DNA from: Gammaproteobacteria bacterium
Lineage (GTDB): Bacteria > Pseudomonadota > Gammaproteobacteria > Steroidobacterales > Foliamicaceae
Length of the DNA stretch: 64,000 nt
Reading direction: 5' to 3'
Assembly (NCBI GenBank): GCA_011523505.1
Contig: WTGP01000012.1
Coordinates: 1 to 64,000 of the forward strand
Part shown: positions 1 through 64,000 of the stretch, one piece after another
Layout: each line of letters starts with the position of its first letter
Numbering within the stretch: the stretch's first letter is position 1
The notes under the pieces: generated by a model
The model's input: only the letters and a program-made list of their open reading frames with translations
The model's database searches: none
What the model was told of the DNA's origin: nothing
Translations under genes and position numbers: made by a program

Positions 1-187
1 ACCCGCGGGTTGAATGGTAAAAACTCCAGGCAAAGGCGGCGCGTTTGACGCATTCGCGCGCGCGGCGGCCTTTCTCCGCGAATACGCGCCAAATTTCGGG
101 CGCGTTCGCTGCGAGGTTTCCGGCGAGTAATGGCACAATAGTTCAATTCCGCGGCGACAAGCGCGGAACTGCTTGGGAGAGTGAGAA

Positions 188-634
188 ATGCGCGGTGTAA
201 ACAAGGTAATTCTGGTCGGCAACCTGGGGCACGATGTGGAAGTCCGCCAGATGACGAACGGCAACCCGGTGGCGAACATCCGGATCGCCACTAACGAGCG
301 ATGGACCCGGCGGGACACCGGCCAGGTCCAGGAGCATACGGAGTGGCACAACGTGGTGCTTTTCGGCCGCCGCGCCGAACTGGCGCAGCAGTACCTGCAG
401 AAGGGTTCACGGATCTACGTCGAGGGGCGCTTGCGCACGCGCTCCTGGCAGGACCGCGAGGGACAGGAACGGCGCAGCACCGAAGTGGTGGCCGATGACA
501 TGCAGTTCCTCGACCGGCGCGGCGGCGACGGCGACTACGACCAGCGGCGCCCCTCCCAGCCGTCCGGCAACGCCCAGCGAAGCAACCCCGGAGGCGCGGA
601 CTCCGGCGTCATGGACGACGAGGTCCCCTTCTGA
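188..634 (+). CDS. ssb: Single-stranded DNA-binding protein
   Basis: Coats single-stranded DNA in replication, recombination and repair and recruits partner proteins. The 148-residue product has the OB fold at about residues 4-108, opening with [12 protein letters not shown] and carrying the WHNVVLFG strand. A Gln/Gly/Pro-rich linker follows, then the acidic tip MDDEVPF, the conserved partner-docking peptide. Length is somewhat short for the family (usually 150-180). ATG 188 follows a GGGAG ribosome site at 175. The 187 bases upstream hold no convincing gene. miaB starts 51 bases downstream on the same strand, but the two are functionally unrelated. Identification is secure. Confidence 0.96.
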
Positions 635-685
635 ACCCGCCCCTCCCTCCCGGAAGAAGGGGGTGATCGAAGGCGCGCCTGGCTT

Positions 686-2026
686 ATGAGCGGCAAACTC
701 TTTATACGCACCTTCGGGTGCCAGATGAACGAGTACGACTCCGCGCGCATGGCCGACGTGCTGCGCGAGAGCCGCGGCTACACCCTCACCGAAAACCCCG
801 AGGAAGCCGACCTCGTACTGATCAATACCTGCTCGGTCCGCGAGAAACCCCAGGAAAAACTGTTCTCCGAACTCGGCCGCTACAAGGCCCTCAAGCGCAA
901 GCGCCCCGAAATGAAGATCGGCGTGGGCGGCTGCGTCGCAAGCCAGGAAGGCGAGGCCATAGGCAAGCGCGCGCCCTACGTGGACATCATATTCGGCCCG
1001 CAAACGCTGCACCGGCTGCCCGGCTTGCTTCAGCAGTCGGCCGCCGCTTCCACACCGGTAGTGGATATCGCATTTCCCGCCGAGGAGAAATTCGAGGAAT
1101 TGCCGGCGCCGAAGACCGCCTCGCCCGTAGCCCATCTGTCGATCATGGAGGGCTGCAGCAAGTACTGCTCGTTTTGCGTCGTGCCGTACACGCGCGGCGA
1201 GGAGATCTCCAGGCCGGTCGCGGACGTGCTGGCCGAGGCGATCCAGCTGGAGCGCCAGGGCGTGCGCGAAATCAACCTGCTGGGCCAGAACGTCAACGGC
1301 TATCGCGGAGTTGCGCCTTCGGGCGGACTCGAGGACCTCGCCGGGCTGATCCGCTACGTGTCGAAACTGAAGGGCATCGGCAGGATCCGCTTCACGACCT
1401 CCCACCCCATGGAATTCGACGGCCGGCTGATCGACGCCTACGCCCGCTTCGACAAGCTGCCTTCCTACCTGCACCTGCCGGTGCAGAGCGGCTCGGACAG
1501 CGTGCTGGCCCGCATGAAGCGCGGCTATACGGCAGACGAATACCGCGACAAGATCGCCCGCCTGCGGCGCGCCAGGGCCGGCATCAGCGTGGCTTCCGAC
1601 TTTATCGTGGGCTTTCCCGGCGAGACCGAAGAGGAATTCGCCGACACGCTGGCGCTGGTCGAGGACATCGGTTTCGACCAGTCCTTCAGCTTCATGTACA
1701 GCCCGCGACCGGGCACGCCCGCCGAACGGATGGAGGAGCAGGTGCCCCACGACGTCAAGCTCGGGCGGCTGCAGCGGCTGCAGGCATTGATTACCGGTCA
1801 GGCGCGGCGGATTTCCGCGCAAATGGTCAACACTTCACAGCGGATTCTCGTCGAGCGCCCGGCGCGCCGCGGCGAAGGCCTGCTGGCGGGTCGCACGGGC
1901 AACAATCGCTGGGTAAACTTTGACGGGCCGCCCTCGCTGATCGGGCGGTTTGTTGACGTTGCGATTACCGAAGCATTGCCGAATTCACTGCGCGGCCGGC
2001 TGCTGCCGGAATCTCTTGCAGCCTGA
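686..2026 (+). CDS. miaB: tRNA-2-methylthio-N6-dimethylallyladenosine synthase MiaB
   Basis: Radical-SAM methylthiotransferase that adds a methylthio group to i6A37 of tRNAs reading UNN codons. The 446-residue protein shows the three family parts: an N-terminal UPF0004 domain with cluster cysteines C12, C49 and C83; a radical-SAM core with the CSKYCSFC motif (C157, C161, C164); and a C-terminal TRAM domain from about residue 375. The motif GQNVNGY and the [11 protein letters not shown] segment are typical. It heads the conserved gammaproteobacterial series miaB-ybeZ-ybeY-corC, all on the plus strand here. The start is ATG 686. Confidence 0.96.
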
Positions 2027-2040
2027 GGCTTTCCCCCACC

Positions 2041-3054
2041 CTGAATAGCCAGGTTCATACCCAGGAGGTTGTCCTCCGGCCCGCGGACAATGGCGCGCTG
2101 GCCAACCTGTGCGGGGAATTCGACAGGCACCTGCGCCAGATCGAACAGGGCCTGGGCGTGCGGATTTCAAGCAGGGGCAACCGGTTCCGCGTGCGCGGCT
2201 CGAAAGAGGCCATCAGCGCGGGCGCCCTGGCGCTGACCGAGCTGTATCGCATGGCCGGCGAGGAATCGCTGGATGCGGCCCGCATCCAGGCTTGCCTTGC
2301 GGAATGCGCCGAAAGCGCCGGCCGCCAACCGGCGGCCAACGGCAGCGGCGTCGAAGGGGATTCGTCCGGTGGCCGGGACGGCGATGAAGACGTGCAGCCG
2401 GTGGTCGTGACGCCCCGGATCCGCGTGCGTCCGCGAGGCGCCAATCAGCGCCGCTACGTCAAGGAGATTCGTTCGCGCGATCTGACCTTCGGCATCGGGC
2501 CCGCCGGGACCGGAAAGACCTGGCTGGCGGTGGCCTGCGCGCTCGAGGCGCACAGCGCCGGACATGTGCAGCGCATCGTTCTGGTGCGTCCGGCCGTGGA
2601 GGCCGGCGAGCGGCTGGGTTTCCTGCCCGGCGACCTGGCCAGCAAGGTCGATCCCTACCTGCGGCCGGTTTACGACGCGCTCTACGCGATGCTGGGGCCG
2701 GAACGGGTCGCCCGCTGGCTGGAACGCGGCGTGATCGAGGTGGCGCCGCTGGCCTACATGCGCGGCCGATCGCTCAACAGCAGCTTTGTCATACTCGATG
2801 AAGGCCAGAACACCACGCCGGAGCAGATGAAGATGTTCCTGACCCGGTTCGGCGCCGATTCCCGCGCCGTCGTCACCGGGGACATCACGCAAGTGGATCT
2901 TCCCTCCGATCGCGAGAGCGGCATGCGCCACGCGCTAAGGATACTCAAGTCCGTCCCGGGTATCGCGACCGTCTATTTCACCTCGCGCGACGTGGTCCGT
3001 CACGCCCTGGTGAAAAAGATTCTCGAGGCCTACGGCGCAACGGAAAAGTCATGA
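2041..3054 (+). CDS. ybeZ: PhoH-family ATPase YbeZ, non-standard start
   Basis: PhoH-like P-loop NTPase acting with YbeY in rRNA maturation and RNA quality control. Walker A is GPAGTGKT and Walker B is ILDEGQNTT; VRPAVEAGERLGFLPGDL and FLTRFGADSRAVVTGD are family hallmarks. The first conventional start in frame is GTG 2158, but homology clearly begins earlier: the upstream codons encode EVVLRPADNGALANLCGEFD, matching the N-terminus of E. coli YbeZ. From the in-frame stop at 1954 to 2158 there is no ATG, GTG or TTG, so translation must begin at a rare codon (CTG 2041 or 2023, ATT 1975) or the sequence has an error here. CTG 2041 is my provisional choice. The stop overlaps the ybeY start as ATGA. 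Confidence 0.9.
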   Translation: MNSQVHTQEVVLRPADNGALANLCGEFDRHLRQIEQGLGVRISSRGNRFRVRGSKEAISAGALALTELYRMAGEESLDAARIQACLAECAESAGRQPAANGSGVEGDSSGGRDGDEDVQPVVVTPRIRVRPRGANQRRYVKEIRSRDLTFGIGPAGTGKTWLAVACALEAHSAGHVQRIVLVRPAVEAGERLGFLPGDLASKVDPYLRPVYDALYAMLGPERVARWLERGVIEVAPLAYMRGRSLNSSFVILDEGQNTTPEQMKMFLTRFGADSRAVVTGDITQVDLPSDRESGMRHALRILKSVPGIATVYFTSRDVVRHALVKKILEAYGATEKS

Positions 3055-3503
3055 TTCAGGTTGCGATCCAGGACGCTTCGGACCTTGTTCCCAAAGCCGA
3101 ACTGTCCGGCGCGGGGATACGGGAACTGGTGCGCAGCAGCCTGACGCGCTTCACGCGCGAAGGCGCGGTGACCGTGCGGCTGGTCGAGGAAGCCGAGAGC
3201 CGCGAACTGAACCGGAGGTGGCGCGGCGTCGACCGGCCCACCAACGTGCTGGCCTTTCCGTCGGACCGCGAACTGGGAGAAATCGGCGACATCGTGATCT
3301 GCATGCCGCTGGTGCGCTCGGAATCCGGCGGCCGCGGCTCCACGCCGGGCGCGCACCTGGCCCACCTCGTCGTGCACGGATCGCTGCACCTGGCGGGGCT
3401 TGACCACCACGATCCGGAGCAGGCCCGGACGATGGAGTCGCTCGAATCGGAACTGTTGACGCAGGCCGGATGGCCAGACCCCTGGGCGGAGGAGCGCGAG
3501 TGA
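3051..3503 (+). CDS. ybeY: Endoribonuclease YbeY, 16S rRNA maturation
   Basis: Zinc-dependent single-strand RNase needed for 16S rRNA 3'-end maturation and late-stage 70S quality control. The 150-residue protein has the UPF0054 metal site H-G-x-L-H-L-x-G-x-D-H near residues 110-120 (VVHGSLHLAGLDHHD). The segment WRGVDRPTNVLAFPS is also diagnostic. ATG 3051 overlaps the ybeZ stop by four bases and its own stop overlaps the corC start, so the three are translationally coupled. Family length is typical. Confidence 0.95.
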   Translation: MIQVAIQDASDLVPKAELSGAGIRELVRSSLTRFTREGAVTVRLVEEAESRELNRRWRGVDRPTNVLAFPSDRELGEIGDIVICMPLVRSESGGRGSTPGAHLAHLVVHGSLHLAGLDHHDPEQARTMESLESELLTQAGWPDPWAEERE

Positions 3504-4306
3504 GCGGCGCCCGGGAATTCCTGGGGCGGCTGGCAGGACGCGGGCGGCTCACCCGCGACGGCTTGCTGGGACAGCTGGCGCAACTGGCAGGCGTGAAGGA
3601 GATCACACCGGGCGAGAAGGCGATGATAGAAGGCGTCCTGGAAGTCTCCCGGCGCGAAGTGCACGAAGTGATGGTGCAGCGTTCCAGCATGGTGGTCCTG
3701 CGCCTGGACGACAGCCGCGAAAAGCTCCTGTCCACGATCATCAGTTCCGGCCACTCACGTTTCCCGGTCATCGGCGAGAACCGCGACGAGGTGGTCGGGA
3801 GTCTGCTGGCCAAGGACGTGCTGCGGGCCCTTACGGATTCGCCGGAAGGCACGCTGGAAATCAAGCCTTTGCTGAGGCCCGTAACGCTGATTCCCGAAAC
3901 CAAGCGCCTGGACGCCCTGCTGGACGAGTTTCTCCGTGGCCGCAATCATCTCGCCGTGGTCGTGGACGAGTACGGCGGGACCGCCGGGCTGCTCACGATT
4001 GAAGACGTCCTGGAGCAGATCGTGGGCGAGATCGGCGACGAACACGATCCCGAGCAGGCGCCGGAACTGGTGCGGCAGGACGACGGCAGAATACTGGTCA
4101 GCGCCAAGATGCGGATCGAGGAATTCGACGAGGAGATCGGATCGGAGCTGGATACCGGCGAGTTCGACACGGTGGGCGGGCTGGTCATTCATCGCCTGGG
4201 CCGATTGCCCAGGCGGGGCGACTCCGTGGAAGCCGGAGGATGGCGCTTCGAGGTCGTCTCGGCCGACCGGCGACGGGTCAAACGGCTCCGCGTCAGCCGG
4301 GTCTAG
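3500..4306 (+). CDS. corC: CorC/YbeX-type CBS-domain protein
   Basis: Cytosolic CBS-pair protein of the HlyC/CorC family, linked to magnesium and cobalt efflux or resistance and encoded with YbeZ and YbeY in most gammaproteobacteria. Two CBS motifs span about residues 55-185 (RFPVIGENRDEVVGSLLAKD; VVDEYGGTAGLLTIEDVLE), followed by a CorC_HlyC transporter-associated domain at about 195-265. I prefer GTG 3500 (268 residues) over ATG 3470: GGAGGAG at 3488 is well placed and the GTGA overlap matches the coupling seen upstream. The 3' end overlaps the opposing cytochrome gene by 4 bases. The usual next gene, lnt, is displaced and inverted. Confidence 0.92.
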   Translation: MSGAREFLGRLAGRGRLTRDGLLGQLAQLAGVKEITPGEKAMIEGVLEVSRREVHEVMVQRSSMVVLRLDDSREKLLSTIISSGHSRFPVIGENRDEVVGSLLAKDVLRALTDSPEGTLEIKPLLRPVTLIPETKRLDALLDEFLRGRNHLAVVVDEYGGTAGLLTIEDVLEQIVGEIGDEHDPEQAPELVRQDDGRILVSAKMRIEEFDEEIGSELDTGEFDTVGGLVIHRLGRLPRRGDSVEAGGWRFEVVSADRRRVKRLRVSRV

Positions 4307-4746
4307 AGGGTATTCAGGTAGGCGATCAGGGCCCGGCGGAGTTCTTCCCCGGGAAGACCCGCAAAACTCATGCTCGTGCCGGGAACCATTTCCGCCGGGC
4401 GCCGCAGCCAGAGATCCAGGTTTTCCTCGCTCCAGACAAAATCCTCGGCCCGCAACGCGTCGGAATAGACCGAACCCTCCGCGCTCGCCACCGGCCGATT
4501 GACGATTCCCGCCAGGTGCGGACCGATCTTGTCGCCGGGGTCCGCCTCCGTGGCGTGGCAAGCCTGACAGAGAATGTAAAGCCGTTTCCCCTGCGCCAGC
4601 AGTCGGGGGTCGGGAGTTTCGCCGGCCGCCGCGTCCTGTTCCGGCGGAACATCCTGGTCGGCAAACGACAGGGCGGCGGTTCCGCAGAGCAGGGCCGCGC
4701 ACAGGGCGCCCGCCGCGATCGGCCGCGTATTACCCGAAAACTTCAT
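4303..4746 (-). CDS. Small exported c-type cytochrome
   Basis: Monohaem cytochrome c of 147 residues. A Sec signal peptide covers residues 1-29 (ALCAALLCGTAALSFA). The haem motif CQACH lies near residue 60; a downstream Met in the MVPGTSMSFAGL segment is the probable sixth ligand, giving a class I c fold. Its ATG overlaps the stop of the upstream flavin amine oxidase (ATGA), so the two are translationally coupled. I infer that it takes electrons from that oxidase in the periplasm, as cytochrome CycN does for NicA2 in nicotine-degrading Pseudomonas. A general electron-carrier role is the alternative. Confidence 0.88.
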   Translation of the reverse strand: MKFSGNTRPIAAGALCAALLCGTAALSFADQDVPPEQDAAAGETPDPRLLAQGKRLYILCQACHATEADPGDKIGPHLAGIVNRPVASAEGSVYSDALRAEDFVWSEENLDLWLRRPAEMVPGTSMSFAGLPGEELRRALIAYLNTL

Positions 4747-6230
4747 GCGCTCTGAAGGATTTCGAATGCGGCCCTCTCGCCGCTCTCGAACGCCGCCTCC
4801 ATCCCGAAGTCCATGCGCCGGGTGTGTTCTCCCGCGAAGTGCAGGCGGTGGTGCGGCACGATCATTTCCCTGGCGAACCTGGAGATCTGGCCCGGACCGA
4901 ACAGGTGGCGGCACCCCTGGATCAGGGGGTTCTTGCGCCATCCGTACAGGTCCACGAAGCGCATCTTCCCCTTGGTCGAGGGCCGGATCCTCGCGATTTC
5001 CGATTCGATCAGGGCGAGGGCCTGGTCGTCGGGCATCTGGTCGATCCGCGCCGCGGAAGGGCCGGTGAAAATTACCGAGAAGCGGTGCGTGTCCTCTCCG
5101 GGAAGCTTGTCCAGCACCACCAGCGTCTGAATGGTTTCGTCGCTGAAGAACGACGGTTCCAGCCCGTCGTCTTCCCAGTACGGTTCCTCCACAACCCCCC
5201 AGGCGCGCGTCGTGCCGCGGTAGCCCAGCGTCAGCACCGCCTCGGCCTGGCGGCCCGAGAATCCCGGCGAAACCGAAATATTGCGCAAGGTAGTGAACGG
5301 CATGGCGGAAACCACGAAATCGGCCCGGTAGCGGCTGCCGTCCAGGCAGCGGATTTCGGCGTCCGACCCCGACATGTCGATCCCCGCGACCACCTTGCCC
5401 AGCCTGACCCGGTCGCCCAGCGCGGCGGCCATCGCTTCCGGCAGTCTCGACGTGCCGCCCGCTATCGTCCGCACCGGGAAGGTTTCCTCGCCTTCCTCGC
5501 GCGTGGCCGCCAGGCCGAACGGCGTATCCGCGGCCTGGGTCTGCGTCCTTCCGAAATTCGCGTCGAACATGGTCCGGGTCCGCTCCTGCATCATGCCGAG
5601 GCTGGAAGTCATGCGCAGATCCATGGGGACGCCCGCCAGCCGCAGGGCGGCCTCCGAGACGCCGTTGTTGATGAACAGTTCGCGCATCGAGATGTCGTAG
5701 GCAGCGAATTCCGGGGACAGCCAGTCGTCCAGGTTTATCAGCGGGTTCAGCCGCGACAACAGGCCCATGCCCACCATGATCGGCAGGAGTTCACGCTCAT
5801 TGTCGGCCATCCTGTTGACCGGTGAATCGGCCCAGTCCGCGGACTTCACCCATGTCCCGTCCACGTAGTTGGACATCGGCAACATGCTGCGGGTGTCCGG
5901 CAGAAGCTCGACGTCAAGCCGGGAGCACAGGTCGATGGCCCGCGCATAAGAACGGCCCACCTCGCTGGCGCCGTATTCCGGGCGGGTCTCGACGCCGTCG
6001 GCCGTATGGGCGCGTCCGCCGACGCGGTCCGATCCCTCCAGCAGTATCACGTCGATGCCGAACTCCGAAAGCAGCAGGGCGCAGTTGAGTCCCGACAGGC
6101 CGCCACCGATCACGACGGCCGTGGTCTTTTCGGCTGCGAAGCTCGCCGCCGGCTTCAGGAACGGGTAGGAAAGAGACAGGGCGGAAAGTGAAAGCGCTCC
6201 CTTCAGGACCTGTCTTCTTCTCACACTCAT
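4743..6230 (-). CDS. Tat-exported flavin amine oxidase/dehydrogenase
   Basis: FAD-dependent amine oxidase family protein, 495 residues. The N-terminus carries a twin-arginine signal (RRRQVLKGALSLSALS), predicting folded export to the periplasm. The dinucleotide fold follows (VVIGGGLSGLNCALLL, then LLEGSDRVGGRAHT), and the C-terminal FAD motif FAGEHTRRMDFGMEAAFESG is complete. The substrate cannot be read from sequence; family members act on monoamines, polyamines, nicotine-type amines or amino acids. The coupled cytochrome c suggests a dehydrogenase passing electrons to haem rather than an oxygen-using oxidase. The pair lies between corC and lnt, interrupting a widely conserved order. Confidence 0.88.
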   Translation of the reverse strand: MSVRRRQVLKGALSLSALSLSYPFLKPAASFAAEKTTAVVIGGGLSGLNCALLLSEFGIDVILLEGSDRVGGRAHTADGVETRPEYGASEVGRSYARAIDLCSRLDVELLPDTRSMLPMSNYVDGTWVKSADWADSPVNRMADNERELLPIMVGMGLLSRLNPLINLDDWLSPEFAAYDISMRELFINNGVSEAALRLAGVPMDLRMTSSLGMMQERTRTMFDANFGRTQTQAADTPFGLAATREEGEETFPVRTIAGGTSRLPEAMAAALGDRVRLGKVVAGIDMSGSDAEIRCLDGSRYRADFVVSAMPFTTLRNISVSPGFSGRQAEAVLTLGYRGTTRAWGVVEEPYWEDDGLEPSFFSDETIQTLVVLDKLPGEDTHRFSVIFTGPSAARIDQMPDDQALALIESEIARIRPSTKGKMRFVDLYGWRKNPLIQGCRHLFGPGQISRFAREMIVPHHRLHFAGEHTRRMDFGMEAAFESGERAAFEILQSA

Positions 6231-6274
6231 TTCCGCTCCTCCAAAGCCGTGAACGCCTTCCGCCCGCCCTTCGG

Positions 6275-7816
6275 TCAGGCGCCGCGTCTGCGGATTCTAA
6301 CTGTTGCGGGAAGCGCGATTCCCAGCAACAGGCACAGCACGACCACGGGCAATTCTCCGTAGCGCACGTAGGGCGTCGCGCCGGCCAGCCGCGGCACGCT
6401 TACGTCCAGGAAGCCGCCTTCGTACTTCGGCAGCCGGTCGATGATGCGGCCGCCGGGATCGACCGCCGCGGTAATGCCGGTGCCGGTTGCGCGCAGCAGA
6501 TAGCGGCCGGTTTCCATCGCGCGCACGCGCGCCATGTCCAGATGCTGCTCGAGGGCGACGGTGTCGCCGAACCAGCCGTCGTTGCTGATGTTGACGAGGA
6601 CTTCCGCCGCCGGCGCCCATCTTCGCTGCTCGGAACCGAAGGCCGCCTCGTAGCAGATGCTCACGCCGCAGACCGCCTCTCCCGCCGTGAGCGGCGCCTG
6701 TCCGGCCGGCCCCGGAACGAGATCGCTGGCGGGAAGGTTCATGCTCAGCAGCCAGTCCCTTATCCCATCGGGCACGGGAAAGAACTCCCCGAAGGGCACC
6801 AGGTGGTGCTTGTGATAGGTCCCCTGGCCGTTGCCCAGCACGATCAGGGAATTGAACCGGCCTGCATCGGTTTCGGTGAGTATCCCAAGCGCCAGGGCGA
6901 GCCGCCGGGTGCTCATCAGGCGGTCCATTTCGTCAAGATAGTCGCGGACGGAATCCTGCGTCCGGGTGACTGCGACCTCCGGCCAGACGATCAGCGCCGG
7001 CCCCCGAGAATCGCCGGGCATCGGTTGTCCGAAGCTCAGCTTTTCGTACCGGTCAAGGGTCGGCACAAACTCCTCTGCCAGCCACTTTCTCTCCTGGGGA
7101 ATGCCGCCCTGCACGAGCCTCGCGTGCAGTTGGCCCCGCGACTCGCCATCCTGCGCCGGAAGCGAAATCTGCCCCAGCCCCGCGGCGCCGCCAAGCAGCA
7201 GGAGCAGGCCCGCGGCCCGCGTTACCGGGCTTTGCGCGCTGCGCCAGACAAGCAGGCATGCGCCGGCCAGCAATACCGTCGCCAGTCCCACCAGGTACAT
7301 GCCGCCCAGGGACGCCAGCATTGTCGGGAGTCGTCCGGCAAAGACGGGAGCGGTGAGGTAACCGGCGCTGAGCCATGGGAATCCCGTGAAAACCCAGCCC
7401 CTGAGCCACTCGGTCAGTACCAGGACGCAAGGCAGCACGAGCAGCAGCGCCGTCCAGGGTCTTTTCGGCTGCATGCGTGCCGCCCAGTAGCCGCCCAGGG
7501 CATACCAGCAGCCCATCAGGGCCGCGAGCAGGACGACCAGCGCGACGGCCAGCGCGACCGGCCCGCCGTTGACGATGCGCACGCTGTGATAGATCCAGTA
7601 ACAGCCGGCAGCGAAGGCGCACAGTCCGAAGGCGAAGCTTCCCGCCGCGGCCGCCTTCGGGTTGTTGGCGGCCCGCTCGCCCGCCCACAGCGACAGGAGC
7701 AGGGTCAGTCCCGCCATGCCGACGAACCACCGGACCAGCGTCCACTCCGGGTAGAAGCAGAAAGCCGCCGCCCAAAGCAGCCCTGCCAGCGCGCCAGTGG
7801 GAATCGTCCTGTTCAC
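6275..7816 (-). CDS. lnt: Apolipoprotein N-acyltransferase
   Basis: Inner-membrane enzyme that adds the third acyl chain to the N-terminal Cys of lipoproteins using phospholipid donors. The 513-residue form has about six N-terminal membrane segments, then a nitrilase-like periplasmic domain holding the triad motifs WPEVAVT (Glu), KHHLVPFGEFFP (Lys) and GVSICYEAAFG (Cys), and a final membrane segment. The start is uncertain: GTG 7816 gives a normal N-terminus (NRTIPTGALAGLLWAAA), whereas the longer open frame to 7999 would run into the divergent gene at 7885. No clear ribosome site precedes 7816. In relatives lnt follows corC directly; here it is inverted and separated. Confidence 0.94.
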   Translation of the reverse strand: MNRTIPTGALAGLLWAAAFCFYPEWTLVRWFVGMAGLTLLLSLWAGERAANNPKAAAAGSFAFGLCAFAAGCYWIYHSVRIVNGGPVALAVALVVLLAALMGCWYALGGYWAARMQPKRPWTALLLVLPCVLVLTEWLRGWVFTGFPWLSAGYLTAPVFAGRLPTMLASLGGMYLVGLATVLLAGACLLVWRSAQSPVTRAAGLLLLLGGAAGLGQISLPAQDGESRGQLHARLVQGGIPQERKWLAEEFVPTLDRYEKLSFGQPMPGDSRGPALIVWPEVAVTRTQDSVRDYLDEMDRLMSTRRLALALGILTETDAGRFNSLIVLGNGQGTYHKHHLVPFGEFFPVPDGIRDWLLSMNLPASDLVPGPAGQAPLTAGEAVCGVSICYEAAFGSEQRRWAPAAEVLVNISNDGWFGDTVALEQHLDMARVRAMETGRYLLRATGTGITAAVDPGGRIIDRLPKYEGGFLDVSVPRLAGATPYVRYGELPVVVLCLLLGIALPATVRIRRRGA

Positions 7817-7884
7817 TGCCGGCCGCGTGCTATGCTCGAAGCGTCGAGCGGGATTTCTTCCCGGGAAGTTGGGGGCTTTCGCAC

Positions 7885-8310
7885 ATGTTGAAGAAGATCT
7901 GCGGCTTGTATCTCTTTGCCGTTGCCGTACTGGTCGCGGTCCACACGGTGGTCGAGCCCTTGTACCACGCATCGGGACCCGGCCAGCCCTACAGTCCATT
8001 CTGGACCATAGTGAACCCGTTGACCGCGCTGGCCATTGTATTGGGCACGGTTTTCAGCTACACGCGCAAGACGGGCGCGGGAGGCGAGACGGTCACTCGC
8101 GAGTTCCTGACGGCCAACACGCTGTTTTACGGATTCCTGTTCGTGGGGATCATGTTCTTCTGGAACTGGTTCAACCTGTTGAATCCCGCCTTCACCGCCA
8201 TAGGAGAGGACACGGTATCGCTGGTATGGATCGTCGTCGACGCCGGTGTGGCCTTGCTTGCGGGCGCCGCCGGGATTCACTTGCTGCGGAGCGGCGCCGA
8301 AGGCGGATAG
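7885..8310 (+). CDS. Four-helix membrane protein, unknown function
   Basis: 141-residue integral membrane protein with about four hydrophobic segments (near residues 5-22, 40-58, 78-96 and 108-130) and few charges. I do not recognise a family motif. ATG 7885 is preceded by a GGGGGC stretch. It is divergent from lnt across 68 bases and sits 2 bases ahead of the Tsx-like channel gene, so the two are probably co-transcribed. The short polar loops suggest no catalytic domain. A role with the neighbouring outer-membrane channel is inference only. Confidence 0.7.
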   Translation: MLKKICGLYLFAVAVLVAVHTVVEPLYHASGPGQPYSPFWTIVNPLTALAIVLGTVFSYTRKTGAGGETVTREFLTANTLFYGFLFVGIMFFWNWFNLLNPAFTAIGEDTVSLVWIVVDAGVALLAGAAGIHLLRSGAEGG

Positions 8311-8312
8311 CC

Positions 8313-9086
8313 GTGCGGCCCCTTGCGCGCGCGGCGGCAATCGGACTGCTTCTATCCGCATGCGCTCCTTCGGGTCATGCGTTGGATTGGAGCGACAGCG
8401 AACTGCACCTGCAGTACGGGCAGCTCGACGTTCCTTCGTTCGCCGGCGGCGGCAGGGCGAAACATCTGATCACCACCGTGCAGCACGCGCACGGCTGGAA
8501 ATACGGCGACAACTTCTTCTTTCTGGACATGCTGGATTCGCGGGAGTCCGGCTTCCAGGATTTCGATCTTTATGGCGAGTGGTACTCCAATTTCAGCCTG
8601 TCGAAGATTGCGGGCAGAAAAATCGGCGGCGGGCTCATCGCAGACATCGGGCTGGTCCTCGGAATCAACTGGGCCGATGACGCCAACGTCGTCAAGTACC
8701 TTCCGGGGATCCGCCTGTCGCTGGACCTGAACGGATTCGCGTTCGCCAACCTGGACATCACCGCGTACGTCGACGACAGCAAGGGCGTCGCATCGGGCGG
8801 AGCGCCGCGAGAAAGCGATTCGTACATGGTGGACCTGAGTTTCGCGCGTCCCTTCACGCTGGGCGGGCATGACTTCAGCCTGGAGGGGCACATCGAATAC
8901 ATTGGCAGCCGCAGGAACGTTTTCGGCGACAATGTCGACGGCTGGCTGCTTGCGCAGCCTCAACTACGCTGGAGGGTCACTGAACGATTATGGATGGGTA
9001 TCGAATATCAATACTGGATGAACAAGCTCGGCGACGGGGCTACCGACGAGAATACCGTGCAGGCCCTGCTGGTATGGCAGTTCTAG
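8313..9086 (+). CDS. Tsx/OmpK-like outer-membrane channel
   Basis: 257-residue exported beta-barrel protein. GTG 8313, two bases after the preceding stop, gives a signal peptide (RAAAIGLLLSACAPSGHA) and then WSDSELHLQYGQLDVPSF. The segments HGWKYGDNFFFLDML and DFDLYGEWYSNFSLSK resemble Tsx/OmpK nucleoside-specific porins, and amphipathic strands continue to a terminal Phe (ALLVWQF), the usual outer-membrane assembly signal. The SPACE between Ala and Cys in the leader resembles a lipobox, but the barrel end argues for an integral porin. The 3' end overlaps the next gene by 13 bases. The transported solute is unknown. Confidence 0.68.
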   Translation: MRPLARAAAIGLLLSACAPSGHALDWSDSELHLQYGQLDVPSFAGGGRAKHLITTVQHAHGWKYGDNFFFLDMLDSRESGFQDFDLYGEWYSNFSLSKIAGRKIGGGLIADIGLVLGINWADDANVVKYLPGIRLSLDLNGFAFANLDITAYVDDSKGVASGGAPRESDSYMVDLSFARPFTLGGHDFSLEGHIEYIGSRRNVFGDNVDGWLLAQPQLRWRVTERLWMGIEYQYWMNKLGDGATDENTVQALLVWQF

Positions 9087-9994
9087 CCGCGGCGCCGGTA
9101 ATTCTGCTGGGGCTGGCCGCGCTTCCGGCGCAGGCCGCGGAGGCGAATGATCCGAGAGTCTTTCAGGACTGCGACGTGTGTCCCGTGATGGTCGAGGTGC
9201 CGCCCGGGGACTTCGTCATGGGCGCGGAGGGCGGCGAGGAAGGCCGCCCGGACGGTCCCCCGCACGAGGTCAGCATCGCCAGAGCCTTCGCCATCGGACG
9301 GTTTGAAGTCACCAACCGGGAATTCGCCGCATTCGTGGCGGACACCGGCTATGAAACGGAACCGCCCTGCGCGGTGCGGGTCGGCGACGAGTGGATGCTG
9401 CATCCGGAAGCCGTCTGGACCGATCTCAAGACCGGCCAGGCAGGGGAACCGGACCACCCGGTGGCCTGCGTCAACTGGCTGGACGCGCGCGCCTACGTCG
9501 CATGGCTGGCCGACTTCAGCGGCCAGCCATACCGGCTGCCCAGCGAAGCGGAGTGGGAGTACGCGGCGCGCGGCGGCGCGAGCGGCGATTTTCCCTGGGG
9601 GTCGGAACCGGACGAGGCCTGTAGTCAGGCCAATGTGTACGACTCGAGCGCGCAAGCCATGCACGGCTACAGCTGGCAGCCCGCGCTTTGCGACGATGGA
9701 TTCCCGATGCTGGCCCCGGTCGGCCGCTTGCAGCCCAATGGATTCGGCCTGCACGATGTGGCCGGCAACCTCTGGGAGTGGGTGGAGGACTGCTACGAAG
9801 CGCCGTATCCGGCCGACATTCCCACGGACGGAAGCGCATACGGCCCGCCGTCCGGCCAGTGCGATCGGCGCAGCGTCCGCGGCGGTAGCTGGACTTCGCG
9901 GATCAGCCGCCAGCGGCTTGCGTTCCGCGGCCGCGATCCCGAGGACCTGCGCTACTCGATCTTCGGCTTCCGCGTCGCCCGCTCCCTCGACTGA
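9074..9994 (+). CDS. Exported SUMF1-fold protein, copy 1
   Basis: 306-residue protein with a signal peptide (LAAAPVILLGLAALPAQAA) and one formylglycine-generating-enzyme (SUMF1, C-type-lectin-like) domain from about residue 35 to the end. Family landmarks are PPGDFVMGAEGGEEGRPDGPPHEV, YRLPSEAEWEYAARGG and GLHDVAGNLWEWVEDCY. The position of the paired catalytic cysteines after GGSW reads T-S-R-I-S-R-Q, so both cysteines are missing and sulfatase activation is unlikely. An N-terminal DCDVCP pair and several further cysteines are conserved in the two following paralogues, suggesting disulfides. It overlaps the channel gene and heads a three-gene array. Function unknown. Confidence 0.82.
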   Translation: MAVLAAAPVILLGLAALPAQAAEANDPRVFQDCDVCPVMVEVPPGDFVMGAEGGEEGRPDGPPHEVSIARAFAIGRFEVTNREFAAFVADTGYETEPPCAVRVGDEWMLHPEAVWTDLKTGQAGEPDHPVACVNWLDARAYVAWLADFSGQPYRLPSEAEWEYAARGGASGDFPWGSEPDEACSQANVYDSSAQAMHGYSWQPALCDDGFPMLAPVGRLQPNGFGLHDVAGNLWEWVEDCYEAPYPADIPTDGSAYGPPSGQCDRRSVRGGSWTSRISRQRLAFRGRDPEDLRYSIFGFRVARSLD

Positions 9995-10027
9995 AGCCGG
10001 ATTGAGTCGGCAGGCGGGCGCGCTAGA

Positions 10028-10963
10028 ATGCGCGGCATGAATCGATATACAACAGCAACGGCCGTGCTGATCGGCCTCACGTTCGCAGCGTCGCCCGCTG
10101 CCGCCCAGGATACGCAGCCCGAAACATTCCGGGATTGCGAGCAATGTCCCGAGATGGTCGTGGTTCCGGGCGGCAGCTTTGTCATGGGAAGCGAGGAAGC
10201 CGTTAGCGAACGCCCGATGGGACCGCCGCACGAAGTGACTATTGCCCGGACATTCGCGCTGGGCAAGTACGAAATCACCAACCGGCAATATCGGGAATTC
10301 GTGGAGGCAACCGGCCACGAGATGACCAAAGGATGCCGCGGCAATATCGACCAGGAGTGGAAAGACGACCCCGAAGCGCACTGGACCGATTTGCGGGTGG
10401 GGCAGGAGTCCGACCCCGAGCATCCGGTGGCCTGCGTCAGCTGGCTGGACGCCCGTGCGTTCATTGACTGGTTGTCCGGGATCAGCGGCCAGGAATATCG
10501 TCTGCCCAGTGAAGCGGAGTGGGAGTATGCGGCGCGTGTCGGCGCCGGCGACTGGTACTACTGGGGAGAAGACCCCGACGAGGGGTGCAAGCACGCCAAC
10601 ATGTACGACACGAGCGCGCACGCCGTGCACGACTTCATCTGGCCCTGGATCGACTGCGACGACGGTCATTCGACCCTGGCGCCGGTCGGCAGTTTCCCGC
10701 CGAACGGGTTCGGACTGCATGACATGGTCGGCAATCTCTGGGAATGGGTCGAGGATTGCTATGAAGTGCTTTATCCGGAGGACACGCCCACGGACGGCTC
10801 GGCCTACACATTCCCGCCGGGCCAGTGCGAAAACCGCAGCGTGCGGGGCGGCAGCTGGCTCACCAACCCCGACTGGCAGCGCTCCACCTTCCGCGGCCGC
10901 GATCCCGAAGACGCGCGCTACAGCTTCTTCGGCTTCCGCGTCGCCCGCTCCCTGACTGAATAG
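10028..10963 (+). CDS. Exported SUMF1-fold protein, copy 2
   Basis: 311-residue paralogue of its neighbours (302-306 residues), with a signal peptide (ATAVLIGLTFAASPAAAQ) and a single SUMF1 domain (VVPGGSFVMGSEE, YRLPSEAEWEYAARVG, GLHDMVGNLWEWVEDCY). After GGSW the sequence is LTNPDWQ, with Thr and Gln at the two catalytic-Cys positions, so no formylglycine-generating chemistry is expected. The N-terminal pair is DCEQCP. ATG 10037, three codons in, is an equally good start. It lies 33 bases after copy 1 and 4 before copy 3. The role may be ligand binding or envelope scaffolding; this is inference. Confidence 0.82.
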   Translation: MRGMNRYTTATAVLIGLTFAASPAAAQDTQPETFRDCEQCPEMVVVPGGSFVMGSEEAVSERPMGPPHEVTIARTFALGKYEITNRQYREFVEATGHEMTKGCRGNIDQEWKDDPEAHWTDLRVGQESDPEHPVACVSWLDARAFIDWLSGISGQEYRLPSEAEWEYAARVGAGDWYYWGEDPDEGCKHANMYDTSAHAVHDFIWPWIDCDDGHSTLAPVGSFPPNGFGLHDMVGNLWEWVEDCYEVLYPEDTPTDGSAYTFPPGQCENRSVRGGSWLTNPDWQRSTFRGRDPEDARYSFFGFRVARSLTE

Positions 10964-10967
10964 CACG

Positions 10968-11876
10968 TTGCCCCTTTTGTTTGCCGTGTTCGGCCTGGCG
11001 GCCGGGGCGGCGGGCGCGGCCGGCGGTCCGGAAGCCGCTTTCCGCGATTGCGACGGGTGCCCGGAGATGCTCGTGGTGCCGGGCGGCAGTTTCGTGATGG
11101 GAGCGCACGGCGGCGAGGAGGGCCGCCCGGAGGGACCGCCGCGCGAGGTGCGCGTGGATCGTGATTTTGCGTTGGGCAGGTACGAGGTAACGAATGCCCA
11201 GTTCGAAGCCTTCGTCTCTGCCACGGGATATGAGGTCGCGAAAGGCTGTCGCGGGAAATTCGATGGCGAGTGGGAGAACCATCCGGAGTCGAACTGGACC
11301 GACCTGATGCTCGGGCAGGAATACCGGCCGGATCATCCCGTGGCCTGCGTCAGTTGGCTGGATGCGCGCGCCTACGTGGAATGGCTTGCGGAGATGAGCG
11401 GCCAGCCGTACCGCCTGCCCACCGAGGCGGAGTGGGAATACGCGGCGCGCGCCGGCGCCGTGGGCCGCTTCACCTGGGGCGACGACCCCGAAGCGGCGTG
11501 CGCTTATGCCAATGTGTATGACTCAAGCGCGGATCCCGTCCACGATTTTGCCTGGCAGGCCGCCGACTGCGACGACGGCTACCCGACTCTCGCACCGATC
11601 GGCATGTTCCGACCAAATGCCTTTGGTCTGTACGATGTGGCCGGCAACGTCTGGGAATGGGTGGAAGACTGCTACGTCGAGCCGTATACGGCGGAGTTGC
11701 CGACCGACGGCTCGGCGATTGCAATCCCACCCGGCCAGTGCGAGCGGCGCGGTGTGCGCGGCGGCAGCTGGATTACGCGCCCGGACCGCCAGCGCCTGAC
11801 CTTCCGGGGCCGCGACCCGGAGGACATTCACTACACCTTCTTCGGCCTGCGCGTGGCCCGCTCCCTGCCGGATTAG
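10968..11876 (+). CDS. Exported SUMF1-fold protein, copy 3
   Basis: 302-residue third member of the tandem array. The apparent start is TTG 10968, giving a signal peptide (FAVFGLAAGAAGAAGG) followed by the DCDGCP pair and the SUMF1 domain (VVPGGSFVMGAHGGEEG, YRLPTEAEWEYAARAG, GLYDVAGNVWEWVEDCY). After GGSW it reads ITRPDRQ, again with Thr and Gln in place of the catalytic cysteines. TTG initiation only 4 bases after the previous stop suggests translational coupling and weak initiation. It converges on the aldehyde dehydrogenase gene across 31 bases. Confidence 0.82.
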   Translation: MPLLFAVFGLAAGAAGAAGGPEAAFRDCDGCPEMLVVPGGSFVMGAHGGEEGRPEGPPREVRVDRDFALGRYEVTNAQFEAFVSATGYEVAKGCRGKFDGEWENHPESNWTDLMLGQEYRPDHPVACVSWLDARAYVEWLAEMSGQPYRLPTEAEWEYAARAGAVGRFTWGDDPEAACAYANVYDSSADPVHDFAWQAADCDDGYPTLAPIGMFRPNAFGLYDVAGNVWEWVEDCYVEPYTAELPTDGSAIAIPPGQCERRGVRGGSWITRPDRQRLTFRGRDPEDIHYTFFGLRVARSLPD

Positions 11877-11907
11877 CGGCGGGATTTCTTTTACCGTCTG
11901 GACTTAA

Positions 11908-13347
11908 TCAGGCGGCCTGGTCGTAGCCGAGGACGGCTTTGGTTTCGAGGAATTCCTCCAGGCCCTCGGGGCCGGATTCGCGGCCGTTGCCGGACTGCTT
12001 GTAGCCTCCGAACGGAGCGCTGAAGTCACCCGATTCGCCGTTGATGCAGACCTGGCCTGCGCGCAGTTGCGCGGCGACGCTCCTCGCCTGTTCGAGGTCG
12101 CCGCCCCACACGTATGCGGCGAGGCCGTATTCCGTGTCGTTGGCGATCGCAATTGCCTCGTCCAGGTTGTCGTAGGGAATCACGCAGAGCACCGGCCCGA
12201 AAATCTCCTCGCGCGCGATCGTCATGTCGTTGCTCACGTTGCCGAACACCGTCGGCTTGACGAAATAGCCCTTTTCGAGGCCCTCTGGCCTGCCCGGACC
12301 GCCGCTCGCCAGCGTCGCGCCTTCCTCGATGCCCTTGCGGATGAGTCCCTGCACCTTGTCGAACTGAACTTCGCTCACCAGCGGCCCCATCGTTGTTTCC
12401 TCGGACGCGGGGTCGCCGATTCGAGCCCGCGAGGCGGAGGCTACCGACAACTCCACGGCCTTGTCGTGGAGCTCGGCCGGGACCAGCAGTCGAGTGGGCG
12501 CGTTGCACGACTGCCCGGTGTTCATGCAGACGTTGCGCATGCCGTTGATCACGCCCTTGTCCAGCGAGGCTTCGTCCAGGATGAGATTGGGCGATTTGCC
12601 GCCAAGTTCCTGGCTGACGCGCTTGACCGTTCCGGCGGCCGTGGCGGCCACCGCAATTCCTCCGCGCGTGGACCCGGTAAACGACACCATGTCGATGTCG
12701 GGATGCCCGGCGATGGCCTGGCCGACCCCTGGCCCGTCGCCGTTGACCAGGTTGAAGACCCCGGCGGGCACGCCCGCGGCTTCGATGACTTCGGCGAACA
12801 CCACGCCGCTCAAGGGCGCGATCTCGCTCGGCTTCAGCACCATGGTGCAGCCGGCCGCCAGCGCCGGCAGGACTTTCAGCGTGATCTGGTTGACCGGCCA
12901 GTTCCAGGGCGTGATGAATCCGCACACCCCGATCGGCTCGCGGCGAATCAGCGTAGCGCCGCGCTGCTCCTCGAACTCGAAGTTCTCCAGCAAACGGCGC
13001 GCGGTCTTGGCGATGACCACGCCCATGGCCGCCTGCGCTTTCGTGGAAAGGCCCTTCGGTGCGCCCATTTCCACCGTAATCGCCGCCGCCATGTCGTTGT
13101 AACGCGCCTTGTAGGCGGCAATGAACGCGTCGATCAGCTCCAGGCGCTCCTGCTTTGAAGTTCGGGAATATGCGGCGAACGCCGTTCGCGCTGCTTCCAC
13201 GGCGCGGTCCACGTCTGCGGCGCTGCCCAGCGATATCACGCCGTCGGGTTCTTCCGTGGCCGGGTTGATCACGGACAGTTCGTGCGGCTCGGTCGGATCG
13301 ACCCACTCTCCGCCGATGAAGAACTTGCGGTAGTCGTATTCGGCCAT
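11908..13347 (-). CDS. NAD(P)-dependent aldehyde dehydrogenase
   Basis: 479-residue ALDH superfamily enzyme oxidising an aldehyde to its acid. Motifs are ITPWNWPVNQ and KPSEIAPLSG (cofactor site), SFTGSTRGG, the general base in QELGGKSPN and the nucleophile in NTGQSCNAPTR. IFGPVLCVIPYD and FGGYKQSGNGRE near the end are standard. The substrate is not readable from sequence. It is divergent from a GPH-type transporter (98-base gap), and the operon beyond holds ring-hydroxylating oxygenases, so a role in oxidising an aromatic or aliphatic aldehyde from a catabolic route is plausible. Confidence 0.93.
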   Translation of the reverse strand: MAEYDYRKFFIGGEWVDPTEPHELSVINPATEEPDGVISLGSAADVDRAVEAARTAFAAYSRTSKQERLELIDAFIAAYKARYNDMAAAITVEMGAPKGLSTKAQAAMGVVIAKTARRLLENFEFEEQRGATLIRREPIGVCGFITPWNWPVNQITLKVLPALAAGCTMVLKPSEIAPLSGVVFAEVIEAAGVPAGVFNLVNGDGPGVGQAIAGHPDIDMVSFTGSTRGGIAVAATAAGTVKRVSQELGGKSPNLILDEASLDKGVINGMRNVCMNTGQSCNAPTRLLVPAELHDKAVELSVASASRARIGDPASEETTMGPLVSEVQFDKVQGLIRKGIEEGATLASGGPGRPEGLEKGYFVKPTVFGNVSNDMTIAREEIFGPVLCVIPYDNLDEAIAIANDTEYGLAAYVWGGDLEQARSVAAQLRAGQVCINGESGDFSAPFGGYKQSGNGRESGPEGLEEFLETKAVLGYDQAA

Positions 13348-13444
13348 TGCCGGCGCTCTCCTGTAGTCTCGGGTGCAGGTTGGCGAGGATACACTGCTAC
13401 CACGGCGCGTGCTATCCTGCCGCGCTACTCTTGGGAGAAATGCA

Positions 13445-14830
13445 GTGCAACAATCTGCGCAAGCCAGTCATCCGAAAGACGAAGTCGCAGTCTCTTTGCG
13501 GGCCGGATGGGGCGTAGGCGCCTTGGGAGTGGCGCTGCTGTTCAACACGTATTCGACGCTTCTGCTGTATTACCTCACCAATATTGCCGGCGTGGCGGCC
13601 GGCACGGCCGCTTTGTTGCTGGCAATCGCCAAAGGTTACGACTGGGCGACCGACGTGCCCATGGGCATTCTCAGCGATCGGACAAAGAGCCGCTTCGGGC
13701 GGCGCCGACCCTGGTTGCTGCTGGGCGCTTTCGTTTGTGCCGGTGCTTTCGTAATGCTCTTCTCGACTCCGGCAGACGCGCCGAACGCCACCAAGGTCGC
13801 TTATGTTCTGGGTGCCCTGCTTCTGTTCAATACGGGCTACACGTTGTTCAACGTCCCTCATCTGTCCATGCCCGCCGAAATGTCCAACAGTTACAACGAA
13901 CGCACCGCCATCATGTCGTTCCGGGCAGTGGCGATCGTGATCGGTACATTCATGGTGGGAGGATTTGCGCCCAGGCTGGCGGACCAGTTCGGCGGAGGTA
14001 TTGAGGGTTATGCCGTGGTGGGATGGACCCTGGGTATCGGTGCGATGGTTGCCATGCTCGCGTGCTTTCTCGGTACGGCCGGGGCTCGCGCAACGAAACA
14101 CGTCAAGACCCGTCAAGGTGTGCGCGGACAGTTTCGAACCGCAATCCGCAACGTGCACTTCGGGAAGCTGGCGGTGTTCAAGATGCTGACGCTGCTCGCG
14201 ACAGGCGTGGCGCAGGGAAGCGTCCTGTTCTTCATAACCGATATTCTCGGTCACCCTGCGGGCGTCATGCTCTACTACGGCCTGGGTTACGCATCCGTAT
14301 CTTTGATTTCCGCGCCTATCTGGGTTCGCATCTCTCGGTCAATGGGTAAGCACAACGCACTGATCTTCGCGACTCTCGGGTTCATGGTGTTCGTTATGTG
14401 GTGGTGGATCGCTCCACCCGGCGAGCCGATCGAGCTGCTGGTCGCGCGCGCCATGGTGTTGTCGTTCTTCGCGATGGGCAAGCTGCTGCTCGGTATGTCG
14501 CTTCTGCCCGACGTGCAGGAATACGATTACCTCAAGACCGGGCTGCGGCGGGAAGGTGTCTTCGCCGGCGCCTACAACATGGTGGAGAAGACTGCGTTCA
14601 TCCTGGCCCCCCTCGTGGTGGGTCTTATTCTGCAGTTGCTCGGCTACGAAGCGACGGTTGACAATATCGACGTGGAGCAGGATCCGCGCGCTCTGACCGG
14701 TATCCGCGTTTCCATTGCGGCTATCCCTGCGACGTGCAACCTGCTGGCCGCAATGATCCTGCTCCGCTGGACCCTGACCCGTAAACGCCTCACGGAAATG
14801 CGGGCTCAGCGGGCTTCCGCAAGCGCCTGA
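13445..14830 (+). CDS. GPH-family MFS symporter
   Basis: Inner-membrane cation-coupled symporter of the glycoside-pentoside-hexuronide (MelB-like) branch, 461 residues and about 12 membrane segments. Typical features are KGYDWATDVPMGILSDRTKSRFGRRRPW in the first half (the aspartates near TM2 are cation-site residues in MelB) and YDYLKTGLRREGVFAGAYNM in the second. GTG 13445 is preferred over the upstream GTG 13373 because GGGAG at 13433 sits just before it and the extra N-terminal residues look non-coding. It is divergent from the aldehyde dehydrogenase. The substrate could be a glycoside or another organic solute. Confidence 0.87.
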   Translation: MQQSAQASHPKDEVAVSLRAGWGVGALGVALLFNTYSTLLLYYLTNIAGVAAGTAALLLAIAKGYDWATDVPMGILSDRTKSRFGRRRPWLLLGAFVCAGAFVMLFSTPADAPNATKVAYVLGALLLFNTGYTLFNVPHLSMPAEMSNSYNERTAIMSFRAVAIVIGTFMVGGFAPRLADQFGGGIEGYAVVGWTLGIGAMVAMLACFLGTAGARATKHVKTRQGVRGQFRTAIRNVHFGKLAVFKMLTLLATGVAQGSVLFFITDILGHPAGVMLYYGLGYASVSLISAPIWVRISRSMGKHNALIFATLGFMVFVMWWWIAPPGEPIELLVARAMVLSFFAMGKLLLGMSLLPDVQEYDYLKTGLRREGVFAGAYNMVEKTAFILAPLVVGLILQLLGYEATVDNIDVEQDPRALTGIRVSIAAIPATCNLLAAMILLRWTLTRKRLTEMRAQRASASA

Positions 14831-14911
14831 CATCGGCAGGAAAGTCGACAGAGTCCGCGGCCGGGGCGCGCCGCATTGAGAGCGAGGAGGGAGACGCCCC
14901 TCGTAGCGTGA

Positions 14912-16057
14912 TCAGGCGGCCTGGTCGCTCTTTGCTGCGTCCGCGGATTTCGCGGGCACCAGCGGGATGGGGTCGATCACCCAGCCCTTTTTCCTGCGGC
15001 GGCCGGGGCTGGGGATGGCGAACGCGGTATGCTCGCCGGCCTTGCGGACCTTCTCCATGTCGATGCACCAGCCCCGCGCTTCCCATTCCGCGAGCCACTG
15101 GCGGTAGCGGCCCACCGCGTAGTCCGACGGTGTAAGCAGGTCCCTGGTGCTGGCCCGCGGCGCCAGTTTCGGATGCAGCGTAAGCAGAATGTCCCGATCC
15201 TGAAAAGCGACGTACTCATTGCGCTTCTTGACGGTCTCGTCATGCGCTTCGTCCTGCATGAAGTTGCGCATCGTGACCATGTACAGCCCCGTGCGGGTCT
15301 CATGTACGGGCACGCGGTAGAGGTACTGATAGATCTTCATTACCGGCGAGGGATTGATGTGTGTCCACACCGAAGCGGGCCCGTGATGGCCCGTGCCCAC
15401 GGTGATGGTGCTGTTCTTCTCCACTCGTGAGGCTTCCCGCATCCTCCTTTCAGGCAGCGGCGGCGCATAGACCTCGTTGTAGAAACCCGTGCCCCATTCC
15501 GTTTCCCGAATGTCCAGATCGCTTACCTTGTAGTTCTCGTCCTCTCCCTTCATGCCGTGGGTGTCGTGGACGAATTCGTTGTGCGCCGGGTCGATGCCGT
15601 TTTCCACGGCGCGCCTGTATTCAACTTCCCATTCGAAATACTGGAGCGTGGGTTGCCAGCCATCCCGGCCCCATTCGGGAATTTCAAGGATCGGCGGCCG
15701 TTCGGGTTCGTCGAGGTCGCCCAGGAAGCAGAACACCAGCCCGTAACGCTCCGTGACGGGGTAGGAATCTACCCGCGCCCGCCCGGGCGCCTTGGCCTTC
15801 ATGCCGATGGAGGGGACGCGCACGCATTGCCCCTCGCCGTTGAACCGCCAGCCGTGGTACGGACATTGGATGCAACTGTCTTCGACCAGGCCGTCGCCGA
15901 GCGAGCCGCCGCGGTGGCAGCAGGTATTGCTGAGGCAGTGGGCCTGTCCGTCCTCGTCGCGCCACAGCACGAAGTCCTGGCCCAGCATGCGCCTCTTCAG
16001 CGGCGCTCCTTCCAGTTTCCCGGACTCGACCGCGGGATACCAGAAATTGATGAACAT
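14912..16057 (-). CDS. Rieske ring-hydroxylating oxygenase alpha subunit, copy A
   Basis: 381-residue oxygenase component. The Rieske cluster ligands are C46-x-H48 (in NTCCHRGGSLGDG) and C65-x2-H68 (CPYHGW). The mononuclear iron site is in NGIDPAHNEFVHDTHG (D156, H159, H164). The C-terminal catalytic domain follows to about residue 350, then a basic tail (GRRRKKGWVID). It lies 4 bases downstream of a close paralogue, and both proteins end in DQAA. No reductase or ferredoxin gene is nearby, so electrons must come from elsewhere. The substrate (aromatic acid, quaternary amine or other) cannot be assigned. Confidence 0.9.
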   Translation of the reverse strand: MFINFWYPAVESGKLEGAPLKRRMLGQDFVLWRDEDGQAHCLSNTCCHRGGSLGDGLVEDSCIQCPYHGWRFNGEGQCVRVPSIGMKAKAPGRARVDSYPVTERYGLVFCFLGDLDEPERPPILEIPEWGRDGWQPTLQYFEWEVEYRRAVENGIDPAHNEFVHDTHGMKGEDENYKVSDLDIRETEWGTGFYNEVYAPPLPERRMREASRVEKNSTITVGTGHHGPASVWTHINPSPVMKIYQYLYRVPVHETRTGLYMVTMRNFMQDEAHDETVKKRNEYVAFQDRDILLTLHPKLAPRASTRDLLTPSDYAVGRYRQWLAEWEARGWCIDMEKVRKAGEHTAFAIPSPGRRRKKGWVIDPIPLVPAKSADAAKSDQAA

Positions 16058-16061
16058 GGGG

Positions 16062-17207
16062 TCAGGCGGCCTGGTCGGTCTCCACGGCCCGCGCCGGCGT
16101 GGCCGGCATCAGCGGGATGGGGTCGATCACCCAGCCCTTCTTCCTGCGCCGTTCCGGACTCGGTATGGCGAACGCGGTATGGCGTTCCTGCTCGCGAACC
16201 TTGTCCAGATCGATGCGCCAACCGCGCGCCTCCCATTCCTTCAGTCGTTCCCGGTAGCGCCCGATGGGGTAGTCCGAGGGAGTGAACAGTTCCTTGGTAT
16301 TGACCCGCGGCGTGATTTTCGGATGGAGTTCATACAGAACGTCGCGATCCTGGGTCGCCACGTACAGGTTGCGCTCCATCATGGTTTCGTCGTAGATGTC
16401 TTCCAGCATGAAGTTGCGCATGTTGACCAGGAACAGCCGCGTGTTGTCCTCGTCGATCGGCGATTCGTAAAGATACTGGTAGATGTGCATGACCGGAGTG
16501 GGATTGATGAAGGTCCACACGGAAGCCGGGCCGTGGTGGCCGGTGCCGACCCTGATCGTGCGGTTCTTTGTTTCGCCGGAAGCCTCGCGCATCTTCTTTT
16601 CGGCCAGGGGCGGCGCATAGACCTTGTTGAAGAAGCCCGTGCCCCAGTCGGTCTCGCGCATGTCCAGCTCGCGTACCTTGTAGTTCTCGTTCATGCCCTT
16701 CATGCCGTGGGTGGGATGCACGAACTCGTTATGCGCCGGGTCGATGCCGTTCTCGATCGAGCGCTTGTAGTTGAAGTTCCACTCCAATACCTGGAGGGTG
16801 GAGGCCCAGCCTTCCTGGCCCCACTCCTTGATCTCGAGCAACGGCGGCCGTTCCGACTCGTCGAGGTCGCCCAGAAAACAGAAAACCAGGCCGTAGCGTT
16901 CCATGACGGGATAGGAGTCAACCCGCGCCCGCCCGGGCGGCTTGGCCTTCATGCCGATGGAGGGCACGCGTACGCACTGCCCGGCGCCGTTGAATCGCCA
17001 GCCGTGGTACGGACATTGCACGCAGTTGTCGGCCACCAGGCCGTCGCCGAGAGAGCCGCCGCGGTGGCAGCAGGTATTGCTGAGGCAATGGGCCTGACCG
17101 TCCTCGTCGCGCCACAGCACGAAGTCCTGACCCAGCATGCGTTGCTTGAGCGGCTTGTCCTTGAGTTTCTCCGACTCGACCGCCGGATACCAGAAGTTGA
17201 TGAACAT
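16062..17207 (-). CDS. Rieske ring-hydroxylating oxygenase alpha subunit, copy B
   Basis: 381-residue tandem paralogue of the gene 4 bases downstream, identical in length. Rieske ligands are in NTCCHRGGSLGDG and CPYHGW; the mononuclear iron site is in NGIDPAHNEFVHPTHGMKG. The N-terminal 70 residues are nearly identical to copy A, while the catalytic domain differs more, as expected for duplication followed by substrate divergence. It is preceded by an FAD monooxygenase gene on the same strand (48-base gap containing a 17-bp tandem repeat), so the three form a probable catabolic operon. Confidence 0.9.
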   Translation of the reverse strand: MFINFWYPAVESEKLKDKPLKQRMLGQDFVLWRDEDGQAHCLSNTCCHRGGSLGDGLVADNCVQCPYHGWRFNGAGQCVRVPSIGMKAKPPGRARVDSYPVMERYGLVFCFLGDLDESERPPLLEIKEWGQEGWASTLQVLEWNFNYKRSIENGIDPAHNEFVHPTHGMKGMNENYKVRELDMRETDWGTGFFNKVYAPPLAEKKMREASGETKNRTIRVGTGHHGPASVWTFINPTPVMHIYQYLYESPIDEDNTRLFLVNMRNFMLEDIYDETMMERNLYVATQDRDVLYELHPKITPRVNTKELFTPSDYPIGRYRERLKEWEARGWRIDLDKVREQERHTAFAIPSPERRRKKGWVIDPIPLMPATPARAVETDQAA

Positions 17208-17236
17208 GACTGTGCTCCTGGATTACAGGGCACCTA

Positions 17237-17270
17237 GTTTATACCGGAACCTGGTTTATACCGGAACCTG
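17237..17270. repeat. Perfect 17-bp tandem duplication
   Basis: The 17-mer GTTTATACCGGAACCTG occurs twice head to tail (17237-17253 and 17254-17270). It covers the last codons and stop of the FAD monooxygenase gene on the minus strand and the start of the gap to Rieske copy B. The duplication repeats the end of the reading frame, so a second stop-containing copy lies just beyond the used TAA. It looks like a recent slippage event. I see no regulatory logic in it. Confidence 0.9.
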
Positions 17271-18425
17271 CCAGGCGTCGTATCGGAACAGGCCCAGCGA
17301 TTCCTCGTTACGATTGTTGCGTTCGGCGAAGCGTTCCGTGTCCGGGGCAAAGAACCGGTGAATAATTTCCCCGGACTCCAGCATCACCAGCGTGGTGCGC
17401 TCCACGCGGGCGGCCTCGTAGCGCTTAAACGCTTCGGAAACACTGCCGGAATCCGCCATGCATCGCGCCAGCACGACGCCGTCCTCGATCGCCATGACGG
17501 CGCCCATCCCCATGAAGGGCAGGGTGGGATGGGCAGCGTCTCCCAGCAGCGCAACCCGGCCGAGGCTCCAGGACTCGAGCGGCCGCCGGGAAAACAGGCC
17601 CCACTTGTAGCAGAGTTCCGGCGGGGTGGCGCCGATGATCGCGCGCACCAGGCCATGGAATTCCGAAAACTCGTCCAGCACTTCCTTCACGGTCGATCTT
17701 TGCGACCAGCTCTCCACCTGCCAGTCGTCCCGTTCCACGAAAGCGACGTAGTTGACCGTCTCGCCTCCGCGGATGAGGTAGCGCACGAAGAGATGCCCCG
17801 GTCCGATGTATGTGCCCGAGGGCGGGTCCACCGCTTCCGCCGGCACCTTGGCGGCGGGGGCCAGGCCGCGCCAGGCGACGTAGCCGGTGAAATTCGGCGC
17901 TTCCTGCTCGTGCATCTGCGAGCGGACGGGCGACTTCACGCCGTCGCAGCCCACAAGGACCCGTCCGGAAGCGCTGTTGCCGTTGGCGAACCAGGCTGTG
18001 ACGCCGTTCGCGTCCTGGGCAAAGCGCTGGAATTCGTGGCCCAGGACAATGCAATCCGGATCGTTGGCCCGCACGGCGTCACCCAGCATGTCGTGCAGGT
18101 CGGCCCTGTGGATCTGGTAATAGGGTGCGCCGTACTGCCGGGTGGTCAGGTCGCCGCGCTCGCGTCGGACCAGCACCTGTCCCGTCTGATAGTGATGCAC
18201 GGCCTGGTATGAAGGCGGGTCGGCCAGCTCCGCCAGTTCGCTTTCCAGACCGAGTCCCATCAGCGCTTTCGACCCGTTCGGGCTCAGCGTAAGTCCGGCC
18301 CCCACCTCGCCGAGTTCCGGCGCCTGCTCGTACACCTTCACGGCAATGCCGGCGCGCTGCAGGGCGAGCGCGCAGGTAAGGCCGCCGATGCCGGCCCCGA
18401 TCAACATGACGGGCTGCTTGCTCAT
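17256..18425 (-). CDS. FAD-dependent aromatic-ring monooxygenase
   Basis: 389-residue class A flavoprotein monooxygenase resembling salicylate or 3-hydroxybenzoate hydroxylases. The N-terminal FAD fold is MLIGAGIGGLTCALALQRAG with VKVYEQAP, followed by GAGLTLSPNGSKAL; the ribityl-binding motif is GDAAHPTLPFMGMGAVMAIEDG. Such enzymes hydroxylate a phenolic acid with NAD(P)H and oxygen. It is the first gene of an apparent operon with two Rieske oxygenases, pointing to sequential oxidation of one compound class. Its 3' end is modified by the 17-bp duplication. The exact substrate is unknown. Confidence 0.87.
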   Translation of the reverse strand: MSKQPVMLIGAGIGGLTCALALQRAGIAVKVYEQAPELGEVGAGLTLSPNGSKALMGLGLESELAELADPPSYQAVHHYQTGQVLVRRERGDLTTRQYGAPYYQIHRADLHDMLGDAVRANDPDCIVLGHEFQRFAQDANGVTAWFANGNSASGRVLVGCDGVKSPVRSQMHEQEAPNFTGYVAWRGLAPAAKVPAEAVDPPSGTYIGPGHLFVRYLIRGGETVNYVAFVERDDWQVESWSQRSTVKEVLDEFSEFHGLVRAIIGATPPELCYKWGLFSRRPLESWSLGRVALLGDAAHPTLPFMGMGAVMAIEDGVVLARCMADSGSVSEAFKRYEAARVERTTLVMLESGEIIHRFFAPDTERFAERNNRNEESLGLFRYDAWQVPV

Positions 18426-18524
18426 CCGCCGGAATTGTATGCCCGTGTTGACATGTATTGGCGGACATGAGTTGCAGTGCGCGACGGATACAATGCGCGC
18501 TCTTATGTACTGCGGGAACTACCC

Positions 18525-19319
18525 ATGCGCAACGCCACAATCGCCGCAGGCCTGCTGGCCTCGTTCGCACTGATGTCCGCCGCACAGGCGCAGACAGTCC
18601 TCATTACCGGTTCCAACCGCGGAATCGGGCTGGAATTCGCCAAGCAGTACGCGGACCGGGGCTGGACCGTGATCGCCACCCACCGCCGCGACACGACGCC
18701 CGATACGCTGGCGGCGCTCGAGGAGCAGTACCCCGCCGTTCGCGCGGAAAAGCTCGACGTGACCGACCACGCCAGCATCGACGCGCTGGCGGAAAAGCTG
18801 GCCGGCATGCCGATCGACGTGCTCATCAACAACGCCGGCATCACGGGCGATTTCACCAAGCCGAGGCCGCAAAGCCTGGGCACGCTGGATTACGACATGG
18901 CAGTGCACTTTTTCCGCACCAATGCCCTGGGCGCGCTCAAGGTCAGCGAGGCTTTCCTCGACAACGTGGCTGCCAGCGACCGGAAGAAAATCGTGGCCAT
19001 CAGTTCACTGGCCGGTTCCTTTGAAGGCGAGTCCGGCGGAAAAGGGGGAATCTACTGGTATCGCTCCAGCAAGGCCGCGCTGAACATGATGATGGTCGGT
19101 GTGGCCGCCGATTCGAAGAAGAAGGGAATTACGGTAGCACTGCTGTCGCCCGGCACCGTCAAGGTGGAAAAGGTTGCCGAAATGGTGGAGCGGGCGGGGC
19201 TCAAGGGCTTCATCGAGCCGTCCGAGAGCATTGCCGGCATGATCCAGGTGATCGAGAACCTGACGCCGGAAGATTCCGGCGCTTTCATTCGCTACAACGG
19301 CGAGCCCCAGCCCTTCTAG
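18525..19319 (+). CDS. SDR oxidoreductase with signal peptide
   Basis: 264-residue short-chain dehydrogenase/reductase with an unusual N-terminal leader (MRNATIAAGLLASFALMSAAQAQ) that looks like a cleavable Sec signal. The SDR domain begins immediately after it: VLITGSNRGIGLEF (cofactor site), LINNAGITG (NNAG), and catalytic Ser in ISSLAGSF with YRSSK (Tyr, Lys). The fold resembles the sniffer/C-factor type. An exported SDR is odd because NAD(P) is not normally available in the periplasm. A second exported SDR lies at 40606. ATG 18525 was chosen because upstream codons encode no sensible extension. It converges on the next SDR with 14 bases between. Confidence 0.85.
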   Translation: MRNATIAAGLLASFALMSAAQAQTVLITGSNRGIGLEFAKQYADRGWTVIATHRRDTTPDTLAALEEQYPAVRAEKLDVTDHASIDALAEKLAGMPIDVLINNAGITGDFTKPRPQSLGTLDYDMAVHFFRTNALGALKVSEAFLDNVAASDRKKIVAISSLAGSFEGESGGKGGIYWYRSSKAALNMMMVGVAADSKKKGITVALLSPGTVKVEKVAEMVERAGLKGFIEPSESIAGMIQVIENLTPEDSGAFIRYNGEPQPF

Positions 19320-19333
19320 CGCATGACCGGCGG

Positions 19334-20092
19334 CTAGAGGAAGGTTACGCCGCCGTCCACCATCAGGGTCTGGCCGGTGGTCATGCGGCTCAAGTCGCTG
19401 GCCAGCCACAGAACGGCGCCCACTACATCCAAGCTGTCCAGCGGCCTTCGGATCGCCTGCTGCGAGGTCGTGGCGCCGATGGCCTTGTCATACTTGTCGC
19501 CGAAAAACTCCGCTGAAGCCTGCGTTGACACGATGTTCGGCGCGACCGCGTTCACGCGCACGTTGTAGCGCCCCATTTCCCTGGCAAGGCCCCGGGTTAG
19601 GCCGATTACCGCGGCCTTGGAAGTGGTGTAGTGAATGACGTTGGCCATCCCGTAGGTCGCGGCCAGCGAGGCGATATTGATGATGGACCCGCCGTCGCCC
19701 GATTTCATGTGCTGCGCGGCTGCCCGGCTGGCCAGCCATACGCCCTTCACGTTCACCGCCATGGTTGCGTCCCAGAGCTCTTCCTCCACTTCGTCGAATC
19801 GCGTGAGCTCAAGGTTGCCCCACCAGCCGGCGTTGTTCACGAGCACGTCGATCCTCCCGTAGGCCTCGGCGGTCCGGGCGGCCATGGCTTCGAGATCGGA
19901 AAGCGACGTCACGTCCACCTTCGCGGTCAGGACCTCCGCGCCCTGTTCGCGCGCCAGCGCTTCGCTTTCGTCGCAATCCCTGAGGTCGCAGAGCATCAGG
20001 CGTGCGCCCAGGCGGGCGAATTCCACCGCGTAGGCCTGTCCAAGCCCGCCGGCCGCTCCCGTAATGACTACCGCCCGCCCGTCAAATCGCAT
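19334..20092 (-). CDS. SDR family oxidoreductase
   Basis: 252-residue classical short-chain dehydrogenase. The cofactor motif is VITGAAGGLGQA, with DLRD after beta-2 suggesting NAD preference; LVNNAGWWGN is the NNAG motif, and the catalytic residues are in NIASLAATYGMANVIHYTTSK. The C-terminus MTTGQTLMVDGGVTFL is the usual dehydrogenase ending. No signal peptide, unlike the convergent neighbour. ATG 20092 fits the domain start exactly. It is divergent from the Nudix gene across 51 bases. The substrate is unknown; a hydroxyl-bearing lipid or aromatic intermediate fits the context. Confidence 0.9.
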   Translation of the reverse strand: MRFDGRAVVITGAAGGLGQAYAVEFARLGARLMLCDLRDCDESEALAREQGAEVLTAKVDVTSLSDLEAMAARTAEAYGRIDVLVNNAGWWGNLELTRFDEVEEELWDATMAVNVKGVWLASRAAAQHMKSGDGGSIINIASLAATYGMANVIHYTTSKAAVIGLTRGLAREMGRYNVRVNAVAPNIVSTQASAEFFGDKYDKAIGATTSQQAIRRPLDSLDVVGAVLWLASDLSRMTTGQTLMVDGGVTFL

Positions 20093-20143
20093 CCGGCTGC
20101 CCTCAATCTCCGCAAGGAGGCGTGATGCTAGCATCTTGTCGCC

Positions 20144-20950
20144 ATGTCCGTCGCGAACTCCGCCTCCATTCCCCGCCCGCCTCTGCCTTCCACGACGCTC
20201 ATGCTGCTTCGCCGGGGCCGCGCCGGACTGGAGGTGCTGATGCTGCGGCGGATACTCCGGTCCGCTTTCGGCGGGGCGTGGGTGTTCCCGGGCGGCGTGC
20301 TGGATCACCAGGACCATGACCGGCGGCTTTACCGCCGCTGCCTCGGGCTCAACGATGATCGCGCCAGCCGTTTGCTGGCGCTTCGGCGGGACGGACTGGC
20401 CTACTGGGTGGCGGCCATTCGCGAAACATTCGAGGAGGCAGGGTTGCTGCTCGCGGTGAACGGCTGCGGGCAGGGGCGGCGCGCCACGCTTGCCGAACGC
20501 AACGCGCTGATTGGCGGCCGGGTCCGGTTTGCCGAGCTGTGCCGGCGGGCAAACTGGAAACTGCCGGTCGGGCGCATGCACTACGTTTCTCACTGGATAA
20601 CGCCCAGCGCGGCGCCGAGACGATTCTCGACGCGCTTTTTCGTGGCGGAGTCGTCGCCCGGCCTGAATGCGCGGGCGGACGGAAGGGAGGTGTTGCAGGC
20701 CCGGTGGTTCGAGCCGGACCGGGCGCTGCGGCAGCAGATCCCTCTGGCTCATCCGACCCGGCATTTTCTGCGAATATTGCGCGAGATGGGAAATATCGAC
20801 CGGGCGATTGCGTGGGCGGCTTCCGCGGGCCGCGGTTCCGTCCCGGTCACCCGCCCGCAGGTGCGGCGAATCGACGGGAAGCTGATGTCCTGTCTGCCGA
20901 CCGGCGAAGTGCTCGGGCCGTTCCACATGAAGGATTACCCGGTGACCTGA
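20144..20950 (+). CDS. Nudix hydrolase, NUDT19-like
   Basis: 268-residue Nudix-fold hydrolase. The Nudix box is split in the style of NUDT19-type acyl-CoA diphosphatases: AWVFPGGVLDHQDHD, then a roughly 40-residue insertion, then AAIRETFEEAGLLL with the REtfEEaG metal-binding core. The C-terminal half (MHYVSHWITPSAAPRRFSTRFFVA) is also typical of that branch. It probably cleaves CoA or acyl-CoA diphosphate bonds. The stop overlaps the next start as TGATG, making it the first gene of a coupled four-gene set (Nudix, metallo-hydrolase, acetyltransferase, DUF2878). Confidence 0.87.
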   Translation: MSVANSASIPRPPLPSTTLMLLRRGRAGLEVLMLRRILRSAFGGAWVFPGGVLDHQDHDRRLYRRCLGLNDDRASRLLALRRDGLAYWVAAIRETFEEAGLLLAVNGCGQGRRATLAERNALIGGRVRFAELCRRANWKLPVGRMHYVSHWITPSAAPRRFSTRFFVAESSPGLNARADGREVLQARWFEPDRALRQQIPLAHPTRHFLRILREMGNIDRAIAWAASAGRGSVPVTRPQVRRIDGKLMSCLPTGEVLGPFHMKDYPVT

Positions 20951-21801
20951 TGCCGGCCGATGCCATCAAGCCCGGGGAACTGGTGGACCTTGCGCCCTCG
21001 ATCCGGCGACTGACCGCGTTCAATGCCGGGACCATGACCGGCCCCGGCACCAACACCTGGGTCCTCGGGGAAAAGGAAATAGCGGTACTGGATCCAGGCC
21101 CTGCCTCGCCCCGGCACGTCGAGAACATCGTGGACCAGGCCCCGGGGGAGGTGCGCTGGATTCTGGTCACCCACACTCACCCCGACCACTCGCCGGGCGC
21201 CGCGCTGCTGGCGGAGCTCACGGGCGCTTCGCTGATCGGCCCGACTCCTCCGCCTGGCGACCGTCAGGATTCGAGTTTTTGTCCCGCCGTGCAGCCGAAC
21301 GATGGCCAGGAGTTCGACCTGGGCGGTTTTGTGCTTCGGGCCGTGCATACGCCCGGCCATGCATCCAACCACTTCTGCTGGTGGCACGCGCCGCTGGGCG
21401 TGCTGTTCACCGGCGATCACATCATGCAGGGCTCGACCGTAGTCATTGCGCCTCCCGACGGCGACATGTGCGCCTACATGGCCTCGCTCGGCCGGCTGCT
21501 CGACCTGCCCATCCGCGCCATGGCGCCCGGGCACGGCCATTGGATCGATCGTCCCAGGGAAGAAATCAGGGGCCTGATTGCGCACCGTGAAAGGCGCGAG
21601 GAAAAGGTGGTCTCGGCCATGGATGCGCTCGGCCCCGCCGCGCTTGAGGCTATCCTTCCCCGGGTGTACGACGACGTGCCCGACCGCCTGCATCCGGTGG
21701 CGGCCCTGTCTCTCGAGGCCCACCTTCTGAAGCTTGAACGCGAAGGCCGGGCCCGGCGCGAAGGCGACTCCTGGCGGCTTGCGGAAGGCGCGGCGCAGTG
21801 A
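20950..21801 (+). CDS. Metallo-beta-lactamase-fold hydrolase, LACTB2-like
   Basis: 283-residue MBL-fold hydrolase. The zinc signature is THTHPDH (HxHxDH), with further ligands in HTPGHASNHFCWW and FTGDHIM, and a final His in APGHGHWID. A winged-helix-like C-terminal region follows (VAALSLEAHLLKLEREGRARRE), as in LACTB2-type proteins. RNA or thioester hydrolysis are both known in the family. ATG 20950 shares an A with the stop of the Nudix gene; the 3' end overlaps the GNAT gene. Pairing with a NUDT19-like Nudix protein recurs in proteobacteria and hints at acyl-CoA turnover. Confidence 0.88.
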   Translation: MPADAIKPGELVDLAPSIRRLTAFNAGTMTGPGTNTWVLGEKEIAVLDPGPASPRHVENIVDQAPGEVRWILVTHTHPDHSPGAALLAELTGASLIGPTPPPGDRQDSSFCPAVQPNDGQEFDLGGFVLRAVHTPGHASNHFCWWHAPLGVLFTGDHIMQGSTVVIAPPDGDMCAYMASLGRLLDLPIRAMAPGHGHWIDRPREEIRGLIAHRERREEKVVSAMDALGPAALEAILPRVYDDVPDRLHPVAALSLEAHLLKLEREGRARREGDSWRLAEGAAQ

Positions 21802-22250
21802 GCAAGACCATCATCCGGCCGGCCCGGCCCGCGGACACTCCGACGATCGTCCGGTTCAATATCGAGCTGGCCGACGAGTCCGAGGGCTTGCGCCTTGATC
21901 CGAAGACGGTCGAGGCCGGCGTGCGCCGGATGTTCTCCGACCCGGCCCTGGGGCGCTATTTCATGGCCGTTTCCTCCACCGGGGAACGGCTGGGGCAGTT
22001 GATGATCACGACCGAGTGGAGCGATTGGCGCAACTGCATGATCTGGTGGCTGCAAAGCGTGTATACGGCGCCGGAACACCGGGGCAGCGGCGTGTTCCGG
22101 GCGCTCTGCGAACACGTCCTGGGCGAAGCCGGCGAGACGGGGTGCCGGGTGCGCCTGTACGTGGAGCGCGACAACAGCCGCGCGATCGCGGCCTACCGGG
22201 CCCTGGGGTTCGACCACTGCGGATACGACGTCATGGAGCATGGCGCATGA
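21798..22250 (+). CDS. GNAT family N-acetyltransferase
   Basis: 150-residue single-domain GNAT acetyltransferase. The acetyl-CoA binding region reads VYTAPEHRGSGVFRALCEHV (motif A, R/Q-x-x-G-x-G/A), followed by VRLYVERDNSRAIAAYRALGF (motif B). GTG 21798 gives a GTGA overlap with the preceding stop, and its own stop overlaps the next ATG, so expression is coupled to both neighbours. The substrate amine is not predictable. Confidence 0.9.
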   Translation: MSKTIIRPARPADTPTIVRFNIELADESEGLRLDPKTVEAGVRRMFSDPALGRYFMAVSSTGERLGQLMITTEWSDWRNCMIWWLQSVYTAPEHRGSGVFRALCEHVLGEAGETGCRVRLYVERDNSRAIAAYRALGFDHCGYDVMEHGA

Positions 22251-22825
22251 CCGTAAGTTTCCCTTCATGGTGCCGCGTCGCGACGCTGGTCAGAAGTGTT
22301 GTGGGGTTCAAGGCCGTGTGGCTGTGCACGGTGCTGGGCGCCGCGGCCGGCGACGTATGGCTCGGCCCGCTGGCGCTGCTGGCCTTTGCAGGCGTGCAGA
22401 CGTTCCTTTCGGGGAATCGCAGAAGGGAGCTGCTGGTCCTGGCGAGCGGACTCGCAATGGGCTTGGTCATGGAAACCATCGTGGTGCGGGCGGAATGGGT
22501 CAGCTATGCGCCGGGCTGGCCTGATTCGATTCTTGCCCCGGCCTGGATTCTGGCCTTGTGGGGCGCGTTTTCGCTGATGAGCATCGACGGCCTGGCCTGG
22601 CTGCGCGGCAGGCGCATACTGGCCGCCGTCCTGGGCGCCACCGGGGCGCCGTTTGCGTATTTCTCGGGAATTGTCCTCGGCGCCGGATCGGAGGCCGAGG
22701 TCGCCTTCTACGTGACCGTGGGTTTGTTCTATGCGGCGGCGACGCCGCTGCTGGTCGAATTGGGAGGTGCTTTTAAGGGCGGCGGGGCCGCCCCCGGGGG
22801 GAGGAAGAATCCGGGGGCGACCTGA
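22247..22825 (+). CDS. DUF2878-like membrane protein
   Basis: 192-residue inner-membrane protein with about five hydrophobic segments. The order and the segment RAEWVSYAPGWPDSILAPAWILALWGAFS recall DUF2878 family proteins, which have no known function. ATG 22247 overlaps the GNAT stop (ATGA). The last 20 residues are Gly/Pro-rich and run into a GC-rich stretch with self-complementary runs that may end transcription of this four-gene unit. Confidence 0.72.
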   Translation: MTVSFPSWCRVATLVRSVVGFKAVWLCTVLGAAAGDVWLGPLALLAFAGVQTFLSGNRRRELLVLASGLAMGLVMETIVVRAEWVSYAPGWPDSILAPAWILALWGAFSLMSIDGLAWLRGRRILAAVLGATGAPFAYFSGIVLGAGSEAEVAFYVTVGLFYAAATPLLVELGGAFKGGGAAPGGRKNPGAT

Positions 22826-22901
22826 CCCTGGTCCCGGGATTGGGGGGAGGTCTCTTGGGAGGGGAGAACCGGGAGCAGGGCGCCGCTTGTTTGAGGACGG
22901 G

Positions 22902-23018
22902 CTATCCGCCCAGGATGGACCAGAACGCGGCGATCGGGGCTACCAACGCGACCGCGAACAATACGGCCTCACCACAAACGCCCAGGTTTCCGGCGCTCGT
23001 TCTTGAAATCAGTGTCAT
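22902..23018 (-). CDS. 38-residue membrane peptide divergent from two-component system
   Basis: Small open frame encoding a 38-residue peptide: a short polar N-terminus (MTLISRTSAGNLGVCGE), then one hydrophobic stretch (AVLFAVALVAPIAAFW). An ideal ribosome site AAAGGAG (23027-23033) stands 8 bases before ATG 23018, stronger than most in this window, which argues that the frame is real. Between it and the response-regulator gene lie three GTAAC boxes at 23095-23119. A TATCTT element (complement of 23058-23063) could be its -10, placing the boxes about 45-70 bases upstream of transcription start. The position matches cpxP relative to cpxRA, but the peptide is not CpxP-like. No homologue recognised. 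Confidence 0.68.
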   Translation of the reverse strand: MTLISRTSAGNLGVCGEAVLFAVALVAPIAAFWSILGG

Positions 23019-23094
23019 GTCTCTTTCTCCTTTGCATCTCTTCTTGATGCACTGCACAAGATACGGGCGAAGGCGTTTTTTTCTTCTCGGCAGG

Positions 23095-23119
23095 GTAACG
23101 ATTCGTAACATTTTGTAAC
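23095..23119. promoter_or_regulatory. Triple GTAAC direct repeat, likely response-regulator site
   Basis: GTAAC occurs at 23095, 23105 and 23115: three copies at exactly one helical turn (10 bp). OmpR/PhoB-type regulators bind such direct repeats, and the E. coli CpxR consensus is GTAAA-N5-GTAAA. The site lies between the 38-residue peptide and the response-regulator gene, so it probably controls the peptide and autoregulates the two-component operon. Site identity is inferred. Confidence 0.7.
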
Positions 23120-23172
23120 GCGGATTGAATTTCCCTCGAAATCGGCAAAACCACCCATAAAATCCATAAGCC

Positions 23173-23922
23173 ATGACGGCCCGCATCTTCCTGATCGACG
23201 ACGACGCAAAGCTCGCCATGCTTCTGCGGGCGTACTTCAGTCGTTTCGATCTCGAACTCGAGTCCGCGCTGGAAGGCGACACCGGGCTCAGGAAGATGGC
23301 GTCCTTCGAACCGGACCTGGTGATTCTCGACGTGATGCTGCCGGGGCGCGACGGCTTCGAGCTGTGCCGCGAGATTCGCAAGACCAGCAGCGTGCCGATC
23401 ATCATGCTCACCGCGCGCGGCGACGTGACCGACCGCGTCGTGGGTCTGGAGGTGGGGGCCGACGATTACGTGCCCAAGCCGTTCGAGCCGCGCGAACTGG
23501 TCGCCCGGATTCAGACCATTCTGCGGCGCGTCCAGCGTTCGTCAACGATGTCGGGAGTGGCGGAACACGGTCCGCTGCGGCTTGACTTCGATCGCCGCGA
23601 AGCGCACCTGAACGGCGACCCGCTCGATCTCACGGCCATGGAGTTCAACCTCCTGCAACTGCTTGCCGGCGAGCCGGGCCGCGTCTATACGCGCGACGAA
23701 ATACTCTCGGAACTGCGCGGCATAGAGCCGAACTTTTTCTCGCGTTCGGTGGACATCAATATCAGCCGTCTGCGCCAGAAACTGGACGACGATCCATCCA
23801 ATCCCCGCTTCATCCGGACGATTCGCGGCGCCGGCTACGTCTTCCTGAAAGGACAGGGCGAAAGCAGTCGCGACCCCGGGAGCGATGACGTGCCGTCCTC
23901 AAACACCACGATCGTTCTATGA
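23173..23922 (+). CDS. OmpR-family response regulator, CpxR-like
   Basis: 249-residue transcriptional regulator. The receiver domain (about 1-120) has the acidic pocket FLIDDD, phospho-acceptor D53 (in VILDVMLPGRDG), the switch Thr in MLTARGD and Lys in VPKPFEPRELVARI. A winged-helix DNA-binding domain follows (about 140-235; DLTAMEFNLLQLLA, then VDINISRLRQKL and FIRTIRGAGYVF). It resembles CpxR/OmpR more than PhoB. It overlaps the kinase gene by 4 bases. The triple GTAAC repeat 54 bases upstream is its likely operator. Confidence 0.93.
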   Translation: MTARIFLIDDDAKLAMLLRAYFSRFDLELESALEGDTGLRKMASFEPDLVILDVMLPGRDGFELCREIRKTSSVPIIMLTARGDVTDRVVGLEVGADDYVPKPFEPRELVARIQTILRRVQRSSTMSGVAEHGPLRLDFDRREAHLNGDPLDLTAMEFNLLQLLAGEPGRVYTRDEILSELRGIEPNFFSRSVDINISRLRQKLDDDPSNPRFIRTIRGAGYVFLKGQGESSRDPGSDDVPSSNTTIVL

Positions 23923-24971
23923 ATAACCGATTCGCCCGCGCACTGAATCGGCTGGCGCGCAAGCCGGTGAACGCCTGGCGCTCGCTTCCCGTTCGCCTGA
24001 TACTGATCTTCTTCGCGAGTTATATCGTCATTACGGCGTGCACGGTGGCCCTCTTCTGGTTTTTCCCTCCCCGGGGGAATCCGGAGAACATGACCGTCGT
24101 GCGTATCCTTGGTTACCCCATGATCGCGGTGGTTTTCGCCGGCTGCTACCTGGCGGTGCGGCGGCTGTTCTATCCGCTGGAAGACATCCGGCAGGGCACG
24201 CGCCGGATCGGGGAAGGGCAGCTCGACTACCGGATCCCGGTCCGCCGCCAGGACGAGCTCGGCAGGCTGTCGGAACGCATCAATCGCATGGCGGACCAGG
24301 TGAAGGGGATGCTGGACGGCCAGCGCCAGTTGCTGCTGGCCATGAGCCACGAGTTGCGCACGCCGCTGACCCGCGCCCGGCTGGCGCTTGAATTCATCCA
24401 CGACAAGGACGTGCGCTCGCACCTGGAGTACGACCTGTCCAGCATGGAACGCATGATCACGGAACTGCTGGAGGGCGAACGCCTGAACACGCAGGGCGGG
24501 CGGATGTCGCGCTCGCGGGTCAACCTGAACAAGTTGATGGCCGAAGTCCTGCGCGGCGATTTCCCCAACGACCGCCACCGCGTGTCCCTGAGCGTGCCGC
24601 CGGCTACGGCACAGCTGAGCGTGAACGCCGCCCGCCTGAGAATGCTGGTCCGCAACCTGGTGGAGAATGCCCTGCGCTACAACCCCCGGGACGGGATGCC
24701 GGTCGAGCTCAGCCTGCGCATGGACGAAGGCGCGGCGGTAATCCGCGTGCAGGACCACGGTCCCGGAATCGAACCCGAGCACCTGGAACGGGTTACCGGC
24801 GCCTTTTACAGGGCCGACCCGTCCCGCGGCGCGGGAACCGGACGCCATGGCCTTGGCCTTTACCTGTGCCGCCTGATCGCCGAGGCGCACGGCGGCGAGG
24901 TGGAAGTGGCCAGCCCTCCCGGAAGCGGCGCCTGCATCACCGCCCGCATACCCGGCGAACCGCCGAACTGA
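23919..24971 (+). CDS. Sensor histidine kinase, CpxA/EnvZ-like
   Basis: 350-residue inner-membrane kinase. TM1 spans about 24-49 and TM2 about 63-81, leaving only about 13 periplasmic residues (PPRGNPENMTV), so there is no periplasmic sensor domain. HAMP (about 82-135), DHp with H144 in MSHELRTPLTRARL, and the catalytic domain with N box (LVRNLVENALRY), G1 (VQDHGPGIEPEHL) and G2 (GRHGLGLYLC) follow. It is shorter than CpxA. The tiny periplasmic loop suggests that it senses membrane state or a small membrane partner, possibly the divergent 38-residue peptide. Confidence 0.93.
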   Translation: MNNRFARALNRLARKPVNAWRSLPVRLILIFFASYIVITACTVALFWFFPPRGNPENMTVVRILGYPMIAVVFAGCYLAVRRLFYPLEDIRQGTRRIGEGQLDYRIPVRRQDELGRLSERINRMADQVKGMLDGQRQLLLAMSHELRTPLTRARLALEFIHDKDVRSHLEYDLSSMERMITELLEGERLNTQGGRMSRSRVNLNKLMAEVLRGDFPNDRHRVSLSVPPATAQLSVNAARLRMLVRNLVENALRYNPRDGMPVELSLRMDEGAAVIRVQDHGPGIEPEHLERVTGAFYRADPSRGAGTGRHGLGLYLCRLIAEAHGGEVEVASPPGSGACITARIPGEPPN

Positions 24972-24999
24972 TTCGGTTTTCCAACGCCGCCCACTTGTG

Positions 25000-25032
25000 C
25001 ATAATTAGCCGGTTGTCGGTCTGCATGACCGA
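25000..25032 (+). promoter_or_regulatory. Putative promoter and operator palindrome before TonB receptor
   Basis: A CATAAT element at 25000-25005 is a candidate -10. Just downstream is a perfect inverted repeat TCGGTC-TGCAT-GACCGA (25016-25032), in the leader of the receptor mRNA and ending a few bases before its ribosome site. It could be an operator or a hairpin that modulates translation. No good -35 element is seen; the assignment is tentative. Confidence 0.35.
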
Positions 25033-25047
25033 TAGGGAGGACATCCA

Positions 25048-27519
25048 ATGAGATTCAGACTTGCCGTTATTTGCGTCCTTGCTGCGGGCGCGATCATTGC
25101 CCCGCGTCCCGCGGTCACGCAGGAAGCCATGCTTGAGGAAATCATCGTGACCGCCCGCAAGCGCGAGGAGTCCGTGCAGGACATCCCGATCGCGGTCAGC
25201 GCCTTTACAGCAAACGACATCCGCGAACTGGGCATCAGGTCCGTTAACGATATTGCGCTCTACACCCCGGGCTTCTCGTTCCAGTCCGGTTTCGGGCGCA
25301 GTTCCAACCAGGACAGGCCGGCCATGCGCGGACAAACCACGATCATTAACGGAATTGCCAACGTGAAGGCGGTGTCCACGTTTGTGGACGGCATCTATGT
25401 GGGCGGCAAGGTTTCGTCCGTCGATATTGCCAACATCGAGCGCGTCGAAATCATCAAGGGCCCGCAATCCGCGCAATACGGGCGGGGCACCTACGCCGGC
25501 GCCATCAACTACGTAACCCGGCGGCCTTCGGAAGAACTGGAAGGCGAAATCACCGTGGGCGGCGCCGAGCACGAATCCTATGAGGTGCAGGGCTGGATCA
25601 GCGGCCCGCTGATTGAAGATACCGCCTGGTTCCGGCTTGCGGCGGGCTACGACCAGTACGGCGGCGAGCACGTCAACACGCTCACCGGTGACGAGGTCAA
25701 CGAGGAAAAAACCACCAACATATCCGGCAAGCTGTTCTTCACGCCCAACGAGCGGTTCGAGGCCACGTTGGCGCTGTCCTACCAGAAGGTGGACGACAGC
25801 CACCCGGCCCTTGCCCTGCAAGCCCGCGAGCACAACAACTGCTGCTTTCGCGGCGAGTCCACCGGAAGCCCGATCATTACCGGCGTGACCGGCCCCAGGG
25901 CGCGCGAGTACTACATTGGCGAGGCCCTGCGCAATCTGCCGGTGGCCCTCAATACCGCGGAACTTGATTCCGACACCGGCGCGGGCAACCGCCTGGATCG
26001 GATTACCGCTTCGCTGACCATGCACTACGACCTGGCCAACGATTGGCGCGTGTCCAGCCTCACCGGCCTGATCGACGACGAGTCCGAAACGGGCCTTGAC
26101 GGAACCTACGGCGGCTACGATTTCGGGGTGGCCTGGGTTAACGGTTACCCGCCTTTCCTGCGTCCCGGCCTGGGCCGGTTATTTTGCGTAACAATCGGCT
26201 TCTGCGGCCAATTCAATCGCATACTTGGCAACGACCAGTCCGACTTCTCCCAGGAACTCCGGCTTTCGTCTCCCTCCGACCGCGCATTTCGGGCCACCAT
26301 CGGCCTCTACTACTACCGGGGCAAGCAACACGAATACCGAGACGACAAGGTGATGACGGAATCGGCCGCGGCCCTCAGCGACCTGTACGGCTGGGGTCTG
26401 GTGGCCAGGACAGTGTCGCCCAACTCCACCATCGACTACGACGACGTCACCAACACGGCCGTTTTCGCTGCCCTCGAATGGGACTTGAGCGACAAGTGGA
26501 CCGCCACGGCCGAGGCGCGCGCCGCGACCGATGAAATAACGCTTGCCGTTTATGAACCCGGCGGGGCAACGCTACGCGGCCGCTACGAAGCCGAGTTCGA
26601 TTCCGTCAATCCAAGATTCACGCTGAGCTACAAGGCGAATGAGAACGCGAATCTGTATCTGAATATCGCCAAGGGTTCCAAGCCCGGCGACTTCAACACC
26701 CAGGTTCCGACCGGCGCGGACGGCAGCCCCGATGAATCCTTCCGCGCCGTGGACGAAGAAGTCGCCTGGAACTACGAAGCGGGATACAAAACGCTGCTGA
26801 TGGACGGCAGGACGGCGCTCAACGTGGCCGCCTATCTGACTGAAGTGACCGACCAGCAGTTCACGACCGTGATCGAGACGCCCACCGGGGGCAGCGCGTC
26901 GCTGCTCGACAACGTGGGCGAGACCCGCGTTGCCGGCCTGGAGGTTGATCTTCAGACGGCGCTGACCGACCAGTTGGTCGTGAATATCGGCTATGCCTGG
27001 ACCAACGCGGAGATTCAGGAATACGTCAATATCGATCAGGCGGACCTTAACGGCGCCAACGGCTCGCGTCGCGACCTGGCCCGCCTTGGCTCGGTGGCAG
27101 GCCAAAAAGTGCCGCGGATACCCGAGCACATGGCCTCTGTGGTGGCGCGCTACAGCGGCAACGCCATGGCGAGTGGCTTTGCCTGGTTCTTCACCGGAGA
27201 CGTCGTTTACGAAGGCTCGCGCTTTTCGCAAATCCACAACCTGATCGAAACCGGTGCGCTCACCCGGGTTGGCTTGCGAATCGGCGTTCGTCGCGACAAC
27301 CTGGAAATCGCTCTTTGGGGCAAGAACCTGTTCGATGACGACACTCCTCTCGACATCCTGCGCTACATCGACCGGCGCTCCGGCGGTTTGCCCAGCCACG
27401 CGCGCATCCCCGGCTATGTCCCCGGCGAACTGGGCAATCCGTCCAGCACCCCGCGCGGCTTCGCCATCTCGCTGCCCCGCGGCCGCCAGATGGGCGTAAC
27501 CGTCACCTACGGTTTCTGA
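25048..27519 (+). CDS. TonB-dependent outer-membrane receptor
   Basis: 823-residue receptor. A signal peptide (about 1-24) is followed by the TonB box region EEIIVTARKREESVQDIPIAVS, a plug domain (about 45-160, with RGQTTIINGIANVKAVSTFVDGIYVG and YGRGTYAGAINYVTRRP), and a 22-strand barrel to the terminal Phe. It belongs to the large group with the VTARKREE box found in marine and aromatic- or steroid-degrading proteobacteria. Ligand unknown. GGGAGG precedes ATG 25048. It lies between a two-component system and a Rieske plus sterol-methyltransferase pair, so sterol-like or other hydrophobic ligands are possible, though siderophore or glycan uptake cannot be excluded. Confidence 0.93.
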   Translation: MRFRLAVICVLAAGAIIAPRPAVTQEAMLEEIIVTARKREESVQDIPIAVSAFTANDIRELGIRSVNDIALYTPGFSFQSGFGRSSNQDRPAMRGQTTIINGIANVKAVSTFVDGIYVGGKVSSVDIANIERVEIIKGPQSAQYGRGTYAGAINYVTRRPSEELEGEITVGGAEHESYEVQGWISGPLIEDTAWFRLAAGYDQYGGEHVNTLTGDEVNEEKTTNISGKLFFTPNERFEATLALSYQKVDDSHPALALQAREHNNCCFRGESTGSPIITGVTGPRAREYYIGEALRNLPVALNTAELDSDTGAGNRLDRITASLTMHYDLANDWRVSSLTGLIDDESETGLDGTYGGYDFGVAWVNGYPPFLRPGLGRLFCVTIGFCGQFNRILGNDQSDFSQELRLSSPSDRAFRATIGLYYYRGKQHEYRDDKVMTESAAALSDLYGWGLVARTVSPNSTIDYDDVTNTAVFAALEWDLSDKWTATAEARAATDEITLAVYEPGGATLRGRYEAEFDSVNPRFTLSYKANENANLYLNIAKGSKPGDFNTQVPTGADGSPDESFRAVDEEVAWNYEAGYKTLLMDGRTALNVAAYLTEVTDQQFTTVIETPTGGSASLLDNVGETRVAGLEVDLQTALTDQLVVNIGYAWTNAEIQEYVNIDQADLNGANGSRRDLARLGSVAGQKVPRIPEHMASVVARYSGNAMASGFAWFFTGDVVYEGSRFSQIHNLIETGALTRVGLRIGVRRDNLEIALWGKNLFDDDTPLDILRYIDRRSGGLPSHARIPGYVPGELGNPSSTPRGFAISLPRGRQMGVTVTYGF

Positions 27520-27529
27520 CCATACTCCC

Positions 27530-27557
27530 GGGGGAGGGCATCCCGCCGCCCTCCCCC
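27530..27557 (+). terminator. GC-rich hairpin after TonB receptor gene
   Basis: Ten bases after the receptor stop, GGGGGAGGGC (27530-27539) pairs perfectly with GCCCTCCCCC (27548-27557) around an 8-base loop. Outer arms ACTCCCGGG and CCCGGGAGT extend the structure, and a second palindrome GTGGGGGCATGTCCCCCAC follows near 27572-27590. There is no T tract, so it may slow polymerase or protect mRNA rather than act as a classical terminator. The rest of the 205-base gap holds a repeated CATGCCCCTCGC and nothing else recognisable. Confidence 0.5.
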
Positions 27558-27724
27558 CCGGCAACCCGGGAGTGGGGGCATGTCCCCCACGTCATGCCCC
27601 TCGCGGCAGGTTCCCAACGCCATGCCCCTCGCTGCGTCTCGCGCTCCTTCCCGCTCATGTTCCTGTATGCTTGGGCGAACAACCTGAAACATACGGCGAG
27701 CTGGTCAACAAGCGGGGGCTTTGA

Positions 27725-28804
27725 ATGAATCTGGCGAACAAGCGTTATTACCCGCCGGGCAGGTACCCGGAAGGCTGGTATCTAGTGGAGATCGCCAGGA
27801 ATTTGCCCAAGGGCGGACTTCTCCAGAAAGAATGGATGGGCCGGCAGATCGTGGCCTGGCGCGATGCCGAAGGAAGAATTTGCGTGTCCGAGGCCTACTG
27901 CCCGCATCTGGGCGGACACCTGGGGCCGGACGGCGGCGGTTGCGTCAGAAACGGGCGTCTTGTCTGTCCCTTCCACGGCTTCGAATACGACGCCACCGGC
28001 CGGTGCGTGGCCACGCCGAATGCGCCGCCGCCCAGAACGGCGCGGCTCACTGTGTATGAGACGCGCGAACTCAACGGCCTCATTCTCGCCTGGTGGAGCC
28101 CGGTGGGACGCGAACCGCAGTGGGAGCTCCCCGAGTGGCCGGACAAGGAATGGCACCGCCTCCACTACGGGAGCGTACGGCTGCGCGGCCACCCGCAGGA
28201 AACCGCGGAAAACTCCGTGGATATCGCCCATTTCCGCTACGTGCATGGCTACGCGGCGGTGAAGCAGGTCGGAGACGTGCAGGTGGACGGCGCCTACCTG
28301 TGCAACCGGTTTGTTTTCAGGCGCAACGTTAAGCTGCTTGGCCTGCCGGTTCTTACCGATGTTGCCGCGACAACCCATGTGTGGGGCCTCGGCTACTCCT
28401 TCGTCGAGTTTCATGAGCGCGTAAGCGGGCTGAAACTGCGCCAGTGGATCCTTTCCACGCCCATTGACGATACGCACATCAAGCTCGTGGTCGCCCTCCA
28501 GATCAGGCGTTGGGAACCCGGGCAGAAATGGCTGGCGACATTGCTGCTTCGGTGTCTTCCCGCGAACTGGCTGACCCGGTTCTTCGTATCGCGGGTCAAG
28601 CACGACGTGCGCCAGGACGTGGCCATCTGGGAGAACAAGCGCTACCAGCCGCTGCCCATCCTGAGCCGCTCGGACGGCGAGATCATGACGTACCGGAAAT
28701 ACTGCGAGCAGTTCTATCCGGACGCCGAAGAGAGCCGCGCGCGTGTGCGCAGCCTCAAGCCCGCCCCGATTCATGCCGCGCGCGGCGCCAGGCTGGGCGC
28801 CTGA
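27725..28804 (+). CDS. Rieske oxygenase, steroid/sterol-type
   Basis: 359-residue Rieske non-haem iron oxygenase. Cluster ligands are in YCPHLGGHLG (C-x-H) and CPFHGFEYD (C-x2-H); the mononuclear site is ENSVDIAHFRYVHGY. This site and the overall layout resemble the steroid-acting group: KshA (3-ketosteroid 9-alpha-hydroxylase), DAF-36/Neverland (cholesterol 7-desaturase) and perhaps the bacterial sterol C-4 demethylase SdmA; I cannot choose among them. A hydrophobic segment near residues 270-290 (WLATLLLRCLPANWLTRFF) could associate with membrane. The gene lies 45 bases before a sterol methyltransferase homologue on the same strand, which supports a sterol substrate. No reductase is adjacent. 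Confidence 0.84.
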   Translation: MNLANKRYYPPGRYPEGWYLVEIARNLPKGGLLQKEWMGRQIVAWRDAEGRICVSEAYCPHLGGHLGPDGGGCVRNGRLVCPFHGFEYDATGRCVATPNAPPPRTARLTVYETRELNGLILAWWSPVGREPQWELPEWPDKEWHRLHYGSVRLRGHPQETAENSVDIAHFRYVHGYAAVKQVGDVQVDGAYLCNRFVFRRNVKLLGLPVLTDVAATTHVWGLGYSFVEFHERVSGLKLRQWILSTPIDDTHIKLVVALQIRRWEPGQKWLATLLLRCLPANWLTRFFVSRVKHDVRQDVAIWENKRYQPLPILSRSDGEIMTYRKYCEQFYPDAEESRARVRSLKPAPIHAARGARLGA

Positions 28805-28849
28805 TCCCTCCCGGCGGCACAAAACCACTTCCAGGGAGACCCGCGCGCC

Positions 28850-29890
28850 ATGCCGGCGAAACTGCCCACGTCACTGAGGAACGCCTACAGGGGCTGGTCC
28901 GTCGCCAGCCGCGTCGAGTCGTTTGAAGGCTGGCTCGACAGGCGGGAAGGCGGCGACGCCGAAGACCGTGGTTATGACCATGCCGAGACGGTCAATGACT
29001 ACTACTCGCTGTGCAGCGAGTTCATGCAGTTCGGGTGGAACGAATCGCTGCACTTCGCCCCATTGAGGCCGGGCGAAAGCCTTGACGACTCGATCCTCCG
29101 GCATCAGCGGCTCATGATCGGCAAGCTCCGGCTCAAGGAGGGGATGACGGTCATTGACGTGGGGTGCGGAGTGGGCGGTCCGATGCGCCGGGTCGCCCGC
29201 GAGTCCGGCGCCCGCGTCGTCTGCCTCAACAACAACGAACAGCAACTGGAAAAGGCGAAGCGCAGGAACGTTGAAGCCGGTCTTGATCACATGGCGGACT
29301 ACGCCCACTGCAGCTTCATGGACATGAGCAGGTTCGGGCCCGACTCCTTCGACGCGGGCTATGCGATCGAGTCCACCTGCCATGCGCCGGACAAGAAGGG
29401 CGCTTTTGCCGAGATCTTCCGCGTGTTGAAGCCCGGGGCCTTGTTCTGGGGGCAGGAAATGTGCCTGACGAACAAGTTCGATCCGAACAGCGCCCGCCAC
29501 CGGGCCATCGAGCGCGAACTCATGCACGGGATCGCGTTGAACGGGATCGCAACCTTCGCGGAGGTCGATCGGGCGCTGGAGGCGGTGGGGTTCGAAGTGA
29601 TCGAGGGAATGGACAGGGCGACGCAGGAAGATCCGTACACCCCCTGGTATCAGCCTATGGAGGGAGAAACCGGGACGTTCCGGAACCTCCTGCGCAGGAC
29701 GCCTGCGGGCCGGAAGGCCATGATCGGCATGGTGAAGCTCACGGAGGCGGTCGGACTCTTCCCGAAGGGCTCCAACACGGTGGTCCGGCTCATGGACCGG
29801 ACCGCGGAGGCTTACGTTGCCGGCGGCAAGACCGGGATATTCACCCCGCTCTACTGTTTTCTCGCGCGCAAACCAGCGCGGACTGCTTGA
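28850..29890 (+). CDS. Sterol C-24 methyltransferase homologue (ERG6/SMT)
   Basis: 346-residue SAM-dependent methyltransferase matching eukaryotic sterol 24-C-methyltransferases along nearly its whole length. SAM motif I is VIDVGCGVGGPMRR (101-114) with LNNNEQQLEKAK after it. The sterol-binding segments are FGWNESLHFAPLRPGES (61-77; yeast YGWGSSFHF region) and YAIESTCHAPDKKG (171-184; yeast YAIEATCHAP). The C-terminal SMT domain is recognisable in YTPWYQPMEGE, LTEAVGLFPKGSNTV and VAGGKTGIFTPLYCFLARKP. The position of yeast Tyr81 is Met here. It would transfer methyl from SAM to the sterol side chain. Bacterial SMTs are rare. Codon use and GC resemble the neighbours, so any transfer is not recent. 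Confidence 0.86.
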   Translation: MPAKLPTSLRNAYRGWSVASRVESFEGWLDRREGGDAEDRGYDHAETVNDYYSLCSEFMQFGWNESLHFAPLRPGESLDDSILRHQRLMIGKLRLKEGMTVIDVGCGVGGPMRRVARESGARVVCLNNNEQQLEKAKRRNVEAGLDHMADYAHCSFMDMSRFGPDSFDAGYAIESTCHAPDKKGAFAEIFRVLKPGALFWGQEMCLTNKFDPNSARHRAIERELMHGIALNGIATFAEVDRALEAVGFEVIEGMDRATQEDPYTPWYQPMEGETGTFRNLLRRTPAGRKAMIGMVKLTEAVGLFPKGSNTVVRLMDRTAEAYVAGGKTGIFTPLYCFLARKPARTA

Positions 29891-29894
29891 GTCC

Positions 29895-29921
29895 GCCCGT
29901 ATGTGTGCCTCCCTCTCGTTG
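29895..29921. repeat. Truncated arm of the palindromic repeat
   Basis: This 27-base stretch (core TGTGTGCCTCCCTCTCGTTGG) matches one outer arm of the palindromic repeat copy at 37761-37878 far better than the arm of the full copy right beside it. It looks like the remnant of another copy that lost its core and second arm. It begins 5 bases after the sterol methyltransferase stop. Confidence 0.7.
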
Positions 29922-29924
29922 GGT

Positions 29925-30041
29925 GCTTCGATCCCGCCCCTTTTTGTGCCTTCCTCTCGTGGGAGACGCCATCCTGGCTCGGAATCGCTATCCTGCTTTT
30001 ACGCTCCCTCGAGAGGAAGGCACAAAAAGGGGCTACGGTGG
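29925..30041. repeat. Palindromic dispersed repeat, copy 1
   Basis: 117-base element with perfect 20-bp inverted arms (29940-29959 and 30010-30029; outer part CTTTTTGTGCC, inner part TTCCTCTCG) around a 50-base core containing GCTCGGAATCGCTATCCTGC. Conserved flanks are GCTTCGATCCCGCCC on one side and GGGCTACGGTGG on the other. The reverse complement recurs at 37761-37878. It fills the gap between the convergent sterol methyltransferase and RND-adaptor genes and could fold into a long hairpin, so a bidirectional terminator role is likely. It carries no open frame, so it would be a non-autonomous (MITE- or REP-like) element. Confidence 0.85.
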
Positions 30042-30045
30042 GTGC

Positions 30046-31131
30046 TTAGCCTGTGGTGTCGCGCTGGACCCTGACGTGTTGGCCGGGACTGACGAATTCC
30101 TGGCCCACCGTGATCAATGTGACTTCGGCCGGCAATCCGGAAACCCACAGGCCGTCCGGATCTTCCCGGACCACGTCGATCGGGTAGAAGAGAACCCGCT
30201 GATCGTCGTCAACGGCGCGCACGCCCATTTCTCCGTTGGCGTCCAGCACCACGTAGGACATCCCCACCTTGTGCGCCGGCTGGGCATGCAGGGCCACTTC
30301 GACTTCCGCGCTCAACCCCGAGGAAATCGAAAAGTCCGGGTTGGGGACCGTCACTTCGATGGGATAGGTGCGTGACTGGTCCGCCGACTGCTTGCCGATA
30401 AACGTAAGCGAGCCGCGGGCCGTGCCGCCGGTGGCCATCGTGATCCGCACTTCGGCGCCTAGGTCCAGTTGCGGATACTGCTGCTCCGTGACCGCGGCCT
30501 CCACGTAGATCGGATCGAGATCGAGAACGGTGGCGCAGGGGCTGCCCATCTGCAGGTAGTCGCCCACCTCCGCATGCGTCTCTTCCACGAAGCCGGCGAA
30601 CGGCGCAACCACGGCGGTATTCTCAAGTTCCAGTTCGCTGGCCAGGAGCTGGCGGCGCGCTGAACTCAACTGGGCCTTGGCCCGGGCGACCGCGATCTCC
30701 TGCTGCAGGCCCCTTTCGCGCAGGGTCTTCATGCCTTCGTACTCCAGCGTCGCCAGATCGACCGCGTCGCCGGCCTCGCGAACGCGCAGTGCGCGGTCAT
30801 TGACCTCCACCTGGCAAAGCACATCGCCCGCCGACACCTGCGCCCCGATATCGATCGGCCGGTCATCCACGCGGCCGGATGTTTCGGCGCGCACCGTCAC
30901 CGCATGCCGGGTTCGCGTGCGGCCGCGCAGCGTCAGCGTCCTGGATTGTTCCGAAGCTCGGCTGGTTCGTACCCGCACCACGATGTCATCCCGCGCTTGG
31001 GCGCGCGAGGCGACCGACGCCTGCCCGTCGTCGTCGCCGCCGCCCAGAATTCCGGACAGCAGCCATACGGCGCAAACTGCAAGGACCAGCCCGGCCCACA
31101 ATGGTTTGCGCAGGGATTCCCTGATTTTCAT
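30046..31131 (-). CDS. RND efflux periplasmic adaptor (MFP)
   Basis: 361-residue membrane-fusion protein. An N-terminal anchor (about residues 11-29, LWAGLVLAVCAVWLLSGIL) is followed by the lipoyl-type half-motif VRAETSGRVDDRPIDIGAQVSAGDVLCQVE, a short alpha-hairpin (about 115-170), the second half VVAPFAGFVEETHAEVGDYLQMG, and beta-barrel and membrane-proximal domains. It links an inner-membrane RND pump to an outer-membrane channel. It is the last gene of a three-gene operon with the GPP34-P450 fusion (34 bases upstream) and the RND permease; no TolC-like gene is present. The stop lies 4 bases from the palindromic repeat. Confidence 0.92.
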   Translation of the reverse strand: MKIRESLRKPLWAGLVLAVCAVWLLSGILGGGDDDGQASVASRAQARDDIVVRVRTSRASEQSRTLTLRGRTRTRHAVTVRAETSGRVDDRPIDIGAQVSAGDVLCQVEVNDRALRVREAGDAVDLATLEYEGMKTLRERGLQQEIAVARAKAQLSSARRQLLASELELENTAVVAPFAGFVEETHAEVGDYLQMGSPCATVLDLDPIYVEAAVTEQQYPQLDLGAEVRITMATGGTARGSLTFIGKQSADQSRTYPIEVTVPNPDFSISSGLSAEVEVALHAQPAHKVGMSYVVLDANGEMGVRAVDDDQRVLFYPIDVVREDPDGLWVSGLPAEVTLITVGQEFVSPGQHVRVQRDTTG

Positions 31132-31165
31132 TTATTCGGATTCCGTCTAAACCGTGGCCCGCAGG

Positions 31166-33208
31166 TCAGAAGTCGTGACGCCTTTTGTCAATGGTAAATC
31201 GAAACTTGCTGTTCGGTGCGCTGGTGGGAAACGGATTGAATCTCATCTCATAGTCCGACGGAACGACGCTGATGTCGAAATAGTAGGCGATCAGGAGCAG
31301 GTTGATCGTCATTTGCAGTTCCACCCATTTCGACCCCAGGCAATGATGCGTCCCGAGCCCGAACGGCACGTATGCTCCCGCGCGCTTGTGCTCGTCCCGA
31401 GGCGGCGCGTAGCGGTCGATATCGAATTTTGTGGGATCGGGAAAAGTCTCTTCCAGGTGGTGCGCGGCGGTGTGCGCAAACACCACGCGAGTGTCCTTCG
31501 GAATGTTGTAGCCCTGCACCACGCAGTGGTTCATGGTGGTTCGAAGCTGCATCGGAATGACCGGATACAGGCGCTGGGACTCCAGGAACACCCGGTGGGC
31601 GACGTCGATCGCGGACCTCGTGAAATCGTCCTTGCCCGGGTCGCCGTTGGCGAACAGCGTTTCGGCTTCCTTCTGAACCCGGCGGTAGATTTCGGGATGG
31701 CTGGCCATGCCGTACACCGCGAAGCTCAGCCCGCTGCCGAGGTAAATGCTGGCGATGAAGCCCGCGACCAGCATGAAGCTCAGATCGGTCTCCGGGAAAT
31801 ACTGGGGATCGCTGGCGTGCAGGCTCAGAATATGATCGACCAGGTCCTTGGGTTTGCCTTTACGCTGCGCCGGCGTGTGCGCATTCAATACCCGGTTGAG
31901 CATCTCGAAAATGCGCTTCCTCTTCCTGGCCATGCCGGGCGTCTGCATCATGAATTTCGGCAGGGCTTTCTGCACTTGCGTGACCAGCGAGCGGTGTTCG
32001 TAGCTGAGGAGATCGTCGATATGGTCCGACGCGTCCACGCCCACCATGAGCTGCGACACCTGAACGCTCATCAGCTCCTGGCATGCGGCGGCGCCTGGCA
32101 TCGGTTGCCCCGGGACCCATTTCTCCAGTGACGCACGGCAGAATTTATATACTTCGTCCAGCCTCGCCTCCAGCGTCGCGCGGGAATAACCGGCGCGCAA
32201 GGACTTTCTCATTCGGTAATGCTCCGTGCCGTCCATGCCGGGCAAGGTCCGCGACGCACCGTACAGTTGCTCGAAGTCGGCCATGTGGTCCCGCGTGCGG
32301 AAATAGGTGCGGCCGTTGCGGTTGATCCATGCGTTGGTGTCCGGGCCGGCAAGCACGACAACGCCCTTTTCCGAGAAAGGCTTCTTGATCCTGAAAACCG
32401 GACCGTATTCCCTGTACAGGTCCGTCAGGATCCTTGAAAGGTTGCCCCGCCTCAGGTTTCGATTCGGAATCAGCTTCAGCAGGTTGGCGACCGGAATCGG
32501 CCGGGTGCGCCCTACGGGCTGCTGCACCGGGCGTCCCTGACTCTCCCTTACAGCCGCGCCGATGGCCCGTCCCACCAGGTCCATTTTGCAGAGCAGATCG
32601 ATGCGCTCGCGCGATTCCTCATACTCTTCTTCGGTGAGCAACAGCGGCAGGGCGTCGCATGCGGCAATCAGGCTGATCAGGATCACATCCCGGGGATCGG
32701 GAATCTCATCGTCCAGGATGGCGCGAAGGACGCGCGTCTTGACCTGCAGTTTGGTCGATCCGTCGTCCGCGGAGTACGTTCCGGTGCGCGATACCTGGCG
32801 GCTCAGGGACCAGAAGCCACCCGAATCGTGGTCCAGAATGTTCTTCTCGACCAGCCGGTCGAGGATGATGTCCATCGCGTCGTCCGATCGCTGCGCGGTC
32901 TTTTCGATCCAGTACTGGGCGTTGTGCACCGGCGGGGGCGCCGAGGCGATTTCCTCCAGCACCGGATCCAGCAGGGGGTCGCCCGTCTCCTTGGCGTCCA
33001 GGAGCGTAAGCGTCTCCGTATCGGTGTCGATGCGGAATTCGAGCGAAAGGTCCGCGAGCACCGAGCCCGCGATCACGCAGGACAGGTTCCAGGCGCCGAC
33101 GGGCTCGAAATAGCCGCTGTCTTCGTTAAGAAGAACCAGGGCCAACTCTTCTGCCAATCTCACAACTACCCCCGCAGTCGAATCAGTTGTCCATAAGACA
33201 CGGGTCAA
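31166..33208 (-). CDS. GPP34 domain-cytochrome P450 fusion
   Basis: 680-residue two-domain protein. Residues about 12-225 match the GPP34 (Golgi phosphoprotein 3) family: LAEELALVLLNED, the hydrophobic helix VIAGSVLADLSLEFRID, TGDPLLDPVLEEIA, RLVEKNILDHDSGGFW and DPRDVILISLIAACD. Eukaryotic GOLPH3 binds PI4P at membranes through this fold. Residues about 245-680 form a P450: K-helix ESQR (near E543), the FDIDRYAPPRDE segment and haem loop FGLGTHHCLG with ligand C623. The I-helix reads AGFIAS where AGxDTT is usual, so the acid-alcohol oxygen-activation pair is missing. It starts one base after the RND permease stop. I infer a membrane-docked oxidase of a lipid substrate; the fusion is unlike any P450 I know. 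Confidence 0.87.
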   Translation of the reverse strand: MTRVLWTTDSTAGVVVRLAEELALVLLNEDSGYFEPVGAWNLSCVIAGSVLADLSLEFRIDTDTETLTLLDAKETGDPLLDPVLEEIASAPPPVHNAQYWIEKTAQRSDDAMDIILDRLVEKNILDHDSGGFWSLSRQVSRTGTYSADDGSTKLQVKTRVLRAILDDEIPDPRDVILISLIAACDALPLLLTEEEYEESRERIDLLCKMDLVGRAIGAAVRESQGRPVQQPVGRTRPIPVANLLKLIPNRNLRRGNLSRILTDLYREYGPVFRIKKPFSEKGVVVLAGPDTNAWINRNGRTYFRTRDHMADFEQLYGASRTLPGMDGTEHYRMRKSLRAGYSRATLEARLDEVYKFCRASLEKWVPGQPMPGAAACQELMSVQVSQLMVGVDASDHIDDLLSYEHRSLVTQVQKALPKFMMQTPGMARKRKRIFEMLNRVLNAHTPAQRKGKPKDLVDHILSLHASDPQYFPETDLSFMLVAGFIASIYLGSGLSFAVYGMASHPEIYRRVQKEAETLFANGDPGKDDFTRSAIDVAHRVFLESQRLYPVIPMQLRTTMNHCVVQGYNIPKDTRVVFAHTAAHHLEETFPDPTKFDIDRYAPPRDEHKRAGAYVPFGLGTHHCLGSKWVELQMTINLLLIAYYFDISVVPSDYEMRFNPFPTSAPNSKFRFTIDKRRHDF

Positions 33209-36200
33209 TCATACGCCGGGAGAGCGGTCCGCGTAACTGTCTCCGCCGCGAAGCCGGACCGGCTTCGGCGCCCTGCTGCGCAGGTCCGTCAGAACACCCG
33301 AGAACATCCCCTTGAGCCGGCTCGGCAGCACCAGCAGCGCCGGCGTCAGGATCAGCGTCAGGATCGTGGCGAAGGTCAGTCCGGACACGACGGCCTGGGC
33401 CAGAGGCACCCAGTAACCCGAAAGCTCGCCTCCGGAGACCCACCTTCGGTTGATGAAATCCACCGATTGATGGCTGGCCAGCGGCAGCAGTCCGATCACG
33501 GTGGTGACGGTGGTGAGAAGCACCGGCCGCAGGCGCTGCAGTCCGGTAAGCACAATGAGTTCGCCGATGTCCCGGTCGGGAAATTCCCTGCGGCCCACGT
33601 TGTAGGTGTCGATCAGCACGATGTTGTTGTTCACGACGATGCCCGCCAGCGACACCACGCCCACCCCGCTCAATATCGCGCTGAACGGCTGGTTGGTGAT
33701 GACCAGCCCCAGAAACACTCCGGCCGTGGACAGCACGATCGCCAGCATGATCAGGAAGCTCTGGTAAATGTTGTTGAACTGCGTGACCAGCAACGCGAAC
33801 ATGAGCAGCAGCGCAAAGGAAAAGGCCTTGGAGAGAAAGTCGATCGACTCTTCCTGCTCCTCGGTCGTGCCGCGGAAGCGGATATCCACCTCCGAATCGA
33901 AAGTCTGGCTGTCCAGCCACGCCTGGATCTCCCGGATCTTGGCGTCCGGCAGCACGCCGGGCGCCACGCCGGCCCGGATCATGTGGATGTCCTCCTGGTC
34001 GGCCCGCTGGATGGTGTCCAGCCGGGGCGTCGCGCGCCGGGTGACGAAATTGGACAACGGCACAGGCCCGTTGCGGGTGACGATCCTCAGGTCGTCGAGT
34101 TCGTTGACGCCGCGGTCTTCGGTCGGGTAGCGGATCCTGATGTCCAGCGCATCGTCCGCGTCATCGGGGCGGTATTCGCCCAGCTTGGCGCCGTTCGTCA
34201 CGAGCTGCGTCGCCAGTCCAACGGTGGAGACGTCGGCGCCGTACAGGCCCGCCACGGCCCGGTCCACTTCCAGTTGCCATTCGATTCCGGGCACGGGAAG
34301 CGTGTCCTCGATGTCCCTCAGTCCTTCGACCTCGTTGACGATGTACTCGCGCACCCTTTCGACCACGGGAACAAGGCGCTCACGCTCATTGGAGGAGAAC
34401 TGCAGGGCGATCGGTTTGCCGGCGGTGATCTGGCTCTCGAACGGCCGCACTTCGATGATCACCCCGCCGAACCTCTCCGTTCGTCGCCGAACTTCCTCCA
34501 GCACTTCCATGCCGGTCGTGTCGCGCTGGCTGCTCTCGACCATCTCGACGAACATGGCGCCGATGCGGTCCGCGGTCGAGCCGCCCTGGTATTGCATCCG
34601 CTGTCCCTGGGCCTGGCCCGCGCCAGTCGTGGTGAACATGTTCAGGTTCTTGATGCCCGGGACCTCGAGGACCGCTGCCTCCACCTCGGCCACCAGCCGG
34701 TAGGCTTCCTCCACGTCCAGGTTGCCGCGGGCGCGCACGAACACCTGGGCGTAGGTGGGGTCGTTCTCGTTGAAGAAAAGCACGCCCAGGTCGCGCGAGC
34801 CATGCACCGTGAATATGCCCAGTACCAGCGCGATCACGATGGCGACCGTGACCAGGGGACGGCGCACGGCCAGCGCAAGCAGGCGGCCGTAGCCGCGCGC
34901 GAAACGGCCCAGCCGCGACCAGTCCAGTTCCCACATGCTGTCCGCGCCCGCCGCCGCCACGGCGGATACGAGGCTTCGGCGCCGGAACGTCGTGCCCAGG
35001 ACCGGGGCGAATATCAACGCGTAGAGCAGCGCTCCGATCAGCACCCACAGCAGGGTAATGGGCAGGTATCCCATGAAGGCGCCGGCCACGCCGGGCCAGA
35101 ACATCAGCGGCACGAAGGCCGCCAGGGTGGTCGCGGTGGAGGCCAGCACGGGCAGGAACATGCGCTTGGCGGCCGCCCCATAAGCCTCAAGTTCGGTTTC
35201 GCCTTCCGTGATTCGCCGTTCGGCATCCTCGGTGACCACGATGGCGCCGTCGATCAGCATGCCCAGACCCAGCAGCATGCCGAACATGACCATGAAGTTG
35301 AACGAGTGGCCGAACAGCCACAGGAAGATCAGCGCGAACAGGAACGAAACCGGGATGGCGCCGGCCACCAACAAGCTGCTCCTCAGGCCCATGGCCGGGA
35401 ATATGACCAGCATCACCAGCACCAGAGCGGTCACGATGTTCCCCTGCAATTCGACGATCTGCTTGGCGGCGAACTGGGACGTGTCCTGGGAATAGAACAT
35501 GTTGACGCCCGCGGGCAGCCGATCGCGGAAACCGTCCGCCACTTCTCGGACCGCGGTTGCCGTTTCGATGCTGTTTGCGCCCGAACGCCGGTACACGAAC
35601 ACCGATATGGAACGCTCGCCGTTGGCGTGGGAGTAGCTGGCCCGGTCCTTGAACGTGCGCCTCACCGAGGCCACGTCGCTCAAGGTCACGACCGTGTCGC
35701 CTTCGATGCGCACCGGAATGTCGAGCAGGTCGTCCGTGGATTCGATGACGCTGGGCACCTTGACCGAGACGCTCCCCTGGGCGGAATCCATCGCGCCCGC
35801 CGCGATCAGCCGGTTGTTGCGCGTCAGCGCCCCGTAGAGCTCCTCCACGGACATCCGGTAGGTCGCGAGCTGCTCCGGCCGGATGAGGATTTCCATGAAC
35901 TCCTCGCGGTGCCCCTGCAGCGCCGCCAATTGCACCTGGCCTACCGTTTCGATCCGGTCGCGAAGGCTGCGCGCGGTGGCGTAGAGAGTTTCCTCCGGTG
36001 TATTGCGTCCTACCAGGTTGATCTGCAGCACGGGGTAGTCGGTGGTCGCGGTCTCCTCGACGATCGGCTCCTCCGTCGTGGACGGGAACTCGGGCTTGGC
36101 CCGATTCACGGCCTCGCGCACGTCGCTCAGTGCTACGTCGAGGTCGATTCCCGTCTGGAACTCCACCCCCACCATGGCCATGTTCTCGGCGCCCGTGCCG

Positions 36201-36466
36201 GTGATTTCCCGGACGCCTTCAACGGCCTTGAGCTCGATTTCCAGCGGCAGGATCAGCAGCCGCCGGGCGTCTTCCGGAGAGATGCCCTCGTGAACGACCG
36301 TGATGACGTAGAACGGGATTTCGATGCGGGGTTCGCTCTCGACCGGGATCGACACGCGCGCGACGATCCCGAAGATCACGATGCCGATCATCGCCAGCAG
36401 CGTGGACCGCCGACGCTCAAGCGATAAATCGATGATCCTGTCTTTCATGCGAAATGGCGCCGCCAC
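33209..36466 (-). CDS. RND-family efflux permease (HAE1-like)
   Basis: 1085-residue proton-driven inner-membrane transporter with the duplicated RND layout: TM1 (TLLAMIGIVIFGIVA), a large porter loop, TM2-6 (about 335-490), TM7 (about 540), a second loop and TM8-12 (about 880-1040). TM4 reads GMLIDGAIVVTEDAERR, so the AcrB Asp pair D407-D408 is D-G here; TM10 has GIVVNNNIVLID where AcrB has Lys940. Start options are GTG 36466 and ATG 36448 (1079 residues); neither has a clear ribosome site. It is the first gene of an operon with the GPP34-P450 fusion and an adaptor. The substrate may be the P450 product; bacterial sterol transport by an RND protein (BstA) is a known precedent. Confidence 0.93.
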   Translation of the reverse strand: MAAPFRMKDRIIDLSLERRRSTLLAMIGIVIFGIVARVSIPVESEPRIEIPFYVITVVHEGISPEDARRLLILPLEIELKAVEGVREITGTGAENMAMVGVEFQTGIDLDVALSDVREAVNRAKPEFPSTTEEPIVEETATTDYPVLQINLVGRNTPEETLYATARSLRDRIETVGQVQLAALQGHREEFMEILIRPEQLATYRMSVEELYGALTRNNRLIAAGAMDSAQGSVSVKVPSVIESTDDLLDIPVRIEGDTVVTLSDVASVRRTFKDRASYSHANGERSISVFVYRRSGANSIETATAVREVADGFRDRLPAGVNMFYSQDTSQFAAKQIVELQGNIVTALVLVMLVIFPAMGLRSSLLVAGAIPVSFLFALIFLWLFGHSFNFMVMFGMLLGLGMLIDGAIVVTEDAERRITEGETELEAYGAAAKRMFLPVLASTATTLAAFVPLMFWPGVAGAFMGYLPITLLWVLIGALLYALIFAPVLGTTFRRRSLVSAVAAAGADSMWELDWSRLGRFARGYGRLLALAVRRPLVTVAIVIALVLGIFTVHGSRDLGVLFFNENDPTYAQVFVRARGNLDVEEAYRLVAEVEAAVLEVPGIKNLNMFTTTGAGQAQGQRMQYQGGSTADRIGAMFVEMVESSQRDTTGMEVLEEVRRRTERFGGVIIEVRPFESQITAGKPIALQFSSNERERLVPVVERVREYIVNEVEGLRDIEDTLPVPGIEWQLEVDRAVAGLYGADVSTVGLATQLVTNGAKLGEYRPDDADDALDIRIRYPTEDRGVNELDDLRIVTRNGPVPLSNFVTRRATPRLDTIQRADQEDIHMIRAGVAPGVLPDAKIREIQAWLDSQTFDSEVDIRFRGTTEEQEESIDFLSKAFSFALLLMFALLVTQFNNIYQSFLIMLAIVLSTAGVFLGLVITNQPFSAILSGVGVVSLAGIVVNNNIVLIDTYNVGRREFPDRDIGELIVLTGLQRLRPVLLTTVTTVIGLLPLASHQSVDFINRRWVSGGELSGYWVPLAQAVVSGLTFATILTLILTPALLVLPSRLKGMFSGVLTDLRSRAPKPVRLRGGDSYADRSPGV

Positions 36467-36533
36467 CCCCGCTGACTTCGCTATTGAGTTGGAGTATAAC
36501 GAAAAGGCTCAAAACCATTGCTTTAGCTGTCGA

Positions 36534-37748
36534 ATGAAATTGATCCCCTATCGCGAGGCTTGCGCCACCCTTGCCGAGGCCTGTACACCGGGTCCCGAGG
36601 AGTCGCTTTCCGCCCGCCAAGCCCCTGGCGCGGTTGCGTCCCGGCCCGCGGTAGGCGCCGTCGCCTCACCGGCATTCAACAACGCGGCCATGGACGGCTT
36701 CGCCATATGCGCCGAGGACACGTCCGCCGCCGCGGAAGGTTTTCCGGTCGAGCTTCCGGTTGTTGGCGAGCTGAAGGTCGGTGCGCACGCGGAAACCGCG
36801 CTGCCCGGGTCCGGGTGCGCGCTGCGGGTTGCCACGGGCGCCTTGACGCCGCCCCCGCTGGACACGGTCGTACCTCTGGAGCAGGCGACGGTGATCGAGC
36901 GGTCCGGCACGACGGTATTGCGTTTTTCCGAACCTGTAGAGAAGGGACGCAACCTGCGCATCATGGGCGAGGAGTATCCGGCCGGCGCCGCGTTCGATTT
37001 CACCGGCAAGCGCCTTCACGCCGGGCATGTCGCGCTCTTGTCCGCCGCCGGTATCGGCGAGTTGCACGTTCGCAGGCCGCCCCCGCTGGGCTTGCTCACT
37101 ACGGGCGACGAGGTGCGCCCTCCCGACGCCGCGCTTGCGCCAGGAGAGATAGCCAACGTCAACGCGGCCTGGATGGCTGCCTGGTGCGCCGAGCGGCGGG
37201 TCCCCGTGGCGCATGCGCAACACGTTCGGGATGATCCCGGCGACCTGGCGCGCGGGTTTCGGGATGCCCGCGAGTCCGGCGCCCGGGTCCTGGTCTCAAG
37301 CGGGTCCGCTTCGGCGGGGAGGCACGATGTTCTGCGGGGAGCGCTCAAGGAACTGGGAGCCCGGATCGTTTTTCACGGCGTCGCCATGCGGCCCGGCAAA
37401 CCGGCACTGTTCGCGCTGCTGGACGACGGGACCCCCGTATTCGGGCTTCCCGGCAATCCGCTGGCCACGGCCGCGGGCATGCGATTCCTGGTCTGGCCCG
37501 GCATTCGCGCAATCCTGGCAATGAAGCCCGAAAAGCCCCAACGCAAGCCGCTCGCTCACGCCTGCGACCTGCGCGAAGGCCACACACACTTCCTCCTGGC
37601 CCGCCGCGACAACGAAACAGGAGCGCTGAAGCTTGTGCATCCCCAACGCCCGGGCCAGGCCGGCGCCCTAGCCGCCGCCTCCTGCTGGCTGCGCCTCGAC
37701 GGCGGCCGATCAGAAGCAGGCACCCTCGCCGACTCCTACCCCCTCTAA
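36534..37748 (+). CDS. moeA: Molybdopterin molybdenumtransferase MoeA
   Basis: 404-residue enzyme that inserts molybdate into adenylylated molybdopterin. Typical motifs are NNAAMDGFAI, GRNLRIMGEEYPAGA, LLTTGDEVR, FHGVAMRPGKP and FGLPGNPLA. The segment usually TSGGVSVGxxD reads SSGSASAGRHD: two glycine/valine positions differ but the catalytic Asp is kept. ATG 36534 was chosen because the codons before it lie in the divergent promoter region of the RND operon. No other molybdenum-cofactor genes are in the window, so it is an orphan here. It converges on an MFS gene with a palindromic repeat between. Confidence 0.9.
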   Translation: MKLIPYREACATLAEACTPGPEESLSARQAPGAVASRPAVGAVASPAFNNAAMDGFAICAEDTSAAAEGFPVELPVVGELKVGAHAETALPGSGCALRVATGALTPPPLDTVVPLEQATVIERSGTTVLRFSEPVEKGRNLRIMGEEYPAGAAFDFTGKRLHAGHVALLSAAGIGELHVRRPPPLGLLTTGDEVRPPDAALAPGEIANVNAAWMAAWCAERRVPVAHAQHVRDDPGDLARGFRDARESGARVLVSSGSASAGRHDVLRGALKELGARIVFHGVAMRPGKPALFALLDDGTPVFGLPGNPLATAAGMRFLVWPGIRAILAMKPEKPQRKPLAHACDLREGHTHFLLARRDNETGALKLVHPQRPGQAGALAAASCWLRLDGGRSEAGTLADSYPL

Positions 37749-37760
37749 CCCAGGATGCTG

Positions 37761-37878
37761 CCACCGTAGCCCGTTTGTGTGCCTCCCTCTCGTGGGAGCG
37801 TAAAAGCAGGATAGCGATTCCGAGCCAGGGATGGCGTCTCCAACGAGAGGGAGGCACACAAACGGGCGGGATCGAAGC
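37761..37878. repeat. Palindromic dispersed repeat, copy 2
   Basis: 118-base element, reverse complement of the copy at 29925-30041. It has perfect 23-bp inverted arms (37770-37792 and 37844-37866; inner part GCCTCCCTCTCG) and the same core (GCAGGATAGCGATTCCGAGC). The arms differ from copy 1 at several positions, yet each copy is a perfect palindrome, so changes in one arm are matched in the other. It exactly fills the gap between the convergent moeA and MFS genes. Hairpin terminator and non-autonomous mobile repeat are both consistent. Confidence 0.85.
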
Positions 37879-37884
37879 GCGGAG

Positions 37885-39210
37885 TCAGGCGGCGCGGGCG
37901 GCGGCGCGGAAGTGTTTGAGGCCGTAGAAGAGGAACAGGCCCGCTATGGGTGACGCGATTGCGCCGACCAGGGCGATCGAACTGCCCACCGCCTCGTTGT
38001 AGCCGAACACGCTGTCGATGACGAAGCCCACCGCGGTCGGTCCGGCGATTGCCGACAGGATATTCAGCATCAGCATCCAGACCGCCGAGACCGTGGCGCG
38101 CAACTGGTTGGGCGTCACCAGTTGCAGCGCGGCCGGGCCGCTGGCCACCGCGAAGCATCCGAAGAAAGCGTAGGGACAGAAAAGCACCATCGTCCAGAAC
38201 GGGCTGTCGAGTTGCGTCGTGACAAGGCACAGCGGAGTCAGCGCCGCCGCCGCTATGATGCCCACCCAGAGCGGAGCGTCCACACGCCCGCGCCTTCTCA
38301 GGAAATCGGTGAACCAGCCGCCCGCGAACACCGCCGCCGGCGAGCAGATCAGGAGAATCCATCCCAGGTACTGGCCCGCCTCGGATGCCGTGTAGCCGAG
38401 GTTGCGGATCAGGTGCGTCGGTCCCCACAGGAGCAGGTTGGCGATCGGCGCGGCCAGGATGGCGAAGCCGAAGAAGTGCGCCAGGAACATGCGCCACCGC
38501 TTCGAGAAGAACTCGATCACGACGGGCCAGGGGATTTTCTGATCCACGCCCTCCATCAGGCCCTGGCGCGGTGGCTCGCGCATCGTCAGCGCCAGTAGCG
38601 CCACCAGCACGCCGGGCAGGCCCACGATGATGAACGCGAGCTGCCAGGGCTTGAACTGCATCAAGAGGTCGGCAAGCCCCGCGGGAAGCCGATCAAAGGG
38701 GATCGCCGCGACCAGCTCGATGACCTGGGCGCCTACCAGGAACGCGACGCCCGCGCCGATGAAGGCGGCACACTGGAACACGCCCAGCGCCGTGCCGATC
38801 CGGTCCTTCGGAAAGTAGTCGCTGATAAGCGAGTAGGCGCAGGGAGACAGCGTGGCTTCGCCCACGCCCACGCCCACGCGCGCCAGCGCCAGGTGCCAGA
38901 AGTTGCGCGCCAGTCCGCACGCGGCGGTCATCAGGCTCCAGAGGAATATGCCCGCGGCCACGATCAGCCGCCGGCTGCTGCGGTCCGCCAGCCGCCCGAT
39001 CGGCAGGCCCATCAGCGCGTAAAAGACCGCGAAATACAGTCCTCCCAGCAGGCCGATGGCGAAGTTGTCGATCTGCAGGTCCCGCATGATGGGCGGAACC
39101 AGAAGCGAGAGGATCAGCCGGTCCAGGAACGAGAAGATGAAGGCGATCATCAGCACGCCGACGGCGTACCAGGCCACCAGCGGGCTGGGCCGTTGCGGCG
39201 TGTTGTTCAT
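37885..39210 (-). CDS. MFS transporter (spinster/OPA-like)
   Basis: 441-residue major-facilitator transporter with 12 predicted membrane segments. Signature A (GLPIGRLADRSSRRLIV) follows TM2, and LARVGVGVGEATLSPCAYSLISDYFPKDRIGTALGVFQ is typical of the anion/spinster-type branch common in aromatic- and steroid-degrading proteobacteria. ATG 39210 was chosen over an upstream in-frame Met because the latter overlaps the preceding gene. It lies 4 bases downstream of an HsaA-like flavin monooxygenase, implying uptake or export of that enzyme's substrate or product. Confidence 0.9.
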   Translation of the reverse strand: MNNTPQRPSPLVAWYAVGVLMIAFIFSFLDRLILSLLVPPIMRDLQIDNFAIGLLGGLYFAVFYALMGLPIGRLADRSSRRLIVAAGIFLWSLMTAACGLARNFWHLALARVGVGVGEATLSPCAYSLISDYFPKDRIGTALGVFQCAAFIGAGVAFLVGAQVIELVAAIPFDRLPAGLADLLMQFKPWQLAFIIVGLPGVLVALLALTMREPPRQGLMEGVDQKIPWPVVIEFFSKRWRMFLAHFFGFAILAAPIANLLLWGPTHLIRNLGYTASEAGQYLGWILLICSPAAVFAGGWFTDFLRRRGRVDAPLWVGIIAAAALTPLCLVTTQLDSPFWTMVLFCPYAFFGCFAVASGPAALQLVTPNQLRATVSAVWMLMLNILSAIAGPTAVGFVIDSVFGYNEAVGSSIALVGAIASPIAGLFLFYGLKHFRAAARAA

Positions 39211-39214
39211 GCCG

Positions 39215-40465
39215 CTACCAGGGCTTTTCGATATCGACGTCGGTGAGCGGGTCGCCGGTGGGCACACCCAGCAGCAGCTTGCCCGTGGGCATCATCCCGG
39301 TGTCCCAGTTGAGGCCGCCATGGGTCGAGATCGTGCGCATGTCGCGGTAGTGGCGCTGCACGGGGTTGTTGCCGGTCTGCCCGGTCACGCCCATCATGTT
39401 GGCCAGCCGCTCGATGGCGCTAAGGCAGAGTTTGGACGCCATGGCCGGTTCCCGGCGGATGCGCAGACGGTCGATTCCGCGAATCCTCTTGCCGGAACTG
39501 CCGGCCTCGTGCAGGAACTGCATCAGGTTGTCGGTGATCAGGTCGGCCACCCGCAGTTCCTCGAAGGATTCCGCGACCCGGATCTGCACCGGAACCTGCT
39601 CGACGATGCTCTCGCCGAACATCTGCCCAGTGCGTTCCCGTGTCTGTTCCAGGTAGTGTTCCAGGCCGCCGCGGGTCGCCCCCAGCATCGGCCCGCACAG
39701 CAGCGTATAGAAAAGCTGTCCCAGTTCGGTGCGATAGATATAGCTCTCGTGCAGCTTCGCTCCCGGGGGTTCCTTGCCGGCCAGCTCCTCCGATCGCACG
39801 GTCCGGTACTCCGGCACGAAACGGTCCTTGACCAGTATGTCCTTGCTTCCGGTGCCCTTCAGCCCCTCCGCATGCCAGGTGTCGACGATCTCATAGTCTT
39901 CCGGTAGCAGGTGCGCCATCCGGTATCTCAACCTGCCCTCGGAAGTACGATTCTTGATGTTGTAGCGCCCGCCCACGACGGCGCAGTTCGCGTGGTCCAC
40001 GCCGCTGGCGAAACGCCACTGGCCGTTCAGCACGAAGCCGCCGTCCACCGGCTCCATCGTTCCGCCGCCGGCAAAGGCGGTCGCGATGATCGCGTCCGGC
40101 TTGTCCGGCCAGAATTCCTCCTGCGCCTGTACCGGAAAGCGCCCCAGTATCCAGGTGTGGGACATCACCACGGATGCCACCCAGGACGTGGATCCGCAGC
40201 CGCGGCCGAGTTCGCGGGAAACGTCCACGTGTGCGCCCCAGTCCATCTCGAATCCGCCGTAGCGCCTGGGCGTGAAGATCTTGTGGATTCCGGCCGCCTT
40301 CAGATCGGCCACGGTTTCATCCGGCAGCGTGCGAAGCTCGTCGGTCGCCTGGGCGCGCTCGCGCAGTACCGGCACCAGCTTGCGCGCCTCGAGTACCAGT
40401 TCCTCGCGTGTCGGAATGTAGCTGGGTTGCGCCGCGGTCGCGCTCGTGCTCTTGGTCTGCGCCAC
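39215..40465 (-). CDS. Acyl-CoA dehydrogenase-fold flavin monooxygenase, HsaA-like
   Basis: 416-residue group D flavoprotein monooxygenase with the acyl-CoA-dehydrogenase fold. LPDETVADLKAAGIHKIFTPRRYGGFEMDWG and GRGCGSTSWVASVVMSHTWILG resemble the oxygenase component of HsaAB (secosteroid hydroxylase), phenol and 4-hydroxyphenylacetate 3-hydroxylases. The segment GGFVLNGQWRFASGVDHANCAVVGG is the flavin-site strand, and the acyl-CoA catalytic Glu is not evident. Such enzymes need a separate flavin reductase, which is not adjacent. It shares an operon with an MFS transporter. The steroid link is suggestive because sterol-type genes lie 10 kb away, but phenolic substrates are equally possible. 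Confidence 0.8.
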   Translation of the reverse strand: MAQTKSTSATAAQPSYIPTREELVLEARKLVPVLRERAQATDELRTLPDETVADLKAAGIHKIFTPRRYGGFEMDWGAHVDVSRELGRGCGSTSWVASVVMSHTWILGRFPVQAQEEFWPDKPDAIIATAFAGGGTMEPVDGGFVLNGQWRFASGVDHANCAVVGGRYNIKNRTSEGRLRYRMAHLLPEDYEIVDTWHAEGLKGTGSKDILVKDRFVPEYRTVRSEELAGKEPPGAKLHESYIYRTELGQLFYTLLCGPMLGATRGGLEHYLEQTRERTGQMFGESIVEQVPVQIRVAESFEELRVADLITDNLMQFLHEAGSSGKRIRGIDRLRIRREPAMASKLCLSAIERLANMMGVTGQTGNNPVQRHYRDMRTISTHGGLNWDTGMMPTGKLLLGVPTGDPLTDVDIEKPW

Positions 40466-40605
40466 TGTGAAGACTCCCTTGGAAACTCCCGTTTATTGCC
40501 GCCGGCGGTAAGCTCCCGGCCGGGCGGAATGGGCAAGTTTAGCCTCAATCCGCCGAAATGGCCTGCCTGCTGCTTGGCTTACAATGCGCTCAGGGAGGAT
40601 TGCGC

Positions 40606-41445
40606 ATGAAACGACTTCGCAGAAAGACGGTGCGGGCAGGCCTTGCTGCACCGTTGCCGGTCATGGTCCTGGGGTTGGTGTTCAGCTTGGCTGGCACTGC
40701 TGCCGCAGAACAGGAGGCAGCGTCCGCGGACAGCGCGCCGCCGACCGTCCTGATTACCGGCACGAGTCGCGGAATCGGACTGGCCTTTGCGGAATGGTAT
40801 GCGGAGCAGGGCTGGAATGTTGTCGCGACCTGCCGGACTCCGGAGCGGGCCGACGACCTGAACGCCCTGGCCGCCGAATACGCCAACCTGAGTGTCGAGC
40901 TGCTGGACGTGACCCGGGAGGACCATATACGCGCCCTGGCCGATCGCCACGCGGGCCAGCCTATCGACCTGCTGATCAATAATGCGGCAATCCTTGGCAC
41001 CCTGCCCGAACAAAGCCTGGGCGGACTGGATTACGACCGCTTCGAGCAGACCATGGCCGTGAACGTCTATGCTCCGCTGCGCCTCTCGGAGGCGCTCGCG
41101 GACAACGTCGAGGCCGCCGGAGGAAAAATCGTCGCGATCACCAGCGGCGTCGCTTCGCTGACGCTGATGGGCCGCATGCGGGGCCTGTACTTTTATCGCA
41201 TGAGCAAATCGGCGCTTAACATGGGCTGGCGGGCCCTGCGCACCGACCTGAAACCGCGCGGCGTAGCCGTTCTGCTGATTTCGCCCGGCATGGTCGATAC
41301 CCGCTTGCTGCGGGAATCCGGCTACACCGGAGAGGCGCTGACCACGGAAGAAAGCGCGGCCGGGATGGCGGAAATCATCGCCGACGCTACACTTGACGAC
41401 CCCGGACTGCCGATCAATGTCGACGGTCGGGTTCTACCCTGGTAG
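40606..41445 (+). CDS. SDR oxidoreductase with signal peptide, second copy
   Basis: 279-residue short-chain dehydrogenase preceded by a long export-like leader (basic MKRLRRKTVRAG, hydrophobic MVLGLVFSLAGTAAA, AEQE cleavage region). The domain reads TVLITGTSRGIGLAF, LLINNAAILG, ITSGVASLTLMGRM and YRMSKSALNMGW, so cofactor and catalytic residues are complete. It is clearly related to the exported SDR at 18525, with the same domain order. GGAGG at 40594 precedes ATG 40606. It is 10 bases ahead of an unknown exported protein on the same strand, perhaps its partner. How NAD(P) would be supplied outside the cytoplasm is unclear; a retained N-terminal anchor facing the cytoplasm is an alternative. 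Confidence 0.84.
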   Translation: MKRLRRKTVRAGLAAPLPVMVLGLVFSLAGTAAAEQEAASADSAPPTVLITGTSRGIGLAFAEWYAEQGWNVVATCRTPERADDLNALAAEYANLSVELLDVTREDHIRALADRHAGQPIDLLINNAAILGTLPEQSLGGLDYDRFEQTMAVNVYAPLRLSEALADNVEAAGGKIVAITSGVASLTLMGRMRGLYFYRMSKSALNMGWRALRTDLKPRGVAVLLISPGMVDTRLLRESGYTGEALTTEESAAGMAEIIADATLDDPGLPINVDGRVLPW

Positions 41446-41455
41446 GAGAGAACCA

Positions 41456-42097
41456 ATGAAAAAGACCACTATTACCTTGTTTGCCTGCGCTGCCCTTATG
41501 GCGTCGTCGCTGGCGGTGGCCGAACCCAGCGGCGACAAGCAATTTCAGGGCGCCAGCAGCGGGCTGGAAGGCCGTGAGCACGAACTTGGGATGGCGATCA
41601 GCGTGGTGCTGAAGACCATGCACGAAGACGAGTCGTACGTGCACGAGTTGAACGACGCGCTGGTCAAGGCGCTGCTGTCGCAGATGCAGTTCGCCAAGGA
41701 CCGCGGCATGATCGACGACCTGATCGCGCACGAGGTCGAGACGCTGCAGCCGCTGTTGAAGCGCATCCGCTCGCACTACGAGCGCACCGGCGACCTCGAG
41801 ATGGTGATGGTGGGAATGATCGACCGCACCTCCTGCCATTACCAGTTGATCTTCGAGACCGAGAGCAAGCCCGGTTATCGCGCCTGGCAGTCGCCCTGGT
41901 CGCGCGTGCTGACGCAGACCCGGCGGCTTGGCCAGCACGACATGACCGAGGCGGAAGTCCACGACATCTGGGTTCGGCAGCGCCTGCAGGCCTATGCCAA
42001 CGTGATCGGAGTGGGCCTGGAAGTCTCCGAGCTGGGCGACGATGGCCGCGTCTGGGTGCGCGCCGTCGAACGCGACGCGGGCACCGCCGGCCAGTAA
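41456..42097 (+). CDS. Exported helical protein of unknown function
   Basis: 213-residue protein with a signal peptide (KKTTITLFACAALMASSLAVA). The mature part is mostly helical and charged, with a long amphipathic stretch around residues 45-110 (LVKALLSQMQFAKDRGMIDDL) and a single Cys in DRTSCHYQLIFE. I recognise no family. TAGGAGAG gives a good ribosome site for ATG 41456. It follows the exported SDR by 10 bases, so the two are probably co-expressed in the envelope. It ends 3 bases before the convergent protease gene. Confidence 0.75.
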   Translation: MKKTTITLFACAALMASSLAVAEPSGDKQFQGASSGLEGREHELGMAISVVLKTMHEDESYVHELNDALVKALLSQMQFAKDRGMIDDLIAHEVETLQPLLKRIRSHYERTGDLEMVMVGMIDRTSCHYQLIFETESKPGYRAWQSPWSRVLTQTRRLGQHDMTEAEVHDIWVRQRLQAYANVIGVGLEVSELGDDGRVWVRAVERDAGTAGQ

Positions 42098-42100
42098 TCC

Positions 42101-44470
42101 CTAGTTGCCGCGAAAGCCGCGGGAGACCGCCAGGTAGAGCGCGTTCTCGGGCCGCGCCCCGGCGCGATGCCCGGGCCTGAACGAACGCCAGGCTTCAATC
42201 CGGACCCGCCAGTGCGTTCCGCCGGCGACGTTCGGGGGCAGTGCGGTTTCGTAGCCCAGCGTCAGGTCGATTTGCCGGCCGCTCGGTTCCGCGCCGATCC
42301 AGGCCGTTTCCCGCAGCACGCCTCCCGCCCGCGTCCTGCCGGTCGGATAATCCATGTAAAGACCGCCGGACTCGTTCCTGAGCGGTTGTGACGCCATGAG
42401 CCAGGCCCGCTCGCGTTTCCCGTCCCCCGTACCGCCCCACTGGAGTCCCGTGCTGAACGCGCTGCTCAGCACGCCCCGTGTTTCCCGGAACAGGCCCCGG
42501 CCGGCCTCGCCCGAGGTATAGCCCGCCTGCGCCACGGCCATCAGCGTCAGTCCCCCTGCGAACTCCCGCTCCGCCACGAAGCGCGAGAACCAGGTACGTC
42601 CCGCGAACCGCCCGTAGGCGCCTTCCGCGCCCGCCCCCAGAAGCCGCTCCGACTCGCTGAGAAGGCCGATTTCCGCCAACAATCGCTGGGCGCCGCCACC
42701 GAGGTCCAGGCTCAGGAAGGCGCCCTGCGCCCGTCCGTCCGCTGCCAGCCGCTCGCCGCGCGCAATCCCCGGGTTCTGAAGGAAGAAACCGCTGCGAAGC
42801 GTTGCCCGATCGCCCAGTCTGAGCAGATTGCGCGCCACGCCGACCCCCGGAGTTCCCAGCGCCACCCAGGCGTTCTGCAATTGCGCCGGCGGATCCCAGG
42901 CCTGCTCCGTGTTTTCCCGGTCGAAGAGCGCGCGGGCGAGACCCCGTGCCGACGAAACCGTCCAATCGCCCGCCGGCGCGGCCGTCGCCGGGCCGGTTTC
43001 CGAGGCCCGCACTACGAATCGGGCGAACTGCCGATCGGCCCTGTAGGCGTCATCCAGCGGCCAATGCGCGTTGAAGCTATCCATCGGGATGAAGAACGGC
43101 GCATTCATGCTGTCGAAAGCCGCCAGTTCCCGCCCGGCGAAGGCGTTTCGCAGCGCGTCGCCCCAGGCCGGCCCTGCCGCCACGGCGCTGCGGCCCAGTG
43201 GCACGGAAGGACCGCTGAGGGTACGGGACAGGGAAGCGCTCATGGCGCCGATCGGCCGGGTGGCCTTCTCGACGTCCAGCAGTCCTTGCCCGTAGGTATT
43301 GCGGTCTGCGTAGATGCCTTCCTTGTCGGCCGCGGCGAACAGTCGCGTGACCATCTCGGTGGACCCCAGTTGGCCGCGAAACGCTTCCTCCATCAGCGCC
43401 AGGGCGCCCGCGACATGCGGAGCGGCCGCGGAAGTGCCGCCAATCCGGCCATAACCATTAACGGTCCCGACAAATGGCGCGAGAACGCCGTGCCCGGGCG
43501 CCGCCATGCAGTAGTCCGCCGCAACGCCGCAGCGATTGGAATACGAAGCAATCGTGCCGTCGGACTGCGTAGCCACGACCGCTATGAAATGTCCTCGCAG
43601 AGCAGGGAACAGATAAGGTGTGCCGGCGGTAATGTTGGGAGAGGACGCATCGGCGAGATTGCCCTGCGCGTCGAACTTTCCGAAGGAATTGCCGGCGGCC
43701 CACACCAGGATCATCTTTTCCGAGTCCGCCGTTCCTGCCTGAAGCAAGGCGTCGATCGTGCGCCCGAAGGCGCCCCGGTATTCACTCGCGGTGTAGTCCG
43801 TTACAACGCCTTCGTAGCCGAAACTGTGATTGATGATTCGCGTGGCCCCGCTGATGCGGCGGTAGATGCCCTGGCCCTGCTCGTCGAGCTGGCGGAACGA
43901 CGCGCCGTTGCTCAGGTCCACGGGCCGATAGACGGGCGATCCGCTGCCGAGCTGGATTCCGATCGCCAGCAGTTGCGAGTCGTAGGCGACTCCGTGCATC
44001 CGGTTGCCCAGCTTGGCCGCCGCTATCAGTCCACCCACGGCGGTTCCGTGCGAGCCCGTATCCCGAATGGCGCTGAACGAGCACGTTCCGCCGGGGCAGG
44101 AGTTGGAGGCTATTGCGGATCGGGAGTGGAGCTTTCCTTCCAAGGCGTCGTGTCCGCCGTCCATCCCGGTATCGATAATCCCCACGGTCACGCCGGCTCC
44201 GGTATAGCCGCGGGCGTACGCGTAGTCGGCGCCGATTTCCGAAAGGCTCCATTGGCCGGTGAACTCCGGCGAGCCGGAGATCGTCATGCGCTCCGTTTCC
44301 TGCGCCGGGGTCAGCCCCGGGTCGTCCGGGAAGCTGGTCGGATCCGGACGGTCGGGCTGCGCGGGCGTGACCGGAGGAGGCGGGGGAGTCTGGTTTCCGC
44401 CGCTGCTTCCGCAGGCGGAAATCAAGAGCGTGGACAGTACGAGGAGGGCGACTCTTTTCGTTTTTGTCAT
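42101..44470 (-). CDS. S8 subtilisin-like serine protease, lipoprotein with C-terminal barrel-like region
   Basis: 789-residue secreted protease. The signal ends in a lipobox (LLISAC20), followed by a Pro-rich linker (residues 26-50). The S8 catalytic domain has D100 (VGIIDTGMDG), H141 (TGSHGTAVGG) and S347 (GGTSAAAPHVAG), with the oxyanion Asn in VWAAGNSFG. The C-terminal 350 residues lack catalytic motifs and show alternating amphipathic strands (ALYLAVSRGFRGN at the end), as in autotransporter serine proteases. An acylated N-terminus plus a barrel-like end suggests cell-surface anchoring. It is divergent from an exported hydrolase (120-base gap). Its targets are unknown. Confidence 0.88.
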   Translation of the reverse strand: MTKTKRVALLVLSTLLISACGSSGGNQTPPPPPVTPAQPDRPDPTSFPDDPGLTPAQETERMTISGSPEFTGQWSLSEIGADYAYARGYTGAGVTVGIIDTGMDGGHDALEGKLHSRSAIASNSCPGGTCSFSAIRDTGSHGTAVGGLIAAAKLGNRMHGVAYDSQLLAIGIQLGSGSPVYRPVDLSNGASFRQLDEQGQGIYRRISGATRIINHSFGYEGVVTDYTASEYRGAFGRTIDALLQAGTADSEKMILVWAAGNSFGKFDAQGNLADASSPNITAGTPYLFPALRGHFIAVVATQSDGTIASYSNRCGVAADYCMAAPGHGVLAPFVGTVNGYGRIGGTSAAAPHVAGALALMEEAFRGQLGSTEMVTRLFAAADKEGIYADRNTYGQGLLDVEKATRPIGAMSASLSRTLSGPSVPLGRSAVAAGPAWGDALRNAFAGRELAAFDSMNAPFFIPMDSFNAHWPLDDAYRADRQFARFVVRASETGPATAAPAGDWTVSSARGLARALFDRENTEQAWDPPAQLQNAWVALGTPGVGVARNLLRLGDRATLRSGFFLQNPGIARGERLAADGRAQGAFLSLDLGGGAQRLLAEIGLLSESERLLGAGAEGAYGRFAGRTWFSRFVAEREFAGGLTLMAVAQAGYTSGEAGRGLFRETRGVLSSAFSTGLQWGGTGDGKRERAWLMASQPLRNESGGLYMDYPTGRTRAGGVLRETAWIGAEPSGRQIDLTLGYETALPPNVAGGTHWRVRIEAWRSFRPGHRAGARPENALYLAVSRGFRGN

Positions 44471-44590
44471 ATTTCTACATCCGTTGAACCACCCCACATA
44501 CCCCGGCTTATCATTCCGTTCCCAGTATAGCAATCGGACCATTGCTGCCGGCCATCGACTGCGCGGCAGGAAAAAGGAGAAGTCTCTGTC

Positions 44591-45595
44591 ATGCAAGTAA
44601 TCCCCGCGAACCGCCTGGCGCCGACCCTGGTTCTGATCTGTCTGTCCGTCGCGGCAATGGGCGAAGAGGCGCCTGCCGCCTACAAGACCGCGTGGGGGCC
44701 GCACGGCGTTCACGTGATCGAGAACCATGTGCTGCCGGCCGAGCCCGGACAGCGCAGCCTGCGCGCGAGGATCGCATATCCCGACGCCGCGGGCCCGTTT
44801 CCGCTGGTGGTGTATTCGCACGGTTTCGGCTGCTATCGCGAGAGCTATGCGGGGCTGACCGATCACTGGGCCTCGCACGGCTACGCGGTGGTGTTGCCGG
44901 AGCATCCCGACTGCCCGACCTCGGAAGGCAAGCTGAGCCCCGAAGATGCCCGCAATCTTCTCTATATCCGTATTTCCGACGTGGGGCGCGTATTGGATGC
45001 GCTTTTTGCGCCCGGCCAGGACGTTCCCGGGCTGACGGGCCGGATCGACTACGGCCGCAAGGCGATTGCCGGACACTCTTTCGGCGGAATGATCGCCCAG
45101 GTCGTATGGGGTCAACCGCTCAAGGACCTGCACAGTACGGAGAAGGTCAGTTACGCCCTCGGTTTCGATGCCGCCATAGTCATGAGCGGCGTGGGCGAGA
45201 TGCCGCAGATGGCCGACGGCTCCTTTGACCGGGTGCCGGGACCGGTGCTCGTGACCGGCGGCACGCTGGATACGGGCAACATTGGCGGACCGACGGTGTA
45301 TCCGTGGGAATGGCGGATGTCGGCTTTCGACCTGACTCCGCCCGGCGACAAGTATTCCGTGGTGCTGGAGGAGGGCGATCACTACCTCGGAGGCTTGATC
45401 TGCCGGGACGACCGCGGCGGGCCGGACAACAGCGGCGGCGCCCACGACACCGAAGGCCTCGAAATTCTGGCCGGCGTCACCACGGCGTTCCTGGACGCTT
45501 GGCTGAACAACGAACCAGACGCGAAGCGGTTCTTCGAGGAATTCGAGTCCAACGCCGGCATCACCGCCGGCCGCGCCCGCTTCGCCCGGAAATAG
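44591..45595 (+). CDS. Exported alpha/beta hydrolase, PAF-acetylhydrolase-like
   Basis: 334-residue serine hydrolase with a signal peptide (about 1-24). The oxyanion region is PLVVYSHGFGCYRESY, the nucleophile elbow AGHSFGG, and the acid and His are probably in LVTGGTLDTGN and EEGDHYLGG. The layout resembles platelet-activating-factor acetylhydrolase II and chlorophyllase-type enzymes, which cleave ester bonds of lipids. AAAAGGAG lies 10 bases ahead of ATG 44591. It is divergent from the S8 protease and converges on an FAD monooxygenase gene. Confidence 0.85.
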   Translation: MQVIPANRLAPTLVLICLSVAAMGEEAPAAYKTAWGPHGVHVIENHVLPAEPGQRSLRARIAYPDAAGPFPLVVYSHGFGCYRESYAGLTDHWASHGYAVVLPEHPDCPTSEGKLSPEDARNLLYIRISDVGRVLDALFAPGQDVPGLTGRIDYGRKAIAGHSFGGMIAQVVWGQPLKDLHSTEKVSYALGFDAAIVMSGVGEMPQMADGSFDRVPGPVLVTGGTLDTGNIGGPTVYPWEWRMSAFDLTPPGDKYSVVLEEGDHYLGGLICRDDRGGPDNSGGAHDTEGLEILAGVTTAFLDAWLNNEPDAKRFFEEFESNAGITAGRARFARK

Positions 45596-45622
45596 CAGGC
45601 GAATAGCGCTGGTTTTCGCGGG

Positions 45623-46831
45623 TCAGGACTGACCGAGGGCGACGCTGTCGCGCCAGGCCTCGATCATGCTGGTGCGAAGCAGGAAGGCGCGGGCCTTTTC
45701 GGGATCGGCGGCTACGCGCATGAACTCCGCCTGGCGCTTGCGCTGCGCGTCCGGGTCCAGGGACTCCATGCGCTTCTTGTTTTCTATCGTCTGCTTCTGA
45801 ACGAACTCGCTAGCGATGGTCCGGCGCTGGTGGTCGTAGACGTCCAGAAGGTCTTCGCTTGCGCCTTCGCGCAGGATCGCGACCAGTTTTTCCGCGAGCA
45901 CGATCGAGTCGTGGATGCCGCCGTTCATTCCCATGCCGCCCAGGGGGTTGTTGATGTGGGCGGCGTCGCCCGCGATCAGCAGGTTGCCCTGCCGGTACGT
46001 CTCGGCAACGCGCTGGTGCACCCAGTACAGCGTGCGGTGCACCACTTCGTAAGGCTCGTCACGGGGGACAATGGCGTTCAGGCGGTCTTCCGCATAATCC
46101 GGCGCCAGGAACTTGTCGTCGGGCTCGCCGGGAACGGTGGGCAGAAGCACCCGCCACAGGTCCACGGTGCGCAGCAGCACGCACCACTCGTCGGGGTCGG
46201 CCACGTAGTTCACGTTGCTCAACTGGTCCATGTGCGCGGCGAAGTCGAACGGTGTGCTCAGGACCAGAAATTTCTCCGGGTAGGTGAATCCTTCGTAGCG
46301 CACCGTCATGCTCTTGCGCACGCAACTGTTGGCGCCATCCGCCCCGATCAGGTAGCGCCCCGTATACAGCTCTTCCTGTTCGCCGGTGAAGCACAGCATC
46401 CGGACGCCGTCGCCGTCCTGCCTCGCGCCGATCACTTCCCGCCCGAACAGGACCCGGGCGTTGGGATAGGCCTTGAGCATTTCGCAAACGACCTGCGTGA
46501 GCTTGTATTGCTCGCACTGAAGGCGGTAGGGATGCCCGGTGTCGCCGGACAGTAGACCCAGGTCGAATATCGCCGCCTCGCCCGTCGTCCGGTCGCGGTA
46601 CTGGTAGTCGCGCGTGACCAGCCCCAGGGGGATCAGCCGATGGGTGAGGTCCAGGTCCTCCAGCAGGTCCAGCGTGGGCGGGTGGAAGGTCGAAGCCCGC
46701 AGTTCCAGCGGCAGCGTGTCGCAGCCCTCGACCATGATGACGGAGACTCCGGCTCGCGCCAGCGCCAGGGCCGCCGTGCAGCCCACCGGGCCGGCGCCGG
46801 CAATCAGTACTTCGGCGTGTCGCTCGGGCAT
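45623..46831 (-). CDS. FAD-dependent monooxygenase, MhpA/PheA-like
   Basis: 402-residue class A flavin monooxygenase. The FAD fold is VLIAGAGPVGCTAALALARAG, with VEGCDTLPLELRASTFHPPTLDLLEDL after it; the DG motif is GADGANSCVRKSM and the second FAD motif GDAAHINNPLGGMGMNGGIHD. It resembles enzymes that hydroxylate phenols or 3-(3-hydroxyphenyl)propionate. The C-terminal thioredoxin-like domain of larger family members is absent. It is divergent from an MFS transporter leading a four-gene unit, so it probably acts in the same catabolic route. Confidence 0.87.
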   Translation of the reverse strand: MPERHAEVLIAGAGPVGCTAALALARAGVSVIMVEGCDTLPLELRASTFHPPTLDLLEDLDLTHRLIPLGLVTRDYQYRDRTTGEAAIFDLGLLSGDTGHPYRLQCEQYKLTQVVCEMLKAYPNARVLFGREVIGARQDGDGVRMLCFTGEQEELYTGRYLIGADGANSCVRKSMTVRYEGFTYPEKFLVLSTPFDFAAHMDQLSNVNYVADPDEWCVLLRTVDLWRVLLPTVPGEPDDKFLAPDYAEDRLNAIVPRDEPYEVVHRTLYWVHQRVAETYRQGNLLIAGDAAHINNPLGGMGMNGGIHDSIVLAEKLVAILREGASEDLLDVYDHQRRTIASEFVQKQTIENKKRMESLDPDAQRKRQAEFMRVAADPEKARAFLLRTSMIEAWRDSVALGQS

Positions 46832-46883
46832 GGCGCGGGTATCTTACCCGCTTATGTTTCCGGCGTTGCGGGCATAATGCCGG

Positions 46884-48155
46884 GTGTTTTTCGCCGGGTC
46901 CCGGTTTATGTTCATTATTTTTGCACTTGTGCTGCTGGGCGCGATGGGCTTCAGCATCGTGCTGCCGTCCATCATGTTCGTGGCCGAGGACTTCGGCGGC
47001 GGCGAGGCCATGGCCGGCTGGATTGTCGCAAGCTACGCGATCGGCCAGCTCATAGCGACTCCGATCTGGGGGCGACTGAGCGACCGCTACGGCCGCAAGC
47101 TGGTGCTGGCGCTGTGCGCGGCCAGCACCATGATTGCCTTCCTCGGCCTGGCGTTCGCCTACGACGCCTTGACGCTGTTCGTATCGCGCCTCGTCGGCGG
47201 TCTTGCCGGCGGATTGTTTTCCGTCAGCCAGGCGTGGGTGGCCGACACGACCACGCCCAAGAACCGGGCCAAGGGAATGGGAATCATGGGGGCCGGAATC
47301 AGCCTGGGATTCATCCTCGGGCCGTTCGTCGGCGGAATCCTGGGAGGAGAGACGGCGGACACCGCCACCCTGCTGCAACCCGGTCTCCTGGGCGCGGCGC
47401 TGGCGGGGCTGCTGCTGGTGGTCATCCTCCTGTTCATGCGCGAAAGCCTGCCGCCCGAGAAGCGCGTGGCTTCCCAGCCCCTGGGCGCCGAGTTGCGGCA
47501 GTGGGGCGAGGTCGGCGCGCGCCCCGCGGTCAAGCGGCTGCTGGTTCTCGGGCTTCTCTGGATGACGGCGGCCGGCATGTTCGAAGTCATGATGCCGCTG
47601 TGGGTCGGGGACACCCTGGGCTGGGGGCCGCGCCACGTGGGCGTCCAGTTTCTCTTCCTCGGGCTCTGGGTCGCCGTGGTCCAGGGCCTGATCGCAGGCA
47701 GGCTGTCGATCCGCTTCGGCGAGGTGCCGGTCATCGCCGCGGGCATCGTGCTGTATGCAGTGGGAATGTTGCTGCTCGCCTGGTTCGGCGCCGTGGCGGG
47801 CCCGCAGTGGATGCGGATCGGCACCGGCGTGCTGGCGGACTTTACCGGCCAACCCTGGCTGGTGCTCGGCCTGGGCCTGCTGGCGAGCGGCAGCGCCCTG
47901 CTGGTGCCCAACATCTCCAGCCTGGTTTCCAAATACGCTTCGGTGACCGAACGGGGCACCGTGCTGGGCCTGTTCCAGTCTTCCAACTGGCTGGGCAGGA
48001 CCATTTCGCCTCCGATCGGAGGCATGCTGTTCCAGTCCGAGGGCGCCAACGCGCCGCTGTTCGGTTCGGTTGTAATACTGGTTCCCTGTCTGGCGGGACT
48101 GCTTGTATGGTTTGGCGGCTCGCGGGCGCAGCCGCATAAGGAGGTCGAAGAATGA
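46884..48155 (+). CDS. MFS transporter (DHA1/Tet-like)
   Basis: 423-residue transporter with 12 membrane segments. Signature A is WGRLSDRYGRKLVLALCAAS between TM2 and TM3; TM5 has the drug-proton antiporter-like motif GIMGAGISLGFILGPFVGGILGG. The start may be GTG 46884 or ATG 46908; the latter removes eight residues and gives a hydrophobic start (MFIIFALVLLGAMGF). Its stop overlaps the next start by 4 bases, coupling it to a tandem alpha/beta-hydrolase protein. Efflux or uptake of the same unknown compound is likely. Confidence 0.89.
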   Translation: MFFAGSRFMFIIFALVLLGAMGFSIVLPSIMFVAEDFGGGEAMAGWIVASYAIGQLIATPIWGRLSDRYGRKLVLALCAASTMIAFLGLAFAYDALTLFVSRLVGGLAGGLFSVSQAWVADTTTPKNRAKGMGIMGAGISLGFILGPFVGGILGGETADTATLLQPGLLGAALAGLLLVVILLFMRESLPPEKRVASQPLGAELRQWGEVGARPAVKRLLVLGLLWMTAAGMFEVMMPLWVGDTLGWGPRHVGVQFLFLGLWVAVVQGLIAGRLSIRFGEVPVIAAGIVLYAVGMLLLAWFGAVAGPQWMRIGTGVLADFTGQPWLVLGLGLLASGSALLVPNISSLVSKYASVTERGTVLGLFQSSNWLGRTISPPIGGMLFQSEGANAPLFGSVVILVPCLAGLLVWFGGSRAQPHKEVEE

Positions 48156-49861
48156 GTGATGGCAACGTAACGGTTACGCGGCATTTTGTCAGCATCCGCG
48201 GCAGGTACGGCGAGCGCCAGGTGCATTACCGGCGCGCGGGCGACGGACCGTCGCTGGTGCTGCTGCACCAGTCGCCGCAGTCGTCGCTGGAATACGTGCC
48301 GCTGATGAAGGAGTGGGGCCGGCATTTCACCGTGATCGCGCCGGACACGCCCGGCTATGGCGCGTCGGACCCGCCGGAGGGAGAAGACCTGACCATGGCC
48401 GACTTCGCCGACTGCGTGGCGGAGTTCATCCGTGCTCTCGGCATCAGCAAGACCGGCCTGTACGGCTTCCACACCGGCGCCGCGATGTCCGTCGAGACGG
48501 CGGCCAGGCATCCGGACCTCGTGACCGCGGTGGCGGTCAACGGCTACGGCGCCTTCAACGACGAGGAACAGGCGGAACTGCTGGCCAACTACCTGCCGGC
48601 CTTCGTTCCCGCCTGGGACGGTTCCCATCTCACCTGGCTCTGGAGCCGCCTGCGCCAGCAACTGATGTTCTTCCCCTGGTACGACCTGCGCGCCGTTTCC
48701 CGGATGTCGTACGACCTCCCGTCGGCCGACCACCTGCAGAACGAGGTGCTTGAATTCCTGCGCGCCGGCGACAACTACCGCAAGGCCTACGGTTGCGCGT
48801 TCTCGCACGACGGCGCGGAAGCCGTGGTGGAACTCAAGGTGCCGGGCCTGGTTACTTGCTGGGTGGGCGACGTCCTGGCGTCCCAGCTCGAACGCATACC
48901 GCCGCCGCCCGACGGGGTCGAGGTGTATTCCAGCCCGACTCCTCAAGCGGCGCGGGACAATTGCTTCGAGCTGCTGGCCGCCCATCCCGCTCCGGTCCCG
49001 CCGGCCTCGCCGCCGGCGCAGGCGCTTCAAGGACGCCTGTGGAGCGAGATGGTCTCGATTCCCGGCGGCCAGGTCCGCGTTTTTCGCAACACCGACGCCG
49101 ACGGCACGACGGTGGTCGTGCAGCATGACGCGGCCGGTTCCGGTCGCACGGTGCAGGGACTGGCCGAGTCCCTGATCGGGTCGCACCCGGTGCTGGCTGT
49201 GGAGCTGCCCGGGCACGCCGATTCGGACAATACCATCGGCGAGGGCGACGTGAGCGTCGCCGATTACCGTGAGGCGCTGGCGCAGGTTCTGGACGCGCTG
49301 GGCCTGGAGCAAGTGAACGGTTACGGCGTCTGGGGCGGGGGGTCCGTGCTCCTCGACATGGCCATCGAAAATCCCGGCCGGGTAGGGCGGCTGGTCATCA
49401 CCGGACTGATCGACCACACGCCGGAGGAGCAGGCCGATCTGCTGGCGAACTACACGCCGGAGATCGTGCCCCAGTGGCATGGCGGACACCTGCTGGAAGC
49501 CTGGCACATGATGCGCGACCAGGGCATCTACTTCCCCTGGTACGCGCGCACGGCGGAGTCGATGCTGCAAGGCGAGCCGTACCTGGATCCGGACATGGTG
49601 CACCGCCGCGTGGTCGAGGTGCTGCGTGCGCCGGTCATGTGGCGCAAGGCGTACCACGCGCACTTCAGGTATCGCGCCGGGCAGCGCCTGGCGGACGCGG
49701 AGATCCCGGTATTGCTGGCCACGGCGGAATGGGACGTGGCGCGGAACCTGAGCGAGCGCCTGGCGGGCGAATACGCGCACTGCGACTCGCTGCTGCTGCC
49801 CGACAACCCGGCGCAATGGGGCGAGGCGGTCACGCCATTCCTGAAAGGAGCCGCAACATGA
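48152..49861 (+). CDS. Tandem alpha/beta-hydrolase-fold protein lacking Ser nucleophiles
   Basis: 569-residue protein made of two homologous alpha/beta-hydrolase units (about 1-285 and 295-569). The duplication is obvious in EEQAELLANYLPAFVPAW and EEQADLLANYTPEIVPQW, each followed by an FFPWY or YFPWY motif. The nucleophile elbow is YGFHTGA in unit 1 (H107) and YGVWGGG in unit 2 (W394), so neither has the usual Ser, Cys or Asp. LLHQSPQSS and DTPGYGASD in unit 1 are typical of a family with His at this position. Unit 2 looks catalytically dead and may be structural. It is coupled to an MFS gene upstream and a beta-propeller gene downstream. Confidence 0.8.
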   Translation: MSDGNVTVTRHFVSIRGRYGERQVHYRRAGDGPSLVLLHQSPQSSLEYVPLMKEWGRHFTVIAPDTPGYGASDPPEGEDLTMADFADCVAEFIRALGISKTGLYGFHTGAAMSVETAARHPDLVTAVAVNGYGAFNDEEQAELLANYLPAFVPAWDGSHLTWLWSRLRQQLMFFPWYDLRAVSRMSYDLPSADHLQNEVLEFLRAGDNYRKAYGCAFSHDGAEAVVELKVPGLVTCWVGDVLASQLERIPPPPDGVEVYSSPTPQAARDNCFELLAAHPAPVPPASPPAQALQGRLWSEMVSIPGGQVRVFRNTDADGTTVVVQHDAAGSGRTVQGLAESLIGSHPVLAVELPGHADSDNTIGEGDVSVADYREALAQVLDALGLEQVNGYGVWGGGSVLLDMAIENPGRVGRLVITGLIDHTPEEQADLLANYTPEIVPQWHGGHLLEAWHMMRDQGIYFPWYARTAESMLQGEPYLDPDMVHRRVVEVLRAPVMWRKAYHAHFRYRAGQRLADAEIPVLLATAEWDVARNLSERLAGEYAHCDSLLLPDNPAQWGEAVTPFLKGAAT

Positions 49862-50787
49862 GCAGAGAATCGACGATTCAGCCCTTCAGTCCGGGCGACG
49901 TGTTCGTGGGCGCGACGCTTCTCAACGATCCGGAGGACGATCACGCCGGACCGGGACGCATCATCCAGTACGACGCCGGCCTGAACGAAAAGGGCGTGCT
50001 CTGGATCGACGACAGCACCCACCTGGTGGGCGGACTCAAATTCGATCCGGACGGGGTCCTCTGGGCCTTTGACAGCAACGCCCACCTGGTGATCCGGGTG
50101 GGCCCCGACGGGCAGCGGCTGCCGCACGTGGAATTCGCCAGGCGCTCGTTCTCGAACGTGAACTTCGGCCCGGAGGGGCAGATTTACCTGGCCGAACACA
50201 TGGTCGGTAAGGAGATCCGCTATCCGCTCAAGACCGTTCTCACGCGGATGCCCGGGACCGACAGCCTGGGCGACGGCCACGTGTTCGAATACGCGGCCGA
50301 CGGCCGGCTGGTCGCGGAACACGCCACCGAAACGACCGGCGGCATGGGCGGGTTCCTCGGCGTCACGCATTCCACGCTGGCGCCGGACGGCAGGACGCTC
50401 GTTTACGTGTCGGAGACCGGCAAGCGGATCATGCGCTTCGATCTCGAGGCTTCCCGGCAGCTGTCCGACGTAATGAATCTCCCCGAGGAAGACCGCGCCG
50501 CCATGTGTTTCGCGGTGGGATACGCGCATGACGGCGCGCTGCTTCACATGCGCGGAAACGCGGTGGAGGTCTTGAGCGAACAGGGCGATCGGCTGCGGGA
50601 GTTGCCTCTGCCCGGATTCGGCTGGGCGACGATGTGCGTGTCGGCGGACGGCGAGCATGTGCTCGGCGGCAATTTCTTTACCGGCGAATGCGTGCGGATG
50701 AGCCTGGAATCGGGCGAGATCACGGCCACCGCAAACGTGGGCGAAGAGCGCTCGCTGGCCGGAATCGCCGAGTTCGCCGGCGCCTGA
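49858..50787 (+). CDS. SMP-30/gluconolactonase-like beta-propeller protein
   Basis: 309-residue soluble beta-propeller. Repeated blades are visible: GLKFDPDGVLWAFDSN, NVNFGPEGQIYLAEHM, GVTHSTLAPDGRTLVYVSE and TMCVSADGEHVLGGNF. This pattern is that of SMP-30/gluconolactonase/strictosidine-synthase-like proteins, many of which are metal-dependent lactonases. No signal peptide. ATG 49858 overlaps the stop of the tandem hydrolase gene. With the neighbours it suggests opening of a lactone within a degradation route. Confidence 0.78.
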   Translation: MSRESTIQPFSPGDVFVGATLLNDPEDDHAGPGRIIQYDAGLNEKGVLWIDDSTHLVGGLKFDPDGVLWAFDSNAHLVIRVGPDGQRLPHVEFARRSFSNVNFGPEGQIYLAEHMVGKEIRYPLKTVLTRMPGTDSLGDGHVFEYAADGRLVAEHATETTGGMGGFLGVTHSTLAPDGRTLVYVSETGKRIMRFDLEASRQLSDVMNLPEEDRAAMCFAVGYAHDGALLHMRGNAVEVLSEQGDRLRELPLPGFGWATMCVSADGEHVLGGNFFTGECVRMSLESGEITATANVGEERSLAGIAEFAGA

Positions 50788-50840
50788 CCAACGTCGAAAA
50801 GGCGGCAGGGCCCTCGCGGGAGGCGGTGTAGGAGCAGGTC

Positions 50841-51641
50841 ATGAGCATGATGGACCGGCATGTCGCGATTGCCGGCGGCGGTAGGGGGATCGGCGAGGCG
50901 CTGTGCCGGTCGTTTATCCGCCAGGGTGCGATAGTGCTCGTGGTCGACAAGCTGGACGCCAAGAGCCTGGAATTCGGTTTTCGGCCCCTCGAAGACGCGG
51001 ACGCCGGTCAACTGCGCTACCGGCAGTGCGACATCACCCGCAGCGAACAGGTCCGGGAATTCACCGCGGAGGTGCAGGACTTCTTCGGCGGAAAAATCGA
51101 CGTGTTCGTCAACTGCGTGGGCATCAACATGCGCAGGTCCCTGCTCGAGCTGGAAGAAGAAGACTGGGACCGGGTCATGGACACCAACGTAAAGGGCGCC
51201 TACTTGCTCGCATCGGCGCTCGCGCCGATGATGAAGTCCGGCGGCGCGATGGTGTTTCTGTCCAGCGCCACCGCCCTGCAGTCCGGCGGGGACGATGCCG
51301 CCTACGCCCTGAGCAAGATGACCCTGAACCGCCTGACCACGCTGCTGGCCGCGGAAGTCGCCGGGCGCGGAATCCGGTTGAACGCCGTGTGCCCGGGCCC
51401 TATCATGTCCGACCGGGTGATGGACGAGCGCCTGATCGACCCCATCACGTCAGAGCACCGCACCGCCGATGAGGTCAGGGAAGAAATCCTGTCCGAAATG
51501 CCGCTGGCGCGTTTTCACCAGACCATTCCGCCGGTCGAGTCCGTCGTGGACGCCGTCAACTTCCTGATCAGCGACGAGGCCCGCTTCATCACCGGCGCCG
51601 TCCTGCCGGTGGACGGCGGCAAGTCACTGTCGGGAATCTGA
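50841..51641 (+). CDS. SDR family oxidoreductase
   Basis: 266-residue classical SDR without a leader. The cofactor site is VAIAGGGRGIGEAL; VNCVGINM stands where NNAG is usual; the catalytic Ser is in VFLSSATALQSGG and Tyr/Lys in YALSK. The C-terminal RFITGAVLPVDGGKSLSGI is typical. GTAGGAG precedes ATG 50841. It follows the propeller protein by 53 bases on the same strand, completing an MFS, hydrolase, propeller and SDR set that looks like one catabolic operon. The substrate alcohol is unknown. Confidence 0.88.
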   Translation: MSMMDRHVAIAGGGRGIGEALCRSFIRQGAIVLVVDKLDAKSLEFGFRPLEDADAGQLRYRQCDITRSEQVREFTAEVQDFFGGKIDVFVNCVGINMRRSLLELEEEDWDRVMDTNVKGAYLLASALAPMMKSGGAMVFLSSATALQSGGDDAAYALSKMTLNRLTTLLAAEVAGRGIRLNAVCPGPIMSDRVMDERLIDPITSEHRTADEVREEILSEMPLARFHQTIPPVESVVDAVNFLISDEARFITGAVLPVDGGKSLSGI

Positions 51642-51670
51642 GGCGCCGCCCGGGCATAACCGGGCTGGCT

Positions 51671-52750
51671 TCAGAAAGCCAGCGAGAACTGAACCGTTAC
51701 GAAATTGGCGCCTTCGCCGCTTCCGCCTTTGCCAGTCGCGTAGTCGCTGTCGCGCCCCCACTCCACGGCAAGCGTGAACGGCTCGGCGAGTTGCAGGGCA
51801 ACTATGGCAATCAGGCGCCGGGCGGGCAGTTCCAGCGCGATTGCTTCCCGGGTCGCCTGGTAGCCGAGCGCCGCAGTGGCGTTCCTGCCGCCTGCTTCGA
51901 AGTCGTAGGCCGCTTCGAGCAGCCAGCTTGCCGGTTGGGCTCCGCGCCCGGCAAACTCCATTTCCCGCACGGCGTAGGAATCGAGCGCGCCCACGTATTC
52001 CGCGATCAGCGTGGCGGCGCCGTAGCGCAGGGCGGCATGCGCCGACAGGCCGGCGATCCGGTCGGCGGGCCCTTCATTTGCGGTCGTGTCCGCAAGCACG
52101 CCCAGCACGTTCGCGGAATAGCTCAAGTCGCTGGTGAGCGCCAGGTTCAGGGCCAGGCCGGTTTCCTCGCGCTCGGACGAAAAGGAAACGGCCGCTCCAT
52201 AGCCGGCGACGCCGCTGTCCGATTCGAGATCGTCGTTCCTGCCGAAGCCGAACAGGGTCGTCGTAAGCCCGCCGGAACTCCACCCCAGGCTCACGGAAAA
52301 CTCGTTGGTCTCTCCGAGTTCAAGCGTCAGCGGTTCCGAAAACATGCGTGAGTCGAAAACGCCGAACGGCAGAAACTGCTGGCCTGCGGAAACAGACCAC
52401 GGCCCTTCCGGGGGACCGAAGCGGAGGGTTGCGGTCTCCAGGAAGGTCGCTTCGCTGCCGGGCACATTTTCCCTCTCGCCCAGGTCCGTGTGCTCGTAGA
52501 GGAAACCGGCCTCGACCGCAACCCAGTCGGAGATCGTCGCCGCCAGGCTCAAACCGACCTCCGATATGCCGGTATTGGAAAATCCATCCTGGTTTTCCGG
52601 GCGCGTGTGCACCGAGTCCAAGTCGACGTGGCCCCCGATTTCCAGCCATTCCGCGCCGGCCGGTTCATCTTCCTGGGCGGACGTGTCCGCACCCTGGGCA
52701 GCGCCATGGCACAGCAGCAAACAAAGACCGGCCAGGACAGTGTGCTTCAA
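51671..52750 (-). CDS. LbtU-like outer-membrane porin
   Basis: 359-residue beta-barrel protein with a signal peptide (MKHTVLAGLCLLLCHGAAQG). The mature part alternates hydrophobic and polar residues and ends in Phe (FVTVQFSLAF). The segments VSAGQQFLPFGVFDSRMFSEPLTLELGETNEFSVSLG and WVAVEAGFLYEHTD match the layout of the LbtU family, first described as the legiobactin receptor of Legionella, a TonB-independent siderophore porin. No TonB box or plug is present. The ligand is uncertain. It converges on the SDR gene. Confidence 0.76.
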   Translation of the reverse strand: MKHTVLAGLCLLLCHGAAQGADTSAQEDEPAGAEWLEIGGHVDLDSVHTRPENQDGFSNTGISEVGLSLAATISDWVAVEAGFLYEHTDLGERENVPGSEATFLETATLRFGPPEGPWSVSAGQQFLPFGVFDSRMFSEPLTLELGETNEFSVSLGWSSGGLTTTLFGFGRNDDLESDSGVAGYGAAVSFSSEREETGLALNLALTSDLSYSANVLGVLADTTANEGPADRIAGLSAHAALRYGAATLIAEYVGALDSYAVREMEFAGRGAQPASWLLEAAYDFEAGGRNATAALGYQATREAIALELPARRLIAIVALQLAEPFTLAVEWGRDSDYATGKGGSGEGANFVTVQFSLAF

Positions 52751-52914
52751 CTTCGTCGCCTCCGCGTAAAGCGCGGTACCGTACCACGTCCGCTACGCGC
52801 GGCTGAATCAAGGGCGTAGGTGCAAGTCGCCCTCGACCGAAGTCCTCGTTCGGACCCGGCGGGGCAGGGGATAAAATTCGCGCTCCGATTTAAAGCTTGC
52901 CGGGAGAAAGGCGG

Positions 52915-53628
52915 ATGGCGATACGCATGCGGGACGTGGAATACGGCCACGGGGACGAGGTTTTCGAGGCGCGGATGTACTGGGACGACGCGCGCGGGCC
53001 GGCGCCGGCGGTGGCGGTGGCGCATGCCTGGAGCGGGCGCGCCGAGCACGAATGCGAGGCGGCGGAAAAGCTGGCCGGCGAAGGCTACGTGGGGATTGCT
53101 CTGGATGTCTACGGCAAGGGCGTCCGCGGCCAGAGCGTGGAAGAGAACATGGCGCTGATGAACCCGCTGATCGAAGACCGGGCGCTTCTGCAGGCCCGCC
53201 TGCTGGCCGGACTGGACTGCGCCGCGGCGCAGCCGGAAGTGGACGGCGGCAACATGGCCGCGATCGGCTATTGCTTCGGCGGCCTGTGCGTGCTGGACCT
53301 GGCGCGCGTCGGCGCCCCGGTGAAGGGCGTCGTCAGCCTGCACGGCCTGTTCAACCCGCCGGGAAACACCGATGGAAACGCCATAAGTTCGAAGGTGCTG
53401 GTGCTGCACGGCTGGGCCGACCCGATGGTTCCGCCCGATACGGTGGTCGGACTGGCCACGGAAATGACGGAGGCGGGCGCGGACTGGCAGATCCATGCCT
53501 ACGGCCATGCCCTGCATGGCTTCACGCATGACGCGCCCGCGCTGGCCGACGGGATCGGCTACAGCGAGTCGGCGGACCGGCGGTCGTGGCAGTCGGTGCT
53601 GAACTTCATGGCGGAACTGTTTGGTTGA
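52915..53628 (+). CDS. Dienelactone hydrolase family protein
   Basis: 237-residue alpha/beta hydrolase of the dienelactone-hydrolase branch. The nucleophile elbow is IGYCFGG with Cys120, as in ClcD; Asp is in LHGWADPMV and His in ALHGFTH. Such enzymes open lactones or act as general esterases. No signal peptide. ATG 52915 follows GAGAAAGGCGG; an upstream in-frame Met (52897) is less likely. It lies 21 bases before efp, an arrangement that is probably incidental. Confidence 0.88.
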   Translation: MAIRMRDVEYGHGDEVFEARMYWDDARGPAPAVAVAHAWSGRAEHECEAAEKLAGEGYVGIALDVYGKGVRGQSVEENMALMNPLIEDRALLQARLLAGLDCAAAQPEVDGGNMAAIGYCFGGLCVLDLARVGAPVKGVVSLHGLFNPPGNTDGNAISSKVLVLHGWADPMVPPDTVVGLATEMTEAGADWQIHAYGHALHGFTHDAPALADGIGYSESADRRSWQSVLNFMAELFG

Positions 53629-53649
53629 GGGCGGGACGCCCGTTTTCCC

Positions 53650-54213
53650 ATGGCTTCGTATTCGACCAACGAGTTCAAGAACGGGCTCAAGGTGATGCTG
53701 GGCGACGAGCCCTGCGCGATCCTCGGGACCGAGTTCGTCAAGCCCGGCAAGGGCCAGGCGTTCACCCGCGTCAAACTCCGTTATCTGCGCACCGGCCGCG
53801 TGATCGAACGCAACTTCCGCTCGGGCGAGTCGATTCCCGCCGCCGATGTGGTGGACCGGGAAATGGAATACCTCTACAGCACCGGGGACGAATGGGTGTT
53901 CATGGACTCGGAGACATACGAGCAGTACGAAGCGAACGAAGCGGCCATGGGCGGCTGCGAACGCTGGCTGGTGGATCAGAGCCGCTGCCGCGTCACGCTG
54001 TTCAACGGCGCGCCGCTGACGGTCACGCCGCCGAATTTCGTCGAGCTGAAGGTCACGCAGTCCGATCCGGGTATGAAGGGCGACACCGCCACCGGCGGCG
54101 TCAAGCCGGCGACCCTGGAGACCGGGGCCGTCGTGCGCGTGCCGCTGTTTGTGGAGGAAGGCGCGGTCATCAAGGTGGACACGCGCACCGGGGAATACAT
54201 CGGCCGCGCCTAG
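53650..54213 (+). CDS. efp: Elongation factor P
   Basis: 187-residue translation factor that rescues ribosomes stalled at polyproline stretches. The three-domain layout is clear: KOW-like N-terminus with the modification site K34 in PGKGQAF, an OB domain, and a C-terminal OB domain ending [10 protein letters not shown]. Lys at position 34 is the form modified by beta-lysylation through EpmA/EpmB in other gammaproteobacteria; those genes are not in the window. The start ATG 53650 matches the family exactly. Confidence 0.97.
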
Positions 54214-54234
54214 TGCCGTGACACGGCCCGCGGG

Positions 54235-55092
54235 TCAGACTTCGAGAGGTAACCGTTGCCCCAGGGCCTGGCCGCAGCGGACTTCTTCCACGGGTTGGCG
54301 CTCGGGCAGCCAGGCAAGCAGGCCGCGTGTCGCCACCAGTATCACCGTGGAGCCGAGGTTGAAGTGTGCCAGGTAGTCGCCGCGCTCGCACTTCGCGCCG
54401 CGCGGGCCGGGAAACCTCCAGCGGGTCGGCACCGGCGGAATGCTCGCGTCGGTGCGGATATCGAACGCGGTGCTGATGGAGCCGACGTTGAGCGCGCCGA
54501 CCATGACCACGCAGAACTTCCCGCCGCCGGTGTCGAAATGCAGCGCCGCCCGCTCGTTGGTCGCCAGCACCCTGGGCGCCGCATCGATGATTGCGGGGTT
54601 CACCGACAGCCGCCTTCCGGGCAGGTACACGACTTCGCGCAATTGGCCGGCCAGAGGCATGCGCACCCGGTGATAATCCGACGGTCGCAGGTAGATGACC
54701 GCCATATGACCGTCCTCGTAAGGCGCGGCGCAACGCGCGCCGCCCAGCAACTCCTCGATGGAGTAGCCGGCTCCCTTCGCCTGCAGGAGTGAAGTGCCGT
54801 TGACCTCCCCGATCCGCGTCAACAATCCGTCGGCGGGACTAACGACGCATTCCTCGCCGTTCTCCGGATTTCGGGCGCCTTCCTTGAGTTCGCGCGAGAA
54901 AAACTCGGCCAGGCTGGCGTATCCCTGGGGCACGGGACGGGAGGCCTCCTCCCTGTCGATGGAAAAGAGCCAGGCGAAAATGCGAATCAGCACGCCCCCC
55001 GGCCCTCTGAACCGCGAAACGCGCTCCGCCAGGCGGCTGAGCGTCAGCAGCGGCAGAATGAAGTGCAGGCGTACAAGCAGTCGGGCAAGCAA
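54235..55092 (-). CDS. psd: Phosphatidylserine decarboxylase proenzyme
   Basis: Makes phosphatidylethanolamine from phosphatidylserine using a self-generated pyruvoyl group. The self-cleavage motif is FNLGSTVI (cut between Gly and Ser). Other landmarks are SPADGLLTRIG, LQAKGAGYSIEELLGG and YLRPSDYHRVRMP. The start is uncertain: the open frame runs to 55242, overlapping the divergent prmB gene. TTG 55092 gives an N-terminus (LARLLVRLHFILPLL) that aligns with E. coli Psd; TTG 55140 is an alternative with a nearby GGAGG. Expected length about 285 residues. It converges on efp. Confidence 0.92.
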   Translation of the reverse strand: MLARLLVRLHFILPLLTLSRLAERVSRFRGPGGVLIRIFAWLFSIDREEASRPVPQGYASLAEFFSRELKEGARNPENGEECVVSPADGLLTRIGEVNGTSLLQAKGAGYSIEELLGGARCAAPYEDGHMAVIYLRPSDYHRVRMPLAGQLREVVYLPGRRLSVNPAIIDAAPRVLATNERAALHFDTGGGKFCVVMVGALNVGSISTAFDIRTDASIPPVPTRWRFPGPRGAKCERGDYLAHFNLGSTVILVATRGLLAWLPERQPVEEVRCGQALGQRLPLEV

Positions 55093-55168
55093 AGTCGGTC
55101 GCCTCAGGCGGGACGTTCGATTGTAGCCTTGGCGCGCCAATACCCCTCCAGGATTTCGTTGTCCGACG

Positions 55169-56017
55169 ATGCGCTTTCGTGACCTTGTCGATGAGCTGGC
55201 CGCCCGCCTGGCGGGCGGGCGGGTCCATTTCGGCCACGGCATGGGCAGCGCGGAGGAAGAGGCCCTGGCGCTCGCGAATTTCGTTTGCCGGTCGGGCTTG
55301 TGGCAGCGCCGTTCCCTGCTCGGGCGGCGCGTATCGCCGGCCGTGCAGGAGCGGGCGCGGGCAATCGCCTTTGCACGCGTCGCGCGCCGTCTGCCGCTGG
55401 CCTACCTGACCCGCGAGGCCTGGTTTGGCGGGATGCGCTTTTACGTGGACAAGCGCGTCTGCATTCCGCGCTCGCCGCTTGCCGAACTGATCGAGATCGG
55501 TTTCGCGCCCTGGCTGAATCCGGATGGAGCGCGCCGGATCATCGATCTCTGCACCGGTTCGGGCTGCATCGCGGCTGCCTGCGCGTTCGCCTTCCCCGAT
55601 GCCGAAGTCATCGCGACCGACCTGTCGCCGGCCGCCCTGAGCGTGGCGGAGCGCAACGCGCGCCGGCTTGGCCTGGCGGGCCGCGTCGAGCTTCGCAAGG
55701 GAGACCTTTTCGCCGGCGCGCAGGGGAAATTCGATCTCATCGTCGCCAATCCTCCCTATGTGCCTGCCGGCGCGTGCGGTTCCCTGCCGCGCGAATACCG
55801 TCATGAACCGCGAATGGCGCTGGCGGCCGGCGCCGACGGGTTGGCGATAGCGTCCCGCATCCTCGAGGAAGCGCCCCGCTACCTTGCCGAGGGCGGGCTG
55901 CTGGCGCTGGAGGTCGGCGAGGTGGCGGGCGATCTTGCGGCCTCGCACCCGGAACTGCCGTTCCTCTGGCCTTCGCTGGAACGGGGCGGCGAGGGCGTGC
56001 TGCTGCTTCGGGCCTAG
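55169..56017 (+). CDS. prmB: Ribosomal protein L3 glutamine methyltransferase PrmB
   Basis: 282-residue SAM-dependent N5-glutamine methyltransferase acting on ribosomal protein L3. The HemK/PrmB catalytic motif is VANPPYVPAG; SAM motif I is IIDLCTGSGCIAAA with VIATDLSPAALSVAERNARR. FVDKR-type FYVDKRVCIPRSPLAELIE distinguishes PrmB from PrmC. In many gammaproteobacteria prmB is next to aroC; here aroC lies 3.3 kb away on the other strand, suggesting local rearrangement. It ends 2 bases from the convergent accD. Confidence 0.91.
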   Translation: MRFRDLVDELAARLAGGRVHFGHGMGSAEEEALALANFVCRSGLWQRRSLLGRRVSPAVQERARAIAFARVARRLPLAYLTREAWFGGMRFYVDKRVCIPRSPLAELIEIGFAPWLNPDGARRIIDLCTGSGCIAAACAFAFPDAEVIATDLSPAALSVAERNARRLGLAGRVELRKGDLFAGAQGKFDLIVANPPYVPAGACGSLPREYRHEPRMALAAGADGLAIASRILEEAPRYLAEGGLLALEVGEVAGDLAASHPELPFLWPSLERGGEGVLLLRA

Positions 56018-56019
56018 GG

Positions 56020-56886
56020 TTATTCCGGGGGTGGTTTGTTCAGCAGCTTGGCGAGCAGCCGGGCGATTTCCAGGCGCATCACGCGCCGGTCCAGGATCAT
56101 GTCCAGGGCGCCATGCTCGAGAAGGAACTCGGCGCGCTGAAATCCCTCTGGGAGGTCTTCGCGGACCGTTTGCTTGATTACGCGCGGCCCGGCAAAACCG
56201 ATGAGCGCGCCGGGCTCGGCGATCACGATATCGCCCTGCATCGCCAGACTTGCGGACACGCCGCCCATCGTGGGGTTGGTAAGAATCGAAATATATGGAA
56301 GGCCGGCCTGCGCGAGGGCATGCAAAGCGGCGGTTACCTTGGACAACTGCATCAGCGAGAAAAGCGCCTCCTGCATGCGCGCGCCCCCGGAGGCGGAAAA
56401 GTTCACCAGCGGCATGCGATGTTCGCGGCAGTAGCTTGCGGCGCGAACGAACTTTTCGCCCACTACCGAACCCATGGATCCCCCCATGAAGCCGAACTCG
56501 AAAGCGCTGGCCACAAGCGGCTGCCCGTACAGCTTGCCGGTCATGGTCACCAGGGCTTCCAGCTCGCCGCTGTTGTCTATTGCCTGCGCGACCCGGTCCG
56601 GGTAGCGCTTGGTGTCCCTGAACTTCAGCGGGTCCTTGGGCTGAAGACGGGGCGAAAGCTCCCTGGCCGAGTCGCTGTCCAGGAACAGCTCCAGCCTTCG
56701 CCTGGCCCCCAGGCGCATGTGATGCTCGCACTTGGGGCACACATGCTGGATCCGCTCCACTTCGGTCCGGTAAAGCTGCGTTCCGCAGGAATCGCACTTG
56801 ACCCAGACGCCTTCCGGCACGCTCTTCTTCGGCCGTCGCGTCGTGATCCGCGACGGCATTAATCTCCGCAGCCAGGAAATCGCCAT
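56020..56886 (-). CDS. accD: Acetyl-CoA carboxylase carboxyltransferase subunit beta
   Basis: 288-residue AccD, which with AccA transfers carboxyl from biotin to acetyl-CoA, the first step of fatty acid synthesis. The N-terminal zinc ribbon has C31, C34, C50 and C53 ([18 protein letters not shown]). The carboxyltransferase core shows [39 protein letters not shown] and [18 protein letters not shown]. It is downstream of truA on the same strand, as in relatives. The usual following gene folC is missing. Confidence 0.97.
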
Positions 56887-56903
56887 AAGACTTTGATTTT
56901 AGC

Positions 56904-57713
56904 CTAAATATCTTTTGGGATCGGGAGAAGCGTTCCGAGACCAGCCGGGTTTCGTTCGGGCAGCAGGTCCGGCGGATACTCGATCTGTTGAAGGTAGAGG
57001 CCCTGGGGAGGCGCGGCCGGACCCGCGGCCTCCCGGCTGCGCGCCGCGAGAATCCCGGCAATCCAGGCCCCCGCCTCGCGCCCGCGCCCGACCAGCGCCA
57101 GCGAGCCGGCGATGTTCCTCACCATGCGCTGCAGGAAGCCGTTTGCCCGGCAAAGGATCCATACGCGTTGCCCGCTGCGGCGCACCCGGATGTCCATGAT
57201 CCTGCGCACGGGCGAGCGGGCCTGGCAGTCGGCGGCCCGAAACGAGCTGAAGTCGTGCTCGCCGGTAAGCGCCTGCGCCGCGCGGTTCATCGCCTCGTCG
57301 TCCAGCCGGTCGCGGATCAGCCAGGCGCGATTGCGCTCCAGCGCCGAGCGCACGCTGCGGTTCAGGATCAGGTAGGCGTACGTGCGCGAGAGCGCCGAGT
57401 GGCGCGCATGGAAATCGCCCGGCACTTCGCGAACCCAGAGCAGGTTGATGTCGTCGGGCAGGTAGGTATTGGCGCCGAACAGCCAGTCACGCGGGCTCCG
57501 CCGGGCGCCGGTCTCGAAATGCGCGACCTGCTCGATGGCGTGAACGCCGGCGTCGGTTCGCCCGGCGCCCATGCATCGAACCTCTTCGTCGGCCACCCGG
57601 CTGAGCGCCTCGTTTACGGAGTCCTGAACGTTGGGGCTGGCGCTTTGCGACTGCCAGCCGTGCAAGCCGCTGCCGTCGTATTCCAGCCCCACGGCGAGCC
57701 GCGCACGGGTCAT
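56904..57713 (-). CDS. truA: tRNA pseudouridine(38-40) synthase TruA
   Basis: 269-residue pseudouridine synthase acting on the anticodon stem-loop. The catalytic Asp54 is in GAGRTDAGVHAIEQV; LEYDGSGLHGWQSQ at the N-terminus and RANGFLQRMVRNIAG near residue 210 are family signatures. It overlaps the upstream FimV-like gene by 4 bases and lies 17 bases before accD. Confidence 0.96.
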   Translation of the reverse strand: MTRARLAVGLEYDGSGLHGWQSQSASPNVQDSVNEALSRVADEEVRCMGAGRTDAGVHAIEQVAHFETGARRSPRDWLFGANTYLPDDINLLWVREVPGDFHARHSALSRTYAYLILNRSVRSALERNRAWLIRDRLDDEAMNRAAQALTGEHDFSSFRAADCQARSPVRRIMDIRVRRSGQRVWILCRANGFLQRMVRNIAGSLALVGRGREAGAWIAGILAARSREAAGPAAPPQGLYLQQIEYPPDLLPERNPAGLGTLLPIPKDI

Positions 57714-58216
57714 GCGCTCTCGGAATCTTTCGGCTCGAGCCTTTGACGCATCCGGCGCAGCGCCTCGGCGAGTTCCCCGGCGTCTTCGCTCTCGCGGGCT
57801 TCGACGATATGGGCCAGGACCTCCAGCGCGTCGGCGTCGCGGCCCATTTCCTCAAGCGCCCGCGCCAGGTCCATGTAGTTCTCGGGATCGAGTTCGCTCA
57901 TCGCGTCCGCCAGGGCGGCGTCGGGTCCCACCGCGATTTCGTCGCCGACTGGTTCGGACGCTTCCTCCTCCTCTGCGCCGCCATCCCGACCCGCCGAAGC
58001 ATCATCGTTCTTCTTCGAATCGGCGCCGGAGAATCTCCGCACCAGGCGCGGCGGGCCGAAAATGATCCCCGAAAGAACCGAAAAGACCAGCGCGGCGGTA
58101 AGCAGCGGCACGCCCCAGAGGCTCCACGGAGAGAACAGTCCTTCCTGCGGAACCACGGGCGAGATCAGGAGCGCAATGAACAGCGAAACGGCCAGTATCG
58201 CGATTCTGCCTTTCAT
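57710..58216 (-). CDS. Short FimV-like protein
   Basis: 168-residue protein with two N-terminal membrane segments (about 5-22 and 35-53), an acidic Glu/Asp-rich linker, and a C-terminal TPR-like segment (DPENYMDLARALEEMGRDADALEVLAHIVEA) resembling the FimV C-terminal domain. It sits between asd and truA, exactly where other gammaproteobacteria carry fimV, a protein of about 900 residues with a LysM domain. LysM and the long acidic repeats are absent, so this is either a reduced FimV or an unrelated protein at the same locus. It is coupled to truA by a 4-base overlap. Confidence 0.66.
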   Translation of the reverse strand: MKGRIAILAVSLFIALLISPVVPQEGLFSPWSLWGVPLLTAALVFSVLSGIIFGPPRLVRRFSGADSKKNDDASAGRDGGAEEEEASEPVGDEIAVGPDAALADAMSELDPENYMDLARALEEMGRDADALEVLAHIVEARESEDAGELAEALRRMRQRLEPKDSESA

Positions 58217-58232
58217 GCCCGGGCCTGTTAGC

Positions 58233-59315
58233 TTAGGGCCCCAATGCGTCGTCGCGAATCAGGAGCTCGGCGATCTGCACGGCGTTGAGCGCGGCCCCCT
58301 TGCGCACGTTGTCCGCCACAACCCAGAAACTGAGGCCCTGCTCATGCGAGATGTCCTCGCGCACGCGGCCCACGAACACGGCGTCCGACCGGCTCGCGTC
58401 GATCCCAGGAGTCGGATAGCCGCCGGCCCGGTCCTGGCTCATGACGACCACCCCGCGGGCGGCCCGAAACAGCCCGAGCGCTTCCTCGACCGCGACCTTG
58501 CGCTTCAGCTCCACGCTTACGGCCTCGGAATGTCCGAAGAAAACGGGCACGCGAACGGCCGTGGCGCTGATCCGCAGTCCTTCGTCGCCCAGGATCTTGC
58601 GCGTCTCCCAGACCATCTTCATTTCTTCCTTGGTGTAGCCGTTGGCCTGAAAATCGTCGATGTGCGGCACGGCGTTGAAGGCCGCGCTCGGCGCCGACGC
58701 CGCGGGAAGCTGCCCGCCGTTGGCGGGCGTTTCCGCCTCCTCGGCGTCGGCAGGCTCTTCCGGGCGGCCCTTGCCGGCCATCATGTTGGCGGTGTGCCTG
58801 ACCAGGTCCTCCATCGCCCGGCGCCCGGCGCCGGAGACCGCCTGGTAGGTGGCCACGCTGATCCGCTGGATGCCGATGGCGTCGTAGAGGGGCTTCAGGG
58901 CAACGACAAGCTGGATCGTGGAGCAATTCGGATTGGCCACGATTCCGCGCTCGCGGCATTCGGCCAGGGCCGATGGATTGACCTCGGGCACGACCAGCGG
59001 CACGTCGTCGTCATAGCGGAACGCCGACGAGTTGTCGATCACGATCGCTCCCTGGGCGGCGGCGCGCGGCGCATGCTCGATCGCGGTTCCCGCGCCGGCC
59101 GAGAACAGCGCGAAGTGCACGCCGGAGAAGTCGAAGCCGTTGAGCGCCTGAACCGCAACCTGGCGTTCGCCGAATTCCACGGTCTTGCCGACCGAGCGTT
59201 CGCTGGCGACCGCGTGAAGCCGGTCCACCGGAAACTCGCGCTGCGCGAGGATCTGCATCATGGTCTCGCCCACCAGCCCTGTGGCGCCGACCACAGCGAC
59301 GTTGTAGCCGTTCAT
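58233..59315 (-). CDS. asd: Aspartate-semialdehyde dehydrogenase
   Basis: 360-residue enzyme reducing aspartyl phosphate to the semialdehyde in lysine, threonine, methionine and diaminopimelate synthesis. The NADP site is [15 protein letters not shown]; the catalytic Cys131 is in [11 protein letters not shown]; the substrate-binding region is [15 protein letters not shown]. It is about 20 residues longer than usual because of an acidic, Ala/Pro-rich insertion near residues 182-205 ([18 protein letters not shown]), placed before the conserved NAVPHIDDF. It lies 1 base after aroC and 16 before the FimV-like gene. Confidence 0.96.
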
Positions 59316-59316
59316 C

Positions 59317-60447
59317 TCAGCTTCCCGCGGTCCGCGCCGCGGCGGCGGGACGAACGCTCGCGGCGGCCGAGGACGCCTGCCGGTCCACGTCGCCGCATTG
59401 CGCGCGGTCGCGAAGGTAATGGTCCATCAGCGTGATCGCCAGCATCGCTTCCGCGATCGGGGTGGCGCGCAGGCCCACGCAGGGATCGTGACGCCCGCCG
59501 GTGCTGATCTCGGTGGCCGCGCCGCCGCGGGTAACCGTGGCGCCCTTCTTGCGGATGCTGGAGGTGGGCTTCATCGCGATGCTCACCAGCAGGTCCTGTC
59601 CGGACGATATGCCGCCCAGCGTGCCCCCGGCGTCGTTCTTCACGAAGCCGCGGGGCGCAATCTCGTCGCGATGTTCCGACCCGCGCTGTTCCACGGCCGC
59701 GAAGCCGGCGCCGAATTCCACGCCCTTGACCGCGTTGATGCTCATCAGCGCATGCGCGATCACGGCCTCGAGCTTGTCGAACACGGGTTCGCCGAGCCCG
59801 GGCGGCACTCCGCGGGCGCAGACGTTGATCCGCGCGCCGATCGAGTCGCCGGCCAGCCTCAGTTCGTCCATGAACGACTCCAGTTCCTTCAGCCGGCCGG
59901 GGTCGCCGCAGAAGAACGGGTTGTCGTTGATGATCTCGGGGTTCGGGCACTCCAGCCGGATCGGCCCGAGTTGCGCCACGTAGCCGTAAATCGTGATGCC
60001 CGCCCGCTCGCTCAAGAACTTGCGGGCGATCGCTCCGCCGGCGACCCGCATGGCCGTCTCCCGGGCGGAGGCGCGGCCCCCTCCGCGGTAGTCGCGGATG
60101 CCGTACTTCTGCTGGTAGCTGAAATCGGCGTGCCCGGGACGAAACTTGTCCTTGATGGCCGAGTAGTCGCGGGGCCGCTGATCGGTGTTCTCGATCATCA
60201 GTCCGATCGGCGTTCCGGTGGTCACGCCCTCGAAAACGCCCGACAGGATCCGCACCTGGTCCGCCTCCTTGCGTTGCGAAGTATGGCGCGAGCGTCCGGG
60301 GCGCCGCCGGTCCAGGTCCCCCTGTATGTCCGCCTCGCACAATTCCATGCCGGGCGGGCAGCCGTCCACGATGGCGCCCAGCGCCGGGCCGTGGCTCTCG
60401 CCGTAAGTCGTGACGCTGAACAGGCGTCCTATGGTGTTGCCGGACAT
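59317..60447 (-). CDS. aroC: Chorismate synthase
   Basis: 376-residue FMN-dependent enzyme converting EPSP to chorismate, the last step of the shikimate route. Signatures are [59 protein letters not shown] and the C-terminal [16 protein letters not shown]. The last 20 residues are Ala/Arg-rich. It is upstream of asd with a 1-base gap, so the two are probably co-transcribed. It is divergent from the DedD-like gene across 77 bases that must hold both promoters. Confidence 0.97.
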
Positions 60448-60524
60448 GCCGTAATCCGCGGGCGGTGGCAGAAACCGAATATTTTACGCTCGCACTCCCA
60501 GGCCCCCGCATATAATTCAGTGCG

Positions 60525-61124
60525 ATGCAATCACCGGTGCTTGAGCGGCTGGTGGGGGGAGCGGTCCTGGTGGCCCTGCTCCTGTTGCTGGCCCTGGCAA
60601 TCGGCCCGCGGGACGGGGTCCGCATGCCGGACGAAGAGGGCTCTCAAAGCCCTGTGGCCCAGGTCGCACCTCAACCCGCCGAACCGGCCAACGACGCCGT
60701 GCCGGACGAGTCCCGCCGGGAACCCGGTCCGCGCACCATCGCCCAATGGGTGCCGCCGGGTTCGGTGCCCCACGCGCCGCAGCCCGCCAGGGCTTTCGTC
60801 GCACCACCGGAAACGAGCGAACGAGCCACGCCCTCGCCCAGTCCTCGCGAAGCTGCGGAAACGCCCGCGACTCAAGCCGGGCCTCAATGGGCCGTGCAGC
60901 TCGGCAGTTTTTCCTCGCGCGCGAATGCCGATTCGCTCTCCGGATGGTGCCGGGAACAGGGATATGGCGTGCAGGTCGTGACCGGGCAGGACGGCGGCCG
61001 GACCTTGCACCGGGTGCGCGTGGGTCCCTATGCCTCCAGGGAAGATGCCGACACGGCGATCGCCGAACTGGCCCTTCTGGGACGTAGAGGATTTGTATCG
61101 GATTGGGAGACCGCCTCGCCGTGA
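60525..61124 (+). CDS. dedD: SPOR-domain protein, DedD-like
   Basis: 199-residue cell-division-associated envelope protein. One N-terminal membrane segment (about 8-27, LVGGAVLVALLLLLALAIG) leads to a long Pro/Ala-rich linker and a C-terminal SPOR domain (about 122-195: QWAVQLGSFSSRANADSL, then LHRVRVGPYASREDADTAIAEL), which binds glycan strands stripped of stem peptides at the septum. The position ahead of cvpA and purF matches dedD in relatives. The usual upstream folC is absent; aroC lies there instead, on the other strand. Confidence 0.87.
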   Translation: MQSPVLERLVGGAVLVALLLLLALAIGPRDGVRMPDEEGSQSPVAQVAPQPAEPANDAVPDESRREPGPRTIAQWVPPGSVPHAPQPARAFVAPPETSERATPSPSPREAAETPATQAGPQWAVQLGSFSSRANADSLSGWCREQGYGVQVVTGQDGGRTLHRVRVGPYASREDADTAIAELALLGRRGFVSDWETASP

Positions 61125-61657
61125 CCCTGTTCGACTGGATCGTCCTGGCGATTTTTCTTTCCGCCGCCTGGCTCGGAATGAAGCGCGGTTTCCTGTCCGC
61201 CGCCCTGAATCTTGCGACCTGGGTTGTGGGCGTGTTTCTCGCCTTTGCCTTCGGCGACATTGTCGTGTCCACGATGCTGTCCGGATGGCCGGCGAAGATC
61301 GAGACCTGGCTGGCGAACAATCCGCTCGCCGGCGCAATTTTTCGCGGTCCGTCGGTCGCCGAATCCGTGGCGCTTTGGGCGGCCAGGCTGGGCGTGCTCG
61401 TGGTCGTGCTCGTGATCGGCTCCACCGTGGCGGGCCTGGCTTCCCGGGCCGTCGAAAACAGCGTGCTGGCTTCCGCGAATCGCGCCTTGGGCGTATTATT
61501 GGGCGCAGCCAAAGGCTGGCTGATTGCAGGTGGACTTCTGCTCTTGTGCATACACGTGGGGCCCGAGACCTGGGTGCGGGGTTCGATGAGCCTGCCTTTC
61601 CTTGAACCGGTCAGCGACGCCCTGAACCTGCTGCTCCGGGCGCTGGGTGGCCGCTGA
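61121..61657 (+). CDS. cvpA: CvpA family membrane protein
   Basis: 178-residue inner-membrane protein required for colicin V production in E. coli and linked to envelope homeostasis. About four membrane segments are visible; the start TLFDWIVLAIFLSAAWLGMKRGFLSAALNLATW and the later LVLVIGSTVAGLASRAVENS fit the family. GTG 61121 is chosen because it gives the family-like N-terminus and a GTGA overlap with dedD; TTG 61103 is an alternative. The stop overlaps the purF start (TGATG). Confidence 0.88.
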   Translation: MTLFDWIVLAIFLSAAWLGMKRGFLSAALNLATWVVGVFLAFAFGDIVVSTMLSGWPAKIETWLANNPLAGAIFRGPSVAESVALWAARLGVLVVVLVIGSTVAGLASRAVENSVLASANRALGVLLGAAKGWLIAGGLLLLCIHVGPETWVRGSMSLPFLEPVSDALNLLLRALGGR

Positions 61658-63240
61658 TGTGCGGGATCGTCGGCCTGATGGGTAACGGCGCGGCGGCGCC
61701 GGAAATCTACGACGCCCTCATCATGCTCCAGCACCGGGGTCAGGACGCCGCCGGCATACTGACCGACGACGAAGGCATGTGCCGCAAGCGCCGCGCCCGC
61801 GGACTCGTGCGCGAGACGTTCCGCACCCGCCACATGCAGAACCTGCGGGGCTCGGCCGGCCTGGGCCATGTGCGCTATCCGACCGCCGGGTCCGACAAGA
61901 ACTCCGAAACCCAGCCGTTCTTCGTCAACAGCCCGTACGGGATCGCCCTGGCGCACAACGGCAATCTCACCAACGCGCATGAACTGGCCGGCGAGATGCG
62001 CCAGCGCGACCGCCGCTATCTCAATACCGACTCCGACAGCGAGCTGCTGCTCAACGTGTTCGCCCACGAGCTCCTGCGCACCTCGCGCCGGTCGATGGAC
62101 GCCGATGCCGTGTTCCGCGCGGTGCGCGGCGTGCACAAGCGCTGCAAGGGCGCCTACTCGGTCGTCTGCATGATCCTGGGCTTCGGGCTGGTCGCTTTCC
62201 GCGATCCCTACGGCATCCGGCCGATGGTCGTCGGGCGGCGGGAGAGCGGCAAGGGGCCGGAGTACCTGGTGGCTTCGGAAAGCGTTGCGCTGCAGCAGCT
62301 CGGCTTCGAACTGGAGCGGGACGTGATGCCGGGCGAGGCCTGGGTCTTTCCGTACGGCGAGGAAGCGGTGACCCGCCAGTGCGCGGCCCGCACGCAATAC
62401 ACGCCCTGCATCTTCGAATACGTCTATTTCGCCCGCCCGGATTCGCTCATGGACAAGATTTCGGTGCACAAGGCGCGCCTGCGAATGGGCGAGCGCCTGG
62501 TGGAGAAGATCCAGCGCGAGCACGACACCAGCGATGTGGACGTGGTGATTCCGATCCCGGACACCAGCCGCACCAGCGCCATGGAAGTCGCGAACCGGCT
62601 GAACGTCAAGTACCGCGAGGGCTTCATCAAGAACCGCTACATCGGCCGCACCTTCATCATGCCGGGCCAGGACGAGCGCAAGCGCTCGGTGCGCCAGAAG
62701 CTCAACCCCATCAACCTGGAATTCCGCGGCAAGAACGTGCTGCTGGTGGACGATTCCATCGTGCGCGGCACGACCTCGCGCCAGATCGTCGAGATGTCGC
62801 GGGAGGCGGGCGCCAGGAAGGTGTACTTCGCCTCGGCCGCCCCGCCGGTCCGCTACCAGAACGTCTACGGGATCGACATGCCGGCGCCGGACGAGCTGAT
62901 CGCGGCCAATCGCACGGTGGAGGAAGTCGAGGAGAGAATCGGCGCCGACTGGCTGGTGTACCAGGACCTGGGCGATCTGATCTCGGCGGTCAATTTCCGG
63001 CGTGCGGAGATCACCGGTTTCGACGTTTCCTGCTTCAACGGCCAGTACGTGACCGGCGGCGTGGACCGCAAGCTGCTCCGCCGGGTCGCCAGGGAGCGCG
63101 CCGACAAGGTGCGGGCCAGGCGCAAGTCGCGCAAGCGGAAAGCCAGTAAGGCCGCGCGGGTGGCCGCCGCCGAACCGGTGGCCGCCGCCCGGCCGCCGAA
63201 GATGGCCGAACTGCCCGCCCTGGAAGTCGAAAGCGGCTAG
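61657..63240 (+). CDS. purF: Amidophosphoribosyltransferase
   Basis: 527-residue enzyme making 5-phosphoribosylamine from PRPP and glutamine, the first committed step of purine synthesis. The N-terminal nucleophile glutaminase begins at Cys2 (MCGIVGLMG), with LMLQHRGQDAAG-like ALIMLQHRGQDAAGI. The phosphoribosyltransferase part has the PRPP loop VLLVDDSIVRGTTSRQI. A roughly 30-residue Lys/Arg- and Ala-rich tail (KVRARRKSRKRKASKAAR) extends beyond the E. coli length. It overlaps the convergent lpxH by 4 bases. Confidence 0.97.
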   Translation: MCGIVGLMGNGAAAPEIYDALIMLQHRGQDAAGILTDDEGMCRKRRARGLVRETFRTRHMQNLRGSAGLGHVRYPTAGSDKNSETQPFFVNSPYGIALAHNGNLTNAHELAGEMRQRDRRYLNTDSDSELLLNVFAHELLRTSRRSMDADAVFRAVRGVHKRCKGAYSVVCMILGFGLVAFRDPYGIRPMVVGRRESGKGPEYLVASESVALQQLGFELERDVMPGEAWVFPYGEEAVTRQCAARTQYTPCIFEYVYFARPDSLMDKISVHKARLRMGERLVEKIQREHDTSDVDVVIPIPDTSRTSAMEVANRLNVKYREGFIKNRYIGRTFIMPGQDERKRSVRQKLNPINLEFRGKNVLLVDDSIVRGTTSRQIVEMSREAGARKVYFASAAPPVRYQNVYGIDMPAPDELIAANRTVEEVEERIGADWLVYQDLGDLISAVNFRRAEITGFDVSCFNGQYVTGGVDRKLLRRVARERADKVRARRKSRKRKASKAARVAAAEPVAAARPPKMAELPALEVESG

Positions 63241-63959
63241 AGGTCGAACGCCTCCAGGCGGAACCCCTTCCCGTCGTGCTCCAGCGCCCAGCCGCGCTCG
63301 AACCAGTCGCCCAGAACGGTCCGCGTGGCGGGTCCGCCGTCCAGTTCGAATTCGTGCACGTGGGGACGGTGCGTGTGGCCGTGAATGAACCGCCGCACTC
63401 CGTTCGCACGCATGGCCTCGGCCACCGCGCCTGCGTTGACGTCCATGATCTCCATCGGCTTGCCGCCGGTTGAAATGCGGCTGGCGTCACGCGCCTGGGC
63501 GGCCAGCGCGCGCCGCGCGGTCAGCGGCAGGGCCTGGAACTGCGCCTGCCAGGCCGGATCGCGGACCATGGCGCGGAACTCCTGGTAGTCGCGGTCGTCG
63601 GTGCACAGGCTGTCGCCGTGCATCAGCAGCACGCTTTCTCCGCCCAGGTTCACGACGCTGGATTCCGGGAGCAGCGTTACGCCCGTTCGGCCGGAAAAGC
63701 CGTCCCCCACCAGGAAGTCCCGGTTGCCGTGCACGAACCACGCCGGGACCCCGCCTTTAGTCAGTTCCGCCAGCGCGTCCATGATCGCGCCGGCGTGGGG
63801 ATCGTCGTCGTCATCGCCCACCCAGGCTTCGAACAGATCGCCCAGTATGTAGAGCGCCTCGGCCTCGGCGGCGCGATTCTTAAGGAATTCGCGGAAGGCT
63901 TGGGTTGCGGCGGGTCGGGTGGCGTCCAGGTGGAGATCGGAGATGAAAAGGGTGCTCAT
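63237..63959 (-). CDS. lpxH: UDP-2,3-diacylglucosamine diphosphatase LpxH
   Basis: 240-residue calcineurin-like pyrophosphatase that makes lipid X in lipid A synthesis, acting at the inner membrane surface. Metal-site motifs are FISDLHLD, LGDLFEAWVGDDD, VHGNRDFLV, LMHGDSLC and IHGHTHRP. Its ATG overlaps the stop of the upstream ppiB fragment (ATGA), matching the ppiB-lpxH order of E. coli. It confirms a lipid-A-containing outer membrane. Confidence 0.96.
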   Translation of the reverse strand: MSTLFISDLHLDATRPAATQAFREFLKNRAAEAEALYILGDLFEAWVGDDDDDPHAGAIMDALAELTKGGVPAWFVHGNRDFLVGDGFSGRTGVTLLPESSVVNLGGESVLLMHGDSLCTDDRDYQEFRAMVRDPAWQAQFQALPLTARRALAAQARDASRISTGGKPMEIMDVNAGAVAEAMRANGVRRFIHGHTHRPHVHEFELDGGPATRTVLGDWFERGWALEHDGKGFRLEAFDL

Positions 63960-64000
63960 TCAGTCACGCGCAGGACCCGTTCGATGATCACCGGCGCCGC
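63956..64000 (-). CDS. ppiB: 3' end of a gene, probably cyclophilin PpiB
   Basis: Fifteen codons at the right edge read AAPVIIERVLRVTE and stop. The VIIERV ending resembles the C-terminus of cytosolic peptidyl-prolyl isomerase B (E. coli ends VVIESVTVSE), and ppiB precedes lpxH in many gammaproteobacteria. The stop overlaps the lpxH start by four bases. The rest of the gene is outside the window. Confidence 0.72.
   Translation of the reverse strand, partial: AAPVIIERVLRVTE

Follow-up and report, generated by a model that had tools for sequence, protein, structure and literature searches.

The window, a 64,000-nucleotide stretch of a gammaproteobacterial genome, carries a run of genes with sterol-related names and so raises two questions: do these genes form a single system for the uptake, modification and export of sterols, as the first-pass annotation of positions 25,048–40,465 had proposed, and are the sterols made by the organism or scavenged? 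The source bacterium is uncultured and probably lives in a sponge. At stake are the makers of the unusual sponge sterols and, with them, how 24-isopropyl and 26-methyl steranes from ancient rocks should be read. The predicted genes hold up and their link to sterols is well supported, but the limits of the island have to be redrawn.

Pfam agreed with the family assignments already made for the TonB-dependent receptor, Rieske oxygenase, sterol methyltransferase, P450, RND transporter, MFS transporter and monooxygenase fold (Table 1). An RND–P450 fusion, also claimed, was dropped because the two are separate, adjacent open reading frames (ORFs); the fused partner of the P450 is an N-terminal GPP34 domain. 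The MoeA-like gene within the interval (Pfam) is probably an unrelated passenger.

Table 1. Genes at the locus, with window coordinates and the basis of each assignment
Feature	Position	Strand	Basis
Two-component system (response regulator + histidine kinase)	23173-24971	+	Pfam; synteny
TonB-dependent receptor	25048-27519	+	Pfam Plug + barrel
KshA_C-type Rieske oxygenase, module core	27725-28804	+	Pfam KshA_C 94.8 bits, Rieske 67.2 bits
SMT2 sterol methyltransferase, module core	28850-29890	+	Pfam Methyltransf_11 + Sterol_MT_C
HlyD-type periplasmic adaptor of RND pump	30046-31131	-	Pfam HlyD_D23 / HlyD_3
GPP34–cytochrome P450 fusion, module core	31166-33208	-	Pfam
RND exporter, AcrB/MdtB-type, module core (type A)	33209-36466	-	ACR_tran 502 bits
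MoeA-like molybdopterin protein	36324-37748	+	MoeA_N, MoCF_biosynth
MFS transporter	37885-39267	-	Pfam
HsaA/HpaH-like flavin monooxygenase, acyl-CoA-dehydrogenase fold	39215-40465	-	Pfam, NCBIfam

A core of four gene families linked in many phyla

Among genome contigs we found 230 relatives of the window methyltransferase, SMT2. The best 80 share 60–94% identity, and all counts out of 80 below refer to these, with the 150 weaker matches left out. Unbiased clustering of the 1,055 ORFs around these 80 loci, all from other genomes, returned the sterol methyltransferase (75), the GPP34–P450 fusion (53), the Rieske oxygenase (33) and the RND transporter (28) as the commonest families, followed by HlyD, an FAD oxidoreductase and an outer-membrane factor. 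The conserved core thus comprises SMT2, GPP34–P450, a KshA-type Rieske oxygenase and an RND-superfamily exporter, and it was found in metagenome-assembled genomes (MAGs) of at least six phyla. GPP34–P450 was present in all 50 SMT2-bearing genomes tested; among 147 relatives, it occurred in 11 of 11 genomes with SMT2 versus 3 of 136 without (Fisher P = 3e-14, a value that ignores relatedness). On the clustering and these two co-presence counts, we rejected chance grouping of the core genes.

Where the P450 lies away from SMT2, in most of the loci examined it adjoins the Rieske gene, an ERG4-like reductase, the FAD oxidoreductase or transport genes of the MMPL/LolA kind. In Nitrospira MAGs, the core sterol-building cluster is adjoined by SMT2 and the P450, in most cases with the Rieske gene as well, and ERG4-like reductase genes neighbour the module in Dadabacteria. 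Because all compared genomes are MAGs, misbinning is possible; the genes of two loci (L061 and L077), binned to two phyla, are identical.

The transport slot is filled by three unlike RND-superfamily exporters, one or another of which lies close to SMT2 in 42 of the best 80 loci. HlyD accompanies the window's type A in eight loci, and MMPL-type transporters substitute for the ACR_tran RND in some others. The best solved relatives of the window RND are MdtB and AcrB. As in BstABC sterol transport (PMC10942540) and HpnN, an RND-superfamily inner-membrane transporter is encoded beside sterol genes; however, BstA belongs to the MMPL family (NF045600), whereas the RND of the window is hit by ACR_tran and AcrB/MdtB models, not by that of BstA, and has an HlyD adaptor. 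RND pumps of the AcrB type are mostly drug pumps, a point against sterol export.

The remaining genes of the proposed island are lineage-specific neighbours. The TonB receptor is present in four close relatives (G001, G002, G003 and G006), as a tandem pair in several, but no such receptor was found beside SMT2 in another (G005); in NCBIfam, the window receptor comes closest to siderophore-type receptors, with every score under cut-off. The two-component system upstream of it is, by synteny, a genus-level neighbour. The MFS and HsaA-like genes form a genus-level pair outside the wide module, each close to SMT2 in only 3 of the best 80 loci, which for the HsaA-like gene all belong to the window genus. 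The top NCBIfam model for the latter is HsaA (NF045629), but its 290.5 bits fall short of the 450-bit cut-off and the call is weak. We excluded the TonB, MFS and HsaA-like genes from the module because they do not recur beyond the window genus. The unity of the island, which scattering in relatives was to refute, stands for the four core families and fails for these three genes; neither sterol uptake by the TonB receptor nor a sterol role of the MFS and HsaA-like genes gains support.

Sequence features of the core enzymes

SMT2 combines a methyltransferase domain with Sterol_MT_C above the curated cut-off (66.2 bits against 21.7 in Pfam; 69.4 bits in the genome search), the domain pair expected of Erg6/SMT enzymes, and has the SAM motif GCGVGGPM. 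The aromatic region I motif YEWGWGKSFHF is canonical in Erg6. SMT1, encoded elsewhere in the same genome, retains it (F-Y-E-W-G-W-G-K-S-F-H-F), unlike SMT2, in which region I reads F-M-[VQ]-[FYW]-G-W-[GNS]-E-S-L-H-F. In 81 of 81 SMT2 sequences, Met stands in place of the first Tyr, and the first Phe of SFHF is Leu; the Glu that follows the Tyr is retained in just 10 of 81. By sequence comparison, SMT2 has diverged from known enzymes. Methyltransferases with Sterol_MT_C have also been described in sponge-symbiont genomes by Brown et al. 2023 (PMC10070321). Some bacterial enzymes in that study lie in sterol clusters and others in cyclase-free bacteria (Chlamydiae), and some of those assayed were inactive on desmosterol and 24-methylenecholesterol.

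The closest solved structures to the window Rieske oxygenase are those of KshA, with which it shares the Rieske cluster, the mononuclear iron ligands and the KshA_C domain; CxH-CxxH and the iron motif N-x-x-D-x-x-H-x4-H are retained in 35 of 35 relatives. This architecture also occurs in the Neverland/DAF-36 Rieske oxygenases, to which we take the window protein to be akin. It differs from these enzymes in having no curated equivalog above cut-off (43 bits against 600 for the SdmA model NF052579, to which the Rieske protein on contig C45 of the same genome aligns over its full length with 403.5 bits, also below cut-off). It differs too in its setting: the gene lies close to SMT2 in 40 of the best 80 loci and adjoins sterol-building genes in Nitrospira, and the annotated genes around it include no recognised steroid degradation cluster.

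In the fusion protein, GPP34 (Golgi phosphoprotein 3) occupies residues 18–222 and the P450 residues 249–658 (Pfam); the true start of the ORF is probably near 33160. Both domains occur together in 47 of 47 family members. CYP51 chains are the closest solved structures to the P450 domain, which, like CYP51, has His instead of Arg in its heme motif. Heme Cys and ExxR are retained in all 53 P450s, but the I-helix acid/Thr pair is missing in every one, with Ala at the Thr position, and none has the AGxxTS-type signature of CYP51; the separate, typical CYP51 of the window genome carries AGQHTS. By sequence comparison, the P450 too has diverged from known enzymes. Because the oxygen-activating I-helix pair is missing, the fusion P450 may not be a normal monooxygenase and, together with the non-canonical region I of SMT2, this makes unusual chemistry possible. 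The open-access literature searched contained no account of the GPP34–P450 fusion or of the tailoring module; the fusion would be a new way to place a P450 at a bacterial membrane.

Source of the sterols

Ring-synthesis genes are absent from the interval, as the first-pass annotation stated, but the same genome has them on contig C45. There, from C45:163582 to about 172730, SdmB, SdmA, ERG24, CYP51 and a squalene epoxidase–oxidosqualene cyclase (SqMO–OSC) fusion follow one another, with SMT1 on the opposite strand, the make-up expected of an msb/CSG cluster. The fusion has valine in its VSDCTAE motif. The genome also encodes two squalene/phytoene-synthase-family proteins (on contigs other than that of the window), a second ERG4/24 reductase and a counterpart, at 78% identity, of the FAD oxidoreductase that recurs around SMT2. 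Such core sterol clusters are already published in sponge symbionts: the parts on C45 are those of msbA–F from a gammaproteobacterial symbiont of Melophlus (PMC7074536) and of what have been called 'clusters of steroid genes' in Ircinia MAGs (PMC9531527), which likewise come from sponge symbionts, span many phyla and show evidence of gene transfer. We rejected the SqMO–OSC fusion as a new finding because MsbE is described as bifunctional in PMC7074536 and fused SMO/OSC homologues are mentioned in PMC10070321. In contrast to these ring-building, first-stage clusters, the window module is a separate locus, and the accessible parts of PMC7074536 and PMC9531527 contain no description of SMT2, GPP34–P450, the KshA-type Rieske oxygenase or the RND pump.

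Scavenging, the earlier suggestion, is thus unsupported for this organism because its genome encodes an oxidosqualene cyclase and a complete sterol cluster. It is plausible for the 29 of 50 SMT2-bearing genomes that lack the cyclase, which is absent from all Acidobacteriota, Gemmatimonadota and Dadabacteria tested; cyclase presence switches at least 12 times along the SMT2 tree. That the module as a whole serves mainly to import host or environmental sterols through the TonB receptor and to alter them would fit these absences, as well as the receptors that adjoin SMT2 in the window genus and flank the FAD oxidoreductase and the second ERG4-like gene. We nevertheless consider it unlikely, given the de novo cluster in the window's own genome and a receptor with sub-threshold siderophore-type matches that G005 has not retained and that forms no part of the wide module.

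A candidate second-stage tailoring and export module

On balance, we favour a mobile module for second-stage modification and export of sterols, whether home-made or acquired; the tailoring and export part of the original proposal gains support from the cross-phylum co-occurrence of the four families and from the adjacency of SMT2, the P450 and usually the Rieske gene to the core cluster in Nitrospira. In the window organism, squalene of its own making would be epoxidized and cyclized by SqMO–OSC to a lanosterol-type sterol, CYP51, ERG24 and SdmA/B would strip the C-14 and C-4 methyls, and SMT1 would methylate the side chain. SMT2 might then extend the side chain by more carbon or by carbon at another position, and the Rieske enzyme might hydroxylate or desaturate the rings. 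The P450, which GPP34 would anchor to the membrane, might make another oxidative change, after which the RND–HlyD pump could deliver the finished product to the outer membrane or outside, where other symbionts or the host would receive it. In cyclase-free symbionts, the substrates of the module would be sterols acquired from the host or from neighbouring cells. The non-canonical region I of SMT2, the inactivity of some tested bacterial SMTs and the altered I-helix of the P450 count against this scheme. The linked set, present in at least six symbiont phyla whether or not they build the rings themselves, yields a short list of enzymes open to direct assay: SMT2, GPP34–P450 and the KshA-type Rieske oxygenase.

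Another polycyclic or isoprenoid lipid, such as hopanoids or sponge triterpenoids, could be the substrate, which would make the sterol names artefacts of homology. The divergence of SMT2 and the P450, an MMPL transporter in one locus that weakly resembles HpnN hopanoid transporters, and a sponge symbiont cluster linked to triterpenoid sarasinosides (PMC7074536) are consistent with this. It is nonetheless improbable, as Sterol_MT_C and KshA_C each independently indicate sterols and the module lies beside the OSC/CYP51/ERG24 cluster in Nitrospira and ERG4-like reductases in Dadabacteria. A metagenomic survey of steroid catabolism names sponges among its hosts (PMC5790920). Such catabolism, to which the KshA structures nearest to the Rieske enzyme and the HsaA model point, is very improbable here, given a sub-threshold HsaA-like gene that lies near SMT2 only in the window genus, the lack of any recognised KstD, HsaC or HsaD among the genes annotated around the module, and a methyltransferase that builds side chains and is not catabolic.

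The enzymes that methylate sterols at C-26 are undiscovered according to Brown et al. (PMC10070321). A bolder proposal, which we regard as a long shot, is that SMT2 and GPP34–P450 are the missing enzymes of the sponge holobiont, responsible for side chains or nuclei beyond the reach of any known enzyme (C-26 methylation, for example), with the P450 acting at the membrane as something other than a monooxygenase and the finished sterols exported to the host. If so, the 'animal' sterol biomarkers of sponges would be partly bacterial, made by a module whose genes pass from phylum to phylum.

A probable tailoring module and its distribution

The region carries linked genes, shared by symbionts of many phyla, that probably form a sterol-tailoring module; the observation is right in part, and more interesting than when it was first stated, though for a different reason. 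The first-pass annotation had described a candidate island for the uptake, tailoring and export of sterols, and favoured scavenged ones. Pfam searches place all of its claimed genes in the window where it had put them: those for a TonB receptor, a Rieske oxygenase (KshA_C), a sterol methyltransferase (Sterol_MT_C; SMT2), an AcrB-type RND pump, a P450, an MFS transporter and an acyl-CoA-dehydrogenase-fold monooxygenase, together with a HlyD adaptor and, mid-interval, a MoeA gene. The supposed RND–P450 fusion is ruled out: the two are separate ORFs, and the N-terminal partner of the P450 is a GPP34 (Golgi phosphoprotein 3) domain. The 'HsaA-like' monooxygenase scores 290.5 bits against the HsaA model, below the curated cut-off of 450.

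Features of the window, of its genome (G000; contig C45) and of compared loci (L) and genomes (G)
Feature	Location	Strand	Description
FGE-sulfatase (SUMF1-like) genes	window 8990-11876	+	three in tandem
VanA_C-type Rieske oxygenases	window 14912-18425	-	two in tandem, adjoining a FAD_binding_3 monooxygenase; first also a weak KshA_C match
AAA_14/DUF4143 gene	L036:5105-6262 (G006)		at position held by Rieske gene in sister genomes
GPP34-P450	L145:2407-11213 (G374:C13)		adjoins RND gene and its neighbours; 1.7 Mb genome, another family
RND type A			AcrB-like
RND type B			AcrB-like, own adaptor and outer-membrane factor
Third RND-superfamily type			MMPL with sterol-sensing-domain match
ERG24, core-cluster type	L150 (9829), L151 (8882)		Acidobacteriota MAGs, no cyclase detected; 70% identity
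Core cluster	G000 C45		in order: SdmB-like reductase, SdmA-like Rieske oxygenase, ERG24, CYP51, epoxidase-cyclase ORF; SMT1 (second methyltransferase) on opposite strand
Epoxidase-cyclase	G000 C45:168283-171732		FAD monooxygenase (squalene epoxidase type) and oxidosqualene cyclase, one in-frame ORF, 1149 aa
Segment adjoining sterol cluster	G000 C45:133-157 kb		third-position GC ~0.5-0.6 versus ~0.8 elsewhere

A scan of named genomes returned 230 relatives of SMT2, the best 80 of which (60–94% identity) lie in MAGs of Gamma- and Alphaproteobacteria, Nitrospirota, Chloroflexota, Acidobacteriota, Gemmatimonadota, Actinomycetota and Dadabacteria. From the bin names we infer that most bins come from sponges (RHO, COS, IRC and APA correspond to sponges in PMC8163846) and the 'Plut' bins from coral. 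When every ORF around these 80 loci was clustered, with no prior choice, the four top families were the SMT (75 loci), GPP34-P450 (53), Rieske oxygenase (33) and RND (28), which recur together in relatives. TonB, MFS, HsaA and MoeA genes each occur at only 3 to 6 of the 80 loci; the first three drop out as island members, and uptake is unsupported for the window's organism. Gene order and orientation differ among loci, and the P450 lies <400 bp from SMT2 in 28 of 54.

Four genomes from the same genus as the window (G001, G002, G003 and G006) mostly retain the gene order TonB receptor–Rieske–SMT2 / HlyD–GPP34-P450–RND–MoeA–MFS–HsaA. The Rieske gene is truncated or replaced in two of them, in the G006 species likely by the AAA_14/DUF4143 gene, and neither it nor the TonB receptor was found at the SMT2 locus of G005. 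A different family of the same order still has SMT2 accompanied by GPP34-P450, an RND (at only 25% identity) or both. Mapped on the SMT2 tree, phylum has to change 16 times against a minimum of 6, which suggests gene transfer; misbinning contributes, as identical sequences occur in bins of two phyla.

Associated genes, transport and active sites

GPP34-P450 is present in all 50 SMT2-bearing genomes tested, (nearly) full length with one contig-end exception. Among 147 relatives it occurs in 14, comprising 11/11 with an SMT2-clade gene versus 3/136 others (Fisher value 3e-14, which ignores relatedness), and it occurs in 2 of 369 Gammaproteobacteria. Away from SMT2, it adjoins in most cases examined a Rieske gene, a FAD oxidoreductase (amine-oxidase family, LkcE-like), an ERG4-like reductase or MMPL/LolA-like transport genes; at the L145 locus no SMT2 or Rieske gene lies near it. 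Contig C34 of the window's genome has the same FAD oxidoreductase at 78% identity. There is a TonB-receptor gene near this gene and another near the second ERG4/24-like reductase on contig C27 (L168, L169), as in the window's module. Three unlike RND-superfamily types fill the transport slot; that the gene is swapped while the role is retained gives good evidence that transport is part of the module's function.

Every one of the 53 GPP34-P450s has the heme cysteine and ExxR, but (I/V/L)-Ala in place of the I-helix acid/alcohol pair. In SMT2 region I, the motif's first Tyr is Met in 81/81 and SFHF has become SLHF, whereas SMT1 keeps YEWGWGKSFHF. These replacements point to changed specificity or chemistry. 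The Rieske motifs and iron-binding His pair are intact in 35/35, with the third ligand Asp in 34 and one gap. Gene content, linkage, co-occurrence and motif state are observed directly; going by knowledge of the families, a sterol would be the substrate, with SMT2 methylating the side chain further, the Rieske enzyme oxidizing the ring, GPP34 providing membrane attachment and the RND protein exporting the product.

Ring synthesis

Of the 50 genomes that carry SMT2, just 21 encode an oxidosqualene cyclase (open frames mostly 1125–1413 residues, in line with an epoxidase-cyclase fusion), and its presence or absence switches at least 12 times along the SMT2 tree; the module can thus be separated from ring synthesis. 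MAG incompleteness is unlikely as the sole cause, because the cyclase is missing across whole groups (Acidobacteriota, Gemmatimonadota and Dadabacteria tested, with few genomes per group). ERG4/ERG24-family reductases are kept in 43/50, and the core cluster adjoins the module in four Nitrospira MAGs. No other core genes lie beside ERG24 at the L150 and L151 loci.

The first-pass annotation had argued from lacking ring-synthesis genes to scavenged sterols; the window's genome (3.1 Mb, 53 contigs) carries the core cluster, cyclase included, on C45. It is the msb/CSG cluster that earlier work reported in sponge symbionts, its epoxidase-cyclase fusion included (PMC7074536, PMC9531527); the fusion is known from MsbE (PMC7074536). 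The cyclase part scores 748.5 bits with TIGR03463, under that model's own cut-off of 851 and far over the hopene-cyclase model, and its motif VSDCTAE has the lanosterol-type valine. The squalene epoxidase type is assigned from sequence inspection and from a FAD_binding_3 relative at the same place in locus L050. CYP51 has the motifs AGQHTS and FGGGKHRC. Together with two squalene/phytoene-synthase-family genes on contig C13 and the second reductase, the cluster makes de novo sterol synthesis likely, and the scavenging argument therefore fails for this organism. The spacing from CYP51 to the cyclase domain is identical in several relatives, and the neighbouring segment of lower third-position GC is possibly foreign.

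Follow-up and report, generated by a model that had tools for sequence, protein, structure and literature searches.

Our analysis of a 64,000-nucleotide stretch of bacterial DNA (the window) makes it reasonably probable that two adjacent genes in it, for a Rieske oxygenase and an ERG6-like methyltransferase (SMT2), belong to a sterol-tailoring and sterol-transport cassette that is spread across apparently sponge-associated bacteria. Judging from gene content, this cassette probably tailors sterols that are home-made in some carriers and come from the host or from neighbours in others.

Results

The Rieske-SMT2 pair

The original prediction placed a Rieske oxygenase 45 bases before a sterol methyltransferase on the same strand, and both open reading frames were found in exactly this arrangement (Table 1). 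The iron-site motif that it named, ENSVDIAHFRYVH, is present, and the ligands are invariant in 51 relatives of the Rieske protein: C59, H61, C81 and H84 of the cluster, H169, H174 and D298 of the iron (the KshA iron triad of PMC4064121 serving for comparison), together with the bridging D166. In Pfam, the Rieske protein (359 aa) matched the Rieske (67 bits) and KshA_C domains (94.8 bits, cut-off 23.3), and SMT2 (346 aa) a methyltransferase domain and Sterol_MT_C (66.2 bits, cut-off 21.7); all Pfam domains of the two proteins exceed the curated cut-offs. As read from sequence, both members of the pair are intact: a Rieske oxygenase that belongs to the KshA side of its family and a SAM-dependent methyltransferase of the SMT type. 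No promoter-like site was found in positions 27400-30200, which is weak evidence in either direction, and no dedicated reductase gene adjoins the Rieske gene.

Table 1. Coordinates of the genes of the locus and of the sterol cyclase fusion elsewhere in the genome
Feature	Position	Strand	Basis or remark
TonB-dependent receptor	25048..27519	+	Pfam Plug and TonB_dep_Rec; place in module uncertain
Rieske non-heme iron oxygenase, KshA-like C-terminal domain, module clade	27725..28804	+	Pfam, tree, model
SMT2, sterol-methyltransferase-like, divergent Region I (FMQFGWNESLHFAP)	28850..29890	+	Sterol_MT_C 66 bits, motif, own clade
RND periplasmic adaptor (membrane fusion protein)	30046..31131	-	TIGR01730 141.7 bits, synteny; convergent with SMT2
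GPP34-P450 fusion	31166..33208	-	Pfam GPP34 117 bits, p450 150 bits
RND inner-membrane transporter	33209..36466	-	ACR_tran 502 bits
SQE::OSC fusion	L018:10284-13733 (G000:C45:168283-171732)		single 1149-residue ORF

The pair is preserved in the closest relatives with 94-97% identity, and direct adjacency on the same strand occurs again in Nitrospira, Nitrospirales and two Nitrospinota loci, where the identities are 53-55% for the Rieske protein and 66-70% for the SMT. Such retention in close relatives, combined with renewed adjacency in these other groups, argues that the pair is not due to chance.

Placement of the Rieske oxygenase

For the Rieske protein, KshA ranked first both in the profile search and in the comparison of the AlphaFold model (4qdc: Z 30.3, 317 residues, rmsd 3.3). 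A quick maximum-likelihood tree (105 rows) united all 80 module Rieske proteins in one clade (support 96). A supported branch (96) placed this clade on the same side as KshA and left SdmA and the two other Rieske proteins of the window outside; the three KshA or KshA-like references formed a separate clade (98), so that the module protein does not nest among characterised KshA. Long branches were flagged by the program, which leaves the finer relations in this tree uncertain. The predicted resemblance to steroid-acting enzymes therefore held for KshA and did not extend to SdmA: the protein scored 43 bits against the SdmA equivalog (cut-off 600; the SdmA-like protein of the same genome reached 403 bits), and this score together with the separate clade across the supported branch rules out an SdmA. 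An aromatic or amine oxygenase, the grouping that would have counted against a steroid-type enzyme, is disfavoured by the tree, Pfam and the fold ranking. The two other Rieske proteins, of a different type, are encoded in tandem on the minus strand (14912-16057 and 16062-17207) next to a FAD-dependent protein, and fall outside the module/KshA side of the tree.

A divergent methyltransferase

SMT2 contains the SAM-binding motif DVGCGVGGP. In the SMT tree, where the yeast ERG6 row is approximate and serves as a guide only, the window-type SMTs formed one clade (100) apart from SMT1, the canonical SMT. Region I of SMT2 reads mostly FM[VQ][FWY]GW[GSN]ESLHFAP, versus F[YF]E[YFW]GWGxSFHFAP; the canonical Y-E-x-G-W-G is absent, nearly all SMT2 proteins having other residues, mostly Met-Val/Gln, in place of Tyr-Glu; one member, that of locus L084, retains the Glu. 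SMT1 of the same genome has YEWGWGKSFHF at this position. Titles of works cited in PMC10070321 connect Region I residues with the binding of sterols and with further methyl transfers. Given the replacement of Tyr-Glu, the methylation site or the substrate of SMT2 may differ from those of the known C-24 enzymes. Nearly all sterol-making carriers searched have at least two SMTs, typically one SMT1 and one SMT2, and a search for SMT2 in viral contigs gave no matches. In a closed Nitrospirales genome (G097, 2285559-2286282), a gene of the FA_hydroxylase family, to which ERG3 and ERG25 belong, adjoins SMT2.

The wider locus and the GPP34-P450 fusion

The block from the TonB receptor to the RND transporter is syntenic in two genomes of the same genus, mostly with 94-100% identity. 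The TonB receptor, present in one copy here, is found as two copies in tandem in two close relatives (G002 and G003); outside the genus, it rarely lies close to the Rieske gene. The families of the TonB receptor, the RND transporter and the adaptor are general ones without specificity for sterols. The closed chromosome of G005 carries the Rieske gene at a distance of about 15 kb from an RND/GPP34-P450/adaptor/SMT2 block. In G008 (L022, G008:C114, 946-3227), the Rieske gene is followed directly by a moeA homologue and the SMT2-to-RND block is missing there, which suggests that this block can move or be lost as one unit.

The GPP34-P450 protein has 680 residues and combines an N-terminal Golgi-phosphoprotein-3-like domain (about 18-222), assigned by Pfam only (117 bits), with a C-terminal cytochrome P450 (about 249-660). 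The heme cysteine C622 and the ExxR residues E542 and R545 are invariant in an alignment of 49 homologue rows, and the structural model confidently shows the fold of a P450; in the fold comparison, CYP46A1, CYP184A1, CYP170A1 and CYP51 are tied. The I-helix of most members has ASxYLG, versus AGxxT in CYP51, and AGHYT occurs in three of the members printed; loss of the I-helix threonine could indicate an unusual chemistry. That the protein is itself a CYP51 is ruled out by this differing motif and by the separate CYP51-like gene of the sterol cluster described below.

Conservation across phyla

The Rieske alignment, seeded with eight sequences of one order, was scanned against 84,980 species genomes, many MAGs being incomplete, and gave 314 relatives, the best 80 of which were used for all counts of neighbouring genes. 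These 80 come from about ten phyla and mostly from MAGs that look sponge-associated; their labels include Gamma- and Alphaproteobacteria, Chloroflexi/SAR202/Dehalococcoidia, Acidobacteria, Nitrospira, Nitrospinota, Gemmatimonadota, Latescibacterota, Binatia, Acidimicrobiia and others. Many of the isolate names presumably belong to sponge projects (Rhopaloeides, Coscinoderma, Ircinia, Aplysina). All four of these genera are listed as hosts by Robbins et al. (PMC8163846).

Of these best 80 loci, 61 have GPP34-P450 and 33 have SMT2 at no more than about 10 kb from the Rieske gene. An RND transporter lies near the Rieske gene in about 28-30, and one of the MMPL type in others; clustering gave adaptors in 21 loci, outer-membrane factors in 21 and MMPL transporters in 21 plus 10. 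By chance, one specific gene would lie within 20 kb in a 3-Mb genome in fewer than one case in 80. The MMPL partners match the Sterol-sensing and Patched domains, with weak matches also to HpnN and BstA. Thus, both the pair whose conservation was in question and a larger module around it recur across phyla: in terms of predicted proteins, a GPP34 domain joined to a P450 whose ExxR and heme cysteine are conserved, and an RND pump with its adaptor, are co-located with it. Neither of the two outcomes that were to refute the original prediction was thus observed. A flavin amine-oxidase-like protein also recurs near the module, in 31 of the 80 loci and in many phyla (e.g. L030:6143-7582). Among 58 genomes of the order to which the bacterium belongs, close Rieske relatives occur in 8, GPP34-P450 in 11 and SQE::OSC in 9; two genera, g1 and g18, account for all of these. 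The module adjoins a sterol cluster in three other loci, those of Nitrospira SB0662_bin_26 (L034), of Nitrospirales Plut_88904 (L050) and of a Dehalococcoidia (L101).

Sterol synthesis in this genome and in other carriers

A cyclase-family search of the bacterium's own genome gave one match, on contig C45, within a cluster whose genes encode, in this order, an SDR resembling SdmB (297 bits), a Rieske protein resembling SdmA (403 bits), a reductase of the ERG4/ERG24 family (247 bits), a P450 resembling CYP51 and an SQE::OSC fusion (osq_cycl 749 bits), with SMT1 on the opposite strand. The SdmA, SdmB and osq_cycl scores are below the curated cut-offs and denote strong-similarity homologues, not formal equivalogs. 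The fusion protein has a squalene epoxidase at its N-terminus and an oxidosqualene cyclase with the DCTAE motif at its C-terminus, and matches within the order span essentially its whole length. All 24 OSC loci inspected (L106-L120 and L149-L157, from 15 carriers and from 9 genomes within the order, with one genome in both sets) lie in open frames of about 1120-1180 residues in several phyla, consistent with a conserved SQE::OSC fusion. Among the titles listed in a literature search, none suggested a bacterial SQE-OSC fusion. No ERG2-type isomerase matched in the sterol-making carriers, the control likewise being without any match. Another contig (L181:9019-10329, G000:C27) carries a second reductase of the ERG4/ERG24 type, directly preceded by an SDR, and weaker members of this family occur also in carriers without OSC.

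The original prediction noted that cyclase and epoxidase are missing and took this as a sign that a pre-made sterol is modified. The absence holds within the window only; in the genome, both activities are predicted in the single fused frame on C45, and at this scale their absence fails as evidence for an imported sterol. On paper, this bacterium carries sterol-making genes (homologues of SQE::OSC, SdmA and SdmB, ERG24, CYP51 and SMT1) and need not rely only on ready-made sterols. A pre-made sterol is still a reasonable idea for other carriers: of 50 carrier genomes tested, OSC was found in 15 (70-83% identity), which leaves 35 without it. Where inspected, the weaker cyclase matches of carriers had the squalene-hopene cyclase motif (DxDD). 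Six closed module-bearing chromosomes lack OSC (Binatia, Bryobacterales, Acidimicrobiales, Longimicrobiales, Nitrospirales and Dehalococcoidia); two of them, Nitrospirales L082 and Dehalococcoidia L096, keep SMT2, and no SMT of any kind was found in the other four (L040, L070, L072 and L075). With 35 of 50 carriers lacking OSC and four closed OSC-less genomes lacking SMT, the Rieske/P450 core may have a non-sterol substrate.

Discussion

The presence and the conservation of these genes are established, and from them we infer every substrate, product and order of steps in the following route. The feedstock would here probably be the bacterium's own sterol, made by the SQE::OSC cluster of C45 (or a sterol taken up), and in carriers without a cyclase it would, provided that it is a sterol, have to be supplied by the host, the diet or neighbours. 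The Rieske protein would then oxidise or desaturate the sterol nucleus, and SMT2 would methylate the side chain, after or besides SMT1. A further change would be made at the membrane by the GPP34-P450, the GPP34 domain of which may hold the P450 there, and an RND or MMPL pump would finally move the product to the outer membrane or out of the cell.

The KshA kinship of the Rieske protein would fit sterol breakdown as well. In that case the enzyme, as a divergent 3-ketosteroid 9-alpha-hydroxylase, would open the steroid ring to support growth, the P450 would start the attack on the side chain and the TonB and RND proteins would take the sterols up. KshA does provide the closest solved structures and the Pfam domain of the Rieske protein; moreover, Holert et al. 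(PMC5790920) obtained sterol-degrading isolates from sponges and described a KshA cluster to which only proteins from sponge MAGs belong. Nevertheless, a methyltransferase that adds carbon does not suit breakdown, and the module Rieske clade is separate from the KshA references. The genome itself has one KstD-like protein (41%, G000:C13) with no visible KshA- or Hsa-type neighbours, no KstD match was found in 9 of the 18 carriers searched, neither KstD nor Hsa was found near the module, and CYP125 is absent among the listed best matches of the P450. Taken together, we regard a role in catabolism as unlikely.

Alternatively, the product of the module might not be a sterol but another lipid (hopanoid, carotenoid, polyketide or meroterpenoid), in which case the similarity to sterol enzymes would reflect ancestry only. 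This would agree with the several carriers that have a squalene-hopene cyclase and no OSC, with the loss of the canonical Region I residues from SMT2 and with a P450 I-helix that usually lacks the catalytic threonine. SMT2, however, retains the C-terminal domain of sterol methyltransferases, the module adjoins sterol clusters in three loci and many carriers show no cyclase match whatever, so that we see only a slim chance for such a product. A module that works on exogenous sterols only, the bacterium's own de novo cluster serving another purpose, would be in line with the many OSC-less carriers, closed chromosomes of six groups included, and with the TonB receptor upstream of the pair here, but it appears a rather improbable alternative, since in the order the module is confined to the two genera that carry the de novo pathway and the two clusters lie side by side in three other loci.

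The tailoring of sterols, whether home-made or acquired, therefore remains our preferred reading. Side-chain alkylated sterols serve as molecular fossils of the oldest animals. In 2023, the enzyme for the C-26 methyl group was listed as undiscovered (PMC10070321). It is a long shot, but SMT2 might be the missing sponge-associated methyltransferase that alkylates the sterol side chain elsewhere than in the usual first C-24 step, for example at C-26, and might together with the Rieske protein and the GPP34-P450 yield the unusual sponge sterols behind 26-methylstigmastane and aplysterol side chains, from a sterol often borrowed from the host. A second, divergent SMT clade within an oxygenase/P450/transporter cassette that is conserved in many sponge-associated phyla provides named candidates for the C-26 step. 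Sterol modification may also be a common trait of sponge-associated symbionts, partly uncoupled from synthesis. In addition, our analysis draws attention to the fusion of a P450 with a Golgi-phosphoprotein-type domain, a combination for which a limited literature search found no relevant description in bacteria.

Comparison with known systems

Several known systems resemble parts of the cassette. The module Rieske protein shares with KshA the Rieske and KshA_C domains, the iron ligands, the fold and the side of the tree, but it forms its own clade, has about 25% identity over the aligned structure and appears to lack the context of a 9,10-seco pathway, adjoining a methyltransferase and a P450 instead. 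Like SdmA, it would be a bacterial Rieske oxygenase acting on sterols. Since Neverland is reported to cluster with KshA (PMC4064121), the module protein may also lie in the neighbourhood of DAF-36/Neverland, the cholesterol 7-desaturase, which is an animal enzyme whereas the module protein is bacterial.

Sponge metagenomes have yielded bacterial SMTs able to alkylate at C-24 (PMC10070321). The SMTs of Brown et al. 2023 (24 tested; PMC10070321) share with SMT2 the domain architecture and the origin in bacteria and sponge-associated metagenomes; by comparison, the SMT2 clade of the window is separate from the SMT1 of the sterol cluster and has mostly FM[VQ]xGW[GSN]ESLHF in Region I versus F[YF]ExGWGxSFHF. 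The accessible part of the report on Ircinia symbiont clusters (PMC9531527) does not describe a Rieske/GPP34-P450/SMT2 module or an SQE fusion, but it gives the same gene order as C45, namely DFR (SdmB-like), a hypothetical protein (SdmA-like), ERG24, CYP51 and LSS, with the SMT likewise on the opposite strand. Finally, in the Bst sterol transport system of methanotrophs, RND-type transporter genes also lie beside sterol genes, and BstA is a putative RND sterol transporter with a periplasmic part that binds 4-methylsterols (PMC10942540). The RND transporter of the window differs in being an AcrB-type pump with an adaptor.

Follow-up and report, generated by a model that had tools for sequence, protein, structure and literature searches.

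A divergent sterol methyltransferase subfamily in a probable sterol-tailoring gene cassette of sponge-symbiont bacteria

Background

Sterol methyltransferases (SMTs) from bacterial symbionts of sponges are known from earlier reports and assays (PMC10070321, PMC9531527). The SMTs described in the main text of Brown et al. 2023 (PMC10070321), assayed on desmosterol and 24-methylenecholesterol, resemble the enzymes considered here, named type B, in coming from uncultured, often sponge-symbiont hosts and in carrying the PF08498 domain. Some of them are located in sterol clusters, and in several cases two SMTs are found in one cluster or MAG, as in the host genome analysed below. The same main text contains neither the change in Region I nor the cassette of GPP34-P450 and Rieske genes found with type B, and the only SMT carrier without oxidosqualene cyclase (OSC) reported in it is one Chlamydiae MAG.

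De novo sterol clusters are known from two further studies. The msb locus, msbA-F, of a Melophlus gammaproteobacterial symbiont encodes a bifunctional epoxidase/cyclase, MsbE (Mohanty 2020, PMC7074536), and clusters of steroid genes (CSGs) were described in Ircinia MAGs of 10 phyla, with horizontal transfer (Kelly 2022, PMC9531527). A fused SMO/OSC is also mentioned by Brown 2023 (PMC10070321).

The aromatic segment named Region I (Tyr81-Phe91 of yeast Erg6) directs C-24 methylation via cation-pi contacts (PMC5711494), and its aromatics form what has been called the C-24 cation-pi box (PMC5711494, PMC6997595); a glutamate flanking the segment is essential (PMC10968281). The nematode sterol 4-SMT, an animal enzyme active on 3-oxo sterols, is an SMT relative lacking the aromatic signature of Region I, and is likened here to type B by its description (PMC6997595). 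Aplysterol and 26-methylstigmastane carry a methyl group added at C-26.

Results

The window analysed is a stretch of 64,000 nucleotides from a gammaproteobacterial assembly (GCA_011523505.1, contig WTGP01000012.1). It contains an open reading frame starting with ATG, with a GGGAG ribosome-binding motif 5' of the start:

28850..29890, + strand: type-B sterol methyltransferase, 346 aa (PF08498 66.2 bits, Methyltransf_11 65.3 bits)

An earlier note, made from the sequence alone, had described the product as a sterol C-24 methyltransferase. The family assignment was borne out by Pfam profile searches, which detected the SAM domain Methyltransf_11 at residues 102-199 (cut-off 21.2 bits) and, behind it, the C-terminal SMT domain Sterol_MT_C, PF08498, at residues 281-342 (cut-off 21.7 bits). 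A non-SMT methyltransferase was ruled out as family label, PF08498 being far above cut-off. PF08498 was absent from all 14 control genomes, and pairwise dN/dS against nine relatives was 0.08-0.20; the match is therefore not a chance one, and purifying selection acts on the ORF. Taken together, the ORF, the PF08498 match, the controls and the dN/dS values indicate that the gene is real and that its family call is right. Identity to yeast Erg6 is about 40% across 323 residues, a value for orientation only. The AlphaFold model (pLDDT 83.6, pTM 0.86) is closest, in a PDB fold search, to natural-product and prenyl-diphosphate methyltransferases; no SMT was named among the matches listed, and the result is uninformative.

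In a tree of 92 SMTs, the window protein is placed within a clade of 73 proteins, type B, with SH-aLRT support of 100. The stem of this clade measures 0.99 changes per column, against mostly 0.02-0.3 for its inner branches. Type-A SMTs fall outside, including one encoded on another contig, C45, of the same genome. The tree covers SMTs alone, and type B forms in it one clade next to type A and three eukaryotic references, which serve for orientation only.

The window SMT has in common with eukaryotic ERG6/SMT1/SMT2 the methyltransferase core, the C-terminal SMT domain and the AIEsTCHAP segment; in contrast to them, type B has Tyr81, Glu82, Phe89, Tyr153, Tyr223 and Trp225 (Erg6 numbering) replaced. 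Five changes are found in 100% of the 73 type-B proteins, namely Tyr81 to Met, Phe89 to Leu, Ala221 to Trp and, on strand 5, Tyr223 to Gln and Trp225 to Met. In nearly all of them Glu82 is replaced by V/Q/I, being retained in about 4%, and Tyr153 by I/Q/V. Type A and the eukaryotic references retain Tyr/Phe81, Glu82, Phe89, Tyr153 and Trp/Tyr225, with Tyr223 in all but one sequence. Region I of the window protein reads MQFGWN..L, against the C-24 signature YEYGWG...F, so that both signature and Glu82 are missing, as are the strand-5 residues Tyr223/Trp225 of C-24 SMTs.

The C-24 specificity proposed in the earlier note is not upheld by these data, since the whole clade is uniformly without the Region I and strand-5 residues marking C-24 SMTs. 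Of the two sterol-binding segments to which it had pointed, YAIESTCHAP is kept, while Region I is altered, with YEYGWG changed to MQFGWN and SFHF to SLHF. Judged by its residues, the motif GWNESLHF is the type-B form of Region I and not evidence for C-24 chemistry, because the functional positions differ from those of C-24 SMTs.

SMTs belonging neither to type A nor to type B, with the Region I signature largely kept, were observed in related genera (L016 in genome G131, L022 in G027), in which a further SMT was also found (L021, G119).

The following genes are located around the window SMT:

25048..27519, + strand: TonB-dependent outer-membrane receptor (TonB_dep_Rec 128 bits, Plug 69 bits)
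27725..28804, + strand: KshA-like Rieske oxygenase (KshA_C 94.8 bits, Rieske 67 bits)
30046..31131, - strand: HlyD/RND membrane-fusion protein (TIGR01730 141.7 bits, above cut-off; HlyD-type families 68-73 bits)
31166..33208, - strand: GPP34-P450 fusion, 680 aa (GPP34 117 bits at aa 18-222, p450 150 bits at aa 249-658)
33209..36466, - strand: RND inner-membrane transporter, conserved across the genus together with the SMT

The context had been taken for an ordinary gammaproteobacterial one. This is not so, as the SMT is adjoined by the KshA-like Rieske, GPP34-P450 and RND genes; it is also contradicted by the presence, at other sites of the genome, of another SMT and a complete sterol cluster.

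The Rieske gene lies 45 bp upstream of the SMT gene on the same strand, and the two are likely co-transcribed. Its nearest solved structures are 3-ketosteroid 9alpha-hydroxylases, and the metal ligands CxH/CxxH and D-x2-H-x4-H are invariant in 42 homologues and in the window copy. The GPP34-P450 fusion gene is convergent with the SMT gene, and matches covering over 90% of its 680 aa were found in 57 loci. In its P450 part the heme Cys and ExxR are kept and the I-helix acid-alcohol pair is missing in nearly all homologues, a residue pattern which suggests unusual chemistry. A literature search for bacterial fusions of GPP34, a Golgi phosphoprotein 3-like domain, to P450 returned no relevant paper. 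The RND transporter is 90-100% identical in four loci (L030-L033). The TonB-dependent receptor gene, upstream of the Rieske gene, is conserved in close relatives only (L030-L032); it is a genus-level neighbour, whose membership in the cassette is uncertain.

A genome scan detected 496 relatives, of which the best 80 were taken, all type B by identity (65-94%). Neighbours were counted within 10 kb in the 50 fully flanked type-B loci, defined by at least 9 kb on either side: the GPP34-P450 fusion is present in 44/50, the KshA-like Rieske gene in 36/50 and both in 35/50. The median gap between SMT and fusion is 137 bp (61 loci with the fusion). Within the window's order, the fusion was found in 12/12 type-B genomes versus 2/132 others (Fisher 9e-16, a guide only, as related genomes are not independent). 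Other recurrent neighbours of type B are a FAD amine-oxidase-like protein (26 loci), HlyD (15) and an outer-membrane channel (14). RND pumps are found in 20 loci, or 24/80 when distant RND pumps are counted, and MMPL pumps with similarity to sterol-sensing domains in 18 + 8 loci. The cassette adjoins a de novo sterol cluster in six loci, five of which are titled Nitrospirota (L061, L062, L065, L075, L078), the sixth, L092, having no phylum in its title. An ERG4/ERG24-like reductase that shares about 30% identity with the enzyme of the cluster was observed near the type-B SMT in four Chloroflexota loci (L087, L097, L101, L106).

Among the best 80 of the 496 relatives, type B occurs in at least seven phyla, mostly in probable sponge symbionts. 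Record titles name Gammaproteobacteria, Alphaproteobacteria, Chloroflexota, Nitrospirota, Nitrospinota, Gemmatimonadota, Actinomycetota and Dadabacteria (under Thermodesulfobacteriota at NCBI). The sponge origin of several MAG sets was deduced from isolate codes, many of which (RHO, COS, IRC, APA and TsSOB lac_sponge) agree with known sponge surveys (e.g. PMC8163846). The named relatives in the window's genus are uncultured MAGs, some of them out of sponge surveys. Among 398 genomes drawn evenly from the phylum, the window's genome was alone in having PF08498 or the P450 fusion.

Taxonomic labels change along the type-B tree 5 times for Pseudomonadota and 6 times for Chloroflexota. Because most of these changes (4 and 5, respectively) are forced by well-supported branches, type B is, as judged from the tree, a gene that moved between phyla by horizontal transfer. 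Mis-binning is not the explanation, since three phyla are represented among the single-chromosome records that carry type B (L033, L038, L051, L054, L096). A few MAG assignments are wrong: identical type-B SMTs in two public MAGs, one labelled Rhodospirillales (L036) and one Chloroflexota (L056), probably reflect a binning error.

An OSC-class cyclase was found in 21/80 type-B carriers (19/50 + 2/30), the call being a relative one, at over 700 bits to TIGR03463 (model cut-off 851), with hopene-cyclase-like proteins at 220-300 bits. At least two SMT matches, partial ones excluded, are present in 18/19 carriers with OSC versus 8/31 without (Fisher 1.4e-6). The single-chromosome records L038, L054 and L096 have no OSC and contain ERG4/ERG24-family reductases. 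Since most carriers are without OSC, in many of them type B, if acting on sterols, must use sterols from elsewhere.

A PF08498 search revealed two SMTs in the host genome, 44% identical to each other, the second being part of a sterol cluster on contig C45:

L006:6739-7800, - strand: type-A, canonical C-24-type SMT, inside the de novo sterol cluster
L006:3284-6733: squalene epoxidase-oxidosqualene cyclase (SE-OSC) fusion, single ORF, 1149 aa

The fusion ORF matches SE with 72.7 bits and, for OSC, TIGR01787 with 498 bits, above its cut-off, and TIGR03463 with 747 bits, below the model cut-off of 851. The cluster also contains an SdmB-like epimerase (NF052578, 297 bits) and an SdmA-like Rieske oxygenase (NF052579, 403 bits), both below the equivalog cut-off of 600, an ERG4/ERG24 reductase (247 bits) and a P450 taken as CYP51 by eye, from its AGxHTS-type I-helix; the type-A SMT is on the strand opposite to the rest. 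By gene content, the host genome is a de novo sterol producer, as squalene epoxidase, oxidosqualene cyclase and genes for C-14 and C-4 demethylation are all present. A binning artefact uniting two organisms is unlikely: in the same genus, G005 (matching the named record OX639965.1) is a single-chromosome genome with type A, OSC and type B.

This cluster is already known from published work. It has the same gene set as the Ircinia CSGs and the msb locus, with which it shares SdmB-like, SdmA-like, ERG24 and CYP51 genes, the fused epoxidase-cyclase (MsbE) and an SMT (MsbF) (PMC7074536). The msb/CSG SMT is of type A, whereas the window SMT belongs to another subfamily and has other neighbours. The SE-OSC fusion is no novelty, as it has been published under the names MsbE (PMC7074536) and 'fused SMO/OSC' (PMC10070321). 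Open frames of over 1100 aa, as in this fusion, were observed at most OSC matches across phyla. A predicted membrane protein of 244 aa (L006:7879-8613) adjoins the type-A SMT; it is 60% identical to its counterpart in a Nitrospira cluster (L065), has no Pfam and no PDB match, and is a possible candidate for an undescribed sterol enzyme.

Discussion

The reading we favour, and consider probable, is that type B is a divergent SMT subfamily belonging to a mobile cassette with which bacterial symbionts of sponges tailor sterols, and has a substrate unlike that of type A. SAM is bound at the conserved site of the window SMT, as homology shows, and a methyl group would be transferred to a sterol, as family, neighbours and host pathway suggest. 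Since every type-B member has the aromatic C-24/C-25 cation box replaced, the sterol taken by the window enzyme is probably not the one used by the canonical type-A SMT of its genome; the methyl group may go to a side chain that has already been alkylated or oxidised, or to a different position of the sterol. Carriers without OSC would obtain the substrate from the sponge or from other symbionts. The KshA-like Rieske oxygenase and the GPP34-P450 fusion would act with the SMT as a tailoring cassette, spread horizontally. The sequences establish family, clade, residue changes, cassette and distribution, while the sterol substrate, its product, the position methylated, the order of the reactions and transport by RND or MMPL pumps are inferred; co-location of SMT, Rieske and fusion genes does not prove one pathway.

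Somewhat less than an even chance is given to an explanation partly overlapping the preferred one, in which type B alkylates the side chain at C-24/C-28 like any ordinary SMT and may do so more than once. Family membership is consistent with it, the E195-type motif is kept, and C2-transfer is gained by yeast mutants of Region I, the subject of titles cited in PMC10968281 and PMC6997595. Type-A and type-B SMTs occur in one cluster of the Nitrospira bin L075, and reductases of the ERG4/ERG24 family, to which the 24(28)-reductase belongs, are found in carriers without OSC. The smaller residues of type B would give room for 24-methylene, 24-ethylidene or 24-isopropyl chains, as in the propylating bacterial enzymes that Brown et al. 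describe; in the main text of that study three symbiont SMTs, two of them from Aplysina, perform all three methylations (PMC10070321). Type-B enzymes may themselves be among the 20 of 24 metagenomic SMTs reported there to alkylate sterol side chains in vitro, since the BLAST limits given in that study admit the window protein. On the other hand, YEWGWG is intact in SMT2, the plant enzyme that adds the second carbon, so that the box need not be lost to accommodate a larger side chain. Glu82, kept throughout type A and the eukaryotic references, is V/Q/I in nearly all type-B proteins, and a glutamate flanking Region I is described as essential (PMC10968281).

Methylation of the sterol elsewhere than at C-24/C-28, for instance at C-26 or on ring A of a 3-oxo sterol, is rather unlikely. 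The wholesale loss of the C-24 box points in this direction, as do the nematode 4-SMT, which methylates C-4 of 3-oxo sterols without the Region I aromatics (PMC6997595), and the partner Rieske oxygenase, nearest to 3-ketosteroid hydroxylases among solved structures; in the main text of Brown et al. no enzyme is known for C-26 methylation (PMC10070321). Direct evidence, however, points to no particular carbon. A bolder version of the same idea, which we hold to be distinctly unlikely, would make type B an SMT whose regiochemistry has no known bacterial precedent, such as the C-26 methyltransferase so far missing from the sponge holobiont, in a cassette whose GPP34-fused, non-canonical P450 and Rieske oxygenase would remodel sterols taken from the host or from neighbouring symbionts.

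A role for type B in methylating a terpenoid other than a sterol, or some other lipid, within a secondary-metabolite pathway unrelated to sterols is improbable. The nearest solved folds, the lack of OSC in most carriers and a P450 devoid of canonical oxygen-activation residues would fit such a role. The fold result is however uninformative, as none of the solved structures listed could be recognised as an SMT from its name, and sterols are indicated by the SMT C-terminal domain, by a partner resembling KshA, by a pump of the sterol-sensing type and by the location of cassettes next to sterol clusters. Least probable is a cassette for sterol catabolism, by KshA-type ring opening and P450 attack on the side chain, with the SMT as accessory: KshA-like Rieske oxygenases and P450s are enzyme types acting early in bacterial cholesterol breakdown, but this route is not known to involve a methyltransferase, and other catabolic genes did not stand out among the recurrent type-B neighbours inspected.

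On the preferred reading, a divergent subfamily with its own tailoring cassette, the genes described are probably part of an undescribed sterol-tailoring pathway. A PF08498 or 'ERG6' label in bacteria does not, alone, predict C-24 alkylation. Steranes with alkylated side chains are used in dating the earliest animals, and 26-methyl sterols have no known enzyme; a small, clonable gene set offers a handle on who makes the unusual sterols of sponges. If the reading is true, bacteria may remodel host sterols through an SMT subfamily often found without sterol-making genes.

Follow-up and report, generated by a model that had tools for sequence, protein, structure and literature searches.

Clusters of steroid genes (CSGs) with an ERG24-CYP51-cyclase core have been described in symbionts of Ircinia sponges, in which they have spread horizontally (Kelly et al., 2022; PMC9531527), and bacterial sterol methyltransferases (SMTs) have been reported from sponge symbionts (Brown et al., 2023; PMC10070321). 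The main text of the former mentions neither a GPP34-P450 protein nor GOLPH3, and its single mention of P450 is in the title of a reference; the main text of the latter mentions no GOLPH3, P450 or Rieske protein. GPP34 (PF05719) is the domain of GOLPH3 and Vps74. The PI4P site of human GOLPH3 consists of W81, R90, R171 and R174, and the R90L substitution alone largely abolishes Golgi localisation (PMC13408441). Further, the acidic face of GOLPH3 retains membrane enzymes with basic tails (PMC12494035). Among bacterial GPP34 proteins, the GOLPH3-like SCO4440 of Streptomyces has been described, with no mention of a P450 (PMC12402492).

Here we describe a GPP34 domain joined to a cytochrome P450 in a 64,000-nucleotide stretch of gammaproteobacterial DNA (hereafter the window). 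The fusion occurs in the same kind of sponge bacteria as the CSGs, also with sterol genes and apparent horizontal spread, but its module lacks the ERG24-CYP51-cyclase core. The SMT beside the fusion is, by homology, the same type of enzyme as those of Brown et al. An earlier note on this DNA knew of no described GPP34-P450 protein, and we found none in the full text of open-access papers.

The fusion gene

The earlier note had read positions 31166-33208 as one ORF encoding an N-terminal GPP34 domain and a C-terminal P450 with ExxR and haem Cys623. The coordinates proved correct, with the gene on the minus strand, and the following features were recognised.

31166..33208, minus strand: GPP34-P450 fusion gene, 680-aa ORF in a single open frame
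33161..33163, minus strand: likely start codon GTG, residue V16 of the ORF ('MRLAEEL...'), from the alignment of 30 homologues and an upstream G-rich stretch
32543..33157, minus strand: GPP34 (GOLPH3-like) domain (Pfam, own-genome search, 3kn1 profile match, 9qpq model match)
31235..32464, minus strand: cytochrome P450 domain (Pfam, Foldseek, VIA-align)
31733..31753, minus strand: I-helix core ASIYLGS, without the acid/Thr pair, with Tyr489 at 31742-31744 (alignments)
31571..31582, minus strand: ExxR motif ESQR, residues 543-546 (E528-R531 in 665-aa numbering)
31340..31342, minus strand: codon of the haem ligand Cys623 (C608 in 665-aa numbering)

The ORF has 680 residues when counted from TTG 33208 and 665 residues from GTG 33163, which is probably the true start: close homologues start at this position, and it follows a G-rich stretch. 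Pfam matched both domains far above cut-off: GPP34 at residues 18-222 (E 1.3e-33; 117 bits against a cut-off of 29.1) and p450 at residues 249-658 (E 1.6e-43). The haem-ligand Cys, in an FxxGxxxCxG-type motif, and ExxR were invariant in 30 homologues. The AlphaFold2 model of the full-length fusion was confident (pLDDT 87.7, pTM 0.85).

Distribution of the fusion among sponge-associated bacteria

When genomes were scanned for other proteins with both domains, as the earlier note had proposed, 31 loci in named genomes encoded the fusion, although at one of them (L033) a contig end cuts it after the GPP34 part. They belong to seven lineages: Gammaproteobacteria, Alphaproteobacteria, Chloroflexota, Gemmatimonadota, Acidimicrobiia, Dadabacteria and Latescibacterota. 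Independent records, among them the long chromosome records OX639965, OX638356, OX638350 and OX638332, encode the same one-frame fusion at 41-98% identity, which excludes a frameshift or assembly artefact joining two genes. Eukaryotic contamination was rejected, as neighbours and contigs are bacterial, and no plasmid-borne copy covering 80% of the query was found. Within the window's genus seven relatives hold the fusion (partly the same as the named records), as do three genomes of another family of the same order and one further genome (G305) among 369 sampled within the class. What looks like a stand-alone sister P450 in genome G027 lies where contigs C38 and C52 end, and so is most likely another fusion that the assembly broke in two. 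Separately, an Acidimicrobiia MAG carries a tandem pair of GPP34-P450 genes (L018:7923-12346).

At least 25 of the 31 loci are in MAGs whose names point to marine sponges; this origin was read from the names, and the titles of the other six loci state no host. The jk18x MAGs are from Ircinia (PMC9531527), the RHO and CAR sample codes are spelled out in PMC12203066, where SB0677 appears in a sponge context, and a sponge origin of COS and APA was inferred from the species list of PMC8163846. In the fusion tree most phyla each formed one clade. The copies of Chloroflexota and Gemmatimonadota were 71-72% identical, which exceeds the expectation for vertical descent, and we therefore infer from the sequences that the fusion spread horizontally among sponge-associated bacteria. 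Mean identities of the GPP34 (55%) and P450 (51%) parts were similar and correlated (r 0.75), as expected if both domains travelled together.

The GPP34 domain

The N-terminal domain was modelled confidently (AlphaFold2, pLDDT 90), and the model matched GOLPH3 (9qpq; E 1.6e-8, TM 0.72); Foldseek found nothing significant in the PDB besides GOLPH3 and Vps74. A sequence profile likewise matched only GOLPH3/Vps74 in the PDB (3kn1, E 3.5e-10). Thus the profile and structure searches proposed earlier both led to the GOLPH3 fold. Unlike GOLPH3/Vps74, however, the domain is bacterial, stands N-terminal to a P450, is strongly acidic and lacks the PI4P arginines. Hydrophobic or acidic residues replace the equivalents of R90, R171 and R174 throughout the fusion family, so that the four-residue signature of PI4P-binding GOLPH3 proteins is broken, and the domain carries a net charge of -10 to -26, compared with about +1 for the aligned core of human GOLPH3.

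The earlier note had proposed a membrane-docked oxidase with a built-in lipid-binding module; on this reading GPP34 would recognise a lipid of the phosphoinositide kind and thereby bring the P450 to the membrane. The true GOLPH3 fold would fit such a lipid reader, as would the Trp equivalent to W81, which is mostly kept in the fusion family and lost in Dadabacteria. Phosphoinositide binding is nevertheless unlikely as judged from sequence, in view of the loss of all three arginines and the strong acidity of the domain, and we regard delivery by a lipid as very improbable. The other half of the proposal, a P450 held at the membrane by GPP34, is possible. Given the lost arginines, the acidic domain and the precedent of the acidic face of GOLPH3, we prefer a docking role to lipid reading, and consider the chances about even that GPP34 docks the P450 by protein contact. 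Charge pairing with the tail of the neighbouring RND transporter was a weak candidate partner interaction, as one of the RND C-termini is acidic and the basic character of the rest is slight.

Other GPP34 fusions were also observed. In a genome of the same order GPP34 is fused to MFS transporters (L062:5462-7324 and L063:5607-7511), and in the window's genus it precedes a hydrophobic region that has no Pfam match and probably crosses the membrane several times (L059:4284-5570 and L061:5312-6484). These fusions are consistent with GPP34 being a general cytosolic module.

The P450 domain

In structural alignments (Foldseek, VIA-align), CYP184A1, CYP120A1, CYP51 and CYP46A1 matched about equally well, with 16-21% identity across some 400-430 residues. 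They have the P450 fold in common with the fusion, but the latter has an added GPP34 domain and is far under 40% identity, the customary threshold for a shared CYP family. CYP46A1 (cholesterol 24-hydroxylase) was among the nearest folds (Z 35.9, tied with others), in favour of a sterol substrate; its identity to the fusion was 16-18%, and CYP184A1, CYP170A1 and CYP51 fitted almost equally, which counts against that reading. All NCBIfam models stayed below their cut-offs for the fusion, and a PDB sequence search alone did not settle the P450 family. Thus, at the level of sequence, this P450 matches no named CYP family closely.

The common, non-universal I-helix motif AGx(D/E)T(T/S) is replaced in the fusion family by ASx-Tyr-[LVM]-G-[DS], in which the Tyr (Tyr489) is invariant and followed by Thr in one sequence. 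Compared with stand-alone relatives without GPP34 that keep AGLDT, the segment has lost one residue; the column alignment at this deletion is ambiguous, and no alignment restored the acid/Thr pair. The CYP51 signature [AG]Gx[HD]T is also missing; the CYP51-like P450 of the sterol cluster in the window's genome carries AGQHT. The replacement of the acid/Thr pair argues against routine hydroxylation and suggests altered chemistry, such as desaturation, peroxygenation, isomerisation or substrate-assisted oxygen activation.

The shortened, Tyr-containing I-helix, set beside the AGLDT of the stand-alone relatives, might go further and mark a protein that is not a classical monooxygenase at all: an isomerase, desaturase, peroxygenase or haem-based lipid sensor on a P450 fold, which would be compatible with a sterol substrate. 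We find this possible but rather doubtful, since the haem Cys and ExxR are invariant and some P450 monooxygenases work without the I-helix threonine. As a separate observation, a P450 fused to cyclic-nucleotide-binding domains in two stretches (L081:652-3180) also lacks the usual I-helix pair.

Neighbouring genes

The following genes flank the fusion in the window.

33209..36466, minus strand: AcrB-type RND transporter, directly upstream, its stop codon abutting the fusion ORF (Pfam)
30046..31131, minus strand: HlyD/RND periplasmic adaptor, 34 bp downstream of the fusion (Pfam)
28850..29890, plus strand: SMT homologue with Sterol_MT_C (Pfam), one of only two in the genome
27725..28804, plus strand: Rieske oxygenase with a KshA-type C-terminal domain (Pfam)
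25048..27519, plus strand: TonB-dependent receptor (Pfam), beside the fusion only in the window's genus

The Rieske neighbour combines Rieske and KshA_C domains, from which a KshA (3-ketosteroid 9alpha-hydroxylase)-type protein is predicted. Among the scanned neighbours no ferredoxin or reductase was recognised. Elsewhere in the window (14912-18425), two tandem Rieske (VanA_C) oxygenase genes lie beside an FAD monooxygenase-like gene.

Within the fetched 8-kb flanks, an SMT was found at 22 of the 31 loci, a Rieske gene at 14 and an amine-oxidase-like flavoprotein, whose closest solved relative is LkcE, at 16. In the 28 other fusion genomes searched genome-wide, SMT and Rieske genes were each present in 24; 21 of the 24 SMT-bearing genomes have a copy at least 60% identical to that of the window, four had no SMT match, and a few have a second kind only. 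The linked SMTs of Gammaproteobacteria, Chloroflexota, Gemmatimonadota and Acidimicrobiia formed one clade (support 100/100), and the window's copy shares only 44% identity with the SMT that accompanies the cyclase in its own genome. The flavoprotein was present in 22 of the 28 genomes (74-100% identical) and is unusually conserved between phyla, at about 74-86% identity. The window's genome has it (79% identical) on another contig (G000:C34:65346-66695), with no other module genes in the stretch fetched around it. In the long chromosome records the set occupies 3-19 kb, and its placement within 20 kb by chance has a probability of about 1e-4 to 4e-7 per record under a rough uniform model.

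The transporter varies among loci, being AcrB-like of two subfamilies or MMPL. In Gemmatimonadota and Latescibacterota an RND protein of another subfamily lies beside the fusion; the MMPL neighbour in Chloroflexota has Sterol-sensing and Patched SSD matches; and in Dadabacteria and Alphaproteobacteria MMPL occurs together with a LolA-like protein and with another that is probably an outer-membrane protein. Within the window's genus the AcrB-type RND and HlyD genes closely enclose the fusion, all on one strand. This arrangement, with the RND gene of Gemmatimonadota and Latescibacterota, is what would be expected if the P450 oxidised lipophilic sponge metabolites for expulsion by the pump and its adaptor, the sterol genes on the opposite strand being a separate unit. 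Such detoxification is unlikely, as the transporter changes type, including to MMPL with sterol-sensing matches, and the SMT, Rieske and flavoprotein genes recur genome-wide.

Sterol supply in fusion genomes

The window's genome has a cluster comparable to the Ircinia CSGs, away from the fusion. On contig C45, a 1149-aa ORF (L056:8284-11730) combines a squalene-epoxidase-like flavoprotein domain with oxidosqualene-cyclase domains and adjoins the CYP51-like P450; the fusion is on contig C7, so that the ERG24-CYP51-cyclase core is not beside it. The window's genome thus appears, from its gene content, to make its own sterols.

Homologues of this cyclase at 67% identity or more were found in only six of the 31 fusion genomes. 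Alphaproteobacteria and other fusion genomes also have ORFs of 1170-1413 aa that match the cyclase. Seven more genomes had only weaker matches (31-37%), which by sequence are probably hopene cyclases. There was no cyclase match in the seven Dadabacteria fusion genomes, including the 1.59 Mb record OX638332, or in the complete Longimicrobiales chromosome OX638356. L004 and L005, close relatives of the window's genome, likewise had none, so that incompleteness of draft genomes has to be reckoned with. Genomes lacking a cyclase, as the Dadabacteria and the Longimicrobiales chromosome may be, would depend on sterols from the host or from other symbionts.

That these genomes must obtain sterols, together with the KshA_C domain of the Rieske protein and the nearby TonB receptor in the window's genus, raises the alternative that the Rieske protein and the P450 begin the degradation of host sterols as a carbon source. 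We think this improbable, a little more so than detoxification: the module includes a methyltransferase, which adds carbon, the window's genome appears to make its own sterols, and no ring-cleavage gene set was recognised in the flanks examined.

Discussion

The fusion is an unusual P450 fusion protein, probably of bacterial sterol tailoring, conserved across phyla in a sterol-gene context. Our preferred reading, to which we give a probability of roughly 60%, is that it is the P450 of a horizontally spread sterol-tailoring module, with GPP34 as a docking adaptor. The module would comprise GPP34-P450, SMT, the KshA-like Rieske oxygenase, the amine-oxidase-like flavoprotein and an RND or MMPL transporter, and would have spread horizontally among bacteria of marine sponges. 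The two-domain enzyme, with its N-terminal GOLPH3 fold and C-terminal P450, would oxidise a sterol of the cell's own making or of host origin, in coordination with the methyltransferase and its alkylation of C-24. GPP34 would act as the acidic face of GOLPH3 does in holding the basic tails of membrane proteins. A P450 that is itself soluble would thus stay close to its partners and to the inner membrane, in which the substrate is dissolved.

We propose a sterol role because sterol-modifying genes adjoin the fusion across at least seven lineages. A sterol is the likely substrate, and action on its side chain is suggested more tentatively; that the P450 creates the side-chain double bond needed by the C-24 methyltransferase is speculative. 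Probably, the fusion helps symbionts to alter sponge or self-made sterols. A bolder version is tentative: a new P450 family with altered oxygen activation and a GOLPH3-like adaptor to membrane partners might form the core of a sterol-remodelling pathway shared horizontally among sponge symbionts, including bacteria with no cyclase match that would rework host sterols.

Bacterial GOLPH3-like proteins have almost no assigned function, and a conserved enzyme fusion is a strong clue to a scaffold or docking role at membranes. Further, three more genes can now be named that travel with SMTs in sponge bacteria. Who makes and edits the unusual sterols of sponges, and hence how 24-isopropylcholestane is to be read, becomes testable through a small gene set. 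If the proposal is true, the remodelling pathway could contribute to the unusual sponge sterols that are used as molecular fossils.
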